Shown here piece after piece: positions 1-64,000 of a stretch of DNA of 64,000 nucleotides (the first letter of the stretch is position 1; every line of letters begins with the position of its first letter). A program made the translations under genes and the position numbers. Origin of the DNA: a bacterium (lineage in GTDB: Bacteria; RBG-13-66-14); assembly GCA_035528375.1 (NCBI GenBank), contig DATKYS010000051.1:1-64000 (forward strand), given 5' to 3'. The notes under the pieces are model-generated. The model did no database searches. It saw only the letters and a list, made by a program, of their open reading frames with translations, and was not told the origin of the DNA.

Positions 1-16
1 CAATCGGCTTTCTTCC

Positions 17-45
17 TTGTACGGCCGGTCCCCCCGTGCTATAGT
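17..45 (+). promoter_or_regulatory. Sigma70-type promoter for the subtilisin gene
   Basis: TTGTAC at 17-22 and TATAGT at 40-45 are separated by exactly 17 bases. They lie 35 bases ahead of the ATG at 80. The -10 and spacing are good and the -35 is a partial match. Confidence 0.6.
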
Positions 46-79
46 GGGCTTGGAGCACGACGTTTAAAGGGGTGCGGTT

Positions 80-2146
80 ATGAAGCGCCTGACCCTCCTT
101 CTCGTCCTCGCGGCGACGCTGCCCGCCCTGGCGACGGCTGAAATTTCACCGATTCTGGAGCGGCGGATGGCCTGCGCCGGGGAGGACGAACTCCTCGGCG
201 TCTGGGCCTTCTTCGCCGACAAGGGGTACGCCGGACCGACGGAAATGGAGGCGGCCCTGAACTCCTTCGTGGCGACGATGAACCCCGACCAGTACGCCCG
301 CCGCGCCCTCAACCGCCCCCCGGATTCCCTGGCCGACGAGCGCGACCTGCCCGTCTTTCGGCCCTACGACGAGGCGGTCGCCTCCCTCGTCACCCGCCGC
401 ATCGGCGCCAGCGACATCGCCAACGCGGTCGCGTTCGACGCGACGCCGGAGCAGATTCGCGCCGTGGCCCTCCTCCCCTGCGTGGTCCGGCTCCAGCCCA
501 CGGCGACCAGCGTCCTGCCCGACGCCTCACCCGCGGGGGGCGCGGATTGCGGGATGATGGGCCTGGATTACGGCCTCTCGGAGACCCAGATTACACAGAT
601 TCAGGTGGACCGGCTCCACGACGAGGGGTACTCCGGCGCGGGGGTGACGGTGCTGATGCTGGACACCGGCTTCCGCACCGACCACGAGGTCTTCGCCGCG
701 CTGGACCTGAAGGACGAGTGGGACTTCGTCAACGACGACAACGACGTGGACAACGAGCCGGACGACGACCCGGACGCGTGGAACCACGGCACGGCCACCT
801 GGAGCACCCTGGGCGGCTACTACCCCTCCGAGCTCATCGGGCCGGCCTACGGGGCCACCTTCCTGCTGGCCAAGACCGAGGACATCACCCAGGAGGTCCA
901 CGACGAGGAGTACTGGTTCCAGTCCGGCCTGCAGTGGGGCGAGGCCCTGGGGGCGGACGTGTCCAGCTCCTCCCTCGGCTACCGCTACTTCGACGACGAC
1001 GAGGGGGACTACTCCTACGAGGACCTGGACGGCGAGACGACCATCGTGGCCCTGGCGGTGAACTGGGCCCGGGACAACGGGATGCTCCACGCGAACTCCG
1101 TGGGCAACGATGGGCGCGACGGCGCGGGGACGCTCAACTCCCCGTCGGATTGCGACGGCATCCTGGCCTGCGGCGCGGTGGACTCCGACGGCGTGCTGGC
1201 CGAATTCTCCTCCCACGGGCCGACCGCCGACGGGCGCATCAAGCCCGATGTGTGCGCCCTCGGCCTCTACACCTACGCCGCCGACGCCGAATCGACCGAC
1301 ACCTACGACTTCACCGCCGGGACCAGCCTGTCCTGCCCTCTGGTGGGCGGGGTGCTGGCCCTGTTGCGGGAGATTAACCCCTACGCCACCGCGGTCGAAA
1401 TCCGCCAGGCCGTCATGGACACCGCCACCCGCGCCGACGAGCCGGACAACGACTACGGCTGGGGAATCGTCCAGGCTTACGACGCCGCGTTGGACCTGGA
1501 CATGGACGTCTTCACGTGGGATTCGACCGGGGCGGAGCGCAACGAGGATGGGGCGCTCCTCTCCTGGCGGATATCCACCGACAACGACCTCGCCGCGCTG
1601 AACGTCTACCGCCTGGTCGAGCCCGTCGCCGGGGCCTCGGCCCACCTCATGCGCTCGGAGACGGCCTTCGCCGGTGAGACCCTGGGACCGGGTTACCGCC
1701 CCGACGCCGAGGGTTGGATGCGGCTGAACGAATCCCCCCTCCCCGGTTCCGACACCGGCGCCTACCTGGATACGGGGGTTCCCGGCGCGGCCTGCTACTA
1801 CCGCTTCGAGTCCTACGACGCCCAGGGTCGCCGCCACCTATCGCCCCAGGTTCGCCTGCCGTCGGTGGGCGAGCTGCCCTCGGGCCGCGAGACCCGCCTC
1901 CACGCCTGCTACCCCAATCCGGCGCGGGAGAGTGTGAACTTCAGCTTCGAGCTGGCCCAAGGCGGACGGGTGGAGCTGACGGTCTACGACCTGGCGGGGC
2001 GGAGAGTGGCCGTCGTAGCCGACGCCGAGCTCGCCGCCGGGAGGCACGAGTGTATTTGGGAGGCGGACGTCCCGTCCGGGGTCTACCTCTACCGACTCGC
2101 CGCCGACGGTTTTACCCAGACCCGGCGCCTGGTCCTGGCCCGCTGA
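80..2146 (+). CDS. Secreted S8 (subtilisin) serine peptidase with C-terminal FlgD-like sorting domain
   Basis: This 688-residue protein has an N-terminal signal peptide (residues 1-20, ending ALATA). The peptidase domain spans about 170-470. The catalytic triad is visible: Asp195 in MLDTGF, His236 in NHGTATW, Ser416 in GTSLSCP, with the oxyanion Asn343 in SVGNDG. Residues 100-150 may be a propeptide. From about 600 to the end is a FlgD/Ig-like domain with YPNPA, VYDLAGRRV and a final RRLVLAR, the arrangement of type IX-style sorting domains. It is therefore probably an extracellular or cell-surface protease. Many Asp residues near the active site suggest calcium binding. The ATG follows AAAGGGGTG. 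A promoter lies just upstream and only repeats lie downstream, so it is likely monocistronic. Confidence 0.93.
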   Translation: MKRLTLLLVLAATLPALATAEISPILERRMACAGEDELLGVWAFFADKGYAGPTEMEAALNSFVATMNPDQYARRALNRPPDSLADERDLPVFRPYDEAVASLVTRRIGASDIANAVAFDATPEQIRAVALLPCVVRLQPTATSVLPDASPAGGADCGMMGLDYGLSETQITQIQVDRLHDEGYSGAGVTVLMLDTGFRTDHEVFAALDLKDEWDFVNDDNDVDNEPDDDPDAWNHGTATWSTLGGYYPSELIGPAYGATFLLAKTEDITQEVHDEEYWFQSGLQWGEALGADVSSSSLGYRYFDDDEGDYSYEDLDGETTIVALAVNWARDNGMLHANSVGNDGRDGAGTLNSPSDCDGILACGAVDSDGVLAEFSSHGPTADGRIKPDVCALGLYTYAADAESTDTYDFTAGTSLSCPLVGGVLALLREINPYATAVEIRQAVMDTATRADEPDNDYGWGIVQAYDAALDLDMDVFTWDSTGAERNEDGALLSWRISTDNDLAALNVYRLVEPVAGASAHLMRSETAFAGETLGPGYRPDAEGWMRLNESPLPGSDTGAYLDTGVPGAACYYRFESYDAQGRRHLSPQVRLPSVGELPSGRETRLHACYPNPARESVNFSFELAQGGRVELTVYDLAGRRVAVVADAELAAGRHECIWEADVPSGVYLYRLAADGFTQTRRLVLAR

Positions 2147-2173
2147 AGAGAGAACCAAGGTCATATAATTAAC

Positions 2174-2608
2174 GTAGGGGCCGACCGACGGCGCGCCGTT
2201 TAGGTCGGCCCGCGTTAATCCCCCTCTCCCTTCCAGGGAGAGGCTCGCCTACGGGTTAGGGTGAGGGGCAAGGTTGAGAATGCGGGCGGGTGTGGACACC
2301 CGCCCCTACAGCCGCACATCGCGACTCAAATCCGTAGGGGCGACAGTCCACGGTCGCCCGCGAATTACCGGGTGAGTAGCCGGACGAGAAGTGCACGTGT
2401 CCCCTCTCCCCGTGGGAGCGGCGCGCCGACGGGTTAGGGTGTGGGCTTCCTTATAAAAAACGGGCCGACCTGAAGGTCGGCCCCTACGTCATCGCAACGA
2501 GACACGGGTCGAGGTGAGGACCAGCCCCCTCTCCCTTTTAGGGAGAGGGTTGGGGGGAGGGTCGGGGGTGGGTACGTAAAAATGGCGGGGATAGAATCCC
2601 CGCCCTAC
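2174..2608. repeat. Intergenic palindromic repeat mosaic, cluster 1
   Basis: The 486-base gap holds no gene. It contains several short palindrome types found throughout the window: GTAGGGGCCGACCGACGGCG... at 2174-2214, CGGGTGTGGACACCCG at 2286-2301, a GGGGCGACAGTCCACGG type at 2337-2362, a GGCCGACC/GGTCGGCC stem near 2462-2482, a GCGGGGATAGAATCCCCGC type at 2586-2604, and CTCCCTTTTAGGGAGAG tracts between them. Confidence 0.85.
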
Positions 2609-2632
2609 ATTTAATGGTCGATGGTGGTTTAT

Positions 2633-4234
2633 TTACCGCGCAATCACCAACCGCCGGGTGAGGGTCCCGGAATCAGTCGTCAGGCGGGCGAGGTATACGC
2701 CGGGGGGGAGCGCCGAGGTGACGTAGGAAACGTCGTGCCGCCCGGCGGTTATCTCCCCGTCGAAAACTGTTGCAATCCGACGGCCCGAGAGGTCGTAGAG
2801 GGTAATTGTTACGCGCCCGTCGGCGGGGAGCGTGTAGGCGACGGTAACGGCGTCGTCCGCCGGGTTGGGGTAGGCCGAGAGGGCTAGTTCATGCGCAGGC
2901 TCGGTAACGGAGACGGCTTCCGTGGGCCCGAAGCGGCTGACCGTCCCGTCCTCGTCAACGGTCTCCAACCAGTAGAGGTACTCGACCCCCGCTTCCACAT
3001 CGGCGTCCAGCCAGCGGACCGCCGCCCCCGGCAGAGCCTCGGAGACCGTAGTCGGTTCGCTTTCGCCCACCGAGCGCAGGACGCTAAAGCTCACCGGCGC
3101 ATCGCCGGTTATAGTCCAGCCGACCAGCGCCCCCTCGTCTCGAACGCACACCGACAGCTCCACATCATCCACCCCCGGGCCGCTTTCGTACCAGGCGTAT
3201 TTAAGATCTGATGTCGTTGCATTGAAATACGAAATGTGGGGACAATCTGAAGAATCCAGAGCTAGGGAGGTGCTCTGACCTACAAAAAACTCTGAGTCCA
3301 CCGTCTCAATGTGCCAGGAATCACCGTCCCAGCGGGCATATTTAAGATCATATTCGGGCTGCCACTTGTGATAAGAAATGTGAGGGTTATCGCTAGAATC
3401 CAACGCTAGGGAGTTGTTCGAACCAACATCACCATCTCTTTCCACGGTTTCAATTTGCCATTCGTCGCCGTCCCAACGGGCATATTTGAGGTTTTGCGTG
3501 GATTCATAGTAATACGAGATGTGAGGGTAATCGTCGGAATCGAGCGCGAGAGAGCTAGTATAACCGTATTCCACCGAGTCAATAGTCTCTATCCGCCATG
3601 TACTGCCACTCCAATAGGCATACTTAATAGCCATGTATAAGTAATCATAATAAGTAATATGGGGGTAGTCGTTGGAATCCAGAGCTAGAGATGGCCAATC
3701 ACCAACATACACATGCTCTCCTCCATCCACTACCTCGATCCGCCACTCTTCACCGTCCCAGCGGGCGTATTTTAGTCTATGGTTGGTATCGTCGTAATAC
3801 GCGATGTGGGGGTAGTCGTTGGAATCCAGCGCCAGAGATGAGGCCGAGCCTACAACTCCCGCCGTGTCCACGGCCTCAATCTGCCAGTTTGCCCCGTCCC
3901 AGCGGGCGTACTTGAGGTCACCGTTGGTTTCATCGTTATAAGAGATGTGGGGATAATCTGAGGAATCCAGTGCCAAAGAAGAAGGCCAACCCACGCGTCC
4001 TGTTGTATCCACCCTCTCTATCTGCCAAGCGTCACCGTCCCAATGAGCGTACTTGAGATCGTCGTCAGGATACCAAAGGAAATAAGAGATGTGGGGATTG
4101 TCGTAGGAATCCAGCGCCAACGATGTCTGCAAACCCACCTCATCGGCTGAGTCCACCGTTTCGATGTGCCACTCGCCGGCGAAGGTAATCGTGGCCAGGA
4201 ACAGAACCACCAGAGCTGTCGTCAGCTTCTTCAT
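2633..4234 (-). CDS. Secreted seven-repeat (propeller-like) protein with FlgD-like sorting domain
   Basis: A 533-residue exported protein with signal peptide 1-19 (ending ITFAG). Residues about 22-355 consist of seven repeats of about 46 residues, each built as LKYARWDG-x-x-WxIE-x-VD then SLALDS-x-DxPHISYYD. Seven such units suggest a closed seven-bladed beta-propeller; this is inference from repeat number. After a linker with a fibronectin-like stretch, residues about 445-533 form a FlgD/type IX-style sorting domain (YPNPADDAV, LYDLSGRRI, final RRLVIAR). The repeats are AT-richer than the tail, so the two halves may have different histories. It transcribes away from the subtilisin and shares its sorting domain. 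Ligand or function is unknown. ATG is preceded by AAGGAGTAGTC. Confidence 0.88.
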   Translation of the reverse strand: MKKLTTALVVLFLATITFAGEWHIETVDSADEVGLQTSLALDSYDNPHISYFLWYPDDDLKYAHWDGDAWQIERVDTTGRVGWPSSLALDSSDYPHISYNDETNGDLKYARWDGANWQIEAVDTAGVVGSASSLALDSNDYPHIAYYDDTNHRLKYARWDGEEWRIEVVDGGEHVYVGDWPSLALDSNDYPHITYYDYLYMAIKYAYWSGSTWRIETIDSVEYGYTSSLALDSDDYPHISYYYESTQNLKYARWDGDEWQIETVERDGDVGSNNSLALDSSDNPHISYHKWQPEYDLKYARWDGDSWHIETVDSEFFVGQSTSLALDSSDCPHISYFNATTSDLKYAWYESGPGVDDVELSVCVRDEGALVGWTITGDAPVSFSVLRSVGESEPTTVSEALPGAAVRWLDADVEAGVEYLYWLETVDEDGTVSRFGPTEAVSVTEPAHELALSAYPNPADDAVTVAYTLPADGRVTITLYDLSGRRIATVFDGEITAGRHDVSYVTSALPPGVYLARLTTDSGTLTRRLVIAR

Positions 4235-4341
4235 GACTACTCCTTATGGCGGTAACTGTTAATCTGTGGCACAGGAAGACTTTTACTTATCGAAGCAAAG
4301 GTAACATAGCACGGGGGGGGTCAAGAGGAAAATGTGGAAAA

Positions 4342-4899
4342 TCAGCGGATGTATAGCTCAACGGCCTTCTGCGGGCAGGCTGCGACGCACAGGCCGCAGC
4401 CGTAGCACTTATCCTCATCGAGAGCGAGGGTGCCCTTCTCCGGGTCGAGGGCCCGGGCGCCGAAGTAGCAGACCTCCACGCAGGTGCCGCAGCCGGTGCA
4501 GACCTCCCGGTCGGTCCGCTCGACCATCGCCCCCTTGTCGCACTTCCAGCGGTCGGGCTCGCGGAAGTAGCCGCAGCAGCAGTCGCAGCAGAAGCAGATG
4601 CCGTCGGCGCGCTCCGGTGTCACCTCGCGCCAGGGCCGTGCGACCAGGCGCTTCTGCCCGGCCTCGCGCAGGATGGCCAGGGCCTCCTCGCGGCTGATGG
4701 CCCACGGGGCGCCGTCATCGCTGACCTCCTTCGCCCCGGGGAACATGAGGCACACGTCGGTGCGCGACCGTTCGCAGCCGCCCACCTCCTCGCGGCAGCC
4801 GCAGTTGGTGAGCCGAAAGCCGCTCTGAGCCTCGATGAGCCGACGGGCCTCCTCGTGGGAGCATACACAGTGGATGTTGAAACCGCGCTCGTCCGTCAC
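4342..4899 (-). CDS. Cysteine-rich 4Fe-4S ferredoxin-domain protein
   Basis: The 185-residue reading starts at a GTG that overlaps the stop of the upstream VOC gene (GTGA), so the two are translationally coupled. A longer open frame exists upstream but is only the VOC gene in another frame. Two classical 4Fe-4S motifs close the protein: CTGCGTCVEVC at 134-144 and CYGCGLCVAAC at 165-175. Before them are CVC (11-13), CGC (33-35), Cys42, Cys50 and a dense CFCCDCCC cluster at 102-109, giving 21 cysteines. The CxCCxCCC-plus-ferredoxin layout is known in 4Fe-4S proteins of anaerobes. The likely role is electron transfer in the cytoplasm; the partner is unknown and the link to the VOC protein is only positional. 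Confidence 0.85.
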   Translation of the reverse strand: MTDERGFNIHCVCSHEEARRLIEAQSGFRLTNCGCREEVGGCERSRTDVCLMFPGAKEVSDDGAPWAISREEALAILREAGQKRLVARPWREVTPERADGICFCCDCCCGYFREPDRWKCDKGAMVERTDREVCTGCGTCVEVCYFGARALDPEKGTLALDEDKCYGCGLCVAACPQKAVELYIR

Positions 4900-5258
4900 T
4901 TGCCCCCCTCGAGCGGCTTGAACACGCCGAACAGGGAGCCGTCGGGGTCGGAGAGGATGGAGAAGTTTCCGAGCTCGGGCGCCTCCTGGATGTCGGAGAC
5001 CACGTCGCCGCCGAGCTTTTTGACCTTTTTCATATAGGGCTCCAGCTCGTCCACCTGGAAGTAGAGCAGCGGCCGGACGCTCGGCTCCAGATCGTCCACC
5101 TGGGCCAGGGCGCCGGAGAGGCCCGAGGGCGTGTGGAACAGGATGTAGTTGTCGGCCCAGGGGATGAACTCCCAGCCGAAGAGGCCCTCGAAGAATTTCC
5201 GGGTCGCCTCGATGTCGGTGCAGCCCCACTCGAAGTGGTACAGGTCGTGCTCGGCCAT
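4896..5258 (-). CDS. VOC (glyoxalase/bleomycin-resistance fold) family protein
   Basis: This 120-residue protein has the single-module vicinal-oxygen-chelate pattern: an N-terminal FEWGCTDIEATRKFF segment, the central LYFQVDELEPYMKKVKKLGG segment, and ILSDPDGSLFGVF near the end. Such proteins are usually metal-dependent lyases, dioxygenases or binding proteins, and the substrate cannot be told here. A similar gene lies at 6164-6526, so two paralogues flank the nuclease-like gene. Start ATG with GGGAGGG upstream. Its last codon overlaps the ferredoxin GTG. Confidence 0.88.
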   Translation of the reverse strand: MAEHDLYHFEWGCTDIEATRKFFEGLFGWEFIPWADNYILFHTPSGLSGALAQVDDLEPSVRPLLYFQVDELEPYMKKVKKLGGDVVSDIQEAPELGNFSILSDPDGSLFGVFKPLEGGK

Positions 5259-5317
5259 GCCCCTCCCTTTCTGCAGTTATTCCAAGCGTCTCATAAACAA
5301 AATTACTGAATCAGATT

Positions 5318-6085
5318 TCACGCTTTTGCTTCTTTTTTAGTCTTGGATTTCGCGACAGATTTAGCGGCCTGCTTCAAAAAGTCCGCCGCTTGTTTCGCCT
5401 CTTCGCCGTCCACAGTTTCTCTTTTAAGCACCTCATTTTGTAACTGTGCTTTAAGTTGATCCACTTGAATCTTGATGTTACCGCCAATATGCCTGAGTTC
5501 CCGCTTTAGCGCTTGAAGCATTGGCGGGCTGGTAAGGACTGCGGCAATTGAGAATTTGCTTGTTACTTGTTGCCGCTGGTAAAAAGCTGTCATGGATGAT
5601 TGTGTAAAGCCTTCCCGGCTGAGGTTGCCGAAACACTCTATTAACTGCTGGTTACGTACGTTTTTTTGCAGGAGGTTAGTTTGAAAAATCAACGATTTGT
5701 CTATGGGCTTGTGGAAGTGGATTTTATAAATCTGCCAAATTGCACCATTTGTGAGCACTACCCACTCTACACCGTGGTTTGCCCCATAGTCTAAAGCCTG
5801 CTTGATATGGCTGTCTTTAAGGGCGACGCCGATTGCTTTAACTTCAATTAAAAAACGCACATCGGCACCGACTTTAACGGCTAGGTCCACATATGTACCC
5901 CGAATGGCAAATTCTGTCGTAATTTCGGTGTACTTGTTATAACCGAGTATATCGGCAAGCATGTCAGCGATGATGACTACTGTGTCCGATTCGCTGATAT
6001 CACGGTCTTGTGCATCCGAAAGAATTGGTTGATACTTCTTGAGTTGTTGCACTATTCTATCGGAAACCTTTTTAGAAACAGCCAT
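5318..6085 (-). CDS. HsdR_N-like PD-(D/E)xK nuclease-domain protein
   Basis: The 255-residue protein contains a type I restriction subunit R N-terminal-like domain. YVDLAV (Asp67) followed by FLIEVKAIG (Glu81-x-Lys83) is the PD-(D/E)xK core, and ALDYGANHGVEWVVLTNGAIWQIY is the downstream family signature. Helicase domains of HsdR are absent, and no hsdM or hsdS is nearby, so this is a stand-alone nuclease-fold protein. The tail (about 195-255) is charged and may be helical. It is AT-richer than its neighbours and sits between two VOC paralogues, which suggests transfer. I chose ATG at 6085 over an in-frame TTG two codons earlier. It may be a defence or DNA-repair protein, or only DNA-binding. 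Confidence 0.8.
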   Translation of the reverse strand: MAVSKKVSDRIVQQLKKYQPILSDAQDRDISESDTVVIIADMLADILGYNKYTEITTEFAIRGTYVDLAVKVGADVRFLIEVKAIGVALKDSHIKQALDYGANHGVEWVVLTNGAIWQIYKIHFHKPIDKSLIFQTNLLQKNVRNQQLIECFGNLSREGFTQSSMTAFYQRQQVTSKFSIAAVLTSPPMLQALKRELRHIGGNIKIQVDQLKAQLQNEVLKRETVDGEEAKQAADFLKQAAKSVAKSKTKKEAKA

Positions 6086-6163
6086 TTCCAAACCACCCCT
6101 TTACTAAAAATTGACTAACGTGGATGGGAACCGGACGCCGCGGCCCGATCCCCCGTCAACACT

Positions 6164-6526
6164 CTAGCCCTTCGGCTTGTCCTGGTAGAGGCCGAGGAGG
6201 TTCCCGTCGGGGTCCTTGACGATGGCGAACCAGCCGACCTCGGGAATCTCGGTCTTCGGCGTGTGGATGCGCCCGCCCAGGCCCTCCACCCGCGCCAGGT
6301 AGGGCTCTATCTCGTCCACCTCGACGTGGACCAGGGTGCCGGAGCCGCCCCGCATCTTGTCCACCCGGTTGAGGCCGCCGCCGGGACCGCCGGGGGTCGA
6401 GAACAACAGGTAGTCGTCGCCCCACCCATCGAACTTCCAGTCCACAAAGAGGCCGACGAGGAAACGCCGCGTCCGCTCGAGGTCGGTGGAATCGAACTCG
6501 ACGTGGCAGATGTCGTGCTTACCCAA
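6164..6526 (-). CDS. VOC family protein (second copy)
   Basis: A 120-residue glyoxalase-fold protein related to the one at 4896-5258: FDSTDLERTRRFLVGLF, VHVEVDEIEPYLARVEGLGG and IVKDPDGNLLGLY occupy the same positions. The start appears to be TTG at 6526, with GGAG about six bases ahead; no ATG gives the conserved N-terminus. The substrate is not predictable. No ferredoxin gene follows this copy. Confidence 0.87.
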   Translation of the reverse strand: MGKHDICHVEFDSTDLERTRRFLVGLFVDWKFDGWGDDYLLFSTPGGPGGGLNRVDKMRGGSGTLVHVEVDEIEPYLARVEGLGGRIHTPKTEIPEVGWFAIVKDPDGNLLGLYQDKPKG

Positions 6527-6784
6527 GATTGACTCCTTTCGCTGAATTACCGCACCGGGATTGCTGTGGATTCTCCGCGGGACACCGAACCCGATACGCT
6601 TCCCCCCCGTCGGCGCTCCCTCCGGTCCGGGTAACGCCGGTTTTACGCAGGGAAAGGATACAAAACCGCCCCGTCTGTGGCAAGGGTTTTAGTGCTTCGC
6701 CGGACGGCGGCCCGTCGAATGCAGACTCGATTGGTCGGAACGGCCGCGCCCCCCGGTCACGACCGTGTTTTTTTCTTCCGGGTC
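6527..6784. other. Intergenic stretch with no recognised feature
   Basis: Short open frames here have no family signatures, no ribosome binding site and arginine/proline-rich translations typical of chance reading of GC-rich DNA. None of the palindromic repeats of the other gaps occurs here, which is unusual for this window. The following segment holds a candidate RNA. Confidence 0.4.
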
Positions 6785-6812
6785 TTGACGGCGGGGAAGT
6801 TTCGGCTATTTT
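6785..6812 (+). promoter_or_regulatory. Possible promoter for the candidate RNA
   Basis: TTGACG at 6785-6790 and TATTTT at 6807-6812 are 16 bases apart. The first strong stem of the candidate RNA begins 14 bases further on. Confidence 0.45.
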
Positions 6813-6819
6813 ACCCGGT

Positions 6820-6927
6820 GGCGGAGGGTGGGCGGCCCGACCCGCGTAAAAAAGCGGGGGGTTAGGAAAACCAGGGGTTCACGGGCCGCCCTCCCCTAAA
6901 CCGCCGGCCGAAAGGTCGGCTTTTTTT
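6820..6927 (+). ncRNA. Candidate structured small RNA or transcription attenuator
   Basis: GGGCGGCCCG (6830-6839) pairs perfectly with CGGGCCGCCC (6882-6891), and GGG/CCC pairs extend the stem. The 42-base interior holds two smaller hairpins, CCCGC/GCGGG (6841-6845 with 6854-6858) and GGTT/AACC (6860-6863 with 6869-6872), giving a three-way junction. A separate hairpin with a GAAA loop (6903-6920) and seven T residues ends the unit. It does not match SRP, 6S, tmRNA or RNase P core motifs by eye. It could be a stand-alone RNA of about 105 nt or a leader controlling the gene at 6987. Confidence 0.45.
6903..6927 (+). terminator. Rho-independent terminator
   Basis: A GCCGGCC stem pairs with GGTCGGC around a GAAA tetraloop, followed directly by TTTTTTT. 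No protein gene lies upstream on this strand within 4 kb, so it terminates the candidate RNA. Confidence 0.75.
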
Positions 6928-6946
6928 ATCCCCCACCCAGACGTGC

Positions 6947-6952
6947 TATACT
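6947..6952 (+). promoter_or_regulatory. Possible -10 element for the DNRLRE operon
   Basis: TATACT lies 35 bases before the ATG at 6987. No good -35 is visible; the position 17 bases upstream falls in the T tract of the preceding terminator. Confidence 0.35.
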
Positions 6953-6986
6953 GATAAATGATGATGGAAAGGAAAAGGAGGAAAAA

Positions 6987-7634
6987 ATGAGGGGAATCGT
7001 CATCCTCGTCCTGGCAGCCGCGGTCGGAGTCTGGGCCGCGGAGTGGATCACCGTGGAAGCCGACGCCGACAGCTACGTCTACTACTACAAAGATGACACC
7101 GAAGAAGAACCGCAGTACGTGGACGATAACTTCGGTGGAGAAGTAGAACTTTCCGCCTGGTACATCAATTTCTATCGGCGATACCCCTCGCTGATTCAAC
7201 GACGCTCCTTCATCTATTTCGATTTCGAGGGGATGGATCCCCAAAGTAGCGTTCTCGAAGCGATTCTGTCCCTTTACATCACCTACCTGGATTGGGGCGG
7301 TAGGTTCTGGGTGTATCGCTGCCGTGAAGCGTGGGATGAATACGAGGTCACCTGGAACGACCAACCGTGGTTTTCCGAAATTCTCGGTTCATGGGACGAT
7401 ACCTTCCCCCTTTACCAGTACAGCGACGTCGCGGAGCTCAATGCCGAAGAGATAGAACTGATAGTGGATAATCCGGACGACAATAACGGTATTATCATTT
7501 TGACCTCTGAGGACTGGAATTGTGTTGATTTCTCCTCGCGCGAAGGGGGCTTCCCGCCTCGGCTGAAACTCCTGGTCAGCGGGGCCGACGTCGTGGAGGC
7601 GAGCTGGGGGGAGATAAAGGCGGCGTTCGAGTAG
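6987..7634 (+). CDS. Secreted DNRLRE-type protein with SWG tail (copy 1)
   Basis: A 215-residue exported protein with signal peptide 1-18. It follows the DNRLRE/CBM96-like plan: ADSYVYYYK and VDDNFGG near the start, SFIYFDFEGM, the family hallmark YEVTWNDQPW, and SREGGFPPRLKLLV near the end. Such domains fold as beta-sandwiches in surface proteins and can bind carbohydrate. The C-terminus is VVEASWGEIKAAFE, a short tail shared with the next two genes and with two unrelated proteins at 56-58 kb. It is the first of three tandem paralogues, 8 bases before the next; AAAGGAGGAAAAA precedes the ATG. Molecular function is unknown. Confidence 0.85.
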   Translation: MRGIVILVLAAAVGVWAAEWITVEADADSYVYYYKDDTEEEPQYVDDNFGGEVELSAWYINFYRRYPSLIQRRSFIYFDFEGMDPQSSVLEAILSLYITYLDWGGRFWVYRCREAWDEYEVTWNDQPWFSEILGSWDDTFPLYQYSDVAELNAEEIELIVDNPDDNNGIIILTSEDWNCVDFSSREGGFPPRLKLLVSGADVVEASWGEIKAAFE

Positions 7635-7642
7635 GAGGAGAC

Positions 7643-8308
7643 ATGAACAGGATTTGGCTCGTTTGCGCGGTCTTCCTGGCCGCCGCGTCCGTCGCTCCGG
7701 CCACCGAGCAGGTCGTCAAACTGGAAACAGATGGCGACAGCTATGTTTGTAGGTTTTACGAGCCGTCAGTACCCCTTGAGTTTTACGTCGACGACAACTT
7801 CGGCGATGCATGGGAGTTACATGTATCGAACACGTACACGTACATTTCGGATCCGTGGTGGATGGAAGTGCTCGAAATGGCATACATGCACTTTGATTTC
7901 TCCGGGCTCGGCGAATACGACGGCGCGGATTTGGTCGAGGCTCAACTGGTATTCAATGCCACTGATGCTGTCGAGGGAGCGGTACTCGCCGCCAAGGTGG
8001 CCGGCCCCTGGGAGGAGATGAGCATCACCTACAGAAACCGACCGCCGCGGGGCGACAGTGTGGCCTCGTTCGACATGGTCGAGGGGTACAACTACGTGGA
8101 CCTCAATGTCGGCAAAATCGCGCCCTGGGTTGACGCGCCGGATTTGGCCTACGGCATCCAGCTTGACCATGGGGGGAATGGTAGTTGGGATAACTACGGG
8201 GTATTCTGCAGCCGGGAAACCGATTCACCACCGGAGCTCTGGCTGACCTTCTCGGAGCCCGCGGTCCAGGAATCGAGCTGGGGGGAGATTAAGGCGTCAT
8301 TCGAATAG
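7643..8308 (+). CDS. Secreted DNRLRE-type protein with SWG tail (copy 2)
   Basis: A 221-residue paralogue of the preceding gene. A signal peptide (1-20, ending APATE) precedes DGDSYVCRFY, VDDNFGDAWEL, MHFDFSGLGEYDGADLVEAQL and EMSITYRNRPP. SRETDSPPELWLTF leads into the C-terminal SSWGEIKASFE. GAGGAG lies ahead of its ATG. Close spacing to both neighbours implies one operon and local duplication. Copies 2 and 3 are closer to each other than to copy 1. Confidence 0.85.
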   Translation: MNRIWLVCAVFLAAASVAPATEQVVKLETDGDSYVCRFYEPSVPLEFYVDDNFGDAWELHVSNTYTYISDPWWMEVLEMAYMHFDFSGLGEYDGADLVEAQLVFNATDAVEGAVLAAKVAGPWEEMSITYRNRPPRGDSVASFDMVEGYNYVDLNVGKIAPWVDAPDLAYGIQLDHGGNGSWDNYGVFCSRETDSPPELWLTFSEPAVQESSWGEIKASFE

Positions 8309-8316
8309 GAGGCGAA

Positions 8317-8964
8317 ATGAACAACAGAGGTCGGCTCGTTTGCGCGGTCTTCCTGGCCGTCGCGACCACCGTCACGGCTACGGTCCAGGTCGTCCTGGAG
8401 GCCGACGGGGACAGCTACGTCAAATACTACGAAGAGTGGGAGAGCGACCCGGAGTACGCCGACGACAACTTCGGCGGCGAGCCTCTGATGTATGTGCTGG
8501 ATAACTATTACCAGTGGGGCGAGGAATTCGAGATACCCTTCATGCACTTCGATTTCTCGGGGCTCGGCGACTACGATGGCACGTATCTGGTCGGGGCGCA
8601 GCTCGTACTCCACGCCGCGTCTTACGCTAATGGTTTGCAGCAAGCCCACGCGGTGGGGGGCGCCTGGGAGGAGATGACCATCACATTCAACAACTGTCCG
8701 GGGGCGGGTGCCCTGTTGGCCTCCTTCTACATGGACGGTGGAGACAACTACGTGGACCTCGACATCGGCCCCATCGCGCCCTGGGTGGACGCGCCGGAAA
8801 CGGCCTACGGAATCCTTATCTTTGACACCGAGCAGGTGTGGGAGGACGATCCTCCGGGGACAATCTACACCCGGGAGACCGAAAACGCGCCGGAGCTTTG
8901 GTTGACCTTCTCGGGGCCCGCGGTCGAGGGGGCGAGCTGGGGGGAGATCAAGGCGGCGTTCTAG
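8317..8964 (+). CDS. Secreted DNRLRE-type protein with SWG tail (copy 3)
   Basis: A 215-residue paralogue. Signal peptide 1-21, then DGDSYVKYY, YADDNFGGEPLM, MHFDFSGLGDYDGTYLVGAQL, EMTITFNNCPG, TRETENAPELWLTFSG and the tail GASWGEIKAAF. It lies 8 bases after copy 2 with GGAGG before the ATG. Long identical segments with copy 2 suggest recent duplication. The transcript then runs into a repeat cluster without an obvious intrinsic terminator. Confidence 0.85.
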   Translation: MNNRGRLVCAVFLAVATTVTATVQVVLEADGDSYVKYYEEWESDPEYADDNFGGEPLMYVLDNYYQWGEEFEIPFMHFDFSGLGDYDGTYLVGAQLVLHAASYANGLQQAHAVGGAWEEMTITFNNCPGAGALLASFYMDGGDNYVDLDIGPIAPWVDAPETAYGILIFDTEQVWEDDPPGTIYTRETENAPELWLTFSGPAVEGASWGEIKAAF

Positions 8965-8976
8965 CGGTTTTTTCAC

Positions 8977-9240
8977 CCGCGGGCGACCGTGGACGGTCGC
9001 CCCTACGGGGGGCGCTGGATATTGACGTAGGGGCGGGTGTCCACACCCGCCCGTTTTTATCGACAAACCGCGATGATGTAGGGGCCGACCGACGGCGCGC
9101 CGTTCAGGTCGGCCCGCGGGCGACCGTGGACGGTCGCCCCTACGGTGAACTGCACGGTTCTAAATGTAGGGCGGGGACTTCAGTCCCCGCCGCTTTACCC
9201 CCCACCCTGACCCCCCCCAGAGGGGGGAGGGGATAGGGGA
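8977..9240. repeat. Intergenic palindromic repeat mosaic, cluster 2
   Basis: GCGACCGTGGACGGTCGC occurs at 8982-8999 and again near 9119-9136. GGGCGGGTGTCCACACCCGCCC occurs near 9030-9051, a GGCCGACCGACGG type near 9082-9114, a GCGGGGACTTCAGTCCCCGC type near 9172-9191, and CCCCCCAGAGGGGGGAGGGG near 9217-9235. The gap separates the DNRLRE operon from hutH in tail-to-tail arrangement. Confidence 0.85.
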
Positions 9241-9245
9241 AACCG

Positions 9246-10766
9246 TCAGTCCAGCGGGCCGATGACCCCCTCGGCGGCCGCCAGTATCGCCCCCGAGCGC
9301 ACCAACTCGGCCATCTCGTTATTGTCGGCGTAGAGCGGCCGGTCCTCGTCCAGGTGCGCCACGTGCTCCCGGACCAGCCCGTAAACGGCTTTAGTGGCCG
9401 GGGCGAACTCGGTGTCGCGGAAATCGCGCGCCTGGCAGGCGGCCATGATTTCGATTCCCAGCACGCCGGGCACGAGGTCCATTATCTGGCGCGTCTTCAG
9501 GGCGGTGGTCCAGCCCATCGAGACGAAGTCCTCCTGGTCCGCCGCGGCGGGGATGCTGCCCACGGCCGCCGGCGTCGAGAGCACCCGACACTCGCAGATC
9601 ATGGCCCCGGCGGTGTACTGGGCCAGCATCAACCCGGAGAACATCCCGCCGCCGTGGGTCAGGAACCCGGGCAGCCCCGCCGACAGCGCGGGGTTCATCA
9701 GGCGGTTGATGCGCCGCTCGGCGAGGACCGCCGCCGTCACCACGCCCATCGAGGCGTACTCCAGGGCCAGGGCCATGGGCGTGCCCTGGAAGTTGGCCCC
9801 GGCGACGACCTCGTCGTCCTCGGGGAAGAAGACCGGGTTGTCGCCGACGCCGTTGAGCTCGGTGAGGAATACCTCGCGGGCGTGGGCCAGGGCGGTGCGG
9901 GCCGGACCGGCGGACTGGGGCGTCGAACGCAGGGAGTACGCGTCCTGGACCTTTTTGCCCGGACGCATCAAAAGCGGCGACCCTTCGGTCAGCCGCCGGA
10001 CGTTTTTCGCCACCGTGATCGAGCCCCCGTGCCCCCGGACGCGGTGCAGCCTTTCGTCGTAGCCCGACATGTTGACGTTGAGGACCTCGAGGGTCATGGC
10101 GGCGGCCACGTCCTGGGTCTTGAGCCAGGTCTCCATCTCCAACAACAGAAGCGAACCCAGGCCGTTGATGAAGTTGGAGCCGTTGATGGAGGCCAGGCCG
10201 TCGCGGGCCTCGTAGGCGATGACCGGCACACCGGCCCGGCGCATCGCCTCGGCCCCGGGCAGCCGCTCGCCCCCGTAGAACGCCTCCCCCTCGCCCATCG
10301 CCACCAGCGCCATCTGACCCATGGGCGACAGGTCACCCGAGGCCCCCACGGACCCCCGGGTGCAGACCACCGGGGTCACCCCGGCGTTGAGCATGGCAGC
10401 CATGGTCTCCGGCACCTCGCGCCGGCAGCCGGAATTGCCGTGGACCAGCACGTTTATCCGGCCGGTCATCGCCGCCCGCACCCACGGCTCGGGCATGGGC
10501 TCCCCGATTCCCGCCGCGTGCGAGTAGATCAGATACCGCTGGAAATCACGGGTCTGCTCCGGCGTGAGCACCGTCTCGGAGAACTCGCCGATGCCCGTGG
10601 TCACCCCGTACATGACCTCGCGGTTTTTTATCTTGACCTCGCACATGGCCCGGCAGCGGTCCACGCGCTCCAGGGCCTCGGGGGGAATCTCCACCCGCTC
10701 GCGGCCCACCGCGACGGCCTTCAGCCGCTCGAGGGTGAGGTTCTCGCCGCTGAGGATGACGGGCAT
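9246..10766 (-). CDS. hutH: Histidine ammonia-lyase-family enzyme
   Basis: A 506-residue protein of the MIO-containing lyase family, starting at ATG 10766; the open frame extends far upstream but only as a shadow of the flavoprotein. Ala142-Ser143-Gly144 in GSVGASGDLSPMG forms the MIO cofactor, Tyr53 in MYGVTTG is the catalytic tyrosine, and SINGSNF, GDNPVFFPEDDEV and DQEDFVSMG match the core. The Glu of QED favours histidine over phenylalanine or tyrosine as substrate. Differences from typical HutH (VTTGIGEF and GRINVLVHGNSGCRRE) leave other aromatic lyases or aminomutases possible. No hutU, hutI or hutG is present, so histidine degradation is not otherwise encoded here. Confidence 0.82.
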   Translation of the reverse strand: MPVILSGENLTLERLKAVAVGRERVEIPPEALERVDRCRAMCEVKIKNREVMYGVTTGIGEFSETVLTPEQTRDFQRYLIYSHAAGIGEPMPEPWVRAAMTGRINVLVHGNSGCRREVPETMAAMLNAGVTPVVCTRGSVGASGDLSPMGQMALVAMGEGEAFYGGERLPGAEAMRRAGVPVIAYEARDGLASINGSNFINGLGSLLLLEMETWLKTQDVAAAMTLEVLNVNMSGYDERLHRVRGHGGSITVAKNVRRLTEGSPLLMRPGKKVQDAYSLRSTPQSAGPARTALAHAREVFLTELNGVGDNPVFFPEDDEVVAGANFQGTPMALALEYASMGVVTAAVLAERRINRLMNPALSAGLPGFLTHGGGMFSGLMLAQYTAGAMICECRVLSTPAAVGSIPAAADQEDFVSMGWTTALKTRQIMDLVPGVLGIEIMAACQARDFRDTEFAPATKAVYGLVREHVAHLDEDRPLYADNNEMAELVRSGAILAAAEGVIGPLD

Positions 10767-10849
10767 CGGCTCTCCTTGTGCGTCGGTTACCGGGGGATGA
10801 TACACCGAACCGGGCGTCCGCTCAAGCCCGAACGACCGCCCGCGATGTG

Positions 10850-10876
10850 AAAAACGGGGCGGCCTGCACCGCCCCG
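10850..10876 (-). terminator. Rho-independent terminator of the flavo-diiron gene
   Basis: On the minus strand CGGGGCGG (10876-10869) pairs with CCGCCCCG (10862-10855) around a six-base loop and is followed by five T residues (10854-10850). It lies 16 bases after the stop. Confidence 0.85.
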
Positions 10877-10891
10877 TGACGCGGATTTTTC

Positions 10892-12070
10892 CTATTTCAA
10901 CCCGGCTTCCCCGTGCTTTTCCGCCACGGTATCGGCCAGGCGGTCCAGGGCCTCGAAATCGGCCTTCCCGGCCAGCCCCTTGGCCAGCACCGGTTCGAGC
11001 ACCTCGACCTTCAGGTTGGGGATGAGGGAAGCCAGGGTCTCCACCGTCTTGCCGCCCCAGCCGTAGGAGCCGACTATGGAGAGGAACCGCGCCTTCGGCC
11101 GCAGCGCGTTGGCCAGAAGAGTCGCGTAGGCCGCCAGCGGGTGGGGACCGGCGAGGACCGTCGGCGTGCCGACGATTATCGTCGCGGCGTCCACCAGGGA
11201 CATCGCCAGCGCCCCGATGTCCACCGAGGCCAGATCGAAGCGCTCCACCCGCACCCCGCGCTCCGCCAGGCCCGCCGTGAGGTGATTGACCATCTCCAGG
11301 GTGCTCCCGTGCATCGAGACGAAGGGCAGCACCGCGATGTTCTTCGGCTCGCCGTTCACCCACCCGTCGTAGGCCTTGACGATGACCTCCGGCCGGGAGT
11401 GAATCGGGCCGTGGCTCGGCGCGATGAGCTTGAATTCGTAGGGCTCCAGCTTCTTCAGATTCTTCGCGATGATACCGGCGAAGGGCATCATAATCTCGGC
11501 GTAGTACCGCTTGGCCGGACCGGCCACCACCCGCTCCCCGTCGGCGTAGAGCTCGCTCGTCGCCAGGTGCGAGCCGAAGAAATCGCAACTGAAGAGGATT
11601 TTGTCCTCCTCGAGGTAGGTCACGAAGGTCTCCGGCCAGTGGACCCACGGCGTGTAGATGAACTTGAGCGTCTTGCCGCCCAGGTCCAGCGTCTCCCCGT
11701 CGGCCACCACCTTGAACCGCTCCTCCGGGACCCGCAGGAGGTCCATGAGCATCCCCTTGGCCCTCTCGGAGGTGACGAGCTTCGCGTCGGGGAACATCGC
11801 CAAAACGTCGGGGATGGAGCCGGAGTGGTCCTGCTCGGCGTGGTGGGCGACGAGGTAGTCCAGGCGCTTTACGCCCTCGAGCTGTTCGAGAAGGATGCCC
11901 CTCATCGGCGGGTCAACCGTGTCCAGGAGGACGGTCTTGTCGCGCCCGCGGACGAGGTAGGCGTTGTAACTTGTGCCGTCGGGCAGGGGGATGAGCTGGT
12001 CGAAGAGCCGGCGGTCCCAGTCCACGGCGCCGAGCCAGTGCACGTTTTCGGTAATCTTGCGCGGTTTCAT
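10892..12070 (-). CDS. fprA: A-type flavo-diiron protein (FprA family)
   Basis: A 392-residue cytoplasmic flavoprotein. Residues 1-245 form a metallo-beta-lactamase-like diiron domain: the HxExDH motif is His77-Ala-Glu79-Gln-Asp81-His82, then FSCDFFGSH and IAPSHGPI supply further ligands. From about 255 a flavodoxin domain follows (VSMHGSTLEMVNHL binding FMN phosphate, then GTPTVLAGPHP and GSYGWGGK). Family members reduce O2 to water or NO to N2O, usually in anaerobes, taking electrons from rubredoxin or F420. No rubredoxin gene is adjacent. ATG 12070 has GGGAGG upstream. The gene has its own promoter and terminator, so it is monocistronic. Confidence 0.92.
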   Translation of the reverse strand: MKPRKITENVHWLGAVDWDRRLFDQLIPLPDGTSYNAYLVRGRDKTVLLDTVDPPMRGILLEQLEGVKRLDYLVAHHAEQDHSGSIPDVLAMFPDAKLVTSERAKGMLMDLLRVPEERFKVVADGETLDLGGKTLKFIYTPWVHWPETFVTYLEEDKILFSCDFFGSHLATSELYADGERVVAGPAKRYYAEIMMPFAGIIAKNLKKLEPYEFKLIAPSHGPIHSRPEVIVKAYDGWVNGEPKNIAVLPFVSMHGSTLEMVNHLTAGLAERGVRVERFDLASVDIGALAMSLVDAATIIVGTPTVLAGPHPLAAYATLLANALRPKARFLSIVGSYGWGGKTVETLASLIPNLKVEVLEPVLAKGLAGKADFEALDRLADTVAEKHGEAGLK

Positions 12071-12111
12071 GGGCCTCCCTTGATTGAATATTTCGCTTTC
12101 GACACACCGAT

Positions 12112-12140
12112 ATTCTAGCACAGATATTCCGACTGCTCAA
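12112..12140 (-). promoter_or_regulatory. Promoter of the flavo-diiron gene
   Basis: On the minus strand TTGAGC (12140-12135) and TAGAAT (12117-12112) have a 17-base spacer, about 42 bases ahead of the start codon. Confidence 0.6.
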
Positions 12141-12199
12141 GTCGGCTATTTGCCGACCGAATCCCCCGACGGTTTTTATACGCGGTAAGGTTGAACAGC

Positions 12200-12633
12200 C
12201 GTAGGGCGGGGACTCCTTTCCCCGCCGTTTTTTTTAAGGAAGCCCTCACCCCCATCCCCTCTCCCGGAGGGAGAGGGGGGCCGCTTCGACCCTCACCCCA
12301 AGCTGCGATGATGTAGGGGCGGGTCTTTAGACCCGCCCGCGGGCCGACATGAACGGCGCGCCGTCGGTCGGCCCCTACGAGGTTGACGCGCGATTCACAC
12401 CTTAGCCGTAGGGGCGGGTGTCCACACCCGCCCGTTCGTTGCATCGGAGTGACTCAAAAGTAGGGCGGGGATTCCCATCCCCGCCGCGTTTTTTATAAGG
12501 TGGCCCTCACCCCCATCCCCTCTCCCGGAGGGAGAGGGGGACCGCTACACCCCCCTCCCCGGCCCGTAGGCAAGCCACTCCCCAAAGGGGAGAGGGGGAA
12601 TAAGGCAGACCTCCCACGGGGGGAGGGAAGCTT
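12200..12633. repeat. Intergenic palindromic repeat mosaic, cluster 3
   Basis: The 600-base divergent gap between the flavo-diiron gene and the permease is mostly repeats: a GCGGGGACTCC...CCCCGC element near 12205, CTCTCCCGGAGGGAGAG near 12260 and again near 12519, GGGCGGGTCTTTAGACCCGCCC near 12318, a GGCCGACATGAACGGCG type near 12343, GGGCGGGTGTCCACACCCGCCC near 12412, and a GCGGGGATTCCCATCCCCGC type near 12465. A boundary motif TTTATAAGG next to CCCTCACC recurs. A -10-like TATAAT at 12636-12641 follows on the plus strand. Confidence 0.85.
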
Positions 12634-12673
12634 GGTATAATCACCCGGCAATCGAGCACCTGCGGAAACCCCC

Positions 12674-13897
12674 ATGACCGGACTCGCCGACCTCTTGAAA
12701 AACGTCGTCTCCGACTGGCGGCGCAACCTCATGCGCAGCATCCTCACCGCGCTGGGCATCGTCATCGCCGTGATGACGGTGGTGACGATTCTGGCGCTGG
12801 TCGGCGGCCTGGACAGCTTCGTGCGCGAGGAGATAGGCGCTCTGGGGGCCAACAGCTTCATCATCAGCCGCACGGGCGTCATCCAGAGCGAGGAGGACTG
12901 GCTCGAGGCCGCCAAGCGTCCGCGAATCACCGACGCCGAGTACTCCTCCCTCGTCCGCAGGCTCAAGGGACGGTATCTCTACGCCTCGCCGCAGGTGCGG
13001 AGCTGGCTCAACATCGAGGCCGGGGGGAAGGAGCTGCGCTACATCCGGACCTTTGGGGTGGGCGCCGACATGTACAACATCAACGAGCGTCCGCTCGAGG
13101 AGGGGAGGTACTTCACCGAGGCCGAGGTCGCCCGGCGGAGGCCGGTGACGGTCCTGGGCTACGAGGTGGCCGGTGAGCTCTTCAGCGGCCTCGACCCCCT
13201 GGGCCGCGAGGTGCGCATCGGCGGGAGGCCCTTCACCGTGGTGGGCGTGTACGCGGAGCAGGGCCGGCTCATGGGCCAGTCCACCGACGACTTCGCCGAC
13301 ATCCCCTACTCCACCTTCCGCAAGTACTACGGCTTCCGCAGCCCGGTGAGCATCTACCTCCGCGCGCGCTCCCAGGAGGAGGTCTCCGAGCTATCGTACG
13401 AGGCCCAGCAGGCGTTCCGCACCGTCCGCCACCTGGCGCCCGGGGAGCCGGACAACTTCGGCGTCGTCTCCGAGAAGCTCCTGGTGTCCGTCTTCGAGCA
13501 GATGACCGGCGTCATCTTCGGCGTGATGATTGTAGTGGGCGGCATCAGCCTCCTGGTGGGCGGCATCGGCATCATGAACGTGATGCTGGTGGCCGTGAGC
13601 GAAAGGACGCGGGAGATAGGCATCCGCAAGGCGGTGGGGGCGCGGCGCTCGGACATCCTGCGCCAGTTCCTCACCGAGGCGCTCCTGGTGACGGTGGTGG
13701 GCGGGGTCATCGGGGTGGGGCTGGGGGCGCTGGTGGCCAACCTCATCGGGGGCGCGGTGGAGCTGCCCGTCGAGGTTTCCGCCGGCTCCGTGGCGCTGGC
13801 CATGATCTTCTGCGGGGTGGTGGGGGTGAGCTTCGGCATATTCCCGGCGCTCAAGGCCGCCCGCCTGGACCCCATCGTCGCGCTGCAGAAGACGTAG
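12674..13897 (+). CDS. ABC transporter permease, FtsX/MacB type
   Basis: A 407-residue membrane protein with the MacB/LolC layout: one N-terminal membrane helix (about residues 22-45, LGIVIAVMTVVTILALVGG), a periplasmic MacB-like core domain (about 50-270), then three helices at about 278-300, 330-355 and 370-395. The family signature MNVMLVAVSERTREIGIRKAVGARRSDI is visible between the second and third helices. It ends at ALQKT, typical of the family. No ATP-binding subunit or membrane-fusion gene is beside it, so the partner must be elsewhere. Probably it drives export or lipoprotein handling by mechanotransmission rather than direct substrate conduction. A TATAAT lies 32 bases ahead of the ATG. 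Confidence 0.9.
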   Translation: MTGLADLLKNVVSDWRRNLMRSILTALGIVIAVMTVVTILALVGGLDSFVREEIGALGANSFIISRTGVIQSEEDWLEAAKRPRITDAEYSSLVRRLKGRYLYASPQVRSWLNIEAGGKELRYIRTFGVGADMYNINERPLEEGRYFTEAEVARRRPVTVLGYEVAGELFSGLDPLGREVRIGGRPFTVVGVYAEQGRLMGQSTDDFADIPYSTFRKYYGFRSPVSIYLRARSQEEVSELSYEAQQAFRTVRHLAPGEPDNFGVVSEKLLVSVFEQMTGVIFGVMIVVGGISLLVGGIGIMNVMLVAVSERTREIGIRKAVGARRSDILRQFLTEALLVTVVGGVIGVGLGALVANLIGGAVELPVEVSAGSVALAMIFCGVVGVSFGIFPALKAARLDPIVALQKT

Positions 13898-13913
13898 GGA
13901 CGGTTTTTCCCGA

Positions 13914-14195
13914 ATGTAGGGCGGGGGGTTTTTTCCCCGCCTTTTTATAAGGTAGCCCTCACCCTATCCCTCTCCCACAGGGAGAGGGGACCGCGCCGAC
14001 CCTCACCCGCGGATTGCGACGACGTAGGGGCGGGTATCCACACCCGCCCGTTTTTGCCCCTCACCCTAGCCCTCTCCCCAGAGGGGAGAGGGGACACGCG
14101 GCAACCCTAATCCCGACCCTCTCCTAAATGTAGGCGGGGATTTTAACCGAGCGAAGCGAGCTATGCCCCCGGCAAATCCCCGCCGTTTTTTAACG
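13914..14195. repeat. Intergenic palindromic repeat mosaic, cluster 4
   Basis: Between the convergent permease and HhH genes are a GCGGGGGGTTTTTTCCCCGC element near 13920, CTCCCACAGGGAGAG near 13971, GGGCGGGTATCCACACCCGCCC near 14028, CTCCCCAGAGGGGAGAG near 14073 and a long-loop GGCGGGGATTT...AAATCCCCGCC element at about 14133-14184. Confidence 0.8.
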
Positions 14196-14212
14196 ACCAT
14201 CCCCTCCGTTTT

Positions 14213-14713
14213 TTACCGGCCCACGGTCACCAGCCCCCGCATCGCCGCCAGCTTCCCCTCCCCGATCCCCTCCACCCGCAGCAAGTCGTCAACGGAGGAA
14301 TAGGGCCTCCCCGCGATGATTCTGCGCGACAGCACCTCGCCGATGCCCGGCAGCCTTTCGAGCTCCCAGGCCGGGGCGCGGTTCAAATCGAACGGCCCCG
14401 TCGGTTCCGCCCGGGACCCGAGCCAGCGGCGGTCGAACCAGACCAGCGCCGGCAGGCCCGGCGTCACCCGGGGCAGCGAGGCGGCGAGAGCGGGTTCGCC
14501 CCCGGCCCGGCGGTAGATGTAGGCCAGATCGGGTGTGGTCCCCCGGAGGAAGGGGTAGGCGCCGGGACGGGCCACGGCGTCACCGAAGACGAAGGCGTAG
14601 TCCACCGCGGGTTTTTCACCCGGGGGCGGGGGATGGGGCTGGTCGAGGAGGATGAAGAGGGCCGCCGCGAGGGCGAGCGCGACCACGGCGGCGGTTTCGG
14701 CGCGGCCGATCAA
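14213..14713 (-). CDS. ComEA-like helix-hairpin-helix protein with N-terminal membrane anchor
   Basis: The frame stays open to 14968, but the upstream part is only the TPR gene in another frame. The likely start is TTG at 14713, overlapping the TPR stop as TTGA, giving 166 residues. A membrane helix (about 6-23, AAVVALALAAALFILL) is followed by a SLBB-like segment (DYAFVFGDAVARPGAYPF, about 38-60) and a ComEA-type helix-hairpin-helix pair at the end (FDLNRAPAWELERLPGIG, then VDDLLRVEGIGEGKLAAM). ComEA proteins bind double-stranded DNA at the outer face of the membrane during uptake. No other competence gene is present here. A GTG five codons later is an alternative start. Confidence 0.8.
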   Translation of the reverse strand: MIGRAETAAVVALALAAALFILLDQPHPPPPGEKPAVDYAFVFGDAVARPGAYPFLRGTTPDLAYIYRRAGGEPALAASLPRVTPGLPALVWFDRRWLGSRAEPTGPFDLNRAPAWELERLPGIGEVLSRRIIAGRPYSSVDDLLRVEGIGEGKLAAMRGLVTVGR

Positions 14714-15633
14714 CGCTCCAGCTCGGCGACGGCGGCGACGTTGTGGGGGTCCAGGACGAGCACCCGTTCCCAGAGCTCGCGGGCCTCCGCGTCCCGGTCC
14801 GTGGCCCTGAGCCACTTGGTGACAATCTGGACCAAATTGTTGTCCAGGCGGCCGCGCTCGAGCATGGCCCGGGTCGCCTCCAGGGCGGCGGGGAAATCGC
14901 CCTGCCGGACCGAGACTATGCCCACGGCCCGCCAGGCGGAACCGCTCCCCGTCTGGTCGGCGCACCACCGCCCGGCCAGTTCCTGGGCCGGGATCAGCTC
15001 ATCCTTCTCGTAGTAAATCTCGAACAGCGGCTCGAAGGCGTAAGCGAAGGAGGGGTTGAGCTCCAGCGTACGCTCGAAGGCGCTCTGGGCCTCGTCCTTG
15101 ATGTCATTGAACAGGGCGGCCATGCCGTGGAGGTAGTGGTAGTCGGGTCGGGCGGGGTCGAGGTCCACCAGGCGCCGGGTGAGCGGCAACGCCTCGAGCG
15201 TGTCGCCCTGCTGGAGGAGGCTCTCGGCCAGACCGGCCAGGACCGGCGGGTTGTCCGGCAACAGCTTGTCGGACATGCGGAACATCTCCACCGCGTTGCC
15301 GTAATCCCTCACGTACTTGAAGATTATCCCGAGGTTCTGGAGGAAGATGGGGTCGCCCTGGTATTCGCCGATGAGCGGCTGGAGGAGGCGGAGCGCTTCC
15401 TCGTACCGGCCCCGGGCCAGCGCCACCTGCCCCAGACCGTTAATCGCCGCCGGGTAGCCCGGCTCGAGCTCCAGGGCCCGGTTGAAAGAGACCACCGCGT
15501 CCTCGTAGTTCCCCTCGCGCAGCGCCACGTTCCCGTCGCCCACCAGCTCCAGGGCCGAGTCGCCGACCGCCGGGGCAACGAGAACCAGGAGCGTGAAAAG
15601 AACTTTTATCGCGGGGTCGCCCATACCCTTCAC
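14710..15633 (-). CDS. TPR-repeat protein with signal peptide
   Basis: A 307-residue protein starting at GTG 15633 (overlapping the upstream stop as GTGA) or at ATG 15624. An export signal (VLFTLLVLVAPAVGDSA) is followed by about seven tetratricopeptide repeats from residue 25 to the end, recognisable by units such as GNYEDAVVSFNRALELEPGY and GRYEEALRLLQPLIGEYQGD. It is probably periplasmic or membrane-attached and acts as a protein-interaction scaffold. It is third in the divIVA-DUF167-TPR-HhH chain, in which every junction overlaps. Partner proteins are not predictable. Confidence 0.85.
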   Translation of the reverse strand: MKGMGDPAIKVLFTLLVLVAPAVGDSALELVGDGNVALREGNYEDAVVSFNRALELEPGYPAAINGLGQVALARGRYEEALRLLQPLIGEYQGDPIFLQNLGIIFKYVRDYGNAVEMFRMSDKLLPDNPPVLAGLAESLLQQGDTLEALPLTRRLVDLDPARPDYHYLHGMAALFNDIKDEAQSAFERTLELNPSFAYAFEPLFEIYYEKDELIPAQELAGRWCADQTGSGSAWRAVGIVSVRQGDFPAALEATRAMLERGRLDNNLVQIVTKWLRATDRDAEARELWERVLVLDPHNVAAVAELER

Positions 15634-15935
15634 TCTTCCAGTTGCGCGGCCAGGAGCCTTTCGACCTCCTCCGCCGTCAGGCCGGTGACGGCGGCGAGCT
15701 TGTCCCGGCTCCCGAACCCCCGTACCAACTCGACCCGGTTCCGGGGGATTCCCAACAGTTCGGCCAGGAGCCCCACCGCCTCGGCGTTGGCCCGACCGTC
15801 GAGAGGCGGGCTTTTCAGGCGGAGCTTCAGCGCCCCGCCGTGGAGGCCGGCCGGCCCGGCGCGTCGCGACCGCGGCTGGACGTGGAGCGGGACCAGCGCG
15901 CGTCCGGACGCGTCCTCGCCGACCTTAAGGGGCAC
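15630..15935 (-). CDS. DUF167 (YggU) family protein
   Basis: A 101-residue protein with the DUF167 core: LHVQPRSRRAGPAG, LKLRLKSPPLDGRANAEAVGLLAELLG and VELVRGFGSRDKLAAVTGL. The function of the family is not established. It begins at a GTG overlapping the end of the divIVA-like gene by 11 bases, and its stop overlaps the TPR start. A DivIVA/YggU neighbourhood is common in bacterial cell-division regions. An unusual C-terminal extension (TAEEVERLLAAQLEE) follows the core. Confidence 0.88.
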   Translation of the reverse strand: MPLKVGEDASGRALVPLHVQPRSRRAGPAGLHGGALKLRLKSPPLDGRANAEAVGLLAELLGIPRNRVELVRGFGSRDKLAAVTGLTAEEVERLLAAQLEE

Positions 15936-16467
15936 GGCCCGCGTCTTCGGGATTATCCAGGTCCAGCTCCACGGGCACCTCCGGCGCGGGTCGCACCGGC
16001 CGCGGGGAATTCTTGTAGCCGCGGAGCTCCAGCTCGTCGAGGAGGTTCATCTGGGCCTGCAGGAAGGCCCGCATCTCGGTGATGTACACCAGACGCTGCT
16101 GGCTCAGCTGGGCCAGCTCGGCCTTGATCTCGTCGCGGCGGCGCTGGGCTTCCATGATCAGCTCCTCCGCCCGGAGCTCGGCCTCCCGGATGATCAGGTC
16201 GCGCTTACTCTCGGCGTTCTTGGTCATGTCCTCGGAGGCCTGGGTGGCCGCCATCAGCGTCTTCTCGATGCTCTTCTCCAGGCGGCGGTACTCGCCCAGG
16301 GAAGCCTCCAGCCCCTTGAGCTGGTCCCGGAGCTTGGTGTTGTCCTGGTGCACGTGCTCCAGCTCGTCGGCCACCCGCTCGAGGAAGGCGTCCACCTCCT
16401 CGACGGTGTAGCCCCGCACCGAGCGGTTGAATTCCTGGCGGTGGATGTCCTGCGGCGTAATCCTCAC
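15925..16467 (-). CDS. divIVA: DivIVA-domain protein
   Basis: A 180-residue protein beginning at GTG 16467 with GGAG upstream. The N-terminal 60 residues are a DivIVA domain (ITPQDIHRQEFNRSVRGYTVEEVDAFLERV), which in the family binds curved membrane and marks poles or septa. Residues about 32-145 form a long coiled coil. The C-terminal segment is proline-rich and disordered. In the window it is followed by DUF167, TPR and HhH genes with overlapping ends, so all four should be expressed together. DivIVA is best known in Gram-positives, but similar proteins occur in other phyla; here the lpx genes show that the cell has an outer membrane. Confidence 0.88.
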   Translation of the reverse strand: MRITPQDIHRQEFNRSVRGYTVEEVDAFLERVADELEHVHQDNTKLRDQLKGLEASLGEYRRLEKSIEKTLMAATQASEDMTKNAESKRDLIIREAELRAEELIMEAQRRRDEIKAELAQLSQQRLVYITEMRAFLQAQMNLLDELELRGYKNSPRPVRPAPEVPVELDLDNPEDAGRAP

Positions 16468-16569
16468 CGGCGGCTCCTGGTCTGTGGTGGAAAGAGAGGT
16501 TTAAGTTTCCATAATTATAGGCCCATCCGGGTCGCATGACAAGCCGCGGGCGTCAAAAAGGGTCCCCGC

Positions 16570-16659
16570 GCCGGCTTCCCCCTCTCCCCGTGGGTGGCCT
16601 GCAGTGTCTCCCCTCTCCCTGTGGGAGCGGCGCGCCGACGGGACGGGGTGAGGGCTTCC
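16570..16659. repeat. Intergenic repeat tracts
   Basis: Two copies of a CCCCTCTCCC...GTGGG tract and CGGCGCGCCGACGGG(A/T) near 16628-16643 fill the 3' flank of the DUF559 gene. The same words occur in the other clusters. Confidence 0.6.
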
Positions 16660-17028
16660 TTATTCCAAATATTTCGCTATCTCCGCCAACACAGCATCAA
16701 TATTCGCCAAGACATCATTACACCAGAACCGCAAAACAGTAATTCCCTGCCCCCTCAAAAACTCATCCCTCCGCCGATCATACTCCGCCTGTTCCGGTTG
16801 CGCATGTTGCCCGCCATCCACTTCCACCGCCAGGTCAGCCTCCGAGCAGAAGAAATCCAAGATGTAATTGCCGGTTACGTGCTGACGGCGGAACTTGGCC
16901 TTTATCAGTCGGCGGTCCCGCAAGAGACGCCAGAGCTTTCTCTCGGCTAGGGTCAGGTTCCGCCGCAGGGAGCGGGAGTGCTCGACCAGCTTGGGGGGCA
17001 GTTCGCCCTGTGGATGATGCAGAGACAT
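16660..17028 (-). CDS. DUF559-family endonuclease-like protein
   Basis: Starting at ATG 17028 this is a 122-residue protein with the DUF559 (very-short-patch-repair-like) fold: LRRNLTLAERKLWRLLRDRRL, KFRRQHVTGNYILDFFCSEADLAVEVDGGQH, and a C-terminal GITVLRFWCNDVLANIDAVL. The restriction-endonuclease-like catalytic residues are the Asp of LDFFC and Glu-x-Asp in VEVDG. An upstream in-frame ATG at 17064 would translate part of a repeat (GEGRGEG), so I did not use it. There is no good ribosome binding site. It is flanked on both sides by repeat tracts, which suggests insertion among them. The cellular role is unknown. Confidence 0.85.
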   Translation of the reverse strand: MSLHHPQGELPPKLVEHSRSLRRNLTLAERKLWRLLRDRRLIKAKFRRQHVTGNYILDFFCSEADLAVEVDGGQHAQPEQAEYDRRRDEFLRGQGITVLRFWCNDVLANIDAVLAEIAKYLE

Positions 17029-17033
17029 TTTTA

Positions 17034-17180
17034 TAAGGAAGCCCTCACCCCGGCCCTCTCCCACAGGGAGAGGGAGACGTAGGGCGGCCCCGTAGGACGA
17101 GTCCTCTGCGGGCCGCTTCGTTCACCCCCCTCCCTGGCCCGTAGGCACGCCTCCCCCCAGTGGGGGGAGGGGATTGCGGC
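17034..17180. repeat. Intergenic repeat tracts
   Basis: CTCCCACAGGGAGAG near 17058-17072, a GTAGGGCGGCCCCGTAGGACGAG...GCGGGCCGC element near 17079-17116 and CCCCCCAGTGGGGGGAGGGG near 17154-17173 lie between DUF559 and DUF2461. Confidence 0.7.
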
Positions 17181-17185
17181 GGCCC

Positions 17186-17884
17186 TCACCACCCGCCGCC
17201 CCGGGCCAGGTCGTGCCACTCGCCCAGAAAGCCCATGAAGGTCCGGCAGAAGCGGAACATCTCCACCGCCTCCTCCAGCCAGCCCCGCCGGTCGAGCCAG
17301 TCGCCGGGCTCCCGGGGCGCGTAGGTCACCAGCCCCTTGTAGAGGAAGAGGTCGGGGTGGGGCAGATCGAGCCCCCGGGCCTCGGGGGGCGCGCGCTTGA
17401 GCTGGGGCGCCGAGAGGGGATACTTTTCCGAAACGCGGGACACCTCGTCGCCGAACCGCCGGTTGATCCCCGGGTCGGCCACCCAGCTCCGGTAGGCGCG
17501 GACGGCGGCCGGGGACGGCGCGTACCACCCGTTGGTCCAGAAAACCTCGTCCGTGGCAAAGTGGAGGTAGAGGCAGGGACTGTCCGAGCGGTCGCCCCGG
17601 TAGATCAGGAGGCCCAGGTGGGTCTTGTACGGCGACTTGTCCTTGGAGAAGCGCACGTCGCGGTTGACCCGGTAGAGGCTTTTATTGACCCGCGGGTCGG
17701 CGACGTAGCCCGGGTAAAGCGACCCGATCCGCCCCCAGACCCAGCCCAGAATCTCCCGCAGGGCCGGGACCAGGACGTAGTCGTAGTAGTGCCGGTTCTC
17801 CTCGAACCAGCTCCGGGCGTTGTTGCGGGCGAGGTCCCGGAGGAACTCTATCCCCGCGGAGGGGAAAACGGGGTGCCCGGCCAT
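17186..17884 (-). CDS. DUF2461 (TIGR02453) family protein
   Basis: A 232-residue protein with the family landmarks FLRDLARNNARSWFEENRHYYD at the N-terminus, YRVNRDVRFSKDKSPYKTHLGLLIYRG in the middle, LYLHFATDEVFWTNGWYAPSP, and LFLYKGLVTYAP near the end. The biochemical activity of this widespread cytoplasmic family is not known. The length is normal. It is divergent from the GNAT-like gene pair and has no operon partner. Confidence 0.9.
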   Translation of the reverse strand: MAGHPVFPSAGIEFLRDLARNNARSWFEENRHYYDYVLVPALREILGWVWGRIGSLYPGYVADPRVNKSLYRVNRDVRFSKDKSPYKTHLGLLIYRGDRSDSPCLYLHFATDEVFWTNGWYAPSPAAVRAYRSWVADPGINRRFGDEVSRVSEKYPLSAPQLKRAPPEARGLDLPHPDLFLYKGLVTYAPREPGDWLDRRGWLEEAVEMFRFCRTFMGFLGEWHDLARGGGW

Positions 17885-18045
17885 GTGTGCTCCCGTCGTC
17901 GGCTACCGTATCATTTTAACCCGGCTGCGCCGCCCTGTCAGCCCGGTCTACCGTATCGGCCGTCCTTGGTTTATAATGACCGAAAAGCTCACCCACCACT
18001 TTCCCGGTGCAGACGAGCTGCGCCACCGACCGGAGGCCGGAGAAG

Positions 18046-19275
18046 ATGGCCGTCGAGATTCGACCCGTGGAGACCAAGAAAGAGCTGAAGGAGTTCATCT
18101 ACCTGCCCCGGAAGATATACGCCGGGGTTCCCCAGTGGGTGCCGCCCTTCTACGACGAGGAGCGGAAGTACTACGACCCGAGGAAGAACCCGGCCTTCGC
18201 CTCCGCCGAGGCCAAGTGCTTCCTGGCGTACTCCGACGGCGTGTTGGTGGGGCGGATCATGGGCATCGTCTCCCATAAAATGAACGATCGGTGGGCCACC
18301 AAGAACGCCCACTTCTGCCTCCTGGAATCCCCCGACGACCTCGAGGTGGCTCGGGGGCTCCTGGGCGCCGTGGAGGACTGGGCCAAGGCCGCGGGCATGG
18401 AAACCATCACCGGCCCCCACGGCTTCTCCGACCAGGACCCCGAGGGGATGCTGGTCGCGGGCTTCGAGCACCGCGCCACCATCGCCACCTACTACAACTT
18501 CCCCTACCTCCCCGGGCTGGTCGAGCGGTGCGGCTTCGCCAAGGACTACGACTACCGCGTCTTCTGGATAAAAATCCCCGACGAGGCGCCGGCGGTGTAC
18601 CTGAAAATAATGGAGCGCCTCGAGCGTCAGGGCTTCGTCCTGGTGGAGTTCGAGACGAAGAAGGAGCTGAAGGCCCACCTGGACAACTTCGTGGTCATCA
18701 TCAACGACACCTTCGAACAGATCTACGGCTACGCCCACATGACCCCCGAGGAGGGTCGGGCCCTCATAGACTCCTACCTGCCCATCATAGACCCCCACTT
18801 CATGAAGTACATCTACCGGGTCCCCAGGGAAGAAATCGGGCGGCCGGTGGATCCCAAGACGGACGAGGTGGTGGGCTTCATCGTGGGCATGCCCGACATC
18901 ACCGAGGGCATCCAGAAGGCGAAGGGGAACGTGCTCCCCTTCGGCATCTTCAAGATTCTCAAGGCGCGTAACACCACCAGGCAGCTCGACCTCTTCTACG
19001 CCGGGGTGAGGGAGAAGTACCGCAACCTGGGGCTGACCACCATGTTCGCCGTGGGGCTCATCCGGGACGCCAAGGCGCGGGGGCTGGAGTACATAGACGC
19101 CCACCAGGAGCTGGAGTTCAACTCGAAGGTCCACGAGGAGTGGGGCCGCTTCGAGCACCGGGAGTGGAAGCGCCTGCGCATCTTCGTGAAGGAGCTGGTG
19201 CCGGGCGGCCTGAAGCGTGACCAGGCCAACACCGAGGAGGCCGTCCCGCGGCACATGATGCCGGGCGGGGAGTAA
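18046..19275 (+). CDS. GNAT-like acetyltransferase-domain protein (tandem copy 1)
   Basis: Starting at ATG 18046 (GGAG five bases ahead) this is a 409-residue cytoplasmic protein. The N-terminal region (VETKKELKEFIYLPRKIYAG, VPQWVPP) and the following block with GRIMGIV resemble a GNAT fold. A second half contains KYRNLGLTTMFAVGLIRDAKARG, an acetyl-CoA-site-like stretch, followed by YIDAHQELEFNSKVHEEWGRF. The pattern fits the long YghO-like GNAT families with unknown substrates. It is followed 97 bases later by a close paralogue. Substrate is unknown. Confidence 0.78.
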   Translation: MAVEIRPVETKKELKEFIYLPRKIYAGVPQWVPPFYDEERKYYDPRKNPAFASAEAKCFLAYSDGVLVGRIMGIVSHKMNDRWATKNAHFCLLESPDDLEVARGLLGAVEDWAKAAGMETITGPHGFSDQDPEGMLVAGFEHRATIATYYNFPYLPGLVERCGFAKDYDYRVFWIKIPDEAPAVYLKIMERLERQGFVLVEFETKKELKAHLDNFVVIINDTFEQIYGYAHMTPEEGRALIDSYLPIIDPHFMKYIYRVPREEIGRPVDPKTDEVVGFIVGMPDITEGIQKAKGNVLPFGIFKILKARNTTRQLDLFYAGVREKYRNLGLTTMFAVGLIRDAKARGLEYIDAHQELEFNSKVHEEWGRFEHREWKRLRIFVKELVPGGLKRDQANTEEAVPRHMMPGGE

Positions 19276-19283
19276 ATGCTCCC

Positions 19284-19360
19284 TCCCCCCCTGGGGGGAG
19301 GCGCGCCTTGGGCTTGGGTGTGGGGCGGGCGGGTGTGGACACCCGCCCCTACAAATTACT
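19284..19360. repeat. Repeat between the tandem paralogues
   Basis: A CCCCCCTGGGGGGAGG tract and GGGCGGGTGTGGACACCCGCCC near 19326-19347 separate the two GNAT-like genes, so the mosaic can also sit within a same-strand gene pair. Confidence 0.7.
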
Positions 19361-19372
19361 CCAAGGGGCGCC

Positions 19373-20599
19373 ATGCCGTTGGAAATCCGCGAAGTCGTAG
19401 GTAAAAAAGAACTGAAGGCGTTCATCCGCCTGCCGGTAGGCATCTACCGCGGCGTGCCCCAGTGGGTGCCCCCCATCTGGTCCGACGAGCGCACCTTCCA
19501 CGACCCGGCGAAGTACCCGGCCTACCGGACCGCCGACGCGGTCCGCTACCTGGCCTGGCGCTCCGGCGCTCCGGTGGGGCGCGTCATGGGCATCGTCCAG
19601 AGGAGGATGAACGAGCGCTGGCGCATCAAAAACGCGCGGTTCACCTTTCTGGAATGCCCCGACGAGCGGGAAATCTGCGCGGCCCTCCTGGGGGCGGTCG
19701 AGGGCTGGGCCCGCGAACGCGGAATGGAGACCGTCACCGGGCCCCACGGCTTCTCCGATCAGGACTGCCAGGGGATGCTCATCCACGGCTTCGAGCACCG
19801 CGCGACCATAGAGACCTTCTACAACCTCCCCTACCTGCCGAAACTCGTGGAGGCGTGCGGCTACTCCAAGGATTTCGATTACCGGGTGTTCCGGGTCCCC
19901 ATCCCCGCCGCGCCGCCGCCGGTGTACGTGAAGGTCAAGGAGCGCCTGGAGCGCCGGGGCTTCGTCCTGGTCGAGTTCACCAAGAGGAAGGCCCTCCTCC
20001 CCCACATCCCCGACTTCGTCCGCATCTACAACGACACCTTCGACGAGATTTACGGTTTCGTGTCCCTGACCGCCGAGGAGGGGAAGAAGCTCATCAGCGA
20101 CTACCTGCCCGTCCTCGACCCCCGGTTCGTGAAGTTCATCTACAAGCTGCCGCCCGGGGAGCGCGGTCGGCCCGTCGTGCCCGGCTCCGACGAGGTCGTC
20201 GCCTTCTTCATCGGCATCCCCGACATGACCGAGGGCATCCAGGCGGCCGGTGGGAGGCTCTTCCCCTTCGGTTTTTTGAAAATCATGGCCGCCCAGAAGA
20301 GGACGGAGCAGCTCGACCTGATGATCGCCGGGGTGACGAAGGCGTACCGGAACCGTGGTCTGGCCGCCATGTTCGGCGTGGGGCTCATCCGCGACGCCAA
20401 CGCCGCCGGCTTCACCTACGCCGACGCGCACCAGGAGTTGGAGTTCAACACCAAGGTCCAGGCGGAGATGCTGCGCTTCGGGGCGCGGGAGTACAAGAGG
20501 ATGCGTGTGTACAAGAAGGAGGTCGCGCCGGGGGGGCTGGAGCGCTACGACAACGCCTTCGAGCACCACCACGGCTTCGGCGTGGATGACCCGCTGTGA
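19373..20599 (+). CDS. GNAT-like acetyltransferase-domain protein (tandem copy 2)
   Basis: A 408-residue paralogue of the gene at 18046. It keeps VGKKELKAFIRLPVGIYRG, VPQWVPP, TVTGPHGFSDQDCQGML, GFEHRATIETFYNLPYLP, KAYRNRGLAAMFGVGLIRD and HQELEFNTKVQAEMLRFG in the same order, so the two arose by duplication and both remain intact. AAGGGG precedes the ATG. Conserved GPHGFSDQD and HQELEFN blocks in both copies are the best candidates for the active site. Substrate is unknown. Confidence 0.78.
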   Translation: MPLEIREVVGKKELKAFIRLPVGIYRGVPQWVPPIWSDERTFHDPAKYPAYRTADAVRYLAWRSGAPVGRVMGIVQRRMNERWRIKNARFTFLECPDEREICAALLGAVEGWARERGMETVTGPHGFSDQDCQGMLIHGFEHRATIETFYNLPYLPKLVEACGYSKDFDYRVFRVPIPAAPPPVYVKVKERLERRGFVLVEFTKRKALLPHIPDFVRIYNDTFDEIYGFVSLTAEEGKKLISDYLPVLDPRFVKFIYKLPPGERGRPVVPGSDEVVAFFIGIPDMTEGIQAAGGRLFPFGFLKIMAAQKRTEQLDLMIAGVTKAYRNRGLAAMFGVGLIRDANAAGFTYADAHQELEFNTKVQAEMLRFGAREYKRMRVYKKEVAPGGLERYDNAFEHHHGFGVDDPL

Positions 20600-20612
20600 A
20601 TTGCACGTCACC

Positions 20613-20790
20613 CTCGTAGGGGCCGACCTTCAGGTCGGCCCGTGTTTTCCCTCTCCCTTTTAGGGAGAGGGTTGGGGTGAGGGGCGGGCGGGTGTGGACA
20701 CCCGCCCCTACGTCATCGCAATCCGCGCGGCGCGGGCCGGGGTGAGGGGCGAGGTAAAAAAGCAGCGGGGATTAAAGTCCCCGCCATGCA
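20613..20790. repeat. Intergenic palindromic repeat mosaic, cluster 5
   Basis: GGCCGACCTTCAGGTCGGCC near 20622-20641, CTCCCTTTTAGGGAGAG near 20653-20669, GGGCGGGTGTGGACACCCGCCC near 20686-20707 and a GCGGGGATTAAAGTCCCCGC type near 20763-20783 fill the convergent gap. Confidence 0.8.
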
Positions 20791-20861
20791 TTTTAATTGA
20801 CGTCGGCCAACCACCGAACCGGCGCGCATGAACGCACGGCCCCGGACGACCGACCGCCGAC

Positions 20862-21449
20862 CTAGTGGACCAGGAACTCGAAGGAGCCCACCGCGACGGG
20901 TATCTCCTTGACCCAGGCGTACCCGCCGCTGTCGAACTCGAAGGGACCGGCCAGCTCGACGTAGTAGGTGTACACGACGCGGTACGACCCGGTGACCACG
21001 ACGGGCGGATCGCCCCACTCCCGGCCGCAGTTCTCGATGGTCCGCACCCGGTTCTCGGCGTCCAGGCCGAACTCGCTGGGCAGGATACCCAGCATCGTGG
21101 CCTGGTCCTTGCTTCCCTTGAAGGGGCTTCCAATCTTCGTCCAGGTGTAGAGCGGCACCTCGCTCCCCGGCGCGTAAACCTCCAGGCGGTGGCCCGACGA
21201 AAGCACCTTCTCCGCCCCGGTCTCCACCTTGATCAGGCCGATGTGCATGGAGTAGTTGTAGGGCAGGTAGGCGCGGGCGTAGATGGTGATGTCGGCGCCG
21301 AAAACGAAGGAGTCCCGCGTGTAGTACTCCGTCGCCGGCTTTTCCACGGTCATCGGCTGGTCGGAGAAGTAGATGACCCCGACCTTGGCGGCGAGGGCCG
21401 CGGAGCAGAGAACGAGCAGCAGGGCCGCGGCGAACTTGAGTCGGCGCAT
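20862..21449 (-). CDS. Small secreted protein of unknown function
   Basis: A 195-residue exported protein with signal peptide 1-20 (LLLVLCSAALAA). The mature part is about 175 residues, rich in Tyr, Val and Glu, and has the alternating pattern of an all-beta fold. It has a single cysteine in NCGREWG and no motif I recognise. The C-terminus (GSFEFLVH) is not one of the two tail types seen elsewhere. GGGAGGTGCGCC precedes the ATG. It stands alone between repeat clusters. Confidence 0.7.
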   Translation of the reverse strand: MRRLKFAAALLLVLCSAALAAKVGVIYFSDQPMTVEKPATEYYTRDSFVFGADITIYARAYLPYNYSMHIGLIKVETGAEKVLSSGHRLEVYAPGSEVPLYTWTKIGSPFKGSKDQATMLGILPSEFGLDAENRVRTIENCGREWGDPPVVVTGSYRVVYTYYVELAGPFEFDSGGYAWVKEIPVAVGSFEFLVH

Positions 21450-21559
21450 GGCGCACCTCCCGGTGCGGTATTTACTTACGTTTAATACTTATACACCCGA
21501 AAACACACGCCGTCAAGACGTTCCGTGAATTCCCCTGTGGATGGGCCCGTGGGGTGACG

Positions 21560-21840
21560 GAAAAAAAGCGGATGTGGACACCCGCCCCTACGGGTGAGGC
21601 GTAATTTATTCGTCACCCTCGTAGGGGCCGACCGACGGCGCGCCGTTTAGGTCGGCCCGCGGGTGACCGTGGACGGTCGCCCCTACGTCACTCAATCCAC
21701 GAGTCACGGGTCGCTGCATATCCCTTCTCCCTTTCAGGGAGAGGCTCGCCTACGGGTTAGGGTGAGGGTCAAGGTTGGGAACGTATAAAACGCGGCGGCC
21801 CGCAGGGGATGTATCCCACGGGGCCGCCCTACATGTATGC
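21560..21840. repeat. Intergenic palindromic repeat mosaic, cluster 6
   Basis: The 500-base gap upstream of the small secreted gene carries GTGGACACCCGCCCCTAC near 21573, a GGCCGACCGACGGCGCGCC type near 21627-21659, GTGACCGTGGACGGTCGCC near 21663-21681, CTCCCTTTCAGGGAGAG near 21727-21743 and a GGCGGCCCGCAGGGGATG...GGGCCGCCCTAC type near 21793-21832. From 21840 to 21952 I see nothing. Confidence 0.8.
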
Positions 21841-21952
21841 AGAAAGCGGCGAATAAACGGGTGGGGTACGGAGCCCCCGCCATACGTTAAAACGCACAGA
21901 GGTGTATAACCGAACGGCCTAGCGCGAACTTCCACCCCCCTACCAGCCCAAC

Positions 21953-22465
21953 CTACTTCGGCAGGTTGGCCTCGATCTTGGCCCGGAAAGTCTCTTCCAT
22001 CTGGGACCCGACGAGCACCTCCACCAGGTCCCCCCGGGCGATGATGAAGGTGACCGGGATGGCCTGGTGGGCGTAGAACCTGTTGGCCTCCTCGTTAGAG
22101 GCGAATGGCTCCTCGGCGGCCAGGAGCACCGGCACGGAGATGCCCAGGTCGTCCACCATGCCCTGGGCCAGGGCGGGCGCGGTGTCCTCGGTGACATAAA
22201 TGAGCTGGAAGGGCTTGCCCTCGTACTCCTTGGCCAGCCGTAGCATGCCGGGCACCTCTACGCGGCACGGCTCGCACCAGCTGGCGAAGAAGTTGAGGAA
22301 GACCAGATCGTCAAAATAGTCGGAAAGTTTGTACATCTTGCCGTCGAGCCCCGAGGCCTCGAAGTCCACGGCGGGATTGCCCAGGGTGCCGCCGCCCCCG
22401 CCGCAGCCCGCGGCCAGGATGAGCGCGACCGCCGCCGCAGCGACGGAAAGGGTCAACTTACGCAT
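21953..22465 (-). CDS. TlpA/ResA-like thioredoxin-fold lipoprotein
   Basis: Starting at ATG 22465 this is 170 residues. The lipobox LILAAGC places the lipidated cysteine at 21, so it is anchored in a membrane facing the periplasm. The thioredoxin active site WCEPC has Cys64 and Cys67 within [13 protein letters not shown] cis-proline region (QAIPVTFII) follows. Family members are disulfide reductases for cytochrome c maturation or periplasmic redox. It overlaps the end of rpmE by 8 bases, an unusual partner. No cytochrome biogenesis gene is nearby. An upstream ATG at 22513 lies inside rpmE and is not credible. Confidence 0.9.
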
Positions 22466-22733
22466 CGGCCTCTCCTTCTCCCTCGGTCCCGGTTTCCTCG
22501 TCCTTCTCCTCATCCTTCTTCGCCTCGGCGCCCCTCTCCAGGCCGTACTTGCGCATGTAGCGCTCGACGCGGCCCGCCGAGTCCACCAGCTTCTGCTTGC
22601 CGGTGTAGAAGGGGTGACAGGCGCTGCACACGTCCACCTTGATCTCCTTCTTGGTGGAGCGCGTTTTGACCTGATTGCCGCAGGCGCAGGTGATGGTCGC
22701 GTCCACGTACTCGGGGTGTATCTTGGGCTTCAT
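22458..22733 (-). CDS. rpmE: 50S ribosomal protein L31 (zinc-binding type)
   Basis: A 91-residue protein with the L31 core MKPKIHPEY, the zinc ligands Cys16-x-Cys18 and Cys36-x-x-Cys39, and [20 protein letters not shown]. The zinc-type (C+) form is intact. Beyond residue 68 a glutamate- and lysine-rich tail of about 20 residues extends past the usual 66-75. Its stop lies inside the start of the thioredoxin-like lipoprotein gene, so the two are coupled. Confidence 0.95.
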
Positions 22734-22881
22734 GGCTACTCCCGTAAAATGGCCCGGTGGTGCCCCTCCGACCGGTGAACGGTGGCGAACTCCATCGCCG
22801 TCAGTTGGGCTTTCATCGCAACACTCCCCCGGCCGGGGAGCGGTATGTTAATTCAATTCAGGGCCGCCGTCAACGGACCGC

Positions 22882-23346
22882 CTAGGCGCCCGGCGTCGGG
22901 CGGGGCTCCCTGGGGTTGCCCTGGCGGGTGAAGCGGTGGTAGTCCATGTAGGAGGCCGGGTCGGCTTCGTAGTCGTCGCGGCTCTCGTAGAGAAAGGCCA
23001 CGTCCTCCTCCACGCTCCAGATGTACTCCTTGCGCTGGAGAAACACACGGGTGGCCTCCTCGGCGATGTAGCAGCGGGCCGGGTCCCGGGGGTTGTCCGG
23101 CATCCCGGTGAAGACGAGCATGGACTGCCCGCGCCGCAGAATCAATGATTCGCGCCCGACGAGGTTGATGGTGAACTCGTACCCGCCCCCGTTGATGATG
23201 AAGAAACCGGAGACATCCACCGGGAGTTCGGACACGTTCTGCAGCTCGATCCACTCCGAGTTGAACCGGGGCAGCCCCTGGGTGAGGCGGTACTCGCGGT
23301 GGGAGTCGGGGTGGATGGCGGCGATTCTGATACTGGGGCGACGCAA
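22882..23346 (-). CDS. Lamin-tail (LTD) domain protein
   Basis: The open frame reaches 23412, but a good promoter at 23380-23409 would lie inside it, so I place the start at TTG 23346 with GGAG three bases ahead, giving 154 residues. It contains one LTD beta-sandwich (IRIAAIHPDS, NSEWIELQNVSELPVDVSGF, ILRRGQSMLVFTG). LTD domains often occur in secreted nucleases and surface proteins, but here there is neither a signal peptide nor another domain. The C-terminal 50 residues are charged. Function unknown. It is divergent from lpxK, with their promoters back to back. Confidence 0.75.
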   Translation of the reverse strand: MRRPSIRIAAIHPDSHREYRLTQGLPRFNSEWIELQNVSELPVDVSGFFIINGGGYEFTINLVGRESLILRRGQSMLVFTGMPDNPRDPARCYIAEEATRVFLQRKEYIWSVEEDVAFLYESRDDYEADPASYMDYHRFTRQGNPREPRPTPGA

Positions 23347-23379
23347 GCTCCGACCTCCGCCTGGTTTCGCGGAGAGGAG

Positions 23380-23409
23380 AGTGTAGCAGGGCCCGGCGGG
23401 TCTAGTCAA
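23380..23409 (-). promoter_or_regulatory. Promoter of the LTD gene
   Basis: On the minus strand TTGACT (23409-23404) and TACACT (23385-23380) are 18 bases apart. The position rules out the longer ATG start at 23412. Confidence 0.65.
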
Positions 23410-23421
23410 CATTCAATCGGG

Positions 23422-23450
23422 TTGAAAGCGGCCGGGTGCTGTGCTACCAT
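23422..23450 (+). promoter_or_regulatory. Promoter of the lpxK operon
   Basis: TTGAAA (23422-23427) and TACCAT (23445-23450) have a 17-base spacer. The ATG of lpxK is 26 bases on. Confidence 0.6.
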
Positions 23451-23475
23451 GCCGCAATAATCCAACGAGTGCGCT

Positions 23476-24498
23476 ATGTTCAACCCACCCGCCGCGGCAG
23501 CCTCTTTCGTATACGCCGTGGGCGTCCAGGCGGACCGCCTGCTGGACGGCCTGCGCGGAGGCGTCCGGACCCGGACCCCCGTGGTGAGCGTGGGGAACCT
23601 CGCGGCGGGCGGTTCGGGGAAGACTCCGCTCGTCCACTGGCTCACCCGGCGGCTGGAGGAGCGGGGGCTCGCCGCGGGCGTCGTCGCCCGGGGCTACCGG
23701 GGAAGCTGGGCGCACAGAACGGCCCGACCGGCGCTGGTCCGCGACCTCTCGGTCCAGGAGGCGGGGGACGAGGCGGCGCTCCTGGCGAAAAGGCTCCCGC
23801 GCGCCGAGGTCGCCGTCTGCCGGGTGAAGGCCCGGGCGGCGGAGCTCCTCGACCCGCTGAACCTGGACCTGATTCTGGTGGACGACGGCCTGCAGCACCG
23901 GCGGTTGGCGCGGGACTACGACATCGCGGTGTTGGAGCGCGGCGACTGGCTCGGTTACGTCGAGCGCGGCACGCGTCTGGTCCCCTGGGGAAGGATGCGG
24001 GAACCCTTCGTGCGCCTGGAGCGCGTGGACGCCGTGGTCTTCTGGGACGCGTCGGAGGAGGAGGCCCGGCGGTTGAGCCTTCGTTTCCCCGCCCCGTTGA
24101 TGCTGCGCGCCCGGCGGGAGCCCGTGGAGCTCGCCCCGGACGGCGGAGAACTTCCACCGGGCGGGTTGAGTGGGAGAAGGGTGATCGCCTTCTGCGGCGT
24201 CGCCCGGCCGACGGTCTTCTTCGACGACTTGAGGGCGTTGGGGGTGGAGCTGGTGGAGACGCGGGCCTTTCCCGACCACGCCCGCTACGACGCCCGGCGT
24301 TTCGGCGAGCTGCGCCGCCTGATGGATGCCCACCCCGGCGACCTTCCCGTCACCACCGCCAAGGACGCGGTGAAAATACCCTCCGGGGCGCTCGACGGCC
24401 TGCGGGTCCTGGACCGGCGCGTGGTCTTCGCCGGGGAGGACGGCGCGAGGCTTTTGGGGGAAGTCGGCGCGGTCGCGCGGAGGTGCGGACGTGGCTGA
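23476..24498 (+). CDS. lpxK: Tetraacyldisaccharide 4'-kinase
   Basis: A 340-residue kinase that adds the 4'-phosphate to the lipid A disaccharide precursor at the inner face of the cytoplasmic membrane. The P-loop is GNLAAGGSGKT at 40-50, preceded by TPVVSVG. Other family landmarks are ARGYRGSW, QEAGDEAALLAKR, LDLILVDDGLQHRRL, AFCGVARP, the AFPDHARYD motif and TTAKDAVKIP. Length is normal. It overlaps the acyltransferase gene by 8 bases. With that gene it implies a Gram-negative cell envelope with lipid A. Confidence 0.95.
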   Translation: MFNPPAAAASFVYAVGVQADRLLDGLRGGVRTRTPVVSVGNLAAGGSGKTPLVHWLTRRLEERGLAAGVVARGYRGSWAHRTARPALVRDLSVQEAGDEAALLAKRLPRAEVAVCRVKARAAELLDPLNLDLILVDDGLQHRRLARDYDIAVLERGDWLGYVERGTRLVPWGRMREPFVRLERVDAVVFWDASEEEARRLSLRFPAPLMLRARREPVELAPDGGELPPGGLSGRRVIAFCGVARPTVFFDDLRALGVELVETRAFPDHARYDARRFGELRRLMDAHPGDLPVTTAKDAVKIPSGALDGLRVLDRRVVFAGEDGARLLGEVGAVARRCGRG

Positions 24499-25417
24499 GG
24501 AAGACTACAGGCCCACCCTGGGGCACCGGCTCCAGTACGCCCTGGTCTGGCTGATTTTTCTTCTGGCCAACCTGAGCCCGCGCGCCCTGGCCCGGTTCAA
24601 CGCCTGGCTTTTGGGCAATTTTTTATTCCTGGTCCTCGGTCGGCGCCGGCGGATCGCCAAGGGAAACCTCCGCGATCGGCTGGGGCTGGACCGGCGCGCG
24701 GCGGCCCAAACCGCCCGCCGGAATTTCTGCCGCACCGCCCAGAATTTCGTGGACTTCATGCGCCTGCCCTACTTCACCAAAAAACGGCGGCACAGGTGGA
24801 TGACCGTGGAGGGGATGGAGCACCTGCACGGGGCGCTGAAGGCGAAGGGGGGAGTCATCCTGGCGTCGGCCCACACCGGGCCCTGGGAGCTGACCTCGGC
24901 CTACCTCTCGGCGGAGGCGGCCCCCGGCGCGGCCCTGGCCACCCGCCAGCACAACCGGCTCGTGGACGTTTTCTTGAACAAGCTGCGCGCCAAGGCCGGC
25001 CTCGACGTCATCTTCGTGGACGAGGAGCTCCGGCCGGTGGTCCGCGCCCTCAAAAAAAACCGCATCCTCTACATCCTGGCGGACCAGGACGCCGGTCCCG
25101 CGGGCGAGTTCGTGGAGTTCCTCGGCGCCCCGGCCAGCTTCCACCGCGGGCCGGCCTTCTTCGCCTACAAGCTGGGCGCCCCGGTCTGTTTCGGCTTCGC
25201 CCGCCGGGGCAAAAACGGCCACCTCCACGCGGAGATTTTCCCCGCCCTCCGCGCCGACCGCTCCGCCGACGAGGCGGCCGAGGTCCGCCGGCTCACGGTC
25301 GGGTACGCCCGCGCCCTGGAGGACTGGGTCCGGCGCTATCCCGCCGATTGGTACTGGCTGCACCGGCGATGGAAAACTAAGTCCCTTGTAAAAGACGGTC
25401 GAACGGCGTTAGAATAG
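24491..25417 (+). CDS. Lipid A biosynthesis-type acyltransferase (LpxL/HtrB family)
   Basis: A 308-residue membrane-associated acyltransferase starting at GTG 24491, overlapping the end of lpxK. An N-terminal hydrophobic helix lies at about 15-30 (YALVWLIFLLANLSP). The catalytic H-x4-E motif is His128-TGPW-Glu133 in ASAHTGPWEL. ILYILADQDAG and the GPAFFAYKLGAPVCFGFARR block follow as in LpxL. It transfers an acyl chain from acyl-ACP to the lipid A precursor, or could act on other phospholipid head groups. The neighbouring lpxK supports the lipid A role. Confidence 0.9.
   Translation: MAEEDYRPTLGHRLQYALVWLIFLLANLSPRALARFNAWLLGNFLFLVLGRRRRIAKGNLRDRLGLDRRAAAQTARRNFCRTAQNFVDFMRLPYFTKKRRHRWMTVEGMEHLHGALKAKGGVILASAHTGPWELTSAYLSAEAAPGAALATRQHNRLVDVFLNKLRAKAGLDVIFVDEELRPVVRALKKNRILYILADQDAGPAGEFVEFLGAPASFHRGPAFFAYKLGAPVCFGFARRGKNGHLHAEIFPALRADRSADEAAEVRRLTVGYARALEDWVRRYPADWYWLHRRWKTKSLVKDGRTALE
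25386..25415 (+). promoter_or_regulatory. Promoter of the PTS-EIIA gene
   Basis: TTGTAA (25386-25391) and TAGAAT (25410-25415) are 18 bases apart. They overlap the end of the acyltransferase gene and lie about 58 bases before the ATG. Confidence 0.55.
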
Positions 25418-25473
25418 CCCCCAACATTTCAAGCGGGAAAACCTAAACAAACACGGGAACCGGGATCGGCGTC

Positions 25474-25947
25474 ATGAACCTCTCCGATGCGATTGAAAAG
25501 AAGGCCGTCCTCCTCGAGCTCAAGGCCGAGACCAAGGACGAGCTCCTCAAGACCCTGACCCATGCGGTCGGCCGCTCCGGCCGCGTGAAGGATTCCGCCG
25601 CCGCCCGCGAGGCCATCCTCGAGCGCGAGGAGCTTTCCTCCACCGGGATGGGCTACGGCGTGGCCATGCCCCACGCCCGGGTCAAATCGGTCACCTTCCC
25701 CGTCCTGGGCTTCGCCCGCCTCGTCAAGGGCGTGGACTACGGCTCGGTGGACGGAGAGCCGGTCCGGCTCGTCTTCCTCCTCCTCACACCCTCCACCAAC
25801 CCCGAGCTCAACGTCCAGCTCCTGGGCAAGCTCTCCCGCATCTGTCAGCAGGAGGACAACCGCCGCCGGCTCCTGGACCTCGAGAAGATTGGCGATTTCC
25901 TCACCTTCATCCGGGAGATGGACGCGATGAACGGCATACCCGGTTAA
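25474..25947 (+). CDS. PTS EIIA (fructose/Ntr-type) domain protein
   Basis: A 157-residue stand-alone EIIA. The phosphorylated histidine is His67 in GVAMPHARV, preceded by EELSSTGMGYG, and followed by VFLLLTPSTNPELNVQLLGKLSRI. No EIIB, EIIC, HPr or EI gene is here, so it may be a regulatory EIIA like PtsN rather than part of a sugar transporter. It precedes a CBS-pair gene and two ion transporters on the same strand with a 180-base gap. PtsN-type proteins often regulate ion transport, so regulation of those transporters is plausible but unproven. Confidence 0.88.
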   Translation: MNLSDAIEKKAVLLELKAETKDELLKTLTHAVGRSGRVKDSAAAREAILEREELSSTGMGYGVAMPHARVKSVTFPVLGFARLVKGVDYGSVDGEPVRLVFLLLTPSTNPELNVQLLGKLSRICQQEDNRRRLLDLEKIGDFLTFIREMDAMNGIPG

Positions 25948-26126
25948 CATGCCCCGCCCTCGTCAATCGCAGCCGTCCCCCGGCGCCGGGACGCCCGATG
26001 GTCGCGGCGTCATGAGCCGTAATTGCGCCCGAAGGGATAACTGCGACCGAAGGTAATCCCGCCGGTCCGGGGCTTGAGGAGCCTACAGACCCTTTCGAAT
26101 AAACGTCGTCAGTTCAAGGAGTTGCG
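25948..26126 (+). other. Leader region with an 18-bp tandem near-repeat
   Basis: The gap before the CBS gene carries a near-tandem pair at 26023-26058, TTGCGCCCGAAGGGATAA followed by CTGCGACCGAAGGTAAT. GC-rich self-complementary segments such as GCGCCGGGACGCC precede it. It does not match a riboswitch class I can recall. It may be a structured leader or have no role. AAGGAGTTGCG before 26127 is the ribosome binding site. Confidence 0.35.
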
Positions 26127-26594
26127 ATGCCCTCCCGACAAGTGCGCGACTTCATGGTCACCGACGTCATCACCTGCCGCCGCGGTGACAAGCTGCGCGA
26201 GGTCGCCGCCCTCTTCGCCGCCAGCACCATCTCCGGCGTGCCGGTGGTGAACCGCGAGGGGAAGCTCTGCGGCGTCATCACCAAGCTCAACCTCCTGGGC
26301 TATTTCCTCCCCGAGTACCTGGAGCTCTTCGCCGACATAGACTTCATCCAGGATTTCTCCACCCTCCAGTCGTGCAACCTGGACGTCCTCGACGCGGACC
26401 TCCTGCTGGCCGAGGACGTGATGAACTACGAGCCGCTGAAGGTGGGCCCGGAGACGACGCTCCTGAAGTGCGCGGCGCTCCTGCACAAGCACCGGGCCGA
26501 CATCCTCTGCGTGGTGGACGACGGGGGGAAGCTCCTGGGGGTCATCACCGCCACGGACATCGCCCGGGCCTTCTTCGGGAAGTACACCGGGTAG
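26127..26594 (+). CDS. CBS-domain pair protein
   Basis: A 155-residue cytoplasmic protein made of two CBS motifs: VRDFMVTDVITCRRGDKL...TISGVPVVNREGKLCGVI and, after a linker with a third acidic stretch, VMNYEPLKVGPETTL...ILCVVDDGGKLLGVITATDIARAF. Bateman modules bind adenine nucleotides and usually gate a transporter or enzyme. It sits 56 bases upstream of two paralogous ion transporters and downstream of an EIIA, which suggests that it is their regulatory subunit. Confidence 0.9.
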   Translation: MPSRQVRDFMVTDVITCRRGDKLREVAALFAASTISGVPVVNREGKLCGVITKLNLLGYFLPEYLELFADIDFIQDFSTLQSCNLDVLDADLLLAEDVMNYEPLKVGPETTLLKCAALLHKHRADILCVVDDGGKLLGVITATDIARAFFGKYTG

Positions 26595-26650
26595 CGGGTC
26601 GGGACGACCGGGAACGGCCGACGGACGACCCACGCCCTACTCTTTTCATT

Positions 26651-27934
26651 ATGGAATCTTACGAGCCCATCTTCGCCATCGCACTCTTCGTGGCGGCCTT
26701 CGCCCTGATCATCTCGGAGAAGGTCCACCGGACGAAGGTCGTCGCCCTGGGCGCAGCCCTGCTCCTGGTGACCGGGATCGTCCCCCTGGGGGACGCCTGG
26801 CGGGAGTACATAGACTTCAACACCCTGGGCCTGCTGTTCGGGATGATGCTCATCGTGAACATCACGAAGCGCACCGGGGTGTTCGAGTTCGTCGCCCTGA
26901 GGATAGCCCGTTGGAGCGGCGGCAACTACCTGAAGGTCATGGTCGGGTTCTCCATCATCACCGCCGTCTTCTCCGCATTCCTGGACAACGTGACGACGGT
27001 CCTGTTGATCGCCCCGATCACCCTCTACATCGCGGACCTGTTGGGCAAGAGCCCGCGGCCGCTTTTAATCGCCGAGATACTGGCCTCCAACATCGGCGGC
27101 ACGGCCACCCTCATCGGCGACCCGCCCAACATCCTCATCGGCTCGGCCGCGGGGAAGGGCTTCGCGGAATTCGTGACCAACCTGGGCCCCGTTATAGTCG
27201 TAGTACTCGCGGTCATCATCCTCTACAACCGTTTCGCCTTCCGCCGGCAATTCGCCGGGGTGAGCGACGGGCACCGGATCTCCAGCTACGACGAGAAGAA
27301 GGCCATCCACGACAAGCCGCTCTTGATCAAGTGCCTGGTGGTCCTGGGGCTGACCATCGTGGCCTTCATGGTCCACGACCTCTTCGGGCTCCCCCCGGCG
27401 GTGGTGGCGCTTGTCTCGGCGGCCGTGCTCGCCTTCATCACGAAGCCGCCGGTCGAGGAGCTGCTGCGCGAGATAGAGTGGCCCACCCTCGTCTTCTTCG
27501 CCGGTCTTTTTGTCCTGGTGGGGGGACTGAAGGCCACCGGCGTCACCACCGCGCTCGCCGGCCTCATCGCCGGTTCAACCTCGAGCGTCCTGGTCCTCAG
27601 CCTCATCATCCTCTGGGGCAGCGCGTTTCTTTCGGCCTTCCTGGACAACATCCCCTTCGTGGCCGCGATGATTCCGCTCCTGCAGGGCACCATCGCCCAA
27701 CTGGGGCTGACCCAGGTCCAGGCCGACCCGCTCTGGTGGGCGCTGGCGTTGGGGGCCTGTCTGGGCGGCAACGGCACTCTGGTCGGCGCCAGCGCCAACG
27801 TCATCGTCGGCGGCATCAGCGAGAGGACCAAGGACCCCATCACCTTCCGCAGCTACCTGAAGGTCGGCCTGCCGGCCATGCTCATATCCATGGTCATCTG
27901 CTCGTTCTACATCTACCTGAGGTACTTCTCCTAG
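26651..27934 (+). CDS. NhaD/ArsB-type ion transporter (tandem copy 1)
   Basis: Starting at ATG 26651 this is a 427-residue membrane protein with about 11-12 helices. The two inverted halves of the ion-transporter superfamily are visible: FSAFLDNVTTVLL with NIGGTATLIGDPPNILIGSAAG in the first, and LSAFLDNIPFVAAMIPL with CLGGNGTLVGASANVI in the second. These paired re-entrant motifs are typical of NhaD Na+/H+ antiporters and ArsB/P-protein-like permeases. The substrate is not certain; arsenic genes are absent. The ATG of copy 2 directly follows its stop, so expression is coupled. The longer upstream frame is a shadow of the CBS gene. Confidence 0.9.
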   Translation: MESYEPIFAIALFVAAFALIISEKVHRTKVVALGAALLLVTGIVPLGDAWREYIDFNTLGLLFGMMLIVNITKRTGVFEFVALRIARWSGGNYLKVMVGFSIITAVFSAFLDNVTTVLLIAPITLYIADLLGKSPRPLLIAEILASNIGGTATLIGDPPNILIGSAAGKGFAEFVTNLGPVIVVVLAVIILYNRFAFRRQFAGVSDGHRISSYDEKKAIHDKPLLIKCLVVLGLTIVAFMVHDLFGLPPAVVALVSAAVLAFITKPPVEELLREIEWPTLVFFAGLFVLVGGLKATGVTTALAGLIAGSTSSVLVLSLIILWGSAFLSAFLDNIPFVAAMIPLLQGTIAQLGLTQVQADPLWWALALGACLGGNGTLVGASANVIVGGISERTKDPITFRSYLKVGLPAMLISMVICSFYIYLRYFS

Positions 27935-29224
27935 ATGTGGGGTTTCCCGACCATTGCGACCCTGGCCGTCCTGGCCTTCGTCTACTTCTGCGTCGTCACG
28001 GAGAAGCTCGACAAGGCGAAGGCGGCCTTTTTCGGCGGCGTGCTTTTAATCGCCGCCGGGGTGACGTCTCTCGAGGAGGCCTGGCGGTACTTCATAGACT
28101 TCGAGACCATCGGCCTGTTGGTCGGGATGATGCTCATCGCCGGGGTCATCGGTCAGACCGGGGTCTTCCAGTTCGTCGCTCTGCGGGCGGTGCGTCTGAC
28201 CCGGGGGCGCTACGGCCTCCTGCTGGTGGCGCTGTCGGTCATCACCGCCGTCGCCAGCGCCTTTCTGGACAACGTCACCACCATCCTGTTGCTCGGCCCC
28301 GTGGCCGTATTCGCCGCCGACGCCCTGCACCACAAGCCCTACCTGTTGTTGATCGCGCTGACGCTGGCGGCCAACATCGGCGGCACCGCCACCCTCATCG
28401 GCGACCCGCCCAACATGCTCATCGGCTCGGCCGCCGGGTTGGGCTTCCACAACTTCGTCGTAAACACCGGCCCGCCCTCCGTCCTGGCGCTGGCCGTAAG
28501 CCTCGGCTACCTCTTCGTCGCCCGGCGCGAGGAATTGAGGCCCACGGGCCGAACCATCAGCGCCGATTCCTTCGACGAAACCAAGTACATCCAGGACCGA
28601 CCGACCCTCGCGGTGAGCCTGATCGTCCTGGGCCTGGTGCTGACGGGGTTCGTGGTGCTGCCCTCCTTCGGCGCCACTCCGGCCGCGGTGGCCCTGGTCG
28701 GCGCCGGGGTGCTGATGCTGGTCAACCGATCGAAGCCCAAGGAGCTGTTGGGCCACATCGAGTGGCCGTTGATATTTTTCTTCCTGGGGCTCTTCGTCAT
28801 CACCGGCGCCCTGGAAAAAGTGGGGCTCATCGTCGTGGTGGGGCGCTTCTTCGCCTCGCTGACCCCGAACCCATTCTGGTTCTGCATCGCGATTCTCTGG
28901 GTCTCCTCCTTCGGCGCGGCCTTCCTCTCCGCGGTGCCCTTCATCACGGTCATGATTCCCATCACGGCCGCGGCCATCGCGCATCTGGGCCTGGGGCCCG
29001 CGGCGGCGGAGCCCGTCTGGTGGGCCCTCTCCCTGGGCGCCTGCATCGGCGGCAACGGCACGCTCATCGGCTCCGCCTGCAACATGGCCATGAGCGCCAT
29101 CTCCGAGCGGACGCCGGAGCCCATAAACTTCAGGAGCTACTTCCGTCTGGGCTTCCCGGCGATGGTCCTGGCCCAGGTCGTCTCCAGCCTCTACATCTAC
29201 CTGCGCTACTTCGCGTTCAATTAA
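27935..29224 (+). CDS. NhaD/ArsB-type ion transporter (tandem copy 2)
   Basis: A 429-residue paralogue starting at the base after the stop of copy 1. It keeps both signature pairs: ASAFLDNVTTILLLGPV with NIGGTATLIGDPPNMLIG, and GAAFLSAVPFITVMIPI with CIGGNGTLIGSACNMAMSAI. In the second half the LDN of copy 1 is replaced by LSA, a difference in the ion-binding region that could change its function. Two half-paralogues expressed together may form a heterodimer. A perfect palindrome 5 bases beyond the stop ends the transcript. Confidence 0.9.
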   Translation: MWGFPTIATLAVLAFVYFCVVTEKLDKAKAAFFGGVLLIAAGVTSLEEAWRYFIDFETIGLLVGMMLIAGVIGQTGVFQFVALRAVRLTRGRYGLLLVALSVITAVASAFLDNVTTILLLGPVAVFAADALHHKPYLLLIALTLAANIGGTATLIGDPPNMLIGSAAGLGFHNFVVNTGPPSVLALAVSLGYLFVARREELRPTGRTISADSFDETKYIQDRPTLAVSLIVLGLVLTGFVVLPSFGATPAAVALVGAGVLMLVNRSKPKELLGHIEWPLIFFFLGLFVITGALEKVGLIVVVGRFFASLTPNPFWFCIAILWVSSFGAAFLSAVPFITVMIPITAAAIAHLGLGPAAAEPVWWALSLGACIGGNGTLIGSACNMAMSAISERTPEPINFRSYFRLGFPAMVLAQVVSSLYIYLRYFAFN

Positions 29225-29248
29225 AAAAACGGGGGCCGCGGCCCCCGT
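29223..29248 (-). terminator. Terminator between convergent transporter and lipoprotein genes
   Basis: A perfect 20-base palindrome at 29229-29248 (ACGGGGGCCG and its complement) has seven A residues on its left, so it is a strong intrinsic terminator for minus-strand transcription. On the plus strand it is followed only by CTTT, a weak terminator. Confidence 0.8.
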
Positions 29249-29266
29249 CTTTACGTCCGTATCGAG

Positions 29267-29926
29267 CTACCGGCCCGCCGTCCACGCGGCTCCGTTGCCG
29301 TAGTAGACGACGTACCACCAGTCGTAATCATCGCCATCGCCGTCGGCATCAATGGCTATGGCGCCCCAGGCGTAATCATCGCCACGGTCCTCGTAGAAGT
29401 AGACTAAGAACATGTTGTCCGCGTCATCAAAGTCGTCGTACCAGTCGGTGCGCACCTCGGCCGCCCAGTTGAAGTCCTCAGGGTCTACTCCGCAGTCGTC
29501 CCAGAACGAGTCCGTCTCGTACAGGGCGAACTGCATCATCTCTTCGAGCTTGTCGTTGGAGTACGATGCAATCTCGTCAATTTCGCCCCCCTGATCGCCG
29601 TAGTCGTCTCCGTTGCAGTCGCCGTCAGAATCAACTAAGACGCTGTAGGCCGCGTCGTCGGCGTTCTGGAAGAATACAACCCAGTAAGAATCAGCCTGGG
29701 GCCGGCCCAGCATGCACTTGTCGTCGGCCCAGACGCACTGGTACAGGAAAACATGGGCGGCCGATTCCCAACTTCCCCAATGGTCCTCAGCCCAGGATTT
29801 CGCCTTGTCCAGCGCCCAGTCGAAGGCGTACTGCGTCAATCCATCACCATCTCCATCGGTAGTCGTGGTGCAGGAGAAGAGTAGCGCCGAGGCCAGGACC
29901 AGCGTCAGAATCACTATCTTCCTCAT
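29267..29926 (-). CDS. Asp-rich lipoprotein of unknown function
   Basis: A 219-residue protein with a lipobox LLFSC (lipid cysteine about 19) followed by TTTTDGDGDG. The mature part is very acidic (many DxDxD stretches such as DSDGDCNGDD and DADGDGDDYDWW) and rich in Trp and Tyr, with four further cysteines. DxDxDG clusters resemble calcium-binding loops, but no complete EF-hand or dockerin is evident. Membrane-anchored, periplasmic or surface location is inferred from the lipobox. GAAAGGAG precedes the ATG and a strong terminator follows the stop. Function unknown. Confidence 0.75.
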   Translation of the reverse strand: MRKIVILTLVLASALLFSCTTTTDGDGDGLTQYAFDWALDKAKSWAEDHWGSWESAAHVFLYQCVWADDKCMLGRPQADSYWVVFFQNADDAAYSVLVDSDGDCNGDDYGDQGGEIDEIASYSNDKLEEMMQFALYETDSFWDDCGVDPEDFNWAAEVRTDWYDDFDDADNMFLVYFYEDRGDDYAWGAIAIDADGDGDDYDWWYVVYYGNGAAWTAGR

Positions 29927-30059
29927 GTTTCGGCTCCTTTCAGGTGACGAGTATCAGGTTACCTCGACCAATTGAATCATGCTACCAAATTTGCGGTCGC
30001 CGGGCAACAAAAAAGGTGTCGCGCAGACGCCGCCCGGTTCCCGGTCCGGGTTGCGCTGA

Positions 30060-30357
30060 CGTAGGGCAGGGATTTTAATCCCCACCGCGGTTTCTACGTT
30101 CCCAAACTTCACCCTCACCCTAACCCGTGCCTCGTATTCGCGATGATGTAGGGGCGGGTCTTTAGACCAGCCCGCGGGCCGACCTGAACGGCGCGCCGTC
30201 GGTCGGCCCCTACGTTTGGTAAATGAGGAAACGGGCGACCGTGGACGGTCGCCCCTACGGGACGGATTCGCGGTTGGACGTAGGGGCGGGTGTCCACACC
30301 CGCCCGCTCCCCCCTCCCCGGTCCGTAAGCGCGCTTCCCCCAGAGGGGGGAGGGAGT
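30060..30357. repeat. Intergenic palindromic repeat mosaic, cluster 7
   Basis: A GTAGGGCAGGGATTTTAATCCCC type near 30060-30084, GGGCGGGTCTTTAGACCAGCCC near 30152-30173 (one arm mutated), a GGCCGACCTGAACGGCGCGCC type near 30177-30209, GCGACCGTGGACGGTCGC near 30235-30252, GGGCGGGTGTCCACACCCGCCC near 30284-30305 and CCCCAGAGGGGGGAGGG near 30339-30355. The part from 29927 to 30059 shows nothing else. Confidence 0.8.
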
Positions 30358-30365
30358 GGACACAT

Positions 30366-32756
30366 TCACAGCCAGAGAGAACCGACGAGCCGGGTGAGCC
30401 CCGCCGCGAGCCAGGCCAGTACGGTGAGGTACGCCGCGGTGAAGGCCACCCAGCGCCACTTCCCGGTCTCCCGTCTTATCACCGCCAACACCGCCACGCA
30501 GGGTACATAAACCAGGACGAAGACCATGAGTGAAAGGGCGACCAGCCAGCCTCCGCCGCCGGTGCGGGCGTCCCATTCCTCCTTCAGGCGTCCCTGCAGC
30601 GGGGCGGTTCCCGCATCGCCCCCGCTCTCGGAGTAGAGCACGCCGAAGGTCCCCACGACGACCTCCTTGGCGGCGAAACCGGCGACGAGTGCTGACGATA
30701 CCTTCCAGTCGAAACCCAGCGGTTCCATCACCACCGAAACGCCGCGGCCGATGACGCCCAGCGGGGTGTGGTAGAGCCTTTCGGCCTCACGGTCGGCCTC
30801 GATTCCGGCCAGCCGCGAGCGGTGGGCATCCCGTGCGGCGAGAAGTTTTCCCGCGGCGTCGAGGAGGGAGTCCGCCCCCGTGGCGGTCGGCATGACCGCA
30901 GTTCCCAGGCCGGGCAGGCGCGGCGCCGATTCCAGCGCCTCCAGACGGTGTACCGCCGCCATCAGCGGCGCATCGTTCTCCAACTCCGGCAGGAAGCCGT
31001 CGCCGGTCGCGGCGGAGCCCTCCGCCGGTCCGAGACCGAGCGACGCGGCCACCGCGGTCTGCTCCTCGACGTACTCCGCGTCCGCCCCCGCGATCGAGCC
31101 ATCGAACTTTCCGCCGTCCTCCGGCTCCAAGGGGAAGGCGGTGAGCGCCCAGATGACGATCATGGCCAAAAGAATCACCGTCCCCGCCTTGCGGATGTAC
31201 ATCCAGGCCCGGTTCCAGGCGTGCAGGAGCACCGCCTTCACCGTGGGCGCGTGGTACGGCGGGAGCTCCATGACGAAGGGGACCTGCTCCCCCTTGAGGA
31301 CGGTGGAGCGCAGAACCTTGGCGGCGACGACCGCCAGGACGATGCCCAGGGCGTAAACGGCGAATATTACGGTCCCCGCGTAGCGCGCCGGGAAGAAGGC
31401 CCCGGCCAAAAGGATGTACACCGGTAGCCGCGCGCCGCAACTCATCAGAGGCACCGTCAGAATCGTCACCAGCCGGTCCCGGGGGTTCTCCAGCGTCCGG
31501 GCCGCCATCACCGCCGGCACCGTGCAGCCGAAACCGATGACCATGGGGATGAAGCTCTTGCCGTGCAGCCCCAGCCGGTGCATGAGCCGGTCCATGACGA
31601 AGGCGCCCCGGGCCATGTACCCCGAATCCTCCAACAGCGAAATCATCACGAACAGCAGGAGGATGTTGGGCACGAAGACCAGCACCCCGCCCACGCCGCC
31701 GATGATCCCGTCCGCCACCAGGGACCGGACGAGCCCCGCCGGGATGAGCGTGTTCGCCAGGCCTCCCAGCCAGCCGAACAGCCCGCCGATGACGCCCATC
31801 AGCGGCTCGCCCAGCCGGAATGTGACCTCGAAGGTGAGCCAGAGGACGACGGCGAAGATGGGCAGGCCCCAGATGCGGTGGGTGAGGACGTGGTCTATCT
31901 TCTCCGCCGTTTTGACGCGCCCCTCGACGTTGCGGGTCAAGGTCTCGCGGATGGCCCCGGCGGCGAATCCGTAGGCCGCCTCGACGAAGTGGTCCTCGGG
32001 ATCGTGGCCCAGGAGGCTCCGCAGGCGCTCCCGGGATTCCTCCACCAGCTTCGCCAGCGGTTTGCCCGCTTCACCGAGACGAGCCAGTCGGCTTTGGTAC
32101 TCGGCGTCGGACTCCAGGAGCTTGACCGCCTGCCAGCGCGGCGGCCCGCCCAGGAAGGCCTCGGGGTGCTCCTGGAGAAATCCCTCGACCCGGGCGATCT
32201 CCCGTTCCAGGTCCCGCCCGTAGTGGACGTGGACCTCCTTGCGCGGCTCGTCGGAGGTGAACACCCGGACCACCGCCGCGAGGAGCTCGTCCAGGCCGCG
32301 CCTCTTCACGGCGACGACACCGACTACCGGGCAGCCCAGAAGCTCCGCCAGCGCCGCCGTGTCCAGCGTGTCCCCCCGCGACTCCACCACGTCCATCATG
32401 TTCACCGCCACCACCAGCGGCAGGCCGAGCTCCAGGAGCTGTGTGGTGAGGTAGAGGTTGCGCTCGAGGTTGGAGCCGTCGAGGATGTTAACGATGACGT
32501 CGGGCTCGCCCGAGGTGATGAAATCCCGGGCCACGAGCTGGTCCGGGGTGAGGGGGGAGAGGGAGTAGGTGCCCGGGAGGTCGGTTATTTCGAGGTCGAA
32601 GCCATCGAAGACGCGCCGGCCCATGCGCCGCTCGACGGTCACGCCGGGCCAGTTGCCCACCTGCTGGTGGCCGCCGGTCAGCGAGTTGAAGAGCGCCGTC
32701 TTGCCGCAGTTGGGGTTGCCGGCGATGGCGACCCGGATGGTTCTGCCGTCGGCCAT
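30366..32756 (-). CDS. feoB: Ferrous iron transport protein B
   Basis: A 796-residue inner-membrane Fe2+ transporter. The N-terminal G domain has G1 GNPNCGKT (13-20), HQQVGNWPGVTVER, G3 DLPGTYSLSP and G4 NMMD. After a helical spacer, the membrane part carries two Gate motifs, including FGCTVPAVMAARTLENPRDR and the MSCGARLPVYILLAGAFFP block, then GFAAKEVVVGTFGVLY and FVLVYVPCVAVLAVI near the end. A 100-residue insertion rich in Ala and Glu before the last helices is longer than in many homologues. It follows feoA by 63 bases under a shared promoter. Confidence 0.95.
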   Translation of the reverse strand: MADGRTIRVAIAGNPNCGKTALFNSLTGGHQQVGNWPGVTVERRMGRRVFDGFDLEITDLPGTYSLSPLTPDQLVARDFITSGEPDVIVNILDGSNLERNLYLTTQLLELGLPLVVAVNMMDVVESRGDTLDTAALAELLGCPVVGVVAVKRRGLDELLAAVVRVFTSDEPRKEVHVHYGRDLEREIARVEGFLQEHPEAFLGGPPRWQAVKLLESDAEYQSRLARLGEAGKPLAKLVEESRERLRSLLGHDPEDHFVEAAYGFAAGAIRETLTRNVEGRVKTAEKIDHVLTHRIWGLPIFAVVLWLTFEVTFRLGEPLMGVIGGLFGWLGGLANTLIPAGLVRSLVADGIIGGVGGVLVFVPNILLLFVMISLLEDSGYMARGAFVMDRLMHRLGLHGKSFIPMVIGFGCTVPAVMAARTLENPRDRLVTILTVPLMSCGARLPVYILLAGAFFPARYAGTVIFAVYALGIVLAVVAAKVLRSTVLKGEQVPFVMELPPYHAPTVKAVLLHAWNRAWMYIRKAGTVILLAMIVIWALTAFPLEPEDGGKFDGSIAGADAEYVEEQTAVAASLGLGPAEGSAATGDGFLPELENDAPLMAAVHRLEALESAPRLPGLGTAVMPTATGADSLLDAAGKLLAARDAHRSRLAGIEADREAERLYHTPLGVIGRGVSVVMEPLGFDWKVSSALVAGFAAKEVVVGTFGVLYSESGGDAGTAPLQGRLKEEWDARTGGGGWLVALSLMVFVLVYVPCVAVLAVIRRETGKWRWVAFTAAYLTVLAWLAAGLTRLVGSLWL

Positions 32757-32819
32757 GAGTCCCGCGGGAGGAAAAAGGAGAGGCCGATCCCTCCCCCTAT
32801 CAGAAAAACGAACGGGCCG

Positions 32820-33119
32820 CTAATCCACCCGGCGCACGTCCACCTTGCGGGCCAGGCCCCGGCCCAGGGCCAGGCGGGTGTCGCCGATGGAGATGATGAG
32901 GGGGTAGATTTCCTCCACGACGGCCCGGACGCCCGGCGCCAGTCCCAGCTCGCAGAGCCGTTGCCGCGCCATGCGCCCTCCGTAAACGGCGACCACCTCG
33001 AAGGCGTCGCCGGGGGCCAGGTCCTCGATGAAGAGGGCCTCGCCGGGTCGCCTCTCGACCACGCGACCGAACCCATGATGCCTGCCGAAGTGTTGCGGGG
33101 CGCCGTGGTCGTGTCTCAT
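32820..33119 (-). CDS. feoA: Ferrous iron transport protein A
   Basis: A 99-residue SH3-like protein with LAPGDAFEVVAVYGGRMARQRLCELGLAPGVRA and a C-terminal IGDTRLALGRGLARKVDVRRV, as in FeoA. It has a His-rich N-terminal extension (HDHGAPQHFGRHHGFG) that might bind metal. It is the first gene of the feoAB operon, 35 bases after the -10. Confidence 0.92.
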   Translation of the reverse strand: MRHDHGAPQHFGRHHGFGRVVERRPGEALFIEDLAPGDAFEVVAVYGGRMARQRLCELGLAPGVRAVVEEIYPLIISIGDTRLALGRGLARKVDVRRVD

Positions 33120-33152
33120 TTAATCCGCCCTATTGAGAGCCAGTCTCATTCA

Positions 33153-33174
33153 TAGTCTAGCCTAAATTAGATTA
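33153..33174. promoter_or_regulatory. Palindromic operator overlapping the feoAB promoter
   Basis: TAGTCTA at 33153-33159 and TAGATTA at 33168-33174 are inverted half-sites (one mismatch) around an 8-base centre. It covers the spacer and -10, so a bound protein would block RNA polymerase. The TTAGGCTAG core on the minus strand resembles DtxR/IdeR/MntR-type sites more than a Fur box. No regulator gene is in the window. Confidence 0.55.
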
Positions 33175-33182
33175 AATGTCAA
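33154..33182 (-). promoter_or_regulatory. feoAB promoter
   Basis: On the minus strand TTGACA (33182-33177) and TAGACT (33159-33154) have a 17-base spacer, a very good sigma70-type match. AT-rich sequence here contrasts with the GC-rich surroundings. Confidence 0.75.
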
Positions 33183-33187
33183 TAGGA

Positions 33188-33430
33188 GGGCGGAATGGCC
33201 CCCCGCCTTAACGGGTGAGGCGCGATTCCGCTACATACTCGTAGGGGCCGACCGACCGGCCGGTCCTTTTTTCAAAGGTAGCCCTCACCCTGACCCTCTC
33301 CCACAGGGAGAGGGAAAACTTTCCCACGCTCTCCCCGTTATCTTTCGCGGATGCGCCTCCCCCAAATGTAGGGCGGCCCCGTGGGATGCATCCCCTGCGG
33401 GCCGCCCTACATCATCGCAGCTTTGGGGTG
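33188..33430. repeat. Intergenic palindromic repeat mosaic, cluster 8
   Basis: A shortened GTAGGGGCCGACCGACC element near 33241-33257, CTCCCACAGGGAGAG near 33298-33312, and GTAGGGCGGCCCCGTGGGATGCATCCC...GGGCCGCCCTAC at 33368-33411, a long near-perfect palindrome centred on ATGCAT. Confidence 0.75.
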
Positions 33431-33492
33431 AGGGCTGCCTTTATAAAAAACGGGCGCCCCAACGGACTCCCGCGCCAATCCTCCGCCCCGGC

Positions 33493-34065
33493 TCAAATCA
33501 GCCCGGTGAGCCCGATGAAGGCCATCGCCATGATGCCGGCGGAAATCATCGTTATCCCCGGCCCCTTCAGCCCCGCCGGGATGTCCGACTTCTCTATCTT
33601 CTCCCGGATGCCCGCCAGCGCGACGATCGCCAGCATCCACCCCAACCCCGACCCGATCCCGTACCCCACCGTCTCCAGGAATCCGTACCCCCGCAGGACC
33701 ATGAACAGGCTCACCCCGAGGATGGCGCAGTTCACCGTGATCAGCGCCAGGAACACACCGAAGGAGGCGTAGAGGTCGGGGGAGAACCGCTCGATGGCCA
33801 GCTCGAGCACCTGGGTGATGGCCGCGATGACCACGATGAAGATGATGAACTGGAGGTGCTCCACGCCGAAGGGCACCAGCAGGTAATGCTGGATGGCCCA
33901 GTTGGCCGCCGAGGTCAGCGTCATCACCAGCGTCACCGCCATCCCCATGCCGAAGGCGGTTTTCACGTCCCGGCTGACGGCGATGAAGGGGCACATGCCC
34001 AGGAAGTTGGTGAGGGCGATGTTGTTGGTGAAGGTGGCGGCGAAGAGGACGACCAGCGCTTGCAT
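33493..34065 (-). CDS. nqrE: Na+-translocating NADH:quinone reductase subunit E
   Basis: A 190-residue protein with six membrane helices. It matches NqrE rather than RnfA: NNIALTNFLGMCPFIAVSRDVKTAFGMG, VIAAITQVLELAIERFSPDLYASFGVFLALITVNCAIL and GSGLGWMLAIVALAGIREKIEKSDIP. NqrE with NqrD houses an iron centre (cysteines GMC at about 24 and VNC at about 111) in the membrane. It is the last nqr gene in transcription order and is preceded by an unrelated beta-propeller gene. Confidence 0.92.
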   Translation of the reverse strand: MQALVVLFAATFTNNIALTNFLGMCPFIAVSRDVKTAFGMGMAVTLVMTLTSAANWAIQHYLLVPFGVEHLQFIIFIVVIAAITQVLELAIERFSPDLYASFGVFLALITVNCAILGVSLFMVLRGYGFLETVGYGIGSGLGWMLAIVALAGIREKIEKSDIPAGLKGPGITMISAGIMAMAFIGLTGLI

Positions 34066-34067
34066 GG

Positions 34068-35111
34068 CTATTCCCCCTTGACGGCGGCCCAGGCTGGCTC
34101 GCCGTCGTAGCTCTCGTTTTCCGTAAGCCGGATTTCCACCGGAAGCTCGGATTCGGCCCCGCTCCCGAACAGGATTATCTCAGAGGAAGGGTCGCCCACG
34201 TCGGCCGTCTGGCCGATGAACCAGTCCCCCCCGGCGGGATCGGGCGCGAGGTTGAATCGGTCCGGCTCCAGGGGCCGGGAGGAAAGAACCGTCTCCGTGG
34301 GGGCGTCCATCCGGGCGCCGTACATCAATTCCCCCTCCCGGTACGGGACGAGGAGAGTGCCGTCGGGGAAGCGGCGGAGCGGGCCGAAAACCTCGTCCCC
34401 CGGGGTGGCGAGATCCGAGTTCGCCAGGGCGTCATGAACGAAAACCAACCCGGCGGTGAAGGGCGACACCAACTCGGACCAGGGTTCGTAGACGCAGACC
34501 ACACCGAAGCCCGCCACGTGGACCGGCCAGCGGTAGTCTCCCGGCTCCAGGCTCTGCGGCTCCAAGACCCCGCGCTCCAGATCGTAGTAGTAAACTGCGA
34601 AACAGTTCCGCCGCCCGGACAGGTGCTCCAGCTCCTCGGTGCTCCCCGCGAAGAGCCCCACCGCGCCGTAGTCAATGGCCTCGTAAGAGGAGAAATAAAT
34701 CCGCTCGCCGTCGGCGGACCACGAGAGGTCGTTCTCGACGCCGGGGGTGTCGGTCAGCTTGTCCCAGACGCGGTCCCGCCCGGTATTGTTCAGGTCCATC
34801 AGGTAGAGGTCGGGCTGTCCGTACATCTCGCTCACCCAGGCCAGGTAGCGCCCGTCCGGTGAGAGGGCGGGGGACCGGTCCGCGCACGTGTTGTAAGTAA
34901 TCCGGTCCGGGAGACCCGTGTCCAGGTCCATCACGTAGATTTCGAGGTCGCCTTCGCAATCGGAGACCCAGGCCACGCGGCCGGCCAGTCCGTTCTCGGC
35001 GCAGAGGGCGGCTATCCCCTCGCCGTTGGAGGCCAGGGCCGGTTCGATTTTATCCTGCACCGCCGACGCGGCGGTCAACATCGCCAAAAGGCAGAGAAAC
35101 ACCGGTTTCAT
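34068..35111 (-). CDS. TolB-like WD40/beta-propeller secreted protein
   Basis: A 347-residue protein (ATG 35111; a TTG four codons earlier is possible) with signal peptide 1-18. The repeats GRVAWVSDCEGDLEIYVMDLDTG, DRSPALSPDGRYLAWVSEMYGQPDLYLMDLN and NDLSWSADGERIYFSSYEAI are the TolB/PD40-type propeller blades. No catalytic domain is attached. It lies 2 bases before nqrE, and 90 bases after nqrF. A role in the Nqr complex is not supported by anything but position. Confidence 0.85.
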   Translation of the reverse strand: MKPVFLCLLAMLTAASAVQDKIEPALASNGEGIAALCAENGLAGRVAWVSDCEGDLEIYVMDLDTGLPDRITYNTCADRSPALSPDGRYLAWVSEMYGQPDLYLMDLNNTGRDRVWDKLTDTPGVENDLSWSADGERIYFSSYEAIDYGAVGLFAGSTEELEHLSGRRNCFAVYYYDLERGVLEPQSLEPGDYRWPVHVAGFGVVCVYEPWSELVSPFTAGLVFVHDALANSDLATPGDEVFGPLRRFPDGTLLVPYREGELMYGARMDAPTETVLSSRPLEPDRFNLAPDPAGGDWFIGQTADVGDPSSEIILFGSGAESELPVEIRLTENESYDGEPAWAAVKGE

Positions 35112-35201
35112 CGCACCGTCCAAAAGGTATCGCTCGCGGCGAAGGTCATTGAATCAACGAAGCTCGACCTCGCGGAACCGGGGTGCAGCGCCCCGCGCTG
35201 C

Positions 35202-36296
35202 CTAGCCGAATTTGTCGAAGTGTATCCGGCCTTCCGGGACGCCCTTCTCGATGAGCTCGGCGGTGAGGGAGTTGACCACCACCGGCGCCCCGCACAGGTA
35301 GTACTCGTCGTCCGCGTGGCCCTCGAAAAATTTGCCGAAGAACACGAGGTCCATGCGCCCCCACTCGCCGCCCCAGTCCTTCTCCTCATCGGCCGACAGC
35401 ACCGGGATGTAGTGGAACTTGGGGTTCTTCTCCCACTCTCCGATGTCCGTCTCGCCGTAGAGGTCCCCCTTCACGCGGGCGCCGAAAAAGAGAAAAACCT
35501 CCACCTCCGGGTCGCTCGCCAAAATGTCCGGGATCAGGCTGCGGAAGGGGGCCAGGCCGACGCCGGTGGCCAGGCAGACGGCGTTGCGCCCCGAATGGGC
35601 GTAGAGGAATTCGCCGTAGGGCCCGGAGAATTTCACCGGGTCGCCCTCCTTCATGTTGTGCAGGTAGTTGCTGGCGACGCCGAGTGCTTCGAGGCGCACG
35701 TTGAAGGAGACGGTCTCCCGCAGGCTGGGCAGGCTGGACATGGAGTAGGCGCGGTAGACCGCCTCACCGGTCTCGGGGTCCGGGGCCTGTATCTGGACGT
35801 ACTGCCCGGCCTTGAACTTTATCTGCGGCGGGTCGCTGAGCCGGAAGGTCAGCTCCTTGATGGCCGGCGTCACCAGCTCGGCCCGCTCCAGCACCGCCTC
35901 GTACTCGCTTATTTCAAAATACTGCGACGGAATTTCGACCCGCATGTCGTTGCGGACCTTGACCTGGCAACTCAAGCGCACGTTCCTGGCCATCTCCTCG
36001 TCGGTGAGTACGATTTTTTCCGTGGGCAGGTACGGCCCGGCGCCCTCGGTGACCACCAGCTTGCAGTAGGCGCAGGTCCCCTTCCCGCCGCAGGCCGAGG
36101 GGATGAAGTACTTCTGCTGGAAGAGGGTGTAGAGGAGCGAGTTGCCGCCCCTGACCGAGAGCTCCTTGTCCCCGTTGAGGGTGAGGGTGACCTGGCCGTA
36201 GTCGGCCAAAAATTTGTCGGCCAGGGCGAGGATGAGCCCCAGGGCGAGGGCTATCCCGCCGATGACCGCCGCCGAGGTGAGGATGATGGGGAGCAT
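35202..36296 (-). CDS. nqrF: Na+-translocating NADH:quinone reductase subunit F
   Basis: A 364-residue NADH-oxidising subunit. An N-terminal membrane anchor (4-30) is followed by a 2Fe-2S ferredoxin domain with Cys69, Cys75, Cys78 and Cys110, the NqrF spacing. The reductase domain has the FAD motif RAYSMSS, GVGLAPFRS for NADH and YYLCGAP near the end. It is shorter than many NqrF (about 405), with a compact C-terminal domain. NqrF separates this locus from Rnf, in which RnfC/RnfB feed electrons. It is flanked by a hypothetical secreted gene and the propeller gene. Confidence 0.92.
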   Translation of the reverse strand: MLPIILTSAAVIGGIALALGLILALADKFLADYGQVTLTLNGDKELSVRGGNSLLYTLFQQKYFIPSACGGKGTCAYCKLVVTEGAGPYLPTEKIVLTDEEMARNVRLSCQVKVRNDMRVEIPSQYFEISEYEAVLERAELVTPAIKELTFRLSDPPQIKFKAGQYVQIQAPDPETGEAVYRAYSMSSLPSLRETVSFNVRLEALGVASNYLHNMKEGDPVKFSGPYGEFLYAHSGRNAVCLATGVGLAPFRSLIPDILASDPEVEVFLFFGARVKGDLYGETDIGEWEKNPKFHYIPVLSADEEKDWGGEWGRMDLVFFGKFFEGHADDEYYLCGAPVVVNSLTAELIEKGVPEGRIHFDKFG

Positions 36297-36325
36297 ATAC
36301 CTCTAATACCGGCTGACGTGAGTTC

Positions 36326-36967
36326 TCAAGGCTCGGAGAAGACGACCGTCGTTCCCTCTGGTGGCTCCTCGCGGAGGGATTCGGCGATTTTTTCGAAGTC
36401 CGGCGCGTCGGCCGCCAGGACGCCCACCACCAGGAAAAGCCTACTCACCCCCGTGGTCTCCACGCCCTCGGTTTCGGCGAAGAACCCGCCGGTCTGAACC
36501 ACCACCGAGTGGAGGGAGCCCGACATCCGCCCGGAAGTCACCGGCGCGCTCCAGCAGTGCCCCTCCACCGCGGCCGTGTCGTACTCGCCGCCGGTGAAGC
36601 GGTGCGTCACCGTGTACGCCACGTCACGGTCCACCCACTCGTCGCCGGAGACGCCGAAATAGACGTGAACCGAGTAGGGCTCCCGCGCCGGATCGTACTC
36701 GGGAACGGGCGGCAACTCGATCTCTATCTCGCTCCCGGCCTCCACCGGCCCCAGGGCGAGGGGGAAGACGTATCCCGCGGCGGGATCGCCGTCCAGGAGG
36801 GCCGCCTCTTCCCACACCACCCCGTCGAGGATGATGAAATCGTCGTAGCGTTCCAGGTACGCCGAGTAGTATTCATTCTCCAGGGAGGTCCAGAAGTCGG
36901 GGCCGCGCACGTCGGCCGCCGAGCCGAGAACCAGAAGCGTCACGAGAATGAGGCCGATTCCCCGCAT
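36326..36967 (-). CDS. Secreted protein of unknown function within the nqr locus
   Basis: Starting at ATG 36967 (GGAGG seven bases ahead) this is 213 residues with signal peptide 1-17. The mature part has an all-beta pattern (IEIELPPVPEYDPAREPY, VHVYFGVSGDEWVDRDVAY) and one cysteine. No family is recognised. A longer open frame upstream overlaps the glycosyltransferase gene and lacks a ribosome binding site. It ends 29 bases before nqrF. Confidence 0.7.
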   Translation of the reverse strand: MRGIGLILVTLLVLGSAADVRGPDFWTSLENEYYSAYLERYDDFIILDGVVWEEAALLDGDPAAGYVFPLALGPVEAGSEIEIELPPVPEYDPAREPYSVHVYFGVSGDEWVDRDVAYTVTHRFTGGEYDTAAVEGHCWSAPVTSGRMSGSLHSVVVQTGGFFAETEGVETTGVSRLFLVVGVLAADAPDFEKIAESLREEPPEGTTVVFSEP

Positions 36968-37007
36968 GTTCCCTCCTAAGCCGCCCGGGCGCGCAGCCCA
37001 CTCCCCC

Positions 37008-38375
37008 TCAACGCCCCGTCCCGGACGGTGCGGATGACGCCGTTTCCGCGGCGCCGCGCGCATCCGTAAACCGCCGCCTGAGAAAGTAAACGCTCATGCC
37101 GATCAGGTACACAGTGATGGAGGACACCACGAACAGCAAATAAGCCGGCTTGTAAACCCCCAGGCGGTTGGCGAAAAAGGCCGCCGCCTCGACCAGGGGC
37201 CAGGCGAGCAGGACGATGCCGGCGAAGGACCACCTTTCGCGCCGCACGTTATCGGCCGTAACCAGGGCCAGGGGCAAAATCAAGAAAATCAGGTAGGTAG
37301 GCCATGTCACCGCGTTGAGCAGAAATACGGCCAACAGAATCACGATGTACTCGTTGAGCCGCCGGCGCGGTTCGCGCGGTTCGCGCCGGAACGCGACCAT
37401 CAGCGGGACCAGCAGAGCCAGGCGCAGCGCCTTATCTATCCAGGAGAAGACCGCCGGCGGGACGTTCAACAGGTTGACGCCGGGTGCCCCGGCCCCCTCC
37501 GGGGCGACCAGGTAGCGCGCCAGCGCGCCTGAGAGCGAGACGTTCTTGTCGTGATAGACCAGGTAGTGAACCCCTTGGCTGCCGAACATCGTCGGTTGGA
37601 GAAAGTTGACGTAATACTCGTTGTATAAGGCCAGCGTTCCATCCCATCCGCGGATCAACACCGGCAGCAAGCCGTTGAACACCAAGAAAACGATCACCGC
37701 GCCCACCGCGATCCTTGCGCGTTTGTGGAGCAGAAAGTACAGGACGAAGAGCGCCGGGGCGAGCTTCACCGCCACCGCCATTCCCAGGAGGATACCGGCG
37801 CTCCAATCCCGCTGTTTCTCCGCCATGACCAAGCCGCCCAGGACGAGGGCCATCAACAGGATGTTCGCCTGCCCGTAGATGAAGAGGTTGCAGAACCAGT
37901 AATGCGCCGTACACAGAAGCGGCAGGCCGATGACGACGAACAGGCGGCTCCCGACGAGCGCCGGATCGGCGTTGCGGAGCAGGCGGTAAACGAGGGACAG
38001 GCAGAGCAGCGTGAGACCGAGGTTGACGAGCCCAAAGGCGACGTAGAAGGCCGACGGGGGCAGCCATGCGATCAGACCGAGCAGGACGACGAACGCGGGG
38101 GGATATAAGTATCCCCACTGCCCGGGCTCGTAGACCCGCCGGCCGGCGTAGAAGTCGTTGGCGGCCCTGTAGAAGATGGACAGGTCGTTGTCGCTTCCCA
38201 GGTTCACGCGCACCAGGGAGGCCAGGCTCAGGTAACAGAAGGCGGCGACGGCTACGGCGCCGAGGATTATCCAGAGCCGGTAAATCGGTCTGACGCTCCA
38301 GGATTCCTTCACCCACGCCCAAATGTGGGCGAAGAGACCCGTCGCAGCCGAATCACCCAGTCGTCGTTCGACCAT
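37008..38375 (-). CDS. GT87/DUF2029-type membrane glycosyltransferase
   Basis: A 455-residue protein with about 10-12 membrane helices. It has the GT87 pattern: SDNDLSIFYRAANDFYAGRRVYEPGQWGYLYPPAFVVLLGLIAWLP, in which the acidic D-L residues after the first helix form the usual catalytic site, then GQANILLMALVLGGLVMAEKQRDWSAGILLGMAVAVKLAPALFVLYFLLHKR. Family members use polyprenyl-phosphate mannose or similar donors to build envelope glycans. It sits between nqrD and a secreted protein of unknown function, an unexpected place. Confidence 0.85.
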   Translation of the reverse strand: MVERRLGDSAATGLFAHIWAWVKESWSVRPIYRLWIILGAVAVAAFCYLSLASLVRVNLGSDNDLSIFYRAANDFYAGRRVYEPGQWGYLYPPAFVVLLGLIAWLPPSAFYVAFGLVNLGLTLLCLSLVYRLLRNADPALVGSRLFVVIGLPLLCTAHYWFCNLFIYGQANILLMALVLGGLVMAEKQRDWSAGILLGMAVAVKLAPALFVLYFLLHKRARIAVGAVIVFLVFNGLLPVLIRGWDGTLALYNEYYVNFLQPTMFGSQGVHYLVYHDKNVSLSGALARYLVAPEGAGAPGVNLLNVPPAVFSWIDKALRLALLVPLMVAFRREPREPRRRLNEYIVILLAVFLLNAVTWPTYLIFLILPLALVTADNVRRERWSFAGIVLLAWPLVEAAAFFANRLGVYKPAYLLFVVSSITVYLIGMSVYFLRRRFTDARGAAETASSAPSGTGR

Positions 38376-38382
38376 GCGTCAC

Positions 38383-39018
38383 CTACGCCGTTGATTTGCC
38401 GAGGTCCCTTTTCCTCGCGGCTCCATCCTGGACCGTGCGGATGACCCAGATGTATGTCCCGAGCATGAAGAAGGCGCCGGGGGCCATGACCATTATCACC
38501 CACGGCTCGAATCCCGGCCCGAGGACCGGAATCCCCGCCAGCGTCCCGAAGCCCAGCAGCTCCCGGAAAATTGAAATTATCAACAGGCTCATGGCGTAGC
38601 CCAGGCTCACCCCGGCGGCGTCCAGAATGCTGGGCAGGGGCTTGTTGTTCGAGGCGAAGGCCTCGGCCCGGCCCATGATGATGCAGTTGGTTATTATCAG
38701 CCCCACGTACGGCCCGATGGCCTTGGAAACCGTTGGTACGAAGGACTTTAACGCGATGTCCACCATGATGACGAAGGCGGCGATGATGAGCGTGTAAACC
38801 GCCATGCGGATGCGCTTGCCGGTGACGTTGCGCACCAGGCTCACCAGAAACGAGCTGCACACGGTGACGAAGACCACGGCTGCGCCCATCGCCACGGTGT
38901 TTATCACCTGGTTGGTCACGGCCAGGGTGGAGCAGATGCCCAGGATCATGCGGAAGATGGGGTTGTCCTCCCACAGCCCCTTGACGAATATCTTCCAGTT
39001 TTCACCCTTCTTGGCCAC
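38383..39018 (-). CDS. nqrD: Na+-translocating NADH:quinone reductase subunit D
   Basis: A 211-residue six-helix protein. DNPIFRMILGICSTLAVTN, YVGLIITNCIIMGRAEAFASNNKPLPSILDAAG, and FFMLGTYIWVIRTVQ match NqrD more closely than RnfE. Cysteines in GICS and TNCI are the expected ligands for the intramembrane iron centre shared with NqrE. It is separated from nqrC by an SH3-domain gene (3 bases after it) and from nqrF by two other genes. Confidence 0.92.
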   Translation of the reverse strand: MAKKGENWKIFVKGLWEDNPIFRMILGICSTLAVTNQVINTVAMGAAVVFVTVCSSFLVSLVRNVTGKRIRMAVYTLIIAAFVIMVDIALKSFVPTVSKAIGPYVGLIITNCIIMGRAEAFASNNKPLPSILDAAGVSLGYAMSLLIISIFRELLGFGTLAGIPVLGPGFEPWVIMVMAPGAFFMLGTYIWVIRTVQDGAARKRDLGKSTA

Positions 39019-39021
39019 GGG

Positions 39022-40425
39022 TCACTCCTCCATCTTCGGCGGGGTGCGGCTCCAGCCCATCAACGGCGCAGCTTCTTCGTAGAACACGTCCCACTGCCCG
39101 GTGTAAACCAGGTACCAGTCTCCTTTACCGGTGGAGAAGCTCAGCACCCGGACGGACGTCCCCGCCTCCAACACCCCCGCCTCGGCGGAACCCGCCTCCG
39201 GCAGACAGAGGAGGGTCAGCGGTTCGAGCAGCTCGCCATACGAGCCGTCCTCACACCGAACTTCGTAGAGAAGTCGGGTCAGGTTTACCGGGCTCCAGAA
39301 GTAACCCAGGGGCCGGGCGTAGTCGTTGCCCGGCGGGCAGTAGAGGGCGTAGAAGCCGGCCTCGGGAATCCAGCGGGCCTCCAGGTCCGTCGAGAACCAC
39401 GTGCCGCCGGCGAGATAATCGGGCGGCGGCAGCGGGTGCCGCACCCAGTCCAGGGGACTGAGCCACTCGCGGGCCATCAGGATGTGGTCCGGCTCATCGA
39501 GGTAACTCATCACGGAGTGGTAGCGCATCACCTCCGGGGTCAGCTCCGCCCCGCCGCTGATGTAGAACCAGCGCCCGGTAGGTTCTTCCTCCCATTCGGG
39601 GATGAACGCCCATTCGGTGTAATCGTAGATGCAACGCAGACCGTCGCCGTCCCGGATAAAGCCCAACACACGCTGTTGGGTTGAGGGAGGCCCTCCGACC
39701 GGCCTGGGGGATGAAGAGCGCGCGTCCAGGGTCAGTTGCAGCTCGGCCGCCCCGTCGCCGTTGAAGTCGCCCGCCTCCAGGCCGTAGAGGCTCCAGTTGT
39801 AGTCCCAACCGAGATATCCGGACTCCTTCTCCCGGGCGATGAACTCCTCCGCGGGCACCTCCTCGACGCTCGTCCCCAGGAAGAAATCGGCCAGGCGCAC
39901 CTCGGCGCTGAACGAGCCCTCGACCCGGAGCACCAGTGGCAGGTAATAGACGTAATCCGTATCGTAGTAGAACTGCTCGTACTCCGCGTGGATTTCCCCC
40001 GGCCCGACCCGGACCTGCTCCGGGGCGCCGTCGGAGTCCAGGTCCGCGGCGAGCGTGAGCTCCGGCTCGCCGAAGGCGTGCTCGACGACCAGGTGGCGTA
40101 CGCCATCCTCCTCCCAGTAGTAGTTATCCTCCTCGGCGGCGACGTAGCCGCGGAGGTCGCCCGAGCGCACCTCGGCCCAGACGTAATCATCCGATGAGTC
40201 GTAATCCACCGCCCAGGCCAGAATCTCGACCCGGTCGCCCCGGTGGAGCAGGCCGATTTTGTTCCCGTCCACCGACGGTGCGTCGCGGACGTTGAGTGCG
40301 TCCACGTCCACCAGGGCGTACATCGGCTCCGGTTCCGGCGTTGAAATCGAATCGGCCCACCCCGGCGCGTCCAGGGCCCCGGCGGCCGCCGTCAGGCCGA
40401 GAACGATGACGGTCATCAATTTCAC
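39022..40425 (-). CDS. Secreted SH3b-domain protein within the nqr locus
   Basis: A 467-residue exported protein starting at GTG 40425, overlapping the nqrC stop as GTGA. Signal peptide 1-17. A bacterial SH3 domain at about 36-95 (ALVDVDALNVRDAPSVDGNKIGLLHRGDRVEIL...WAEVRSGDLRGYV) and a second, weaker one near the C-terminus (LEAGTSVRVLSFSTGKGDWYLVYTGQ). The middle holds a DxDxDG-like stretch (AADLDSDGAPEQVRVG) resembling FG-GAP or calcium-binding repeats. SH3b domains often bind cell wall. A functional tie to Nqr is not apparent, though translation is coupled. Confidence 0.82.
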   Translation of the reverse strand: MKLMTVIVLGLTAAAGALDAPGWADSISTPEPEPMYALVDVDALNVRDAPSVDGNKIGLLHRGDRVEILAWAVDYDSSDDYVWAEVRSGDLRGYVAAEEDNYYWEEDGVRHLVVEHAFGEPELTLAADLDSDGAPEQVRVGPGEIHAEYEQFYYDTDYVYYLPLVLRVEGSFSAEVRLADFFLGTSVEEVPAEEFIAREKESGYLGWDYNWSLYGLEAGDFNGDGAAELQLTLDARSSSPRPVGGPPSTQQRVLGFIRDGDGLRCIYDYTEWAFIPEWEEEPTGRWFYISGGAELTPEVMRYHSVMSYLDEPDHILMAREWLSPLDWVRHPLPPPDYLAGGTWFSTDLEARWIPEAGFYALYCPPGNDYARPLGYFWSPVNLTRLLYEVRCEDGSYGELLEPLTLLCLPEAGSAEAGVLEAGTSVRVLSFSTGKGDWYLVYTGQWDVFYEEAAPLMGWSRTPPKMEE

Positions 40426-41054
40426 GGCGTCCCCCCCTTCGCCGCGGCGAGAAAGGCCGCGATGCCCTCGTTCAGCAGCTTTTCGAGCGATTTCGAGGTC
40501 TGGGTGGCCCCGGTGATGGCCGCCACCTCGTAGGGCTTGTCGGGGGCCTGGTAGGCCACGAGGCCCACGTAGCCCGGCGCCGGGCCCAGCGGCAGGTCGT
40601 CGAACTTTTGCAGAAACTCCGGCTCGGCGATCCGCCCCCCCAGCCCCGGCGTTTCCCCCTGCTCCAGGACCCGCAGGCGGTAAATATTTTTGTAATCGGG
40701 CGTCAGGGCCACCAGGACTTTAATCACGCTCCACAGGCCGCTCCCCGAGGCCTCGAACGCCACGCCCAGCTCCTTCCCCGCGTCGTCGTAGCCCCGGTAG
40801 AGCGTCATCCCGCCGGTCTGGTCCTTCTTGACGTGCTTGGAGTAAATTTCGTCCACCCGGGCGGGCGGGAGCTCCACCCCGGGGTCGGCCAGGCCGAAAA
40901 CCTCGATGACGCGGCGGTTGAACAGGCGCGCCTTCTGCTCGTCTATCACCGGCTTGGTGTAGGCGTAGAGGGCGGTCAGGGCCGAGGCCACCAGCACCGA
41001 GGCGGCGACGAGGAAGAGGACCATGAAGGGCCGCGAGTCTTTATTGAAGGGCAT
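40422..41054 (-). CDS. nqrC: Na+-translocating NADH:quinone reductase subunit C
   Basis: A 210-residue FMN-binding subunit with one N-terminal membrane helix (8-32). The periplasmic domain has QGETPGLGGRI and the flavinylation site TGATQTS (Thr181-Gly-Ala-Thr184-Gln-Thr186), where FMN is attached to a threonine. Length is closer to RnfG than to many NqrC, but the other subunits are Nqr-type. Upstream the start codon lies 14 bases inside an unrelated AT-rich gene; downstream it is coupled to the SH3b gene. Confidence 0.88.
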   Translation of the reverse strand: MPFNKDSRPFMVLFLVAASVLVASALTALYAYTKPVIDEQKARLFNRRVIEVFGLADPGVELPPARVDEIYSKHVKKDQTGGMTLYRGYDDAGKELGVAFEASGSGLWSVIKVLVALTPDYKNIYRLRVLEQGETPGLGGRIAEPEFLQKFDDLPLGPAPGYVGLVAYQAPDKPYEVAAITGATQTSKSLEKLLNEGIAAFLAAAKGGTP

Positions 41055-41457
41055 GTTGTTTTATCACTACGATGTTGTACGAGTAGAACTGATAGTCAGG
41101 ACCAGAATACAGATTCCCGGATGATGTCCGCCTCTGTTTTCTACCTTTCTCTTGATGCTGCTTAAGCACATCCTTGTATTGCTTATAGAGGCTATCCGAA
41201 AGACCAATCAACTTTATGTCTGTAAATGACAGCAGTTCAAGCGTATCTAACTCCTCTCTGACATCGTATATCTCCCCGTAGGTTTTATTTATCCCTTTTT
41301 TGTCCGCCCAACTGGAGACGATATAGAACTCCCAACGCTCGTACAGACCGTAATAGGACCAGAAGGCGGCCTCGACGGGAATGCTGTGCTTGAGTAATGC
41401 CTTGACAATTATCGAGCCTTCCTCCCGATACTCCTTTACCAGAATGTTCTCAACCAT
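41041..41457 (-). CDS. Unknown protein paired with a HEPN gene
   Basis: A 138-residue AT-richer gene of no family I recognise. KALLKHSIPVEAAFWSYY and ERWEFYIVSSWADKKGINKTYGEIYDV are the most distinctive stretches. There is no signal peptide or membrane helix. It overlaps the HEPN gene by 22 bases and the start of nqrC by 14. As second gene of a two-gene unit with a HEPN protein, it may be the partner in a toxin-antitoxin-like pair, although no nucleotidyltransferase motif (GSxxxG) is present. Confidence 0.65.
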   Translation of the reverse strand: MVENILVKEYREEGSIIVKALLKHSIPVEAAFWSYYGLYERWEFYIVSSWADKKGINKTYGEIYDVREELDTLELLSFTDIKLIGLSDSLYKQYKDVLKQHQEKGRKQRRTSSGNLYSGPDYQFYSYNIVVIKQHALQ

Positions 41458-41849
41458 GATAGAACTCCATCGTGAGGATGTGTCACTGCCTCGAAAAGGT
41501 CTTCAGCTTCGTTTTTACTTTTCGTTGGCTCATACCTCGAATCAGGTTTCCATTTTTTTACTGTAGCCAAATATATCGCTGTCTGGTTATTCGCTGGTCC
41601 CTCTCCCAAAGCTGCTTTATCGAATAATTTATCGAAATTATGGGTCCAACTTGCATCCACACGTTCTTTCTCTGGGAATTCGTGTCGCCGGGTTCGTTTA
41701 GCAATTACAGCCTTCAGGGCACATTCAACGGCATACCCTATCAAGTAATAGGCACCGACGTATCTTCTAGCTTCTAACAAAATCTGAGCATCTCTTACGC
41801 GATCAAGTGCCATTTGTTTTAAATCACTACTCATTAGTAGTGTACCCAT
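41436..41849 (-). CDS. HEPN-domain protein
   Basis: A 137-residue helical protein. ALDRVRDAQILLEARRYVGAYYLIGYAVECALKAVIAKRTRR is typical of HEPN/DUF-type helical bundles, and an R-x4-H-like motif (RTRRHE, residues about 52-58) occupies the position of the HEPN RNase site. GGGGAG precedes ATG 41849. The gene is AT-richer than nqrB and nqrC on either side, so the pair appears to have been inserted between them. HEPN proteins commonly act as RNase toxins controlled by a cognate partner, here perhaps the overlapping gene. Confidence 0.75.
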   Translation of the reverse strand: MGTLLMSSDLKQMALDRVRDAQILLEARRYVGAYYLIGYAVECALKAVIAKRTRRHEFPEKERVDASWTHNFDKLFDKAALGEGPANNQTAIYLATVKKWKPDSRYEPTKSKNEAEDLFEAVTHPHDGVLSWLRTFW

Positions 41850-41850
41850 A

Positions 41851-42864
41851 TCAAACTCCCCTCTTTCTCTTTTGTCGTTCCTTAATAAGCGAGTCCACCA
41901 GCGGGGTGAAGGTGTTGGCGAAGAGGATGGCGAAGAAGACGCCCCCGGAGAAGCTCGACGCCGCTCGGATGATTACGACCAGAACGCCGATGAGCGCGCC
42001 CATGAGCCAGCGGCCGCCGTTCGTGGCCGGGGCGCTCACCGGGTCGGTGGCGAAGAAGAGCGCCCCGAAGAGGAGCCCCCCGCCGGCCAGGGTGAACGGA
42101 ACGTCCGGGACGAAACCGGGCCAGAGGAAATGAAGCACGAGGGCGGCCAGCGACGCGGCGCCCAGGACCGCCAGCGGCGTGCGCCAGTTGACGATTTTCC
42201 GCGCGAGGAGGTAAATCCCCAAGAGGACGAGGAGAACCGCCGCCGTCTCACCCATCGCCCCGCCGGTGTCCCCCCAGAGCATCGGCCCCAGCGGCCCCTG
42301 GACGCCGGAGCCCTTGAAGGCCGCCAGGGGGGTGGCGGTGGTCACCGCGTCGGCCGCGGTCAGGTCGGGGGCCCAGCGGGCGAACCCCCCGATCCCGCCC
42401 CAGAACGGCTTCCACCAGTAGCCGGCGAAGTACGTCGGGAAGCTGATGGTCACGAAGGCCCGCCCGACCAGCGCCGGGTTGAAAACATTGCGCCCGAAGC
42501 CCCCGAAGACCTCCTTCCCGAAGAGCTGCCCCACGGCCACCCCGATGACCACCAGCCACCAGGGGACGTGCGCCGGGAGGGTCAGGCCGAAAAGAAGCGC
42601 CGTAATCCAGAAGCTGGGGTCCATGGGCCGACGGCGGACGATGGAGAACGCCGCGGCGGTGACCCAGCCCACGGCGTAGGCCAGGGCCAAAAGGAAGGCG
42701 CAGCGCCAGCCGAAGAGATAAACCGAGGTGAGCGCGAGGGGGAGGAAGGCCCAGGAGAACTTGGCGTGGAGCGGCAGGGGCTTGGTCCGGCCCCGGAAGA
42801 AGGGCAGGGCGTGGAGGCTTCCGCGCGCATGGTCCGCGAGAGAGGGCTTCGTAGCGTCCGCCAT
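41851..42864 (-). CDS. nqrB: Na+-translocating NADH:quinone reductase subunit B (NqrB/RnfD family)
   Basis: A 337-residue membrane protein with about nine to ten helices. FGGFGRNVFNPALVGRAFVTISFP is the family block, and AADAVTTATPLAAF carries the threonine (Thr178) normally linked to FMN. In the usual motif Dxx(S/T)GAT a glycine precedes Ala-Thr; here it is Thr176. The N-terminal extension of classic NqrB (about 415 residues) is short. SFSGGVFFAILFANTFTPLVD closes the protein. It is first of the nqr genes in transcription order, and no nqrA lies upstream, where a histidine kinase gene ends. Confidence 0.88.
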   Translation of the reverse strand: MADATKPSLADHARGSLHALPFFRGRTKPLPLHAKFSWAFLPLALTSVYLFGWRCAFLLALAYAVGWVTAAAFSIVRRRPMDPSFWITALLFGLTLPAHVPWWLVVIGVAVGQLFGKEVFGGFGRNVFNPALVGRAFVTISFPTYFAGYWWKPFWGGIGGFARWAPDLTAADAVTTATPLAAFKGSGVQGPLGPMLWGDTGGAMGETAAVLLVLLGIYLLARKIVNWRTPLAVLGAASLAALVLHFLWPGFVPDVPFTLAGGGLLFGALFFATDPVSAPATNGGRWLMGALIGVLVVIIRAASSFSGGVFFAILFANTFTPLVDSLIKERQKRKRGV

Positions 42865-42935
42865 GCCTCCGCCCGGGGAAGGGTTGGAATCAGTTTAAGC
42901 TAGGAAAAAAACGGCCCCTTTGTCAAGCTCGCAAA

Positions 42936-43013
42936 CCCGAACCACCGGGGGACGGGACCCGCGGACCCTCGACATAAACCGACCCCCGCAGGCCCGAACC
43001 ACCGGGGGGCGGG
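42936..43013. repeat. 21-bp direct repeat pair upstream of nqrB
   Basis: CCCGAACCACCGGGGGACGGG at 42936-42956 recurs at 42993-43013 with one difference, 57 bases apart. It lies between the histidine kinase stop and nqrB. It differs from the mosaic elements elsewhere. No function can be assigned. Confidence 0.6.
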
Positions 43014-43017
43014 CGCG

Positions 43018-45657
43018 TCACGCCTCGGTTTCCCCGACACCCTCCGGCTCTTCCCCCTCCAGATCCGGCTTGTTGAAGCGGAGGGTGAAGGTGGCGCCCT
43101 TTCCGGGAGTGGAGGCCACCAGGACCTCGGCGCGGTGCAGCCGGGCCACCTGGGCCACGAAGGAGAGACCGAGGCCGGTGCCGCCCACGTCCCGCGCCGC
43201 CTTCGCCCGGTAGAACTTCTCGAAGATGTGCTCCCGCTCCTCGGGCTCGATCCCCGGCCCCTCGTCGGTCACCGACACCTCCACCGCCCGCTCGAGCTCC
43301 CGGACGGCCACGGTCACGTCGGTCCCGGCGGGGGCGTACTTGACGGCGTTGTCCAGCAGGTTCGCCAGCGCCCGGCTGACCAGGTTCACGTCGGCCAGGA
43401 CGGCGCTCACGGCGGGGGGACGGTCGAGGAGGAGGGTCTTGCCGGCCTGGTTGGCGGTTATCCGCCCCAGCTCGATGACCTCCTCGGCCACCGCGCAGAG
43501 GTCCACGGGGAGGAACTGGCCCCGCCGCCGGCCACTCTCCAGGCGGCTCACGTCGAGGAACGTCTCGATGAGCTTCAACAGCTTGTCCGTTTCGGCGGCC
43601 AGGTGCCCCACGTACTCCAGGCGCTCGTCCCGGGAGACCTCCCGGTCCGCGAGGAGCTCGGCGAAGCCGCGGATGGTCCCCAGCGGGCTCTTCAGGTCGT
43701 GGGACAGGATGTGCATCACGTCGCTCTTCATCCGGTCTATGCGGGCCAGCTCGGTGATGTCGGTGAGGGTGACGACGAAGCCGCGCAGGCCGCGCTCGTC
43801 GGCCAGGGGGGCCACCGCAAGAAGGAAGGTCATCCCCTGGATTTTCACCGTGTCGCTGATGGCCCCGTCCACGGCATCCACCAGGAACTGGCGCAGGTTC
43901 TGCCCCGGCATGAGGGAGTATATGCTCTGACCCACCGTCTCCTTGGGTCCACGGGTCCCGTCGCCGTCGGCGAAGAGCTCCCGGGCCGCGGTGTTGGCCA
44001 GGCGGACCACCCCGTACACGCTGGTGAGCAGGATGACCTCGGCGGCGGCGTCCAGGACGTGCTGGAGCGTGAGCCGGCTGGCGGCCAGGTTCTCCTCCAG
44101 GTGGGACAGGATGTCCAGCTTGGCCTGGGTGTGCTCCCGGGTGAGGGTGGCCAGGGGCCAGGCGATCTCCCCGCCGGCGGGGCGGAAGATGCGCTTGAAC
44201 TGCTGCGCGCCCGCGGTCAACAGCGCCACCTCGTTCACCGATGGGGTCCCCGAGTAGAAGAGGCAGAGCTCGGTCCCGGCGGAGTTGTCCCGGTACGTGC
44301 GCAGCGGCGGCTCCGGCTCATCCTCGGGGTTGCCGACCTCGCCCTGCCGGAAGAGCACCTTGCCCGTTCCGTCGCGCAGCAACAGGCCGTGGAGCCCCAG
44401 GGTGTAGGTGAGGCTCGTGGCCGCCTCCGCGGCGCCGGTCACCGGCTCCTCCCGGGAGAGCTGGTCGGAGAGGAGCAGCTCCAGGTCCATGAGACGCTTG
44501 TCCAGGGCCCGGTTGACCGATACGAGCCGGCCCAGGCTGGTGAACAAAAACGCCAGGGAGCCCGCCAGAAGGCCCGACACGACGGGGAGTAAATGGTTCG
44601 CCAGGGCGAAAACGGCCCCGGCCGCGAGGGGGTAGCCGACGACGAAACCGATGAAAACGACGATGGAGATTTTCGGGCGGAAGCGGGCGAAGAGGTCGCC
44701 TGTCACCGCCGCCAGGACCAGGGACAGGACGATGAGGGCCCAGCGCGGCCAGACGGTGGGCTCGTCGCCCTCCAGAATCGTAGCCGCCGCGTTGGCGTGC
44801 ACCTCCACCGCCGGCATGGGCGCCCGCATGGAGAAGGGGGTGATGACGGCGTCGTGCAGCCCCTCCGCCGAGGCGCCGAAGAAGACCAGCTTACCCTGGA
44901 ACCACTCCGCGAGCTGGGCTTCGTCGGAGCGCAGGACGGCCACGGCGCTGTACGTCGGGAAGGTGCCCGTGGGGCCCCGGTACGTGATGTCCAACCGGTC
45001 GCTCTGGCTCACCCCGGATTCGAGGGACGCGGACAGCGGTTCGAGCCTCCCCCCGCCGAAAGCGGTGGCGGCGGCGGCGGAGAAGGCGGGGTATGAAAGG
45101 CCGCCGTAGCTCTGGTAGGCGTACAGTGTGCGGTAAACGCCGTCCAGGTCGGGAACCAGCGCCACGTGACCCAGCGAGTGGGCCTTGGCGGAAAAGGGCG
45201 CCGCCGGCGTCAGCCATCTGAGCGGCTGGCCGGGAATCGGGGAGAGGTACACCGGTAGAACGGTGACGCCCATGCCGATGGCGTCGGCCAGACGCTCGTC
45301 GGAGGCCGGGTTGTCCGGCTCCAGGAGGGCCAGGTCCAGCGCCAGGCAGGCCGGATCCGCGGAGTGAATCCGCTCGACGAGCTGCGCCAACAGACCCCGG
45401 GGCCACGGGTAGCGCCCCAGCTCCGTCAGCGAACGCTGGTCAATGGTCACCAGGGCGATTTCGGGATCGGGTTCGACCGGTCCCCGCAAGCGGAACCGCA
45501 GGTCCCGGGTGCCCACCTCGAGCCGGTCCAGGAGGCCGGCGGCGCTCAACGCCGCGGCCACGACGCCGGCCAGGAGGCCCACCGTGAACCCCCAGGAGAG
45601 GAACCGCTTTTTCTTCCCCCGATCCGCGCCGTTCATCGCTTTCTCGTCGTTTTCCAT
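43018..45657 (-). CDS. CHASE2-domain sensor histidine kinase
   Basis: An 879-residue membrane sensor. An N-terminal helix (about 22-42) precedes an extracytoplasmic CHASE2 domain (about 45-300; DLRFRLRGPVEPDPEIALVTIDQRSL, LVFFGASAEGLHD). Three further helices (about 310-385) lead to a GAF-like and a PAS domain (about 530-640). The HisKA motif ILSHDLKSPLG has His653 as phosphorylation site, and the HATPase has NLLDNAVKYAP (N box), DEGPGIEPEE (G1) and GGTGLGLSF (G2). No response regulator is adjacent. CHASE2 ligands are unknown in general. It lies upstream of nqrB on the same strand, so regulation of respiration is possible but speculative. Confidence 0.92.
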   Translation of the reverse strand: MENDEKAMNGADRGKKKRFLSWGFTVGLLAGVVAAALSAAGLLDRLEVGTRDLRFRLRGPVEPDPEIALVTIDQRSLTELGRYPWPRGLLAQLVERIHSADPACLALDLALLEPDNPASDERLADAIGMGVTVLPVYLSPIPGQPLRWLTPAAPFSAKAHSLGHVALVPDLDGVYRTLYAYQSYGGLSYPAFSAAAATAFGGGRLEPLSASLESGVSQSDRLDITYRGPTGTFPTYSAVAVLRSDEAQLAEWFQGKLVFFGASAEGLHDAVITPFSMRAPMPAVEVHANAAATILEGDEPTVWPRWALIVLSLVLAAVTGDLFARFRPKISIVVFIGFVVGYPLAAGAVFALANHLLPVVSGLLAGSLAFLFTSLGRLVSVNRALDKRLMDLELLLSDQLSREEPVTGAAEAATSLTYTLGLHGLLLRDGTGKVLFRQGEVGNPEDEPEPPLRTYRDNSAGTELCLFYSGTPSVNEVALLTAGAQQFKRIFRPAGGEIAWPLATLTREHTQAKLDILSHLEENLAASRLTLQHVLDAAAEVILLTSVYGVVRLANTAARELFADGDGTRGPKETVGQSIYSLMPGQNLRQFLVDAVDGAISDTVKIQGMTFLLAVAPLADERGLRGFVVTLTDITELARIDRMKSDVMHILSHDLKSPLGTIRGFAELLADREVSRDERLEYVGHLAAETDKLLKLIETFLDVSRLESGRRRGQFLPVDLCAVAEEVIELGRITANQAGKTLLLDRPPAVSAVLADVNLVSRALANLLDNAVKYAPAGTDVTVAVRELERAVEVSVTDEGPGIEPEEREHIFEKFYRAKAARDVGGTGLGLSFVAQVARLHRAEVLVASTPGKGATFTLRFNKPDLEGEEPEGVGETEA

Positions 45658-45731
45658 CCCGACCCGCCGTCGAGGCGCAGGGGGTAACCACCCGATTCCA
45701 TTTTAGCACAGCGCGCCGGCGACGTATTTCC

Positions 45732-45760
45732 TTGACAACGACCACTTTTTTTCCTAGCTT
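45732..45760 (+). promoter_or_regulatory. Promoter of the C13 peptidase gene
   Basis: TTGACA (45732-45737) and TAGCTT (45755-45760) are separated by 17 bases. The perfect -35 lies in a short AT-rich stretch. Confidence 0.5.
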
Positions 45761-45871
45761 AGTGCATGGAGAAGTCCAGCGCTGAAATCCTTCCCGGAAG
45801 GTCGTACGGTGTTGACGTATACCCTGTGGGTGCGCCCCCACCGGTCAATGACACATTCCCTTGGGAGTAAC

Positions 45872-48511
45872 ATGAAAAAGATAGCCCTTATTTCGATCCT
45901 TCTCGTCTGCGCCGGGGCGGCCATGACACCGCAGGAGGCCGGTGGGCTCGTCATCGAGCGCGATCTCGGCGGCGTCACCGAGGCCAAGAGGGTCTACGTG
46001 TACCCCGAGAACCTCTCCGGCGGCGAGATCGAGTTCTGGCACCACTCGATCACACTTCCCGACGAGTCGGGGTACTTCGTCTTCGTGGACGATTACCCCG
46101 CGGCCAACTGGGAACACCCCGCCCGCGCCTTCTTCGTCACCGAGGACGGACGGATCACCATCTGGGACGTTTCCACGCCCCCCAAGTACCTCCAGGACGA
46201 CCTGGTCGAGCTCACCGACGGCAGCATCTACGACGGGCTCATTCACACCGAGTACCACATCCCCACCTTGGAGGAGGTCCAGCCCACCCGCGAGTACCTG
46301 GACAAGATAATCCCCCAGCCGGATGAGCGGGCCGGCGTGCGCTACGCGTTCCTCATGAGCGGCGGCGCCAACCAGGGCAACAACCACATCCGCTACTGGA
46401 ACGACATGGCCTCCATGTACTGGACGCTCATCAACATCTATGGCTACGACGAGAACGACATCTTCGTCCTGATGTCCGACGGTGACAACCCGGGCGTTGA
46501 TCGCTCCGACGGCACGAACTCGCCCCTGGACCTCGACGGCGACTCGGACGACGACTACCACGACCCCTGCACCCGGACCTACGTCTTCCAGTACTTCAAC
46601 GACCTCGAGGCCCTGTTGACGTCCGAGGACAGCCTCTTCATCTTCACCACCGACCACGGCGGGAGCGGTTCCTACCTCAACCTGTGGAACTTTGAGTCGC
46701 TCTGGGACTACGAGTTCGCCGACGAGCTGGACGACATCGCCTTCTCCCAGTGCATCATCACCATGGAGCAGTGCTACTCCGGCGGCTTCGTAGACGACGT
46801 GGACGATATACCCAACGTGGTCATCTCCACGGCCTGCTCGGCCAGTGAGTCCTCCTGGGCCATGCCTCCCAACTACTACTACGACACCTACGTGTACTTC
46901 TGGACGGCGGGCGTAAACGGTGAGTTCCCCGGCTGGCCCGTGGACATGGGCGGCGGGACGGCCGACGCCGACTCCGACGACGACGGCACCGTGACCGCGC
47001 ACGAGGCCTTCATCTACGCCGAGGCGGAGGACTTCTCATCCGAAACGCCGCAGTACTGCGACGTCTCCGGCATCGGCGAGGAAATCAGCCTCTGGGGCGG
47101 CGGGCTCGGGCCCCGCATCCGCATGACATCCTACGAGGTGCTGGGCGACGAGGGCGACGCGCTCCTGGTTCCCGGCGAGGATGCCGACATATCCCTCACC
47201 CTGAAGAACACGGGCGGCGAGACAGCCACCAATGTGGTCGCCGTCCTCTCCTCCGATGACACCGACATCGAGGTCACCGTGGACGAGATTGACTTCGGCG
47301 ACCTCGATCCCGACGAGGAGACGGAGGGGCCCAACCCCTTCGAAATTACAGTTTCCAGCTTCGCCGACGATCCCGGCGTCTACTACCTCGGCTGCGATGT
47401 CACCGCGGACGGCGGAATCCAAGAAACCTTCACCATCATGGTCACCGTGGGTTCCGAGTTCGGCTTCTTCGACGACATCGAGGACGGCGAGGGCGACTGG
47501 GCCCACTCGGGTGACGTGGACCTGTGGCACATCGAGGACTACCGCGCCCGCTCACCGGAATATTCATGGAAGTGCGGCGGCGAGGATGACGGGAACTACG
47601 AGCCCAACATGGACTGCTACCTCTACTCCCCGATGATTCTCGTCGGTCTGGAAAACCCGCAGCTCGACTTCTGGACCTTCTACAAAATCGCTCCCGGAGG
47701 CGACGGCTGCAGGCTCGAATTCGGCGACGACGCCCGTACCTGGGAGGAGCTGGAGGTGTACTACGGCACCCAGCAGGATTGGCTGCAGGAGACCTTCGAC
47801 CTCACCGACTACGCCGGCGTCATCGGCCAGTTCCGCTTCAACTTCTTCTCCAACGGTTCGACCGAGCGCGAGGGCTTCTACTTCGACGACTTCGAGGTCT
47901 CGCCGCCCGACGTGGGCATCGCGCTGGTTGATTTCACCGTCGGGTCCACCGACGCGGGAGCCCTGGTGTCCTGGACCCCGGGCGACGGCGACACCACCGT
48001 CGGATTCAGCATTTACCGCCAGGACGGCGTTCTCGTTGACTCCATGGTCCTGGCGACCGGAGACCGCAACCCGCTGGTTCCGCTGAACTCCACGCCGATT
48101 CCCGGCGGCAGCTCCAGCTACCGCTACCTGGACTCAGACGTGACCTCCGGCGGCGACTACCTCTACTACCTCAAGGCCACCGACTCCGACGGGACCCTGT
48201 CCCTCTTCGGACCGGTCGAGTTCCACTACGACGCCGAGGCCGGCTCGCGGACGACCAAGTTCGACGCGCCATTCCCGAATCCCGCCTCGGGCGAGGTGAC
48301 CTTCGCCTTCAGCCTCGCCGTTGACGGCCGGGCCTCCCTGGCGGTGTACGACCTCGCCGGGCGCCGGGTGGCCACGCTGGTGGACACCGACCTCGTCGCC
48401 GGGCGGCACGAGATAGGCTGGGACGCCTCGGGTATCGCCTCGGGCGCTTACATCATCCGCCTGGTAACCGAAGGGCGCACCCTGAACCAGCGCCTGGTCA
48501 TCAGCCGGTAG
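45872..48511 (+). CDS. Secreted C13 (legumain-type) cysteine peptidase with FlgD-like sorting domain
   Basis: An 879-residue exported protein from ATG 45872 (GGGAG ahead), with signal peptide 1-18. The caspase-like peptidase spans about 130-400: YAFLMSGGANQGNNHIRYWND, the catalytic His262 in FTTDHGGSG and Cys301 in TMEQCYSGGF, then VVISTACSASESSW. Residues about 420-540 form a CARDB-like domain (ADISLTLKNTGGETATNVVAVLS), followed by a MAM/jelly-roll-like domain (about 550-690), a fibronectin-like stretch and the C-terminal FlgD-like domain (PFPNPASGE, VYDLAGRRV, QRLVISR). It is probably an asparaginyl-type or related protease at the cell surface, like the subtilisin at 80. A strong terminator follows. 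Confidence 0.9.
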   Translation: MKKIALISILLVCAGAAMTPQEAGGLVIERDLGGVTEAKRVYVYPENLSGGEIEFWHHSITLPDESGYFVFVDDYPAANWEHPARAFFVTEDGRITIWDVSTPPKYLQDDLVELTDGSIYDGLIHTEYHIPTLEEVQPTREYLDKIIPQPDERAGVRYAFLMSGGANQGNNHIRYWNDMASMYWTLINIYGYDENDIFVLMSDGDNPGVDRSDGTNSPLDLDGDSDDDYHDPCTRTYVFQYFNDLEALLTSEDSLFIFTTDHGGSGSYLNLWNFESLWDYEFADELDDIAFSQCIITMEQCYSGGFVDDVDDIPNVVISTACSASESSWAMPPNYYYDTYVYFWTAGVNGEFPGWPVDMGGGTADADSDDDGTVTAHEAFIYAEAEDFSSETPQYCDVSGIGEEISLWGGGLGPRIRMTSYEVLGDEGDALLVPGEDADISLTLKNTGGETATNVVAVLSSDDTDIEVTVDEIDFGDLDPDEETEGPNPFEITVSSFADDPGVYYLGCDVTADGGIQETFTIMVTVGSEFGFFDDIEDGEGDWAHSGDVDLWHIEDYRARSPEYSWKCGGEDDGNYEPNMDCYLYSPMILVGLENPQLDFWTFYKIAPGGDGCRLEFGDDARTWEELEVYYGTQQDWLQETFDLTDYAGVIGQFRFNFFSNGSTEREGFYFDDFEVSPPDVGIALVDFTVGSTDAGALVSWTPGDGDTTVGFSIYRQDGVLVDSMVLATGDRNPLVPLNSTPIPGGSSSYRYLDSDVTSGGDYLYYLKATDSDGTLSLFGPVEFHYDAEAGSRTTKFDAPFPNPASGEVTFAFSLAVDGRASLAVYDLAGRRVATLVDTDLVAGRHEIGWDASGIASGAYIIRLVTEGRTLNQRLVISR

Positions 48512-48532
48512 CGGCGCGGCAATTGCAGATAA

Positions 48533-48562
48533 AACGGAACCCAGTACGGGTTCCGTTTTTTT
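48533..48562 (+). terminator. Rho-independent terminator of the C13 peptidase gene
   Basis: AACGGAACCC pairs perfectly with GGGTTCCGTT around a five-base loop, followed by a T-rich run (TTTTTTT). Confidence 0.92.
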
Positions 48563-48590
48563 CTTGAAATTCTTGTGAATGTGGTATAAT
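48562..48590 (+). promoter_or_regulatory. Promoter of the XRE-ImmA pair
   Basis: TATAAT at 48585-48590 is a perfect -10. TCTTGA or TTGAAA around 48562-48569 gives a spacer of 15-17 bases. It follows the terminator immediately. Confidence 0.55.
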
Positions 48591-48635
48591 ATTTACCACA
48601 GACACTTGAACAGACAACATAGTAATGGAGGAGCT

Positions 48636-49001
48636 ATGTTCGGTGACTTCGTAAAGGCGCAAAGATTGGCGTTGGATTTGAGCCTACGCCAATTTTGCCA
48701 GAAGCTGGAACTGGATCCCAGCAACTGGAGCAAGGTCGAGCGCGGGATTCTTCCGCCGCCCAAGGATGAGGTATTTCTGGAGCGGTTGGCAAATTTACTG
48801 CAAATCGAAATTGGCTCACCGAAGTGGCAAGAGCTCTCCGACCTGGCGCATGTTGACCGGGGAGAGATCCCAGGGTATGTGATGCAGGATGAGGAGCTAG
48901 TTAAATTGCTGCCCGTCTTTTTCAGGACCATTGACAGCATCAAACCCACTAGACAAGAGATAATCCAACTGCTGGAGAGCATTAAGGAGGCGCATAAATG
49001 A
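48636..49001 (+). CDS. XRE-family HTH transcriptional regulator
   Basis: From ATG 48636 (GGAGGAG upstream), a 121-residue protein. The HTH spans about 8-65: VKAQRLALDLSLRQFCQKLELDPSNWSKVERGILPPP. The C-terminal part is helical and may bind the metallopeptidase partner. Its stop overlaps the ATG of the ImmA-like gene as ATGA. XRE-ImmA pairs commonly control mobile elements or stress genes, where the peptidase cleaves the repressor. Both are AT-richer than the surroundings. Confidence 0.9.
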   Translation: MFGDFVKAQRLALDLSLRQFCQKLELDPSNWSKVERGILPPPKDEVFLERLANLLQIEIGSPKWQELSDLAHVDRGEIPGYVMQDEELVKLLPVFFRTIDSIKPTRQEIIQLLESIKEAHK

Positions 49002-49612
49002 GCTTTCAATTCATGTGTCCCTTCATCAGAAAGGAAGAGCTTTGGGGGAGGGCGGAAGATATTCGGACCACTTACCTAGTGGACTATAAATTACCTATTG
49101 ATAGCGAGCTGATATGCGAAAAGGCAGGCTTGGATGTAGTACCAACAGCTATGCCGAATGTATTCGATTGTTGCATCATTGTAAGTAGAAATGAGTTATG
49201 TGTTAGTCTGAATAGATATTTAGATGACCGTAACGAAAATCGTCTTCGTTTCACTTTTGCGCACGAATTGGGGCACTTCATCTTACACCGGAGCATTCTT
49301 GAAGAGTTAAGTCTGCAAACGATAGATGATTATCTGGAATTCTTGGATGCAGAGCAAGATGAAGCGTATTTACGTTTTGAGTTTCAAGCCAATGAATTTG
49401 CAGGGCGTCTGTTAGTGCCTAGAGACCTGCTTCAAGAGAGATTCGAAAAGCTAATAAGCTCGATTCCGTCTGACCAACGGGCATTTGTTGCAGATAATCT
49501 TGACTACCTAAAAACCGTGGCGAGCGAAAAGATTTGTGTCGAGTTTGGTGTTTCCCCAAGAGTCATAGCAATAAGGCTCGAACGCGAAGGGTTGTGGCCT
49601 CCCAGGTTGTAG
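48998..49612 (+). CDS. ImmA/IrrE-family metallopeptidase
   Basis: A 204-residue protein with the zinc motif HExxH as His89-Glu90-Leu-Gly-His93 in FAHELGHFILH, and a downstream acidic ligand in EFQANEFAGRLLVPRDLL. The N-terminal 70 residues match the ImmA/IrrE domain and the last 40 are a helical extension (VSPRVIAIRLEREGL). AAGGAGG precedes the start. The substrate is probably the adjacent repressor. No phage or integrative-element genes are around it, so this may be a remnant of one or a domesticated pair. Confidence 0.92.
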   Translation: MSFQFMCPFIRKEELWGRAEDIRTTYLVDYKLPIDSELICEKAGLDVVPTAMPNVFDCCIIVSRNELCVSLNRYLDDRNENRLRFTFAHELGHFILHRSILEELSLQTIDDYLEFLDAEQDEAYLRFEFQANEFAGRLLVPRDLLQERFEKLISSIPSDQRAFVADNLDYLKTVASEKICVEFGVSPRVIAIRLEREGLWPPRL

Positions 49613-49659
49613 AGGGAAATGCTTCACTTCCAAACCGGCTCGATAAGTAAGCTCTTTGT

Positions 49660-49795
49660 TAATAAACGGGCGGACCTAAAGGTCCGCCCCTACGTCATCG
49701 CAATTCATACGGCGCGGGCCGGGGTGAGGGTCGGGGTCTTGAACGTGATATGGGCGGGGTACTCAAGCCCCCGCCCTACGCGCTTCATCTACCCC
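49660..49795. repeat. Intergenic palindromic repeats, cluster 9
   Basis: A GGGCGGACCTAAAGGTCCGCCCCTAC element near 49669-49694 and a GGCGGGGTACTCAAGCCCCCGCCCTAC element near 49753-49779 lie between the ImmA gene and the convergent retropepsin-like gene. Confidence 0.7.
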
Positions 49796-49818
49796 CACCG
49801 GGGTTGGACACCGACCGC

Positions 49819-51405
49819 CTACTCGGCAGGCCCCTCCGCCCGCGGTTCCAGAATCAGCCGCTCCCGGGGGTAATCGAAGATCACGGCGGCGAAGCGAACG
49901 AGAAAGGGCAGCCCCAGCAGCGCGTCGGCGTCCATGACGGACAGCGGCCCCCCGGCCTCGCCCAGGGTGTAGGTCACCCGGGGGTCGTCCACCCGCCAGA
50001 ACGAAGGATGTACGCCCGTCGCCGGTTGAGCGCCGACGAGGTAGTAATCCGCCTGCCGTAAGAGCGCCCCCATGATCCCGCCGAGCCCCGTCAGGCTCAT
50101 GAAGGTGTAATCCCCGGGCTGCGCCCCCGAGAGGTCCATCAGCCGGCCCGCGCTGCGCGGCAGGACCAGGAGCTCCAGCGGCGACCCCGAATCCAGTATG
50201 AAGGAAAGGCCGCCCACCCCCTCCAATTCGCCCGGGACCTGCGGCAGCCGCCCCGGCAGGTGTATCGGGACCACCACCGCCCCCGGGGGGACCACGGGCT
50301 CCGCACCGGGCGGCAGGAGCTCCAGGGTGCCGGCCTCCACGTCCAGCCGCGCCGGGACCTGACCCAGCAGATCGTAACCGATCAGCCCGTCGAAGGGGGC
50401 GACGAGGCTCAACAGGAACGACGGCTCCCCGATGACCACCGTCTGCCCCTCGAGTGTCACCGGCCCGATTACGAGCCCGTCCACCACGGCCACGCCGTGC
50501 CCCGTGGCGTCGTTGCCCAGGGAGACGACCAGGCTCTCGCCGACGGGGACGAGCCCGAGTTTTTCAGCGACATCGGGCCGAAGGTAGCTTATCGCCGCGC
50601 CGGAATCCACCGCGAGCTCCAGCTCGAGGCCGCCCACGGTCGCCGACGCCAGGAGCATACCACCCGCCAGGCGCAACGGGATGGTGCGCTCCGCGCTCTC
50701 GTCGTAGACCAGGCCCGAGGGCTCGGGCGGGGTCAGGTCCACCTCCCCGGGGTCCAGCTCCCGGAACTCCGCCCGCTCGAGCTCGTAGGCGGGGGAATCG
50801 CCGGGGTTCACGGAGACGGTGCGGGAGAGGTGCGGCGCCCCGTCGCCCGGCTCGCCGAAGCCCGCGTACCAGATACGTTCGTCGAAGAACACCTCGGCCC
50901 CGGACAGGCGCCCGTCGGGCTCCAGGGTGAGCCTGAGCAGCGCCCCGTCCCAGTTTAAAATCACCTCGCCCTCCGGCCCGAAGGAGGGTTCGAGCTCCAG
51001 GTAGGCCCCGCTCAGGAACAGGGCGTTGATCGCCGCCTCCTCGTTCTCGCGGGGGGAGAGGCGGCGGACGGCGCCCCCCGTGGTCTTTTCCAATCCCCCG
51101 TCCGGCGACCAGACGACGAGCCCCTGGTCGGGACCGCTGAGCGGGATGATCCGGAAACCCTCCAGCGAGCCGTCCTCCCCGAGGCGGTACTCCAGCTCCG
51201 ACTCGGTGAGGTACCCCAGGACGTCCGTGGTGAAGATGAGGCTCCCCGCGCGGGGGAGCTCCCCCCGTCCCAGGACGAGCCGTTGGTGAACCTCCCAGAG
51301 GGCCCCGGCGTCGCCGGCCCCTTCGCACCCGGGAAGCCACGCCGCCGCCAGCGCCAGGGCGAGGGGGAGGGACAGGGCGTTCCGCTGGAGAGTCTTTCCC
51401 GTCAT
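49819..51405 (-). CDS. Lipoprotein with two retropepsin-like aspartic protease domains
   Basis: A 528-residue protein. The N-terminus ends in WLPGC, a lipobox-like site at about residue 26. The first half (about 30-220) is a beta-rich domain without recognised family. Two retropepsin-type halves follow: LELAVDSGAAISYLRPDVAEKLGL with GLIGYDLL, and LSFILDSGSPLELLVLPRSAG with DALLGLPFLVRF. Each has the catalytic D-S/T-G triad, so it may be a two-domain aspartyl peptidase or a degenerate binding protein. The next gene upstream is a related protein, and only 7 bases separate them, so they are co-expressed. Confidence 0.85.
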   Translation of the reverse strand: MTGKTLQRNALSLPLALALAAAWLPGCEGAGDAGALWEVHQRLVLGRGELPRAGSLIFTTDVLGYLTESELEYRLGEDGSLEGFRIIPLSGPDQGLVVWSPDGGLEKTTGGAVRRLSPRENEEAAINALFLSGAYLELEPSFGPEGEVILNWDGALLRLTLEPDGRLSGAEVFFDERIWYAGFGEPGDGAPHLSRTVSVNPGDSPAYELERAEFRELDPGEVDLTPPEPSGLVYDESAERTIPLRLAGGMLLASATVGGLELELAVDSGAAISYLRPDVAEKLGLVPVGESLVVSLGNDATGHGVAVVDGLVIGPVTLEGQTVVIGEPSFLLSLVAPFDGLIGYDLLGQVPARLDVEAGTLELLPPGAEPVVPPGAVVVPIHLPGRLPQVPGELEGVGGLSFILDSGSPLELLVLPRSAGRLMDLSGAQPGDYTFMSLTGLGGIMGALLRQADYYLVGAQPATGVHPSFWRVDDPRVTYTLGEAGGPLSVMDADALLGLPFLVRFAAVIFDYPRERLILEPRAEGPAE

Positions 51406-51412
51406 CGGTTTT

Positions 51413-53308
51413 TTACCAAATCTCCTCGGTCGTCATGCGTAATTCCAGCTCCTCCCCGCCGCGCAGGACGGTGAGGGTTCGCTCGGTGCCCGGCTCGGCC
51501 GCCGACCACTCGACGAGATCCAGAGCGGTGAGGATCTCGAGAGGCACGCCGTCAAGGGCCAGGACGACGTCGCCCTCGAGGAGCCCCGCCCGCTCCGCCG
51601 GGGAATTTTCCCAGACGACGACCACCGTGCCGCCCGCCGTGGTGAATCCGAGGCGGTTGGGGGGAACGCCTTCCCCGAGACCGTCGGAGCCCACCTCGAG
51701 AATCAGCCGCCAGTCGGGGTAGTCCAGCGTCACCCGCCGGAAGCGCCGAAGAACGTCCTGCCCGATGTTCCCCAACTCCCGGCTGCGGGCCAGCGCCCCT
51801 TCCGTCTCGCCGGTCAGCACCGCCAGGGGCTCGGGGATGCTCACCGACCCCAGACGCAACTCGCCCGACTTCACCAGCCGGTGGAAGTTCGCCCCGCCGA
51901 AGCCGCTCACCAGCTGCGGCCGCCAGTCCGGATAACGCTCCTCGAGGCCGTACTCCTCCACCGTCGGGCGGTAAACGGTGGTGTAGTTCAGGTTCCCCAG
52001 GTCGAGGGCGAAGTAGCCCCGGACGCCGTCGAGCTCCGCCTCCACCGCGGGGATGCCCTCGTCCAGCCGGAGCGGCAGAATCTCGATGACGCCGGGCTCG
52101 GGCTCCGGCGGCACGTAGGTCTCCGGGTCGTAAATCGTGAGCGCGGACTCCGCGTAATCTATCTCGACCACGGTCCGGGCGAAGAGCTCGTAGCCCAGGA
52201 TTCCGCCCCATTCCCGGCCGAAGTGCCAACCGAATACGGAGAGGTCCGCCGTCGCCAGGGTCGGCTCCTCGAAGGTCAGGCCGCCGATGGTCAGGCTGTC
52301 GGCCTGCAGGATGCCGACCTCCCCCAGGCCGCCGGTCCCGACCCCCGCCCCGGTGCCGACAGTGGTGATGCCCAGTTCCTCGGCCACCGGCGTGGACAGG
52401 ACGCTCATCGTGGCCCCGCTGTCCAGAATCATCCACACCGGCTCCCCGTTCACCAGGGTCGGGACGAAGATGGCGTCGCCGGTGAACTCAACGGGCACCC
52501 GAACCCGGTCCTCACCCTCCGGGAACACCAGGCGCGCCCCGACCGGCGGGAGGAAGAGGGCCGGGTCCACCGGCTCGTCGAGGGCTACGTCTTCCATCGT
52601 CTGGTCAATCGTGAGGGGCAGCCCCGTGAGGGTGGTGTGGAAGCGGGAGGGAAGACGGAGGCCGGAGAAATCTCTGACATCCGAGCACGTCGTGACGTGG
52701 ACGATCCCGTCCAGCTCGGAGGTGATGCGGCGCAGGGAACCGTCGCCGGAGTCCAGGTGGTAGCGCCGGGGGTGGAAGGGGAGGCCGCCGGACACGGGAC
52801 CGAAGTCCAGCACGTCGCAGGGGGCGCCGTCCACATCCTCGACACCGGCCCAGGCCACGGAAAAGAGGGCCGGGTCGGGGTGACAGTAGAGGAGGGCGTC
52901 CATGACCAGAGAGGTGGTGTAATCCGCGAGCTCGACACCGGCCAGCTCCCGGACCTCGCCGTTGGAAGCGGCGATCCAGCCCCCCTCGGGCGTGATGAGC
53001 ACCAGCTCGTGCAGGGGACCGAGGGTGACCTCGCTTCTGTAGTAAATCCCCCGGATGAAGTCCCCGGCGTCGCAGGTCCCGTCGGCGTTCACCGCGGGCT
53101 TCTCCGCCGGCAGGACCACCAGGATTTCGGAAAAACCCTCCATCCCGCCCGAGGCGATGGTCCCCGAGTAGCGGATGGACTCCAGCGATTCCCAGATGGC
53201 GTCCACGCCGAGGGATTCCCGGTGCAGGGCGAGGGCGTCCTGCGCCTCCCCGGCGCCGGCGGCCATGACGAGGGACAGAACAAAGACCAGCGTGGCGATC
53301 CGGCGCAT
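51413..53308 (-). CDS. Secreted retropepsin-like protease with PDZ domain
   Basis: A 631-residue exported protein with signal peptide 1-19 (LVMAAGAGEA). After an N-terminal domain like that of the neighbouring lipoprotein (about 25-240), there is a clear retropepsin half MILDSGATMSVLSTPVAEELGI with GGILGYELFART, and a second half in which DLGN replaces DSG (FALDLGNLNYTTV), possibly inactive. From about 545 a PDZ domain follows (GFTTAGGTVVVVWENSPAERAGLLEGDVVLALDGVPL). It is the upstream partner of the lipoprotein gene. Substrate is unknown. Confidence 0.87.
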   Translation of the reverse strand: MRRIATLVFVLSLVMAAGAGEAQDALALHRESLGVDAIWESLESIRYSGTIASGGMEGFSEILVVLPAEKPAVNADGTCDAGDFIRGIYYRSEVTLGPLHELVLITPEGGWIAASNGEVRELAGVELADYTTSLVMDALLYCHPDPALFSVAWAGVEDVDGAPCDVLDFGPVSGGLPFHPRRYHLDSGDGSLRRITSELDGIVHVTTCSDVRDFSGLRLPSRFHTTLTGLPLTIDQTMEDVALDEPVDPALFLPPVGARLVFPEGEDRVRVPVEFTGDAIFVPTLVNGEPVWMILDSGATMSVLSTPVAEELGITTVGTGAGVGTGGLGEVGILQADSLTIGGLTFEEPTLATADLSVFGWHFGREWGGILGYELFARTVVEIDYAESALTIYDPETYVPPEPEPGVIEILPLRLDEGIPAVEAELDGVRGYFALDLGNLNYTTVYRPTVEEYGLEERYPDWRPQLVSGFGGANFHRLVKSGELRLGSVSIPEPLAVLTGETEGALARSRELGNIGQDVLRRFRRVTLDYPDWRLILEVGSDGLGEGVPPNRLGFTTAGGTVVVVWENSPAERAGLLEGDVVLALDGVPLEILTALDLVEWSAAEPGTERTLTVLRGGEELELRMTTEEIW

Positions 53309-53397
53309 CGGTCCGACTCCCGCGTTGACGTTTCGGTTAGATTAAAGGCGCCCCGGGGCCTTGTCAAGCTGCGCCCCGCGGCGGTAAACTCGCCTCG

Positions 53398-53913
53398 ATG
53401 GACGTCCTCATCCACATCTGCTGCGGCATCTGCATCCTCGAGCCGCTCCGGGACCTGCGCGGCGAGGGGCACGACGTGCTCGGGGTGTGGGTCAACCCGA
53501 ACATCGAGCCGGCCGCCGAGCACGACCGCCGCCTGGACGCCCTGGGGACCGTCGTCCGGGTCGAGGGGCTGCCGTTGGTGCGCCTGGACGCGCCGGAGTT
53601 TTCGCCTCCCGCGGCGGAGCCCTCCGACGAGCGCTGCGGCTATTGCTACCGCCTGCGCCTCCTCCCCACGGCCCGCCTCGCCGCCGAGTCCGGCGCCGCC
53701 TTCACCACCACACTTTTATTCTCCCGCCATCAGCGCCACGAATTGATAAAAAGCGTCGCGGAACAGGTGGCCGCCGAGACCGGGGCGGAGTTCCTCTACC
53801 GTGACTGGCGGCCGCTCTTCGCCCGGGGCCAGAGCCGGGCCCGGCGGCTCGGCATCTACCGCCAGCGCTACTGCGGCTGCCTGCCCAGCCTCGACGCCCG
53901 GCTGAAGGAGTAG
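53398..53913 (+). CDS. queH: Epoxyqueuosine reductase QueH
   Basis: A 171-residue cytoplasmic enzyme catalysing the last step to queuosine in tRNA. It has the QueH cysteine clusters: HICCGIC at the N-terminus (Cys8, Cys9, Cys12), DERCGYCYRLRL, and RYCGCLPS near the end, binding the iron-sulfur and additional metal. AAFTTTLLFSRHQRHELIK and EFLYRDWRPLF are other signatures. The N-terminal Cys-Cys-Gly-Ile-Cys replaces the more usual CCAPC. No other queuosine gene is here. Divergent from the retropepsin operon. Confidence 0.9.
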   Translation: MDVLIHICCGICILEPLRDLRGEGHDVLGVWVNPNIEPAAEHDRRLDALGTVVRVEGLPLVRLDAPEFSPPAAEPSDERCGYCYRLRLLPTARLAAESGAAFTTTLLFSRHQRHELIKSVAEQVAAETGAEFLYRDWRPLFARGQSRARRLGIYRQRYCGCLPSLDARLKE

Positions 53914-54185
53914 GGCGGGATTTTACCCCCACCGCTACCTCTACGAAATCCCCCGTATGCGCGTTGCGATGACGTAGGGGCCGACCTTTAGGTCGGCCCG
54001 TTCTTCAAAGGCAACCCTCACCCTTTATCCCGCTCCCACGGGGAGAGGGGGGCCGCTTCACCCCTCACCCCGGCTATATCCCAAACGTAGGGCGGGGATT
54101 TTAATCCCCGCCGCTTTACCCCCCACCCCAACCCGTAAGCGCGCTTCCCCCCAGAGGGGGGAGGGGACCGCGGGACGACTTCACT
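53914..54185. repeat. Intergenic palindromic repeat mosaic, cluster 10
   Basis: GGCCGACCTTTAGGTCGGCC near 53980-53999, CTCCCACGGGGAGAG near 54034-54048, a GCGGGGATTTTAATCCCCGC type near 54093-54112 and CCCCCCAGAGGGGGGAGGGG near 54149-54168 lie between queH and hicA. Confidence 0.8.
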
Positions 54186-54208
54186 TCTTCGTCCAACCGT
54201 CAACTCTT

Positions 54209-54231
54209 AAAAAAAACCGGCCGCAGGGCCG
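54209..54231 (-). terminator. Terminator of the hicBA operon
   Basis: On the minus strand CGGCC pairs with GGCCG around a CTGC loop, followed by G and eight T residues, 22 bases after the hicA stop. Confidence 0.75.
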
Positions 54232-54252
54232 TTCTCTTTTACAGGCTCTCGT

Positions 54253-54438
54253 TCAAGGTTGTGGAATCCCCAGGTCGGCGCATATCTTCTTCGCCAATGT
54301 ATCGCTGATCCCGGTGTGCCTGGGGACCGTGGACATCTTTCCCGTCGTCGCATTCACGAATACGCTGTGCTTACCACCCTCGCGTTTCAGAAGGCACCCG
54401 GACCCGATCAAATGCTGGATCAGATCCCGGCGTTTCAT
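54253..54438 (-). CDS. hicA: HicA-type mRNA interferase toxin
   Basis: A 61-residue double-stranded-RNA-binding-fold protein: KRRDLIQHLIGSGCLLKREGGKHSVFVN contains the catalytic histidine (GGKH, about residue 23) that cleaves mRNA. The rest (STVPRHTGISDTLAKKICADLGI) is standard. It overlaps the end of hicB by 4 bases. Gene order is antitoxin first, which is one of the two arrangements known. Confidence 0.92.
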   Translation of the reverse strand: MKRRDLIQHLIGSGCLLKREGGKHSVFVNATTGKMSTVPRHTGISDTLAKKICADLGIPQP

Positions 54439-54656
54439 GCCGTCAGCTGCAAGGGTTCCCGGATAACCTCAGTATTCTCCAATCGTTTTTCCGCTTCCTC
54501 CCGGTAGCACTCCAGCAACAGCCGGACCGCGTCGAGAAGATTCTCCCGGGCCTCTTCGAGGGTCGCGCCCTGGGTGTTCGCGCCGGGAAGCTCTTCCACG
54601 AAGGCGATATAGCCTTCCGGCACTTTCTGAAAAACAGCGGTCAGCTGCACTTTCAT
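54435..54656 (-). CDS. hicB: HicB-type antitoxin
   Basis: Starting at ATG 54656 (GGAG a few bases ahead) this is 73 residues. It has the partial RNase H fold of HicB: KVQLTAVFQKVPEGYIAFVEELPGANTQGATLEEARENLLDAVRLLLECY. There is no separate DNA-binding domain at the C-terminus, so autoregulation may be indirect. A TATACT -10 at 54693-54698 (minus strand) lies ahead without a clear -35. A longer frame to 54704 would cover that -10. Confidence 0.9.
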   Translation of the reverse strand: MKVQLTAVFQKVPEGYIAFVEELPGANTQGATLEEARENLLDAVRLLLECYREEAEKRLENTEVIREPLQLTA

Positions 54657-54726
54657 CTCCGCTCCTCCATCCGCCGGACGAAACCTGGGTACAGTATAGC
54701 TCATTTTTCAACCAAGCGGCTGGTTT

Positions 54727-54800
54727 TACCCCTCACCCTAGCCCGTAGGCGAGCCTCCCCCCAAAGGGGGGAGGGGACAAGCGACCCTCACCCCAGCCCG
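54727..54800. repeat. Repeat tract between hicB and gpsA
   Basis: A CCCTCACCCTAGCCCGTAGGCGAGCC tract and CCCCAAAGGGGGGAGGGG occupy this divergent gap. Confidence 0.6.
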
Positions 54801-54820
54801 TTCCGACAAACGGCCCCGGT

Positions 54821-54849
54821 TTGACTCACCGCGGGGCGGGGGCTATAAT
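54821..54849 (+). promoter_or_regulatory. Promoter of gpsA
   Basis: TTGACT (54821-54826), a 17-base spacer and a perfect TATAAT (54844-54849). The start codon is 30 bases on. Confidence 0.85.
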
Positions 54850-54879
54850 GCCCCGGCGGTCAGCCTTCGCGGGGGATTT

Positions 54880-55887
54880 GTGAAACTGCCCGATAAAATC
54901 GCCGTCATGGGGGCCGGGAGCTGGGGCACCGCCCTGGCCATCGCCTTCGACTACGCGGGCGTCCCGGTCACCCTCTGGGCCCACACACCCGCCCTGGCCG
55001 CCAAACTCTCCCTGCACCGGGAGAACGTGGACTACCTCCCCGGCGCTCGGCTGCCCGATTCGATAAAAATCACCGATGACATCGCCGAGGCGGCCCGCGG
55101 CGCGGGGACGGTCTTCTCCATGGGGCCGACCCAGTTCGCCCGCGACGTCATCACCCGCTTCAAACCGTACCTCACCAAGGGCGCCATCGTCGTCAACGCC
55201 GCCAAGGGCATCGAGCGCACCAGCCACCAGACGATGACCGAGCTGGCCGAGGAGGTGCTCCCCGACCGGTTCCACAAGCGGCTGAGCGTGCTCTCGGGGC
55301 CGAACTTCGCCGAGGAGGTGGCCCAGGGGCTCCCCGCCGCCGCCGTCATCGCCAGCCGCTCCAAGGCCGCCGCCCGTTGGATCCAGCAGAAGCTATCCTC
55401 CGACCGCCTCCGCCTCTACACCTCCAACGACCCCATCGGCGCCGACATCGGCGGCTCGATGAAGAACATCTTCGCCATCGCCGCCGGGGCCATAGACGCC
55501 CTGGGGCTGGGGGACAACGCCCGCGCCGCGCTCATCACCCGCGCCCTCGTCGAGATAGCCCGCCTGGGCAAGGCCGTCAGCGCCAAGGGAAAAACCTTCA
55601 AGGGGCTCTCCGGCCTGGGCGACCTCCTCCTCTCCTGCTCCAGCCCCAAGAGCCGCAACTACAACGTGGGCTACCGCCTGGGGCGGGGGGAGAGCCTGCG
55701 GGACATCCTGGCCGACATGGTCCACGTCGCCGAGGGTGTGCCCACCACCGTTGCCGCCACGGCCCTCGCCGAGCGCCACAAAATCGAGCTCCCCATCACC
55801 GCCGAGGTCTTCCGGATGCTATACGGGGAGAAGAGCCCCGCCGACTGCGTCCGCGACCTGATGACCCGGGAGCTCAAGCCCGAGTAG
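54880..55887 (+). CDS. gpsA: NAD(P)+-dependent glycerol-3-phosphate dehydrogenase
   Basis: A 335-residue cytoplasmic enzyme making sn-glycerol-3-phosphate for phospholipid synthesis. The Rossmann motif VMGAGSWGTALA starts at residue 9, followed by the conserved VNAAKGIE, LSGPNFAEEVA and GGSMKNIFAIAAG with the catalytic lysine. GLSGLGDLLLSC and LGRGE are further landmarks. It starts at GTG 54880 with GGGGGA upstream. It stands alone with its own promoter. Confidence 0.96.
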   Translation: MKLPDKIAVMGAGSWGTALAIAFDYAGVPVTLWAHTPALAAKLSLHRENVDYLPGARLPDSIKITDDIAEAARGAGTVFSMGPTQFARDVITRFKPYLTKGAIVVNAAKGIERTSHQTMTELAEEVLPDRFHKRLSVLSGPNFAEEVAQGLPAAAVIASRSKAAARWIQQKLSSDRLRLYTSNDPIGADIGGSMKNIFAIAAGAIDALGLGDNARAALITRALVEIARLGKAVSAKGKTFKGLSGLGDLLLSCSSPKSRNYNVGYRLGRGESLRDILADMVHVAEGVPTTVAATALAERHKIELPITAEVFRMLYGEKSPADCVRDLMTRELKPE

Positions 55888-55902
55888 TCGCGACCTTTCC
55901 CT

Positions 55903-56250
55903 AAATGTAGGGCGGGGACTTCTGTCCCCGCCGCCGGCCCCGACCCTCACCCCGGCCCGTCGGCGAGCCGCTCCCTAGAAGGGAGAGGGGGCCGTCGCAC
56001 CCTTTATCCGCGCCTGCGATAACGTAGGGCGGCCCCTCTGCGGGCCGCCGCGAATTGCAATGACGTAGGGGCCGACCGACGGCGCGCCGTTCAGGTCGGC
56101 CCGTCTCGACATGGTGCCCGTAGGGCGGGGAACCGAGAGAAGCGAGCTATGCGAAGCAAATCCTTTCCCCGCCGTTTTCACGTTCCCGGCCCCGACCCTC
56201 ACCCTATCCCTCTCCCTAAAAGGGAGAGGGGGTCGTCCGCGGGCGTCTTT
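55903..56250. repeat. Intergenic palindromic repeat mosaic, cluster 11
   Basis: A GCGGGGACTTCTGTCCCCGC type near 55911-55930, CTCCCTAGAAGGGAGAG near 55972-55988, a GTAGGGCGGCCCCTCTGCGGGCCGCC type near 56023-56049, a GGCCGACCGACGGCG type near 56069-56101, a long-loop element near 56121-56172 and CTCCCTAAAAGGGAGAG near 56212-56228 fill the gap. Confidence 0.8.
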
Positions 56251-56271
56251 TTGTTCCCCCCGAGTATCGGA

Positions 56272-57375
56272 TTAAAACTCCGCCTTGACGGCGCCCCAAC
56301 TCGTCTGCACCACGTTGAGCTCCTCGGTGGTAAAGCTCCAGACGAAGTCGTATCTCATCTCACGACCGGTACGATCCGCCAGGCAACCGTCCACGGTGCA
56401 GGTGATGAGGTCCACCGGCAGGTCCTCGTCGGGGGTGAATGTGCAGACGACATCGGTCCAGTCGCTGTCATCAATCACGAGCGTTCCCGGAATCTCGCCC
56501 GCGGGCCGGGGATTACAGCTCGTCGAGAGGGAAGACGAACCGGCGCGCAGGGCTCTGTCTCCCGATCGCCGCGACTGGTCCTCCGCCGTGAAGACTATCG
56601 TGGAAACTTCAATTCCAAACATCCCGCTGCAACAGTGGAACACGATGTCCCTGCCCACCGGCACGTCGGATTCCCCGTCATCGGGGTCCATGCCCTCCAC
56701 CCAAGGTCGGGGGGAGGTATCGTACCCTATCGCGAATTTGATGGCGTTGTTGTAGAGCACCCAGCCGTCGCCGTCCCAAAAGTGGTAGTCACCGGGGCAC
56801 AGGTTGACGGCGGCAGCGAAGCACCATTCACTGACCGCCACCATGTCGGTGCCGTTTTCCAGGTCGGCGATCCAGATAGCGCCGCTCTCCGTCGAGATGT
56901 ACTGCCAGTAGTTGATGTGGGAAATGCTCGAAACGCCGTCCATGATGCCCCAGTAATCTTCGTAATCGCCCAGGCGGGTGCTGGAGTGATAGGTGTAGCC
57001 GCGGGTCAGGGGGCAGTAGTCAGGGTCGCTGGCGTAACGGCCGGCGATGCCCCAGCTGCCCGAGTCGTGAGCGAAGCAGCAGGATACGACGCCGCCGTAG
57101 TAGTCTAAGTAGTCGGCCAGGTTATTCCCGAAGGCCGTGGGGTCGTCGTAGGCGTAGTTGCTCCACGTGAAGACGACGCCGTAATCGTTCAGGGTGTCCA
57201 TGCTGGGGGTGGTCGTGGTGCAGTCCAGGAATGTAACGCTGTCGTAGTAGGGGTCGCCGCCGATGTAGGTTTGGGCGTCCGAGGTTGCGCCGGGGTCGGT
57301 GTGGCAGATCAAGATGTCGTACCGCCCCGCGATAGCCGCGGTAACGACCACCAAGACTAACAACGCTCTTCGCAT
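56272..57375 (-). CDS. Secreted protein with Ig-like (Big_5) domain and SWG tail (copy 1)
   Basis: A 367-residue exported protein, signal peptide 1-17 (LVLVVVTAAIAG). Residues 17-220 may form a Rossmann-like flavodoxin/GATase-type fold (DILICHTDPGATSD, DYGVVFTWSNYAYDDP), reminiscent of ThuA-like domains. Residues about 225-350 contain a SbsA/Big_5 Ig-like domain (GMDPDDGESDVPVGRDIVFHC...CTFTPDEDLPVDLITCTVDG). It ends WSFTTEELNVVQTSWGAVKAEF. The last 11 residues share the SWG-x-(I/V)KA-x-F tail of the DNRLRE proteins at 7-9 kb. A paralogue lies upstream, 34 bases away. Confidence 0.8.
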   Translation of the reverse strand: MRRALLVLVVVTAAIAGRYDILICHTDPGATSDAQTYIGGDPYYDSVTFLDCTTTTPSMDTLNDYGVVFTWSNYAYDDPTAFGNNLADYLDYYGGVVSCCFAHDSGSWGIAGRYASDPDYCPLTRGYTYHSSTRLGDYEDYWGIMDGVSSISHINYWQYISTESGAIWIADLENGTDMVAVSEWCFAAAVNLCPGDYHFWDGDGWVLYNNAIKFAIGYDTSPRPWVEGMDPDDGESDVPVGRDIVFHCCSGMFGIEVSTIVFTAEDQSRRSGDRALRAGSSSLSTSCNPRPAGEIPGTLVIDDSDWTDVVCTFTPDEDLPVDLITCTVDGCLADRTGREMRYDFVWSFTTEELNVVQTSWGAVKAEF

Positions 57376-57409
57376 TTTCTCCTCCTTTGGTTGAACGTTC
57401 CCGGATTAT

Positions 57410-58519
57410 TTAAAACTCCGCCTTGATGGCCCCCCAACTCGTCTGCACCACGTTGAGCTCCTCGGTGGTAAAGCTCCAGACGAAGTCCTCCTCCATCTCG
57501 ATATCGTAGCGGTTGGCCAGGCCGGCGGCGACGGTGCAGGTGATGGCGTCGTCGCCGTTCAGCGGATCGGCGGGGGTGAAGGTGCAGACGACATCCCTGG
57601 GGTCGGTGTCGTCCAGGTCCAGGTCGCCGGCGATCGAGCGGGCGGACTCGAAGTTGGCGCTGATGGCGGCGCTGGCGCTCACCGCACGGCCACCGGAGAG
57701 GGTGGTGTCGCGGGCGGTGAAGTCAATCGTATCCAGGTCAATGGCGAAGAAGTCATCCACGCAGTGAAAGACGATGTTGGTGTCCACCGGCACGCCGGTG
57801 TCCCCGTCGTCGGGGTCCATGCCGGTCACGTAAGGCGGATCATTCGGTATCCAGTAGTTCGTGAGCACGTTCTCCCACAGTTGCTGCTCCTGGCCGCCGC
57901 CGATGAAGCTCTCATACAGGCCGGTGACGACACCCATGCCGTTCTCCGCCTCCAGAATACCAGCCTGGCCGGCGGTCTCGGTCGCGGTCCAACCGGTCAC
58001 CGGGTGAGCGGTGGTCCACGGGTAGCGGTGGTGATAGACGCTTAAGCCCCAGCCGTGGTCGTCCAGTGTCCACGAGGTGATGCCATAGGTGAAGGCGTGG
58101 CCCAGATCCCAGCAGTAGTGGGACGCGGTGAAGACCATCGAGGTCGGGTTGCCGACCCCCATGGCCGTCTCGAGGGCGTCGTTGTAGCTGCCGTGCGCGT
58201 ACCAGTCGAAGTAGTGCAGCTTTGCGAAGTCGTTGTACCAGTTCGTCAGGGCGGTGTAGTCGCTGGTGGTGTAGCTGGTGTAGTTAATTGCGGCGACGAT
58301 GCACATATCCCAGTCGCCGCCTGTCAGGCTGGATATGAAGGTGGACCAGGTGCTGCCATCGTAGTACGTGGCGGAGCAACTCGGCCACAGGTCGCTTATC
58401 GCGCTGGAGAGGTAGCTGCCGCCGTACGCAGTGTCGTACTTGACGATTATGTTGTCGGGGTCCTGCCCCATCGAAGCCAGTACCAACAGAGACCACAGTA
58501 TTATCAACGCCTTGCGCAT
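57410..58519 (-). CDS. Secreted protein with Ig-like (Big_5) domain and SWG tail (copy 2)
   Basis: A 369-residue paralogue of the next gene downstream. Signal peptide 1-17. The first 220 residues again have a flavodoxin-like pattern (NIIVKYDTAYGGSYLSS, WDMCIVAAINYTSY). The Ig-like domain (GMDPDDGDTGVPVDTNIVFHCVDDFF, CTFTPADPLNGDDAITCTVAAG) is well conserved between the copies, and the end TTEELNVVQTSWGAIKAEF is almost identical. The N-terminal parts diverge more, so selection differs between the two halves. It is first in a two-gene operon. Confidence 0.8.
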   Translation of the reverse strand: MRKALIILWSLLVLASMGQDPDNIIVKYDTAYGGSYLSSAISDLWPSCSATYYDGSTWSTFISSLTGGDWDMCIVAAINYTSYTTSDYTALTNWYNDFAKLHYFDWYAHGSYNDALETAMGVGNPTSMVFTASHYCWDLGHAFTYGITSWTLDDHGWGLSVYHHRYPWTTAHPVTGWTATETAGQAGILEAENGMGVVTGLYESFIGGGQEQQLWENVLTNYWIPNDPPYVTGMDPDDGDTGVPVDTNIVFHCVDDFFAIDLDTIDFTARDTTLSGGRAVSASAAISANFESARSIAGDLDLDDTDPRDVVCTFTPADPLNGDDAITCTVAAGLANRYDIEMEEDFVWSFTTEELNVVQTSWGAIKAEF

Positions 58520-58645
58520 TTCAACCTCCTTGGGTCGAACGCCTGCGAAGTATTCAAAACACAGCTATAACGGCACTTCTTGAGAAAGTCCACTCCTCCA
58601 CGTAAGTAATATACCACCGTCTGCGCGGTGTGGCAAGGGGCCGGT

Positions 58646-58673
58646 AAAAAAAACGCCCGGCGTAATGCCAGGC
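58646..58673 (-). terminator. Terminator downstream of the kbl region
   Basis: On the minus strand GCCTGGC (58673-58667) pairs with GCCGGGC (58661-58655), with one G-T pair, followed by C and eight T residues (58653-58646). It lies about 230 bases beyond the kbl stop, after a tandem duplication. Confidence 0.65.
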
Positions 58674-58732
58674 ATTTTCCATCAAATTTACGTAACGGTT
58701 CTCCGCAAGCCTACCCAAACCTACACCACCCT

Positions 58733-58914
58733 CTTCCGGCTTGAAGCCGGCCACGGCCCCGCGAGGAGTGTTCCGGTCGTTCTCAATCCCTCCCCGCGAG
58801 CGAACGCGAACCTACATCCCATACTTCCGGCTTGAAGCCGGCCACGGCCCCGCGGGGAACGGTTCAGGTTTCTCACAATTCCGCCCCGCGAGCGAACGCG
58901 AACCTACATGCCGT
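58733..58914. repeat. 91-bp tandem duplication reaching into the kbl 3' end
   Basis: CTTCCGGCTTGAAGCCGGCC starts at 58733 and again at 58824, with similar sequence between. Each unit ends CGAACGCGAACCTACAT(C/G)CC(A/G)TACTT. In the second unit these bases are the last codons and stop of kbl; in the first they form a relic. A third partial AACCTACA appears at 58719. A GCCGGCTTCAAGCCGG stem in each unit may fold in RNA. Confidence 0.75.
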
Positions 58915-60151
58915 ACTTGGCGATTATCCCGTCCTTGTCCAGGCCGAGGATGCCGTACTTATCGCCCACCTTGCGGAAGGCCTCCACGCACTTGTCAATG
59001 TGCGCCTTCTCGTGGGCGGCGGAGAGCTGGACGCGGATGCGCGCCTGGCCGTTGGGCACCACGGGGAAAAAGAAGCCGATGACGTAGATGCCCTCGGCGT
59101 ACATGTCGCGGGCCATGTCGTTGGCCAGCTTTGCGTTGTAGAGCATGACCGGGACGATGGGGGTCTCGCCGGGGCGGACGCTGAGCCCGGCGGCGGTTAT
59201 CCCCTCCCGGAAGTACTTTGTATTGGCCTCCAGCTTGTCCCGGCGCTCCGTGCTCTTCATGATTATCTCCAGGACCTTGAGCGAGGCGGCGGTGATGACC
59301 GGCGAGAGCGAGTTCGAGAAGAGGTAGGGCCGGGCCTTCTGGCGGCAGAGCTCCACCAGCTCCCTGCGGCCCGACACGCACCCGCCCGACGCACCGCCCA
59401 GCGCCTTGCCCAGCGTCGTCGTGATGATGTCAATCTTGCCCATCACGCCGAAGTGCTCGTGGACCCCGCGGCCGGTCTTGCCGATGAACCCCGAGGCGTG
59501 GGAGTCGTCCACCAGAATCATGGCGTCGTACTCCTCGGCCAGGGCCACCATCTCGCCCAGGGGGCACATATCGCCGTCCATGGAAAAAACGCCGTCGGTG
59601 ACGATGAGCCGGTTGCGCTTGCCCTGGTGCTGCTCCAGCTTCTGCGCCAGGTGCTTGGTGTTCATGTGCTTGAAGGTGTCGTACTCGGCGGAGCAGAGCC
59701 GGATGCCGTCCACCAGGCTGGCGTGGATGAGCCGGTCGGCGATGATGACGTCCTCGGGGCCCAGGACGGCCTCGAAGACCCCGGCGTTGGCGTCCATGCA
59801 CGACGGGAACAGAAGCGTGTCCTCGGTGCCCAGGAACTCGGTCAGTTTATCCTGCAGCTCGCGGTGGATGTCCTGGGTGCCGCAGATGAAGCGGACCGAG
59901 CTCATGCCGTAGCCGCGGGTGTCCAGGCCTTTGTGGGCGGCGGCGATGACCTCGGGGTGGCTCGAGAGGCCGAGGTAGTTGTTGGCGCAGAAATTTAAAA
60001 CCTTCTCCTGAGCCGCGCCCTCGGGGTACTCCACGGTGATTTCCGCGTCCTGGGGCGAGCAGATGAACCGTTTTTCCTTGTAGAGGCCCTTGCTCTTGAT
60101 CGCTTCTATTTCCTCGGCGAATCCGGCGCGGGACACCTTCGAGTAGGCCAT
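58904..60151 (-). CDS. kbl: Glycine C-acetyltransferase (2-amino-3-ketobutyrate CoA ligase)-family enzyme
   Basis: A 415-residue PLP enzyme of the alpha-oxoamine synthase family. The cofactor lysine is Lys249 in TTTLGKALGGASGG. NFCANNYLGLSSHPEV, SVRFICGTQDIHRELQ, TDGVFSMDGD and ILVDDSHASGFIGKTGRG are close to KBL, and GFFFPVVPNGQARIRVQLSAAH completes it. It is about 18 residues longer than E. coli KBL. The threonine dehydrogenase partner is missing. Instead an acyl carrier protein gene lies just upstream, and an acyl-CoA synthetase and acpS beyond, so a longer-chain acyl donor cannot be excluded. CAGGAGGAG precedes the ATG. Confidence 0.9.
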   Translation of the reverse strand: MAYSKVSRAGFAEEIEAIKSKGLYKEKRFICSPQDAEITVEYPEGAAQEKVLNFCANNYLGLSSHPEVIAAAHKGLDTRGYGMSSVRFICGTQDIHRELQDKLTEFLGTEDTLLFPSCMDANAGVFEAVLGPEDVIIADRLIHASLVDGIRLCSAEYDTFKHMNTKHLAQKLEQHQGKRNRLIVTDGVFSMDGDMCPLGEMVALAEEYDAMILVDDSHASGFIGKTGRGVHEHFGVMGKIDIITTTLGKALGGASGGCVSGRRELVELCRQKARPYLFSNSLSPVITAASLKVLEIIMKSTERRDKLEANTKYFREGITAAGLSVRPGETPIVPVMLYNAKLANDMARDMYAEGIYVIGFFFPVVPNGQARIRVQLSAAHEKAHIDKCVEAFRKVGDKYGILGLDKDGIIAKYGM

Positions 60152-60204
60152 GACTCCTCCTGACGAAAAGAGGTGGCGTTTTTTTTATAGATGAGTGCGT
60201 AGGC

Positions 60205-60245
60205 CGTCCCCTCCCCCCTTGGGGGGAGGGTTAGGGAGGGGGGTC
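60205..60245. repeat. Repeat tract between acp and kbl
   Basis: CTCCCCCCTTGGGGGGAGG, an element type also seen in other gaps, lies between two genes of one operon. Confidence 0.5.
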
Positions 60246-60247
60246 CC

Positions 60248-60502
60248 CTACTTGGCCTGGAACTTCTTCACCAGCGCCACGATGGAGTTCACCGTGTCGA
60301 AGGCCTCGGGGGTGGCCTCCTCGTCGGGGAGCTTGATGTCGTACTTCTTCTCCAGGAAGACCTTGAGGGAGACCATGGAGAAGCTGTCCACGATTCCGCT
60401 GGAGATGAGCGGCGTATCGTCATCTATTTTGATGTCGTCGTCCTCGTCAACGTATTCGCCGATGACGTACTCGCGGACGGTATCGTGCATCTCGCGGGAC
60501 AT
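60248..60502 (-). CDS. Acyl carrier protein
   Basis: An 84-residue acidic four-helix protein. The phosphopantetheine serine is Ser40 in GIVDSFSM, replacing the DSLDxVE of fatty-acid ACP, with a helix II FSMVSLKVFLEKKYDIKLP. This variant DSF motif suggests a specialised ACP rather than the housekeeping one. It precedes kbl by 96 bases. A partial holo-ACP synthase gene at the window edge could load it. Confidence 0.88.
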   Translation of the reverse strand: MSREMHDTVREYVIGEYVDEDDDIKIDDDTPLISSGIVDSFSMVSLKVFLEKKYDIKLPDEEATPEAFDTVNSIVALVKKFQAK

Positions 60503-60538
60503 GGGCGTTCCTTTCAGATTTAATATCTATGTTAGAAG

Positions 60539-60859
60539 TTAACTTTCATCTATCTCAATCAAGTTAACTGCTTCCTGTTTTAGTCTGGAGCTTATTATTT
60601 GATTCATTAAATTGTAATCGTTTTTATCCATTTTTTTAACTTTAAGTCTATTTTTTACCTCACATAAAGGTAACGACATCACCAATAAGCCAAATGCTTC
60701 ATCAAGAAAAGAAACTGAAGCGATAATTAACCCTTCAAAGTCCAAAATAATAACTTCACCCTTAGGCCATCGGCCTATAATAGCTTCTCTAACTGCTTTC
60801 CCTGCATCACGCGTCGCAACCCACTGACCAGCAGTTATTTTCTTAATTGAAAAGATCAT
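60539..60859 (-). CDS. STAS-like (DUF4325) protein
   Basis: From ATG 60859 (GGAG seven bases ahead), a 106-residue protein: SIKKITAGQWVATRDAGKAVREAII, GEVIILDFEGLIIASVSFLDEAFG. This is the DUF4325/STAS-like fold, often beside GHKL-type ATPases. It overlaps the ATPase gene by 17 bases and is very AT-rich compared with the window. The partner ATPase is upstream. In analogy to anti-sigma/anti-anti-sigma pairs, it may be a regulated switch, but DUF4325 function is not established. Confidence 0.85.
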   Translation of the reverse strand: MIFSIKKITAGQWVATRDAGKAVREAIIGRWPKGEVIILDFEGLIIASVSFLDEAFGLLVMSLPLCEVKNRLKVKKMDKNDYNLMNQIISSRLKQEAVNLIEIDES

Positions 60860-61712
60860 CCGAAATCTCCTCGAAAAGTGTTTGTTCATCTGTATAGACT
60901 AGAGGGATAATTATATAAATAGTAACGCCTTTTACATAAGCAGTTAATTTTTTCACGATTCTACGTGTTTTCTTTTTTTGTTTTTCATATGTAACCATAC
61001 CCAAACCAGACAAATAACTTACATTTCCATTAACGTTTAATATACCTACCTTAATATGTTGCAGTCCCATTCCCCCAACAGCCTGTTTTCTCGTTGTAAC
61101 TTGTGTTTCTACTGCTGTTTTTATTGCTTCAATATCATTAGATAAATCTTTTTTTACTGTTAACAATGAATTTAAAAACCCTATACCATAGTCTGAAATT
61201 GAAATATGAATTTGTTTTTTCTTAGAGTAAATTTGACCACATACAACACACCCAAACGGTGATTCACTATGGTCTTTTACATTCGTTGTTAATTCATTCA
61301 TACATAATTGAGTTATAAATAATATATTATCATGCAAATAAGGAACTTGGTCCTTAATTATCTCTAAATATTCTAACACTTTCTGCTCATAGTGTTTACT
61401 AATAGGAGTAAGTTCGAATGTAGTTCTATTCAACTTCCTTGTTGTAGCTTGACCATAAAATCCACTTGATTTTAAATATTCTCTAGTTCCTTGTGACCTT
61501 GGTTCAATTATATACAATCTTTTAAAATTCCTGAAATATTGTTTTATTGAATGATATAATAGAGATATTGCAAATGGTTTAATACTTAGTACATTACTAA
61601 AATCCAGAGTTACTTCATCTTTGGTTTCTGATAATTCATTACATCTTTTTATCATTGCATCCACAAAATGAATACTTAAATGTGAATGAAACTTTATTGT
61701 TTTCATAATCAA
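60843..61712 (-). CDS. STAS-like plus GHKL ATPase fusion protein
   Basis: A 289-residue AT-rich gene. The N-terminal 100 residues are STAS-like (EVTLDFSNVLSIKPFAISLLYHSIKQYF; LYIIEPRSQGTREYLKSSGFYG). The C-terminal half is a GHKL ATPase: N box CMNELTTNVKDHSES, G1 ISDYGIGF, G2-like GGMGLQHIK. There is no HisKA domain, so it is not a classical kinase. AAAGGAATTTGATTATG is the start region; two adjacent ATGs are possible. With the overlapping DUF4325 gene it forms a self-contained pair inserted in a GC-rich lipid/ACP gene cluster. Confidence 0.85.
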   Translation of the reverse strand: MIMKTIKFHSHLSIHFVDAMIKRCNELSETKDEVTLDFSNVLSIKPFAISLLYHSIKQYFRNFKRLYIIEPRSQGTREYLKSSGFYGQATTRKLNRTTFELTPISKHYEQKVLEYLEIIKDQVPYLHDNILFITQLCMNELTTNVKDHSESPFGCVVCGQIYSKKKQIHISISDYGIGFLNSLLTVKKDLSNDIEAIKTAVETQVTTRKQAVGGMGLQHIKVGILNVNGNVSYLSGLGMVTYEKQKKKTRRIVKKLTAYVKGVTIYIIIPLVYTDEQTLFEEISDDLFN

Positions 61713-61742
61713 ATTCCTTTTAAAAAGTGCTTTTTAGTAAAG

Positions 61743-61771
61743 TGTATACAAAACCCCACTGAAGACTTTCA
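61743..61771 (-). promoter_or_regulatory. Possible promoter of the ATPase/STAS pair
   Basis: On the minus strand TGAAAG (61771-61766) and TATACA (61748-61743) are 17 bases apart, in AT-richer sequence just upstream of the ATPase gene. The -35 is weak. Confidence 0.4.
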
Positions 61772-61832
61772 GGCGAACCTGGAAGTTGGTCCAGTGGGGA
61801 GGAAGTACGGACGTAGTATAGACCGATTCATC

Positions 61833-61868
61833 GGGTTTGTCAAGTTTGTCGGGTTTGTCAGGTTTGTC
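61833..61868. repeat. 9-bp tandem repeat, four units
   Basis: GGGTTTGTC, AAGTTTGTC, GGGTTTGTC and AGGTTTGTC follow one another without gaps, marking the boundary between the AT-rich island and the GC-rich acyl-CoA synthetase gene. Confidence 0.85.
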
Positions 61869-61908
61869 AAGGGAGGCAGGCAGTGGCCTCTTGTTGCCGC
61901 CTTCGGGG

Positions 61909-61928
61909 CAAGGGGCTTAAGCCCCTTG
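61909..61928. repeat. Perfect 20-bp palindrome
   Basis: CAAGGGGCTTAAGCCCCTTG lies 20 bases beyond the acyl-CoA synthetase stop. It can form a hairpin on either strand but has no T run, so termination is uncertain. Confidence 0.7.
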
Positions 61929-61947
61929 TATTACCGTCCGCAGGGTG

Positions 61948-63693
61948 TCAATCGTCTTCCAGAGTGGATAAATCCCCGACTTCCTCGCCCCACTCGAGGG
62001 CGCGGAGGTAGCGCCGCAGAATCTTCCCCGACCGCGTCTTCGGCAGCTTGTCCGTGAACTCGATTTCCTGGGGCATGGCCAGGGGCGAGAGCTTCTTGCG
62101 GATGAAGTTCATTATCGAGAGCTCGAGGTCGCCCGTGGGCTCGTAACCCGGATTGAGGGTGACGAAGGCCTTGACGACCTCCATGTTGACCTCGTCGGGC
62201 TTGCCGACTGCGGCGGCCTCGGCCACGGCTTCGTGCTCGATGAGGGCGGATTCTATCTCGAAGGGCCCGACCAGGTGACCGCCGGTGTTTATCACGTCGT
62301 CGTCGCGGCCCACGAACCAGTAGTACCCCTCGGGGTCTATGGAGGCCCGGTCGCCGGAGACGTACCACAAACTTTTATCCTGCCGCAGGTCGTCGGGGTC
62401 GCGGTCGTCCACGTCGCCGACGAACTTCGAGCGGTACACGTCGGGCTTCGCGTGGTAGGCGCGGAACATGGCGGGCCAGCCGGGGCGGAAGGCGATGAGC
62501 CCCACCCGGCCCGGCTCGGTCACCGGCTCGTGGGTCTTCAAATCCAGCACGGTGGCCTCGATGCCGGGGAAGGGCTTGCCCATGGATCCCGGCTTGATGG
62601 GCATTCCGGGGTAGTTGGAGATCATTATGGAGCCGGTCTCGGTCTGCCAGAAGGAGTCGTGGAAGGGCAGCCCGAAAGCCTCCTGGCTCCAGATGACGGC
62701 CTCGGCGTTCAGCGGCTCGCCCACGCTGACCAGGTGCCGCAGGCAGGAGAGGTCGTACTTTTTCACCGTTTCCGTGCCCTGGCGCATGAGGGAGCGGATG
62801 GCGGTGGGGGCGGAGTACCACACGGTGATCCGGTTGTCCTGGATGAACTTGTACCAGCGGTCGGCGCTGAAGCCCTCGTCGAGGACGCACTGGGTTATCC
62901 CCATGCTCCAGGGGCCGATGATGCCGTAGCTGGTGCCGGTGACCCAGCCGGGATCGGCGGTGCACCAGTAGACGTCGTCGTCGGTCAGGTCCAGAACCCA
63001 CTTGGTGGTGATGTACTGGGCCCAGATGGAGGCGTGGACGTGCTGGGCGCCCTTGGGCTGCCCCGTGGTGCCCGAGGTGTAGTGGAGGACCGAGGGGGTC
63101 TCGGGGCCGGAGGGGAATACGTCGAAGCGTTCGAGGCGCGGGGCGGCCTCCACGTCGAAGAAAATCTCGCCGGGCTTGAGCTTGGCCTCCTCGCCGTCCA
63201 CGACGATGACCTTCTCCAGGGCCGGGAGGGAATCCCGGATTTTGCGGACCTTGCGCACGTGCTTTTGGGTGGTGAGGATGGCGCGGGTTCCGGCACTTTC
63301 CAGGCGGACATGGAGGGAGTCGTCGCCGAAGGCGGAGAAGAGCGGCTGCGCGATGCCGCCCATTTTCAAGACGCCCAGGAAGGAGAAGTAGAGGCTCGGA
63401 ATCTTGTCCATGAAGATGCAGATGCGGTCGCCGGGCGCCAGGCCCTGGCCGGCGAGGAATTTGGCGAAGGCGTTGGAGTGGGCCCGCAGGTCCGCGAAGG
63501 TGTAGGCGGCCCGCCTGCCGCCGAAGCCCTCCCACACCAGGGCGGTATTAGCGCCAAGGCCGCGGTCGCAGACCCGGTCGGAGCAGACGGCGCCGATGTT
63601 CAGGGGCTCGCCCTCGGTCCAGCCCAGCTCCCGCCGGGCGATGTCCCAGGAAAAACCTTTCAGCCTCTCGTCGTAGGAGCCGATGTTACTCAT
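61948..63693 (-). CDS. AMP-forming acyl-CoA synthetase (acetate-CoA ligase-like)
   Basis: A 581-residue adenylate-forming enzyme, near the size of Bacillus AcsA. The nucleotide motif is HYTSGTTGQPKGAQH. Others are WYSAPTAIRSLM, SFWQTETGSIMISNYPGMP, YYWFVGRDDDVINTGGHLVGPFEIES, and the C-terminal KTRSGKILRRYL with the catalytic lysine. It activates a short or medium-chain acid to its CoA thioester, or possibly acyl-ACP in this context. It is 31 bases downstream of acpS, and the AT-rich pair separates it from acp and kbl. Confidence 0.92.
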   Translation of the reverse strand: MSNIGSYDERLKGFSWDIARRELGWTEGEPLNIGAVCSDRVCDRGLGANTALVWEGFGGRRAAYTFADLRAHSNAFAKFLAGQGLAPGDRICIFMDKIPSLYFSFLGVLKMGGIAQPLFSAFGDDSLHVRLESAGTRAILTTQKHVRKVRKIRDSLPALEKVIVVDGEEAKLKPGEIFFDVEAAPRLERFDVFPSGPETPSVLHYTSGTTGQPKGAQHVHASIWAQYITTKWVLDLTDDDVYWCTADPGWVTGTSYGIIGPWSMGITQCVLDEGFSADRWYKFIQDNRITVWYSAPTAIRSLMRQGTETVKKYDLSCLRHLVSVGEPLNAEAVIWSQEAFGLPFHDSFWQTETGSIMISNYPGMPIKPGSMGKPFPGIEATVLDLKTHEPVTEPGRVGLIAFRPGWPAMFRAYHAKPDVYRSKFVGDVDDRDPDDLRQDKSLWYVSGDRASIDPEGYYWFVGRDDDVINTGGHLVGPFEIESALIEHEAVAEAAAVGKPDEVNMEVVKAFVTLNPGYEPTGDLELSIMNFIRKKLSPLAMPQEIEFTDKLPKTRSGKILRRYLRALEWGEEVGDLSTLEDD

Positions 63694-63724
63694 CGAGGTG
63701 TCCCTCCTTGGGGCGGCTCGAGTA

Positions 63725-64000
63725 TCAATCCCTGCTCTCCAGCACGACCACGGCGGCGGCGGAATGGCGGTTGTGGGTCAGGGTGAGATGAATTTTCGTA
63801 ATCCGCAGAGACCGGACCATCTCGGTGGCCCGACCGCTGAAGAGGAGGGAGACCGCGCCCGACGGCTCCCGCACCACCTCGACCATCTTCCAGCGCATGC
63901 CCTGGGCCAGCCCGGCGCCGAGGGCCTTGAAGGCCGCCTCCTTGGCGGCGAAACGCGCGGCGAAGTGCTCCCAGTACCGCGCTTGGGAGCGGCAGTACTT
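63725..64000 (-). CDS. acpS: Holo-[acyl-carrier-protein] synthase (partial, N-terminus outside window)
   Basis: The last 91 codons are present and the N-terminus lies beyond the window edge. FAARFAAKEAAFKALG is the magnesium- and CoA-binding motif of AcpS, and KIHLTLTHNRHSAAAVVVLE is the C-terminal signature. The enzyme transfers phosphopantetheine to acyl carrier proteins. Its target may be the nearby variant ACP at 60248. It is the first gene seen of the acpS-acyl-CoA synthetase group. Confidence 0.9.
   Translation of the reverse strand, partial: KYCRSQARYWEHFAARFAAKEAAFKALGAGLAQGMRWKMVEVVREPSGAVSLLFSGRATEMVRSLRITKIHLTLTHNRHSAAAVVVLESRD

Follow-up and report, generated by a model that had tools for sequence, protein, structure and literature searches.

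Orphan intergenic small RNAs (sRNAs) of bacteria follow a general plan, in which a structured body is transcribed from its own promoter within an intergenic gap and ends at a Rho-independent terminator. In purine-class riboswitches that work through a terminator, a three-way junction is followed by the terminator ahead of a gene. 6S RNA, of about 180 nt, is GC-rich and closed by its 5' and 3' ends, with a large open central bubble. One comparative-genomics study that sought structured-RNA candidates in intergenic regions required structure-conserving nucleotide variation between representatives (Weinberg et al. 2010, PMC2864571).

We analysed a 64-kb stretch of DNA (the window) from an uncultured bacterium, located on contig 51 in a draft genome of 2.63 Mb, and describe here a candidate sRNA that resembles each of these systems in part. 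It shares with orphan intergenic sRNAs the promoter, the length of about 110 nt, the structured body, the terminator and the position in a gap, but differs in having no Rfam homology and in coming from a genome where Hfq was not detected. Like the candidates of Weinberg et al. it has a conserved intergenic fold; unlike them it is represented by two close sequences only. As in purine-class riboswitches, its three-way junction and terminator precede a gene, but it matches no aptamer family, its main stem does not exchange with the terminator, and the gene has a putative promoter of its own. With 6S RNA it shares small size, GC-richness and closure by its two ends, but it lacks the large open central bubble and, at about 110 nt, is shorter.

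Anatomy and fold of the element

The element lies on the + strand, in the 460 bp that separate a VOC-family gene (- strand) from three tandem CBM96/DNRLRE genes (+ strand). A first-pass annotation had described a promoter-like pair, a 10-bp GC stem with extra pairs around two smaller hairpins, and an intrinsic terminator with a GAAA loop and seven T, and had noted that no + strand gene lies directly upstream. All of these were recovered in our analysis, giving a layout of promoter (6785–6812), compact three-way junction (6817–6906) and terminator (6903–6927). The sigma-70-like promoter, TTGACG (6785–6790)-16-TATTTT (6807–6812), has 9 of 12 consensus matches; promoter calls throughout are consensus matches of this kind. 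Upstream of it, a T-tract at 6769–6775 could act as an UP element. With its start placed from the -10 box and its end from the terminator, the predicted transcript covers about 110 nt (6818–6927).

The main stem, P1, pairs 6830–6839 with 6882–6891 (10 bp) and 6826–6828 with 6893–6895, closing the three-way junction with pair probabilities of 0.93–1.0, and a further 3–5 outer bp lie beyond it (6817–6821 with 6900–6905). Within the junction, hairpin P2 (6841–6858, CCCGC/GCGGG, pair probability about 0.9) carries an A-rich loop, GTAAAAAA, which reads GTAAAGA in a congeneric genome (G002, see below). Hairpin P3 (6860–6872, GGTT/AACC, loop AGGAA, pair probability 0.69–0.75) is identical in G002, and is followed by an invariant strand, AGGGGTTCA (6873–6881); its AACC arm can alternatively pair with GGTT at 6876–6879, with a probability of 0.10–0.16. 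The terminator consists of a 7-bp stem with the GAAA loop (6903–6920) and the seven T (6921–6927). At the level of sequence signals, this is what an intergenic sRNA gene is recognised by: an own promoter, an intrinsic terminator, no ORF and a place between genes.

The core (6817–6906) folds at -53.5 kcal/mol (z = -3.7), and none of 200 dinucleotide shuffles was as stable. The folding z was -3.4 for the predicted transcript (6817–6927), -3.1 to -3.7 across both genomes, and only -1.8 for the wider interval of the first-pass annotation. A z as low was reached by only 0.6% of 2130 segments of 111 nt on both strands of the 64 kb. The window contained two promoter-then-terminator arrangements of such spacing, whereas shuffles of both strands would yield about 0.33; the other one is at 12228, inside the 12122–12673 gap, where dispersed repeats occur.

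Conservation in a congeneric genome

The element is present at the same place in G002 (MAG record Ca. Coatesbacteria RBG_13_66_14), on contig 126, with 89% identity over 151 nt (E 5e-50); the exact motif is found in MFAF01000126.1. The promoter is at the same place as well (TTGACG-16-TATCTT, with 0.0 promoter-like sites expected by shuffling). Across 6817–6906 identity was 94.4%, compared with 82% for the best other 90-nt intergenic stretch, the background being the gaps of one syntenic block, with a second block left out for its unreliable gene boundaries and poorly aligning coding DNA. The remainder of the VOC–CBM96 gap was mostly 50–80% identical. At 4-fold degenerate sites of the neighbouring genes the window and G002 were 87% identical, and the excess conservation of the RNA over these sites alone is modest (P = 0.016). 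As judged from sequence, this conservation in a relative is the decisive support for the candidate element beyond chance.

The two predicted transcripts differ at 8 positions in 104 nt: two in the 5' internal loop, one on its 3' side, and two in the A-rich loop, to which the differences within 6826–6896 are confined. Two of the remaining three turn the GAAA tetraloop into GCGA, also a GNRA loop, and the last turns G6907-U6916 into A-U. By the G002 fold, 7 of the 8 are unpaired (hypergeometric P 0.005) and the eighth keeps a pair; by the window-only fold 5 of the 8 are unpaired (P 0.09), because this fold adds two weak pairs absent from G002. The G002 copy adopts the P1/junction structure in its minimum-energy fold, too. 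Between these two close sequences P1, P2, P3 and the terminator are unbroken, with one one-sided pair-preserving change and no compensatory double changes. Two G-U pairs, U6819-G6903 and G6907-U6916, fit an RNA of the + strand, since their counterparts on the opposite strand would be mismatched as A-C. In G002 the terminator keeps its stem and has a weaker tail, CTGTTTAAT, so that some read-through into the CBM96 operon is possible there.

Distribution and comparison with known RNA families

With a covariance model built from the two copies, no third member was found among 386 genomes, including 13 same-phylum relatives; the 384 genomes besides the two carriers yielded no copy. A search of 31 genomes for a 25-nt motif, with up to 3 mismatches, recovered the two copies and nothing else; the exact motif matched one record in genome_contigs, and the motif had no match in viral contigs. 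The element is single-copy in its genome, and the dispersed repeats of other gaps are absent from it, as the first-pass annotation had remarked of palindromic repeats. These repeat families (9078–9130, 12334–12390, 21617–21673, 30062–30360 and 33240–33470) are common to many G002 contigs. A weak second match in the element's own genome was set aside as lacking the loops, and weak matches in another genome (G004) ran antisense inside protein genes (polysaccharide-deacetylase-like and dehydrogenase-like frames, by eye), with an AGGA/UUCA motif shared by chance.

The earlier suggestion of a new RNA agreed with the search of Rfam 15, in which no family reached its gathering score and the best sub-threshold model, a microRNA, scored 21.8 bits (cut-off 100). 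The sequence family of the candidate sRNA is new and matches no described RNA family. No tRNA or tmRNA was found in the 64-kb window, and SRP RNA gave a sub-threshold match elsewhere in the genome. 6S RNA (RF00013) had no match at the element and was not found elsewhere in the draft genome; with no open central bubble either, a 6S identity was rejected. Nor does the element fit a CsrA-titrating RNA of the CsrB/C or RsmY/Z type, as it has a single AGGA loop instead of several GGA hairpin loops and no CsrA was found, or an Hfq-dependent sRNA, Hfq being undetected. Both protein families were sought in a draft genome, which may miss genes.

Function and genomic neighbourhood

We favour an independently transcribed, lineage-specific sRNA gene acting in trans, and regard this as moderately probable. 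RNA polymerase would start near 6818 from the 6785–6812 promoter and stop at the 6903–6927 terminator, making about 110 nt. Once folded, this RNA would have a GC-rich stem of 13 bp closing a three-way junction, with one hairpin that carries the A-rich loop, a small one with the loop AGGAA, and an invariant single strand, AGGGGUUCA; from this anatomy we infer that it would act in trans on an RNA or protein target through its invariant unpaired stretches. A classical Hfq-dependent antisense mode or a Csr-titrating mode is unlikely, because neither Hfq nor CsrA was detected in the genome. The support consists of the fold, both transcription signals and the conservation in a second genome, and points to an orphan sRNA candidate that is probably real and of an ordinary kind, with two close copies so far. 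It comes from a phylum that a full-text search showed to be scarcely named in the literature. If the proposal is true, RNA regulators exist in Coatesbacteria without detectable Hfq or CsrA, and the element provides a precise sequence to seek in metatranscriptomes.

The main rival is a terminator-controlled, riboswitch-like 5' leader of the CBM96/DNRLRE operon, whose three-way junction would sense a ligand or protein and control read-through; we consider this unlikely. The element and the operon share a strand, the terminator is 60 nt ahead of the first start codon, and the junction strands and loops are invariant, as in an aptamer; the weak terminator tail of G002 also suits a leader. The synteny with the operon that is kept in G002 is lost together with the operon in another genome of the same genus (G003). 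There, the VOC gene and its promoter (TTGCCA-17-TATCCT, 6655–6683 of the window, - strand) are kept and the RNA is gone; CBM96 is reduced to the last codons of one gene, most CBM96 genes and the RNA having been lost in the same event, a joint loss that could reflect cis linkage. The contig of a further genome (G001) stops inside a CBM96 gene and is uninformative on the element. Against a leader, the RNA was not found next to other CBM96 genes of its own or related genomes, P1 does not overlap the terminator, and a separate extended -10, TGCTATACT (6944–6952, + strand), stands between terminator and gene. This sequence and its surroundings (...CGTGCTATACTG-TAAATG) are conserved in G002, and as a putative promoter it would serve the CBM96 genes independently. 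Nor did we find an antiterminator. The first-pass annotation had proposed an attenuator in which CCGG...CGG at 6815–6824 pairs with 6901–6907 and competes with the terminator. This pairing is not retained in G002, which has ACGG...AGA there, and 6815–6817 lie at or before the predicted start. Its only conserved version, GGTGG (6817–6821) with CCGCC (6901–6905), is a minor state with a probability of about 0.2; its energy cost is 1.2 kcal/mol for the window sequence and 3.2 kcal/mol for that of G002. In the window it leaves a slipped 6-bp terminator hairpin with the T-runs still after it. The terminator is the dominant state, and the two structures are not mutually exclusive. No switch is therefore visible. 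The stand-alone RNA that the annotation had offered as the other choice is the part that held, with promoter, fold and terminator conserved in the relative and with the downstream operon having a conserved putative promoter of its own. We think it quite improbable that the element represents a previously undescribed class of three-way-junction RNA that senses a ligand or protein, is restricted to a single Coatesbacteria genus and controls an operon of secreted carbohydrate-binding CBM96 proteins.

Alternatively, the gap might hold no functional RNA: a promoter region and a GC-rich inverted repeat that arose by chance would then have been preserved because the two genomes share a recent ancestor. 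GC-rich DNA folds easily, the two genomes differ little (87% identity at 4-fold sites) and the excess conservation is modest (P 0.016), yet the intergenic DNA around the element is only about 50–80% identical, the fold is rare within the 64 kb, as is the order of promoter and terminator, and the changes avoid stems; we hold this reading to be improbable. Far less probable still is a gene for a small peptide, or an RNA with a dual function. By inspection, a GTG-initiated frame of 15 codons starts at 6819 in the window, but a one-base deletion in an A-run shifts it in G002, the core has no ATG, and the conservation shows no codon pattern, with both stem arms conserved exactly.

Several features of the neighbourhood were recorded alongside the candidate sRNA. 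The divergent upstream gene (6164–6526, - strand) encodes a VOC/glyoxalase-superfamily protein with PF00903 and PF18029 matches near the cut-off. An orphan gene of low GC content that encodes an HSDR_N_2 domain lies between two tandem VOC genes, at 5269–6125; it looks like a recent insertion in the window genome because the homologous flanking blocks are only a few bases apart in G002. The downstream CBM96/DNRLRE genes lie at 6987–7634 (PF24517, NF033679), 7643–8308 and 8317–8964, all on the + strand. Copy number and sequence of this cluster (6987–8964) differ strongly among congeneric genomes, with about 41% protein identity for the first copy; the flanking genes are about 90% identical, a contrast that suggests rapid turnover of these secreted-type proteins. 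The CBM96 paralogues end in a tail, SWGxIKAxF (I or V at the fifth position; 7590–7634, 8270–8308, 8925–8964), that is also found on two other large - strand ORFs, ending at 56272 and 57410. This type of C-terminus occurs in G001 and G002 proteins and, as SWGRIKA or SWGAIKA, in G006, and might serve as a C-terminal sorting tag specific to this lineage. Finally, outside the ORFs taken as genes, a stretch at 22514–22881 reaches 98% identity to G002 across 90 nt; it lies in the second syntenic block, the one left out of the intergenic background, and could represent coding sequence or a further conserved element.

Follow-up and report, generated by a model that had tools for sequence, protein, structure and literature searches.

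What could five secreted proteins with different main domains, encoded at two distant places on one contig, have in common that makes them end in almost the same short run of residues? The question arises from a window of 64,000 nucleotides, the whole stretch of DNA analysed here, from a bacterium whose phylum is Candidatus Coatesbacteria according to its closest named relative. The sequence-only reading had described the shared tail and proposed that it acts as a sorting signal.

A terminal motif in the window and the host genome

Three successive genes on the forward strand encode secreted DNRLRE/CBM96 proteins of 215, 221 and 215 amino acids. The first (6987..7634; NF033679, 56.7 bits; PF24517, 33.5 bits) ends in SWGEIKAAFE, with tail and stop codon at 7602..7634 (pattern match 7605-7634). 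The second (7643..8308) ends in SWGEIKASFE (8276..8308, pattern match 8279-8308) and the third (8317..8964) in SWGEIKAAF (8935..8964, pattern match 8938-8964), and both open reading frames likewise gave profile matches. On the reverse strand, a protein of 367 amino acids (56272..57375), whose C-terminal Ig domain resembles Big_5 below the cut-off (18 vs 23.6 bits), ends in SWGAVKAEF (56272..56301), and a protein of 369 amino acids with a Big_5 Ig domain (57410..58519; 29 bits) ends in SWGAIKAEF (57410..57439). The two Ig proteins are similar to each other and unrelated to the CBM96 proteins. All five ends had been read exactly from the letters, and the accompanying statements, a signal peptide on each protein and different main domains, stand as well: each of the five carries an N-terminal signal peptide, and the domains are CBM96 on one side and Big_5-type Ig on the other. 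The tail lies outside these domains. The CBM96 matches stop at residues 190 of 215, 202 of 221 and 197 of 215, having reached positions 157, 163 and 163 of the 164 positions of the profile, and the Big_5 matches stop at residues 350 of 367 and 352 of 369.

The host genome of 2.6 Mb contains 52 distinct gene ends with the pattern V-x-E-x-[ST]-W-G-x-[IVL]-K-[AS]-x-[FY] and 28 distinct terminal matches to a stricter pattern, while the reversed control yielded none for either; composition alone would lead one to expect about 3e-4 terminal matches in a genome of this size. These genome-wide counts are based on DNA patterns and underestimate variant tails such as SWGxIKALD or SFGCIKARYR. When the core motif was searched without requiring a stop codon, each of the 41 matches in the host genome ran into a stop after 0-3 codons and none was internal, in full agreement with the earlier claim that the motif always forms the extreme C-terminus; an internal occurrence as frequent as the terminal one would have spoken against it. 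Across lineages, 0-4 residues follow the motif. The codons underlying the constant residues vary freely and selection therefore acts at the protein level, which also rules out a DNA-level repeat or cassette as the origin of the tail. What the proteins share is a motif at the protein level, about 10-13 residues long and preceded by a short linker. None of the NCBIfam or Pfam family models matched the tail in the tail proteins tested, and we found no paper describing a WGxxK or WGxIK tail.

Secreted carriers and lineage-specific ends

In the host genome, signal peptides are present on 46 of 51 tail proteins vs 48 of 161 other open reading frames. The corresponding figures are 22 of 23 vs 23 of 72 in genome G038, which belongs to another phylum, 8 of 8 vs 4 of 26 in G158 and 6 of 6 vs 5 of 17 in G013. 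Four host tail proteins that lack a signal peptide regain one if an in-frame TGA is read through. With the exceptions explained, the tail proteins carry a Sec signal peptide, as does the cargo of the type IX secretion system (T9SS). Several tail proteins are also candidate selenoproteins. The 53 tail proteins extracted from the host genome represent 26 architectures and the 23 of G038 represent 21 families, with domains that include CBM96, Big_5, LTD, NHL, beta-helix and temptin/TSP3. The enrichment for signal peptides and for diverse domains that the sequence-only reading had suggested looking for is thus seen in both genomes, and its two counter-scenarios, a tail confined to close paralogues or found on cytoplasmic proteins, do not hold, as many families are involved and nearly all members have signal peptides. 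A motif that is terminal, occurs on many unrelated exported proteins and is never internal has the properties of sorting tags in general.

The tail was found in at least three phylum-level lineages; besides the host phylum, it extends throughout a second one and is frequent in a third. Each lineage keeps to end residues of its own: x[FY] in the host genus, L[DE] in G004 and G006, and L[FY]R in G038, G158 and G013. Such lineage-uniform, lineage-specific ends are what a single receptor in each lineage would lead one to expect. A small secreted tail protein is present in four more lineages; overall identity among three aligned representatives is only about 30%, and the tail TWGSIKAMFR is invariant (10/10) in all four. 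In G014, a tail gene follows the gene for PorD after 68 nt in the same orientation and a PorV/PorQ-like gene stands next to them, and in G143 a tail gene resides near a PorQ-like gene. Adjacency to PorD was observed in one of the four lineages with the small protein. Comparison of this protein with the N-terminal domain of PorU gave a weak match (E 0.16) to which we attach no weight. Two AlphaFold runs, with a single sequence and with three sequences, yielded a mean pLDDT of about 30-35, too low to be informative.

The tail beside type IX secretion and other sorting systems

Three further secreted proteins in the window served as a comparison class. They are a subtilase-like protein (80..2146, forward strand; residues 611-685, 37.7 bits), a protein encoded at 2633..4234 on the reverse strand (residues 455-531, 47.3 bits; genome scan G000:C51:2642-2875) and a protein with choice-of-anchor-J-like and FnIII-like regions (45872..48511, forward strand; residues 801-877, 35.4 bits), the residues and scores referring to TIGR04183. 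Their ends had been taken for a second, FlgD-like RRLV code, and this second code can now be identified with the T9SS type A sorting domain (35-47 bits; cut-off 23). The host genome encodes SprA (335.9 bits; cut-off 200) and PorU (251.6 bits; gene cut where the contig ends) on a contig that also bears a PorV-family gene. It contains 14 PorV-family matches in total, and its type A domains number 48.

Tails were enriched only where T9SS occurs: every tail-rich lineage tested has SprA, dozens of type A domains or both. No SprA turned up in G005 and G013 (70% and 78% complete), both of which have more than 35 type A domains. Outside the two main tail phyla, SprA was detected in 18 of 66 genomes, among them all five with validated tails (hypergeometric 1e-3). 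A possible common ancestry of the tail phyla and T9SS in FCB-type lineages confounds this co-occurrence. Validated tails are missing from at least 13 lineages with SprA, so T9SS is not sufficient for tails. Genomes contain 10-18 PorV-family genes each, so that adjacency to one of them is weak evidence, and no tail genes were found near the examined host SprA or PorV genes. The WG tail holds the position of the T9SS domain on related proteins. In many proteins it is the type A domain that follows an FnIII-like domain, in the four-lineage protein it is the WG tail; the FnIII-like region of the 45872..48511 protein matches a single-copy WG-tail protein of G014 (E 1e-6); and CBM96 is followed by the WG tail in Coatesbacteria and lies within a type A-like protein in G137.

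Like the type A domain (TIGR04183/PF18962), the WG tail is C-terminal, occurs on many unrelated Sec-exported proteins, is found in the same genomes and stands in the same place beside shared domains. For type A, a conserved lysine and the importance of the extreme C-terminus have been reported (PMC11285876). The type A domain, however, is a folded, Ig-like unit of about 70-100 residues, whereas the WG tail comprises about ten residues of unrelated sequence, and the tail proteins tested gave no TIGR04183 match. Type B and type C domains are about 100 residues long or more (PMC10202324), and their NCBIfam models matched none of the tail proteins tested. These types show that several unrelated signals can be recognized by a single T9SS, type B with the help of PorP-like or other specialised shuttles (PMC9143113, PMC12618676).

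The tail also resembles the PEP-CTERM/exosortase, GlyGly-CTERM/rhombosortase and MYXO-CTERM systems in being a short motif at the C-terminus of dozens of secreted proteins, and the signals of these systems were likewise found by genome-wide counting of tails. All three depend on a transmembrane helix plus a basic end, and the WG tail lacks both. With LPXTG sortase signals it shares the C-terminal location of a sorting motif, but nothing in it resembles LPXTG, and neither a hydrophobic stretch nor a basic end comes after it. No exosortase gene (PF09721) is present in G000-G003, in G038 or in most tail genomes, and the lack of exosortase in the host's own genus led us to reject it as the processing enzyme. 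As to the earlier suggestion to look for a specific secretion or sortase-like gene beside the tails, tail-rich genomes always show T9SS.

What may read the tail

The terminal position, the signal peptides on nearly all carriers, the dozens of domains and the lineage-uniform ends support the proposed sorting signal, and we infer that the WG tail is very likely a shared tag for sorting or localisation and probably a hitherto undescribed address label for the cell surface. That it is a short C-terminal sorting tag read by the T9SS translocon or by PorV/PorQ-family shuttles is the reading we prefer, with a probability of about 0.5; it is the assignment of T9SS or its PorV-type shuttles as the receptor that brings the odds to even. 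What speaks for a role linked to T9SS is of a phylogenetic and positional kind. Tail proteins would be exported via Sec, a shared receptor in the periplasm would read W-G-x-I-K-x-x-F/Y, this receptor would most likely be the T9SS translocon or one of the many PorV/PorQ-family barrels, and the protein would then be moved to the cell surface. T9SS would thereby have, in addition to its type A, B and C domains, a fourth signal class that is very short. Two, perhaps three, host tail proteins look like lipoproteins, which is unusual for T9SS cargo and counts against this assignment, as does the folded nature of the T9SS signals known so far.

The same lipoproteins suit a different, possible though doubtful explanation, in which the proteins are exported by another route and the tail is an anchor that docks, non-covalently or via its invariant lysine, on a surface receptor such as a PorP/PorV-like barrel or a scaffold protein. 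The dominance of carbohydrate-binding, propeller, lamin-tail and beta-helix domains among the cargo, the shortness of the tail behind a linker and the lineage-specific ends, which fit a receptor, would agree with anchoring; yet the tail sits where related proteins have their export signal, and no family of receptors or scaffolds that pairs with it was found. It is unlikely that the tail is a periplasmic address on which a chaperone, a retention factor or a tail-reading protease docks, in the last case as a C-terminal degron or PDZ ligand. Typical ligands of PDZ domains and tail proteases are short C-terminal peptides with an aromatic last residue, and lipoproteins also bear the tail, but, in contrast to PDZ ligands, its end residue is F, D/E or R depending on the lineage and 0-4 extra residues are tolerated. 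The conserved W-G-x-I-K core is internal to the tail, and the cargo domains look extracellular.

An amphipathic helix holding the proteins at the outer membrane without a protein receptor appears very unlikely. W, I/V/L and F/Y at positions 0, +3 and +7 with K at +4 can form one face of a short helix, but an invariant glycine and lysine and a decapeptide identical across four lineages are too specific for lipid binding. Inheritance of a common end by a few paralogous families is extremely improbable: tandem clusters of paralogous tail genes do exist in the host (C4, C20, C100), but 21 families among 23 proteins in G038, 26 architectures among 53 in the host and a distribution over at least three phylum-level lineages speak against it, and pure paralogy was rejected on the family counts. 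Returning to sorting, we consider it rather likely that a new signal of about ten residues is at work in these lineages, either as the shortest T9SS class or in a separate surface-delivery pathway beside type IX.

If this is true, a short and portable signal joins the known bacterial sorting codes, and very many unannotated proteins of uncultured phyla would be labelled as surface-located or secreted. Should T9SS read the tail, secretomes based on TIGR04183 alone would be undercounted, about twofold in the host (48 domains vs about 50 tails). Because the known T9SS signals are whole folded domains, the tail would then also offer a minimal signal for studying how the translocon and its shuttles recognize their cargo.

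The tail and the proteins that carry it

Open reading frame analysis of the window bore out the positions and the C-terminal tails of the five secreted proteins described in the sequence-only reading. Three of these (6987-8964), which end in SWGEIKAAFE, SWGEIKASFE and SWGEIKAAF, gave DNRLRE/CBM96 matches in domain searches, and the other two (56272-58519; SWGAVKAEF and SWGAIKAEF) carry an Ig domain of the Big_5 type. In all five the tail, hereafter WG tail, forms the extreme C-terminus after a short linker, and the domain match ends before it, leaving 17-25 residues. The window is contig C51 of the host genome (2.63 Mb, 144 contigs), whose sole named relative in a protein search was a Candidatus Coatesbacteria MAG. 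When this genome was scanned with a strict pattern (W-G-x-[IV]-K-[AS]-x-F, then 0-3 codons, then stop), 28 separate sites matched, and relaxing the pattern raised the number to 52, with no match for either reversed-pattern control and a chance expectation from composition alone of about 3e-4. A whole-genome scan for internal copies with the core pattern freed of the stop requirement yielded 41 places, all 41 at gene ends. Synonymous codons differ freely under constant residues, and the constraint thus acts on the protein. Among 55 host tails the consensus reads V (51), E/V (31), E (29), T (27), [ST] (55), W (53), G (55), x, [IVL] (55), K (55), A (45), x, [FY] (52).

When tail genes were read from fetched DNA flanking the pattern matches, 53 clustered host proteins fell into 26 architectures (70% coverage of the longer protein), and 23 tail proteins of G038, a genome from another phylum, formed 21 families even with single linkage. 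The tail is thus not confined to close paralogues. Note that looser single-linkage clustering joins 39 of 52 host proteins into one chain, mainly because architectures share Ig-type and other domains. The domains, which include CBM96, Big_5, lamin-tail, NHL propeller, right-handed beta-helix and temptin/TSP3, are those typical of surface and extracellular proteins. The anticipated enrichment for signal peptides, called by a simple hydrophobicity test on tail proteins with uncut 5' ends, was seen in four genomes (46/51, 22/23, 8/8 and 6/6, compared with 48/161, 23/72, 4/26 and 5/17 for other open reading frames). Lipoboxes, two clear and a third possible, all belong to a single family of small proteins about 185 aa long (187, 188 and 181 aa; L036:5615-6755, +, and L053:1216-1761, -), predicted lipoproteins that bear the WG tail although their N-terminus has, or nearly has, a lipid-anchor site. 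Eight related tail genes with LY-type ends lie within 20 kb (L046; G000:C100:1-19999); their products have an N-terminal domain in common and an extra Ig domain present or absent, which looks like domain shuffling. A tail-bearing frame without signal peptide amid a cluster of intact tail genes (L032:9366-9581, -) is probably a frameshift or decayed copy.

Candidate selenoproteins with a WG tail

Four host tail proteins without a signal peptide regain one when translation is assumed to continue through an in-frame TGA. Such readthrough is needed in L048 near 6644 (+; G000:C119), where the sequence SW-U-GYC resembles the UxxC site of thioredoxins and a strong hairpin is present (z -3.6), and in L031 near 3900 (-; G000:C11), with the context CGG-U. 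Several tail proteins, which belong to three paralogous families and come from at least four genomes, have a single in-frame TGA whose position is conserved (GG-U-G....GL(V/I)EFDL). These are secreted CBM96 proteins (L160/L040, G000:C48:10137-10532 and 10979-11362, -; L147, L154, L151 and L164). About 20 nt downstream of the TGA lies a palindromic hairpin, TTGGTCGAGTTCGACC(T)AA, in which paired bases change together (GGTC..GACC to GATC..GATC). The case for these families is built on conservation and covariation; by folding energy, the short hairpin segments taken alone do not stand out (z about -1). They are a candidate group of secreted selenoproteins outside the usual redox families. Selenocysteine decoding in the host is supported by a tRNA-Sec gene with anticodon tca (L038:5509-5606, +; G000:C36); a tail-protein gene follows after about 95 nt. 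The TGA-containing tail proteins are probably secreted selenoproteins.

Distribution of the tail and of type IX secretion

Genomes of the host's own genus contain 38-59 raw tail matches each, against 0-3 in the control. In a second phylum (G038 and relatives), almost every one of some 78 genomes contains tails, the highest count being 53 matches; G158, a member of neither phylum, has 14. The end residues are constant among different proteins of one lineage and differ from lineage to lineage: the G038 consensus is V-P-x-E-x-x-S-W-G-x-[VLI]-K-[AGS]-L-[FY]-R, and tails in G004 and G006, from genera of the host's own family, terminate in L-D/E instead. In G014, G020, G137 and G143 the sole convincing tail sits on one small secreted FnIII-like protein. 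Of three aligned copies, the other two share 35% and 27% identity with the first; the end TWGSIKAMFR, by far the most conserved segment of the protein, is identical in all three and in the fourth.

The RRLV(I/L)(A/S)R ends of three other window proteins, regarded earlier as a possible second C-terminal code, proved to be type IX secretion (T9SS) type A sorting domains, all three above the TIGR04183 cut-off. The host has 48 such matches, SprA (G000:C132, L165:7701-13382; TIGR04189, 335.9 bits), PorU (G000:C104, L167:5929-8682; NF033707, 251.6 bits; gene truncated at the contig edge) on the same contig as a PorV-family gene, and 14 PorV/PorQ-family matches. Judged by this gene set, the system apparently works. 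This Coatesbacteria set contrasts with a review that restricts proteins with T9SS C-terminal domains (CTDs) to Bacteroidota.

SprA, sought in 127 genomes, was found in every tail-rich lineage, with single misses in G005, G013, G053, G054, G083, G100 and G105, several of them incomplete; G005 and G013 nevertheless contain 38 and 36 type A domains, respectively. Of 66 genomes from beyond the two main tail phyla, 18 have SprA, including all five with validated tails (hypergeometric P about 1e-3, a figure weakened by kinship of the genomes). Weak pattern matches in the remaining genomes were read only in part. At least 13 lineages have SprA and no validated tail, and T9SS is therefore at best necessary for the tail. 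Exosortase is missing from the host's genus and from most genomes with tails.

How the tail may be read

The FnIII-like domain of the four-lineage protein directly precedes the type A domain in many T9SS cargo proteins (domain coordinates in G009:C13, G009:C14, G090:C1 and G020:C38), and also matches window protein 45872-48511 and, in L114, L115 and L118, proteins whose ends are type A-like. By these comparisons, the WG tail of the small protein holds the position taken elsewhere by the type A domain. The same holds for CBM96, which bears WG tails in Coatesbacteria but occurs in G137 in a protein whose end is type A-like. The G014 tail gene begins 68 nt after porD on the same strand (NF052317, 90 bits, under the cut-off of 170; DUF4835, 88.8 bits, over the Pfam cut-off), next to a PorV/PorQ-like gene, and the one in G143 has a PorQ-like gene close by (NF033709, 92 bits, cut-off 90). 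PorD belongs to the extended T9SS translocon (PMC10994853). Neither neighbour was seen by the tail gene in G020 and G137, and the SprA/PorV loci examined have no tail gene nearby.

Separate domain functions can hardly explain end residues that are uniform across the proteins of a lineage and differ between lineages; a single reader that co-evolves with the proteins it serves would be expected to produce this pattern. For that role T9SS is favoured most, by its co-occurrence with the tail, by the position that the tail takes and by the large number of spare PorV-family barrels. Against it speak the T9SS lineages without tails, the lipoproteins among the tail proteins and the fact that no receptor was found. 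The three T9SS signal types in a review are all long (PMC10202324), whereas the WG tail is short. A short signal is nonetheless plausible, since in HBP35 the targeting signal maps to the last 22 residues of the CTD, a lysine near the end of type A domains is conserved, and C-terminal extensions are tolerated while replacement is not (PMC11285876). Distinct CTD types are, moreover, already served by distinct shuttle barrels (PMC12618676, PMC9143113).

C-terminal sorting signals are known as a kind; the WG tail is not previously described, with no model in NCBIfam or Pfam among the proteins tested and no paper mentioning such a motif found in a literature search. Of the sorting role proposed earlier, the pattern stands, in that diverse exported proteins of T9SS-bearing genomes carry a terminal tag constrained at the protein level and tuned to each lineage; the sorting function itself is inferred. 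Sec would export the protein first, and a common receptor, for which T9SS is the best candidate, would then read the tag and deliver the protein to the surface or fix it there.
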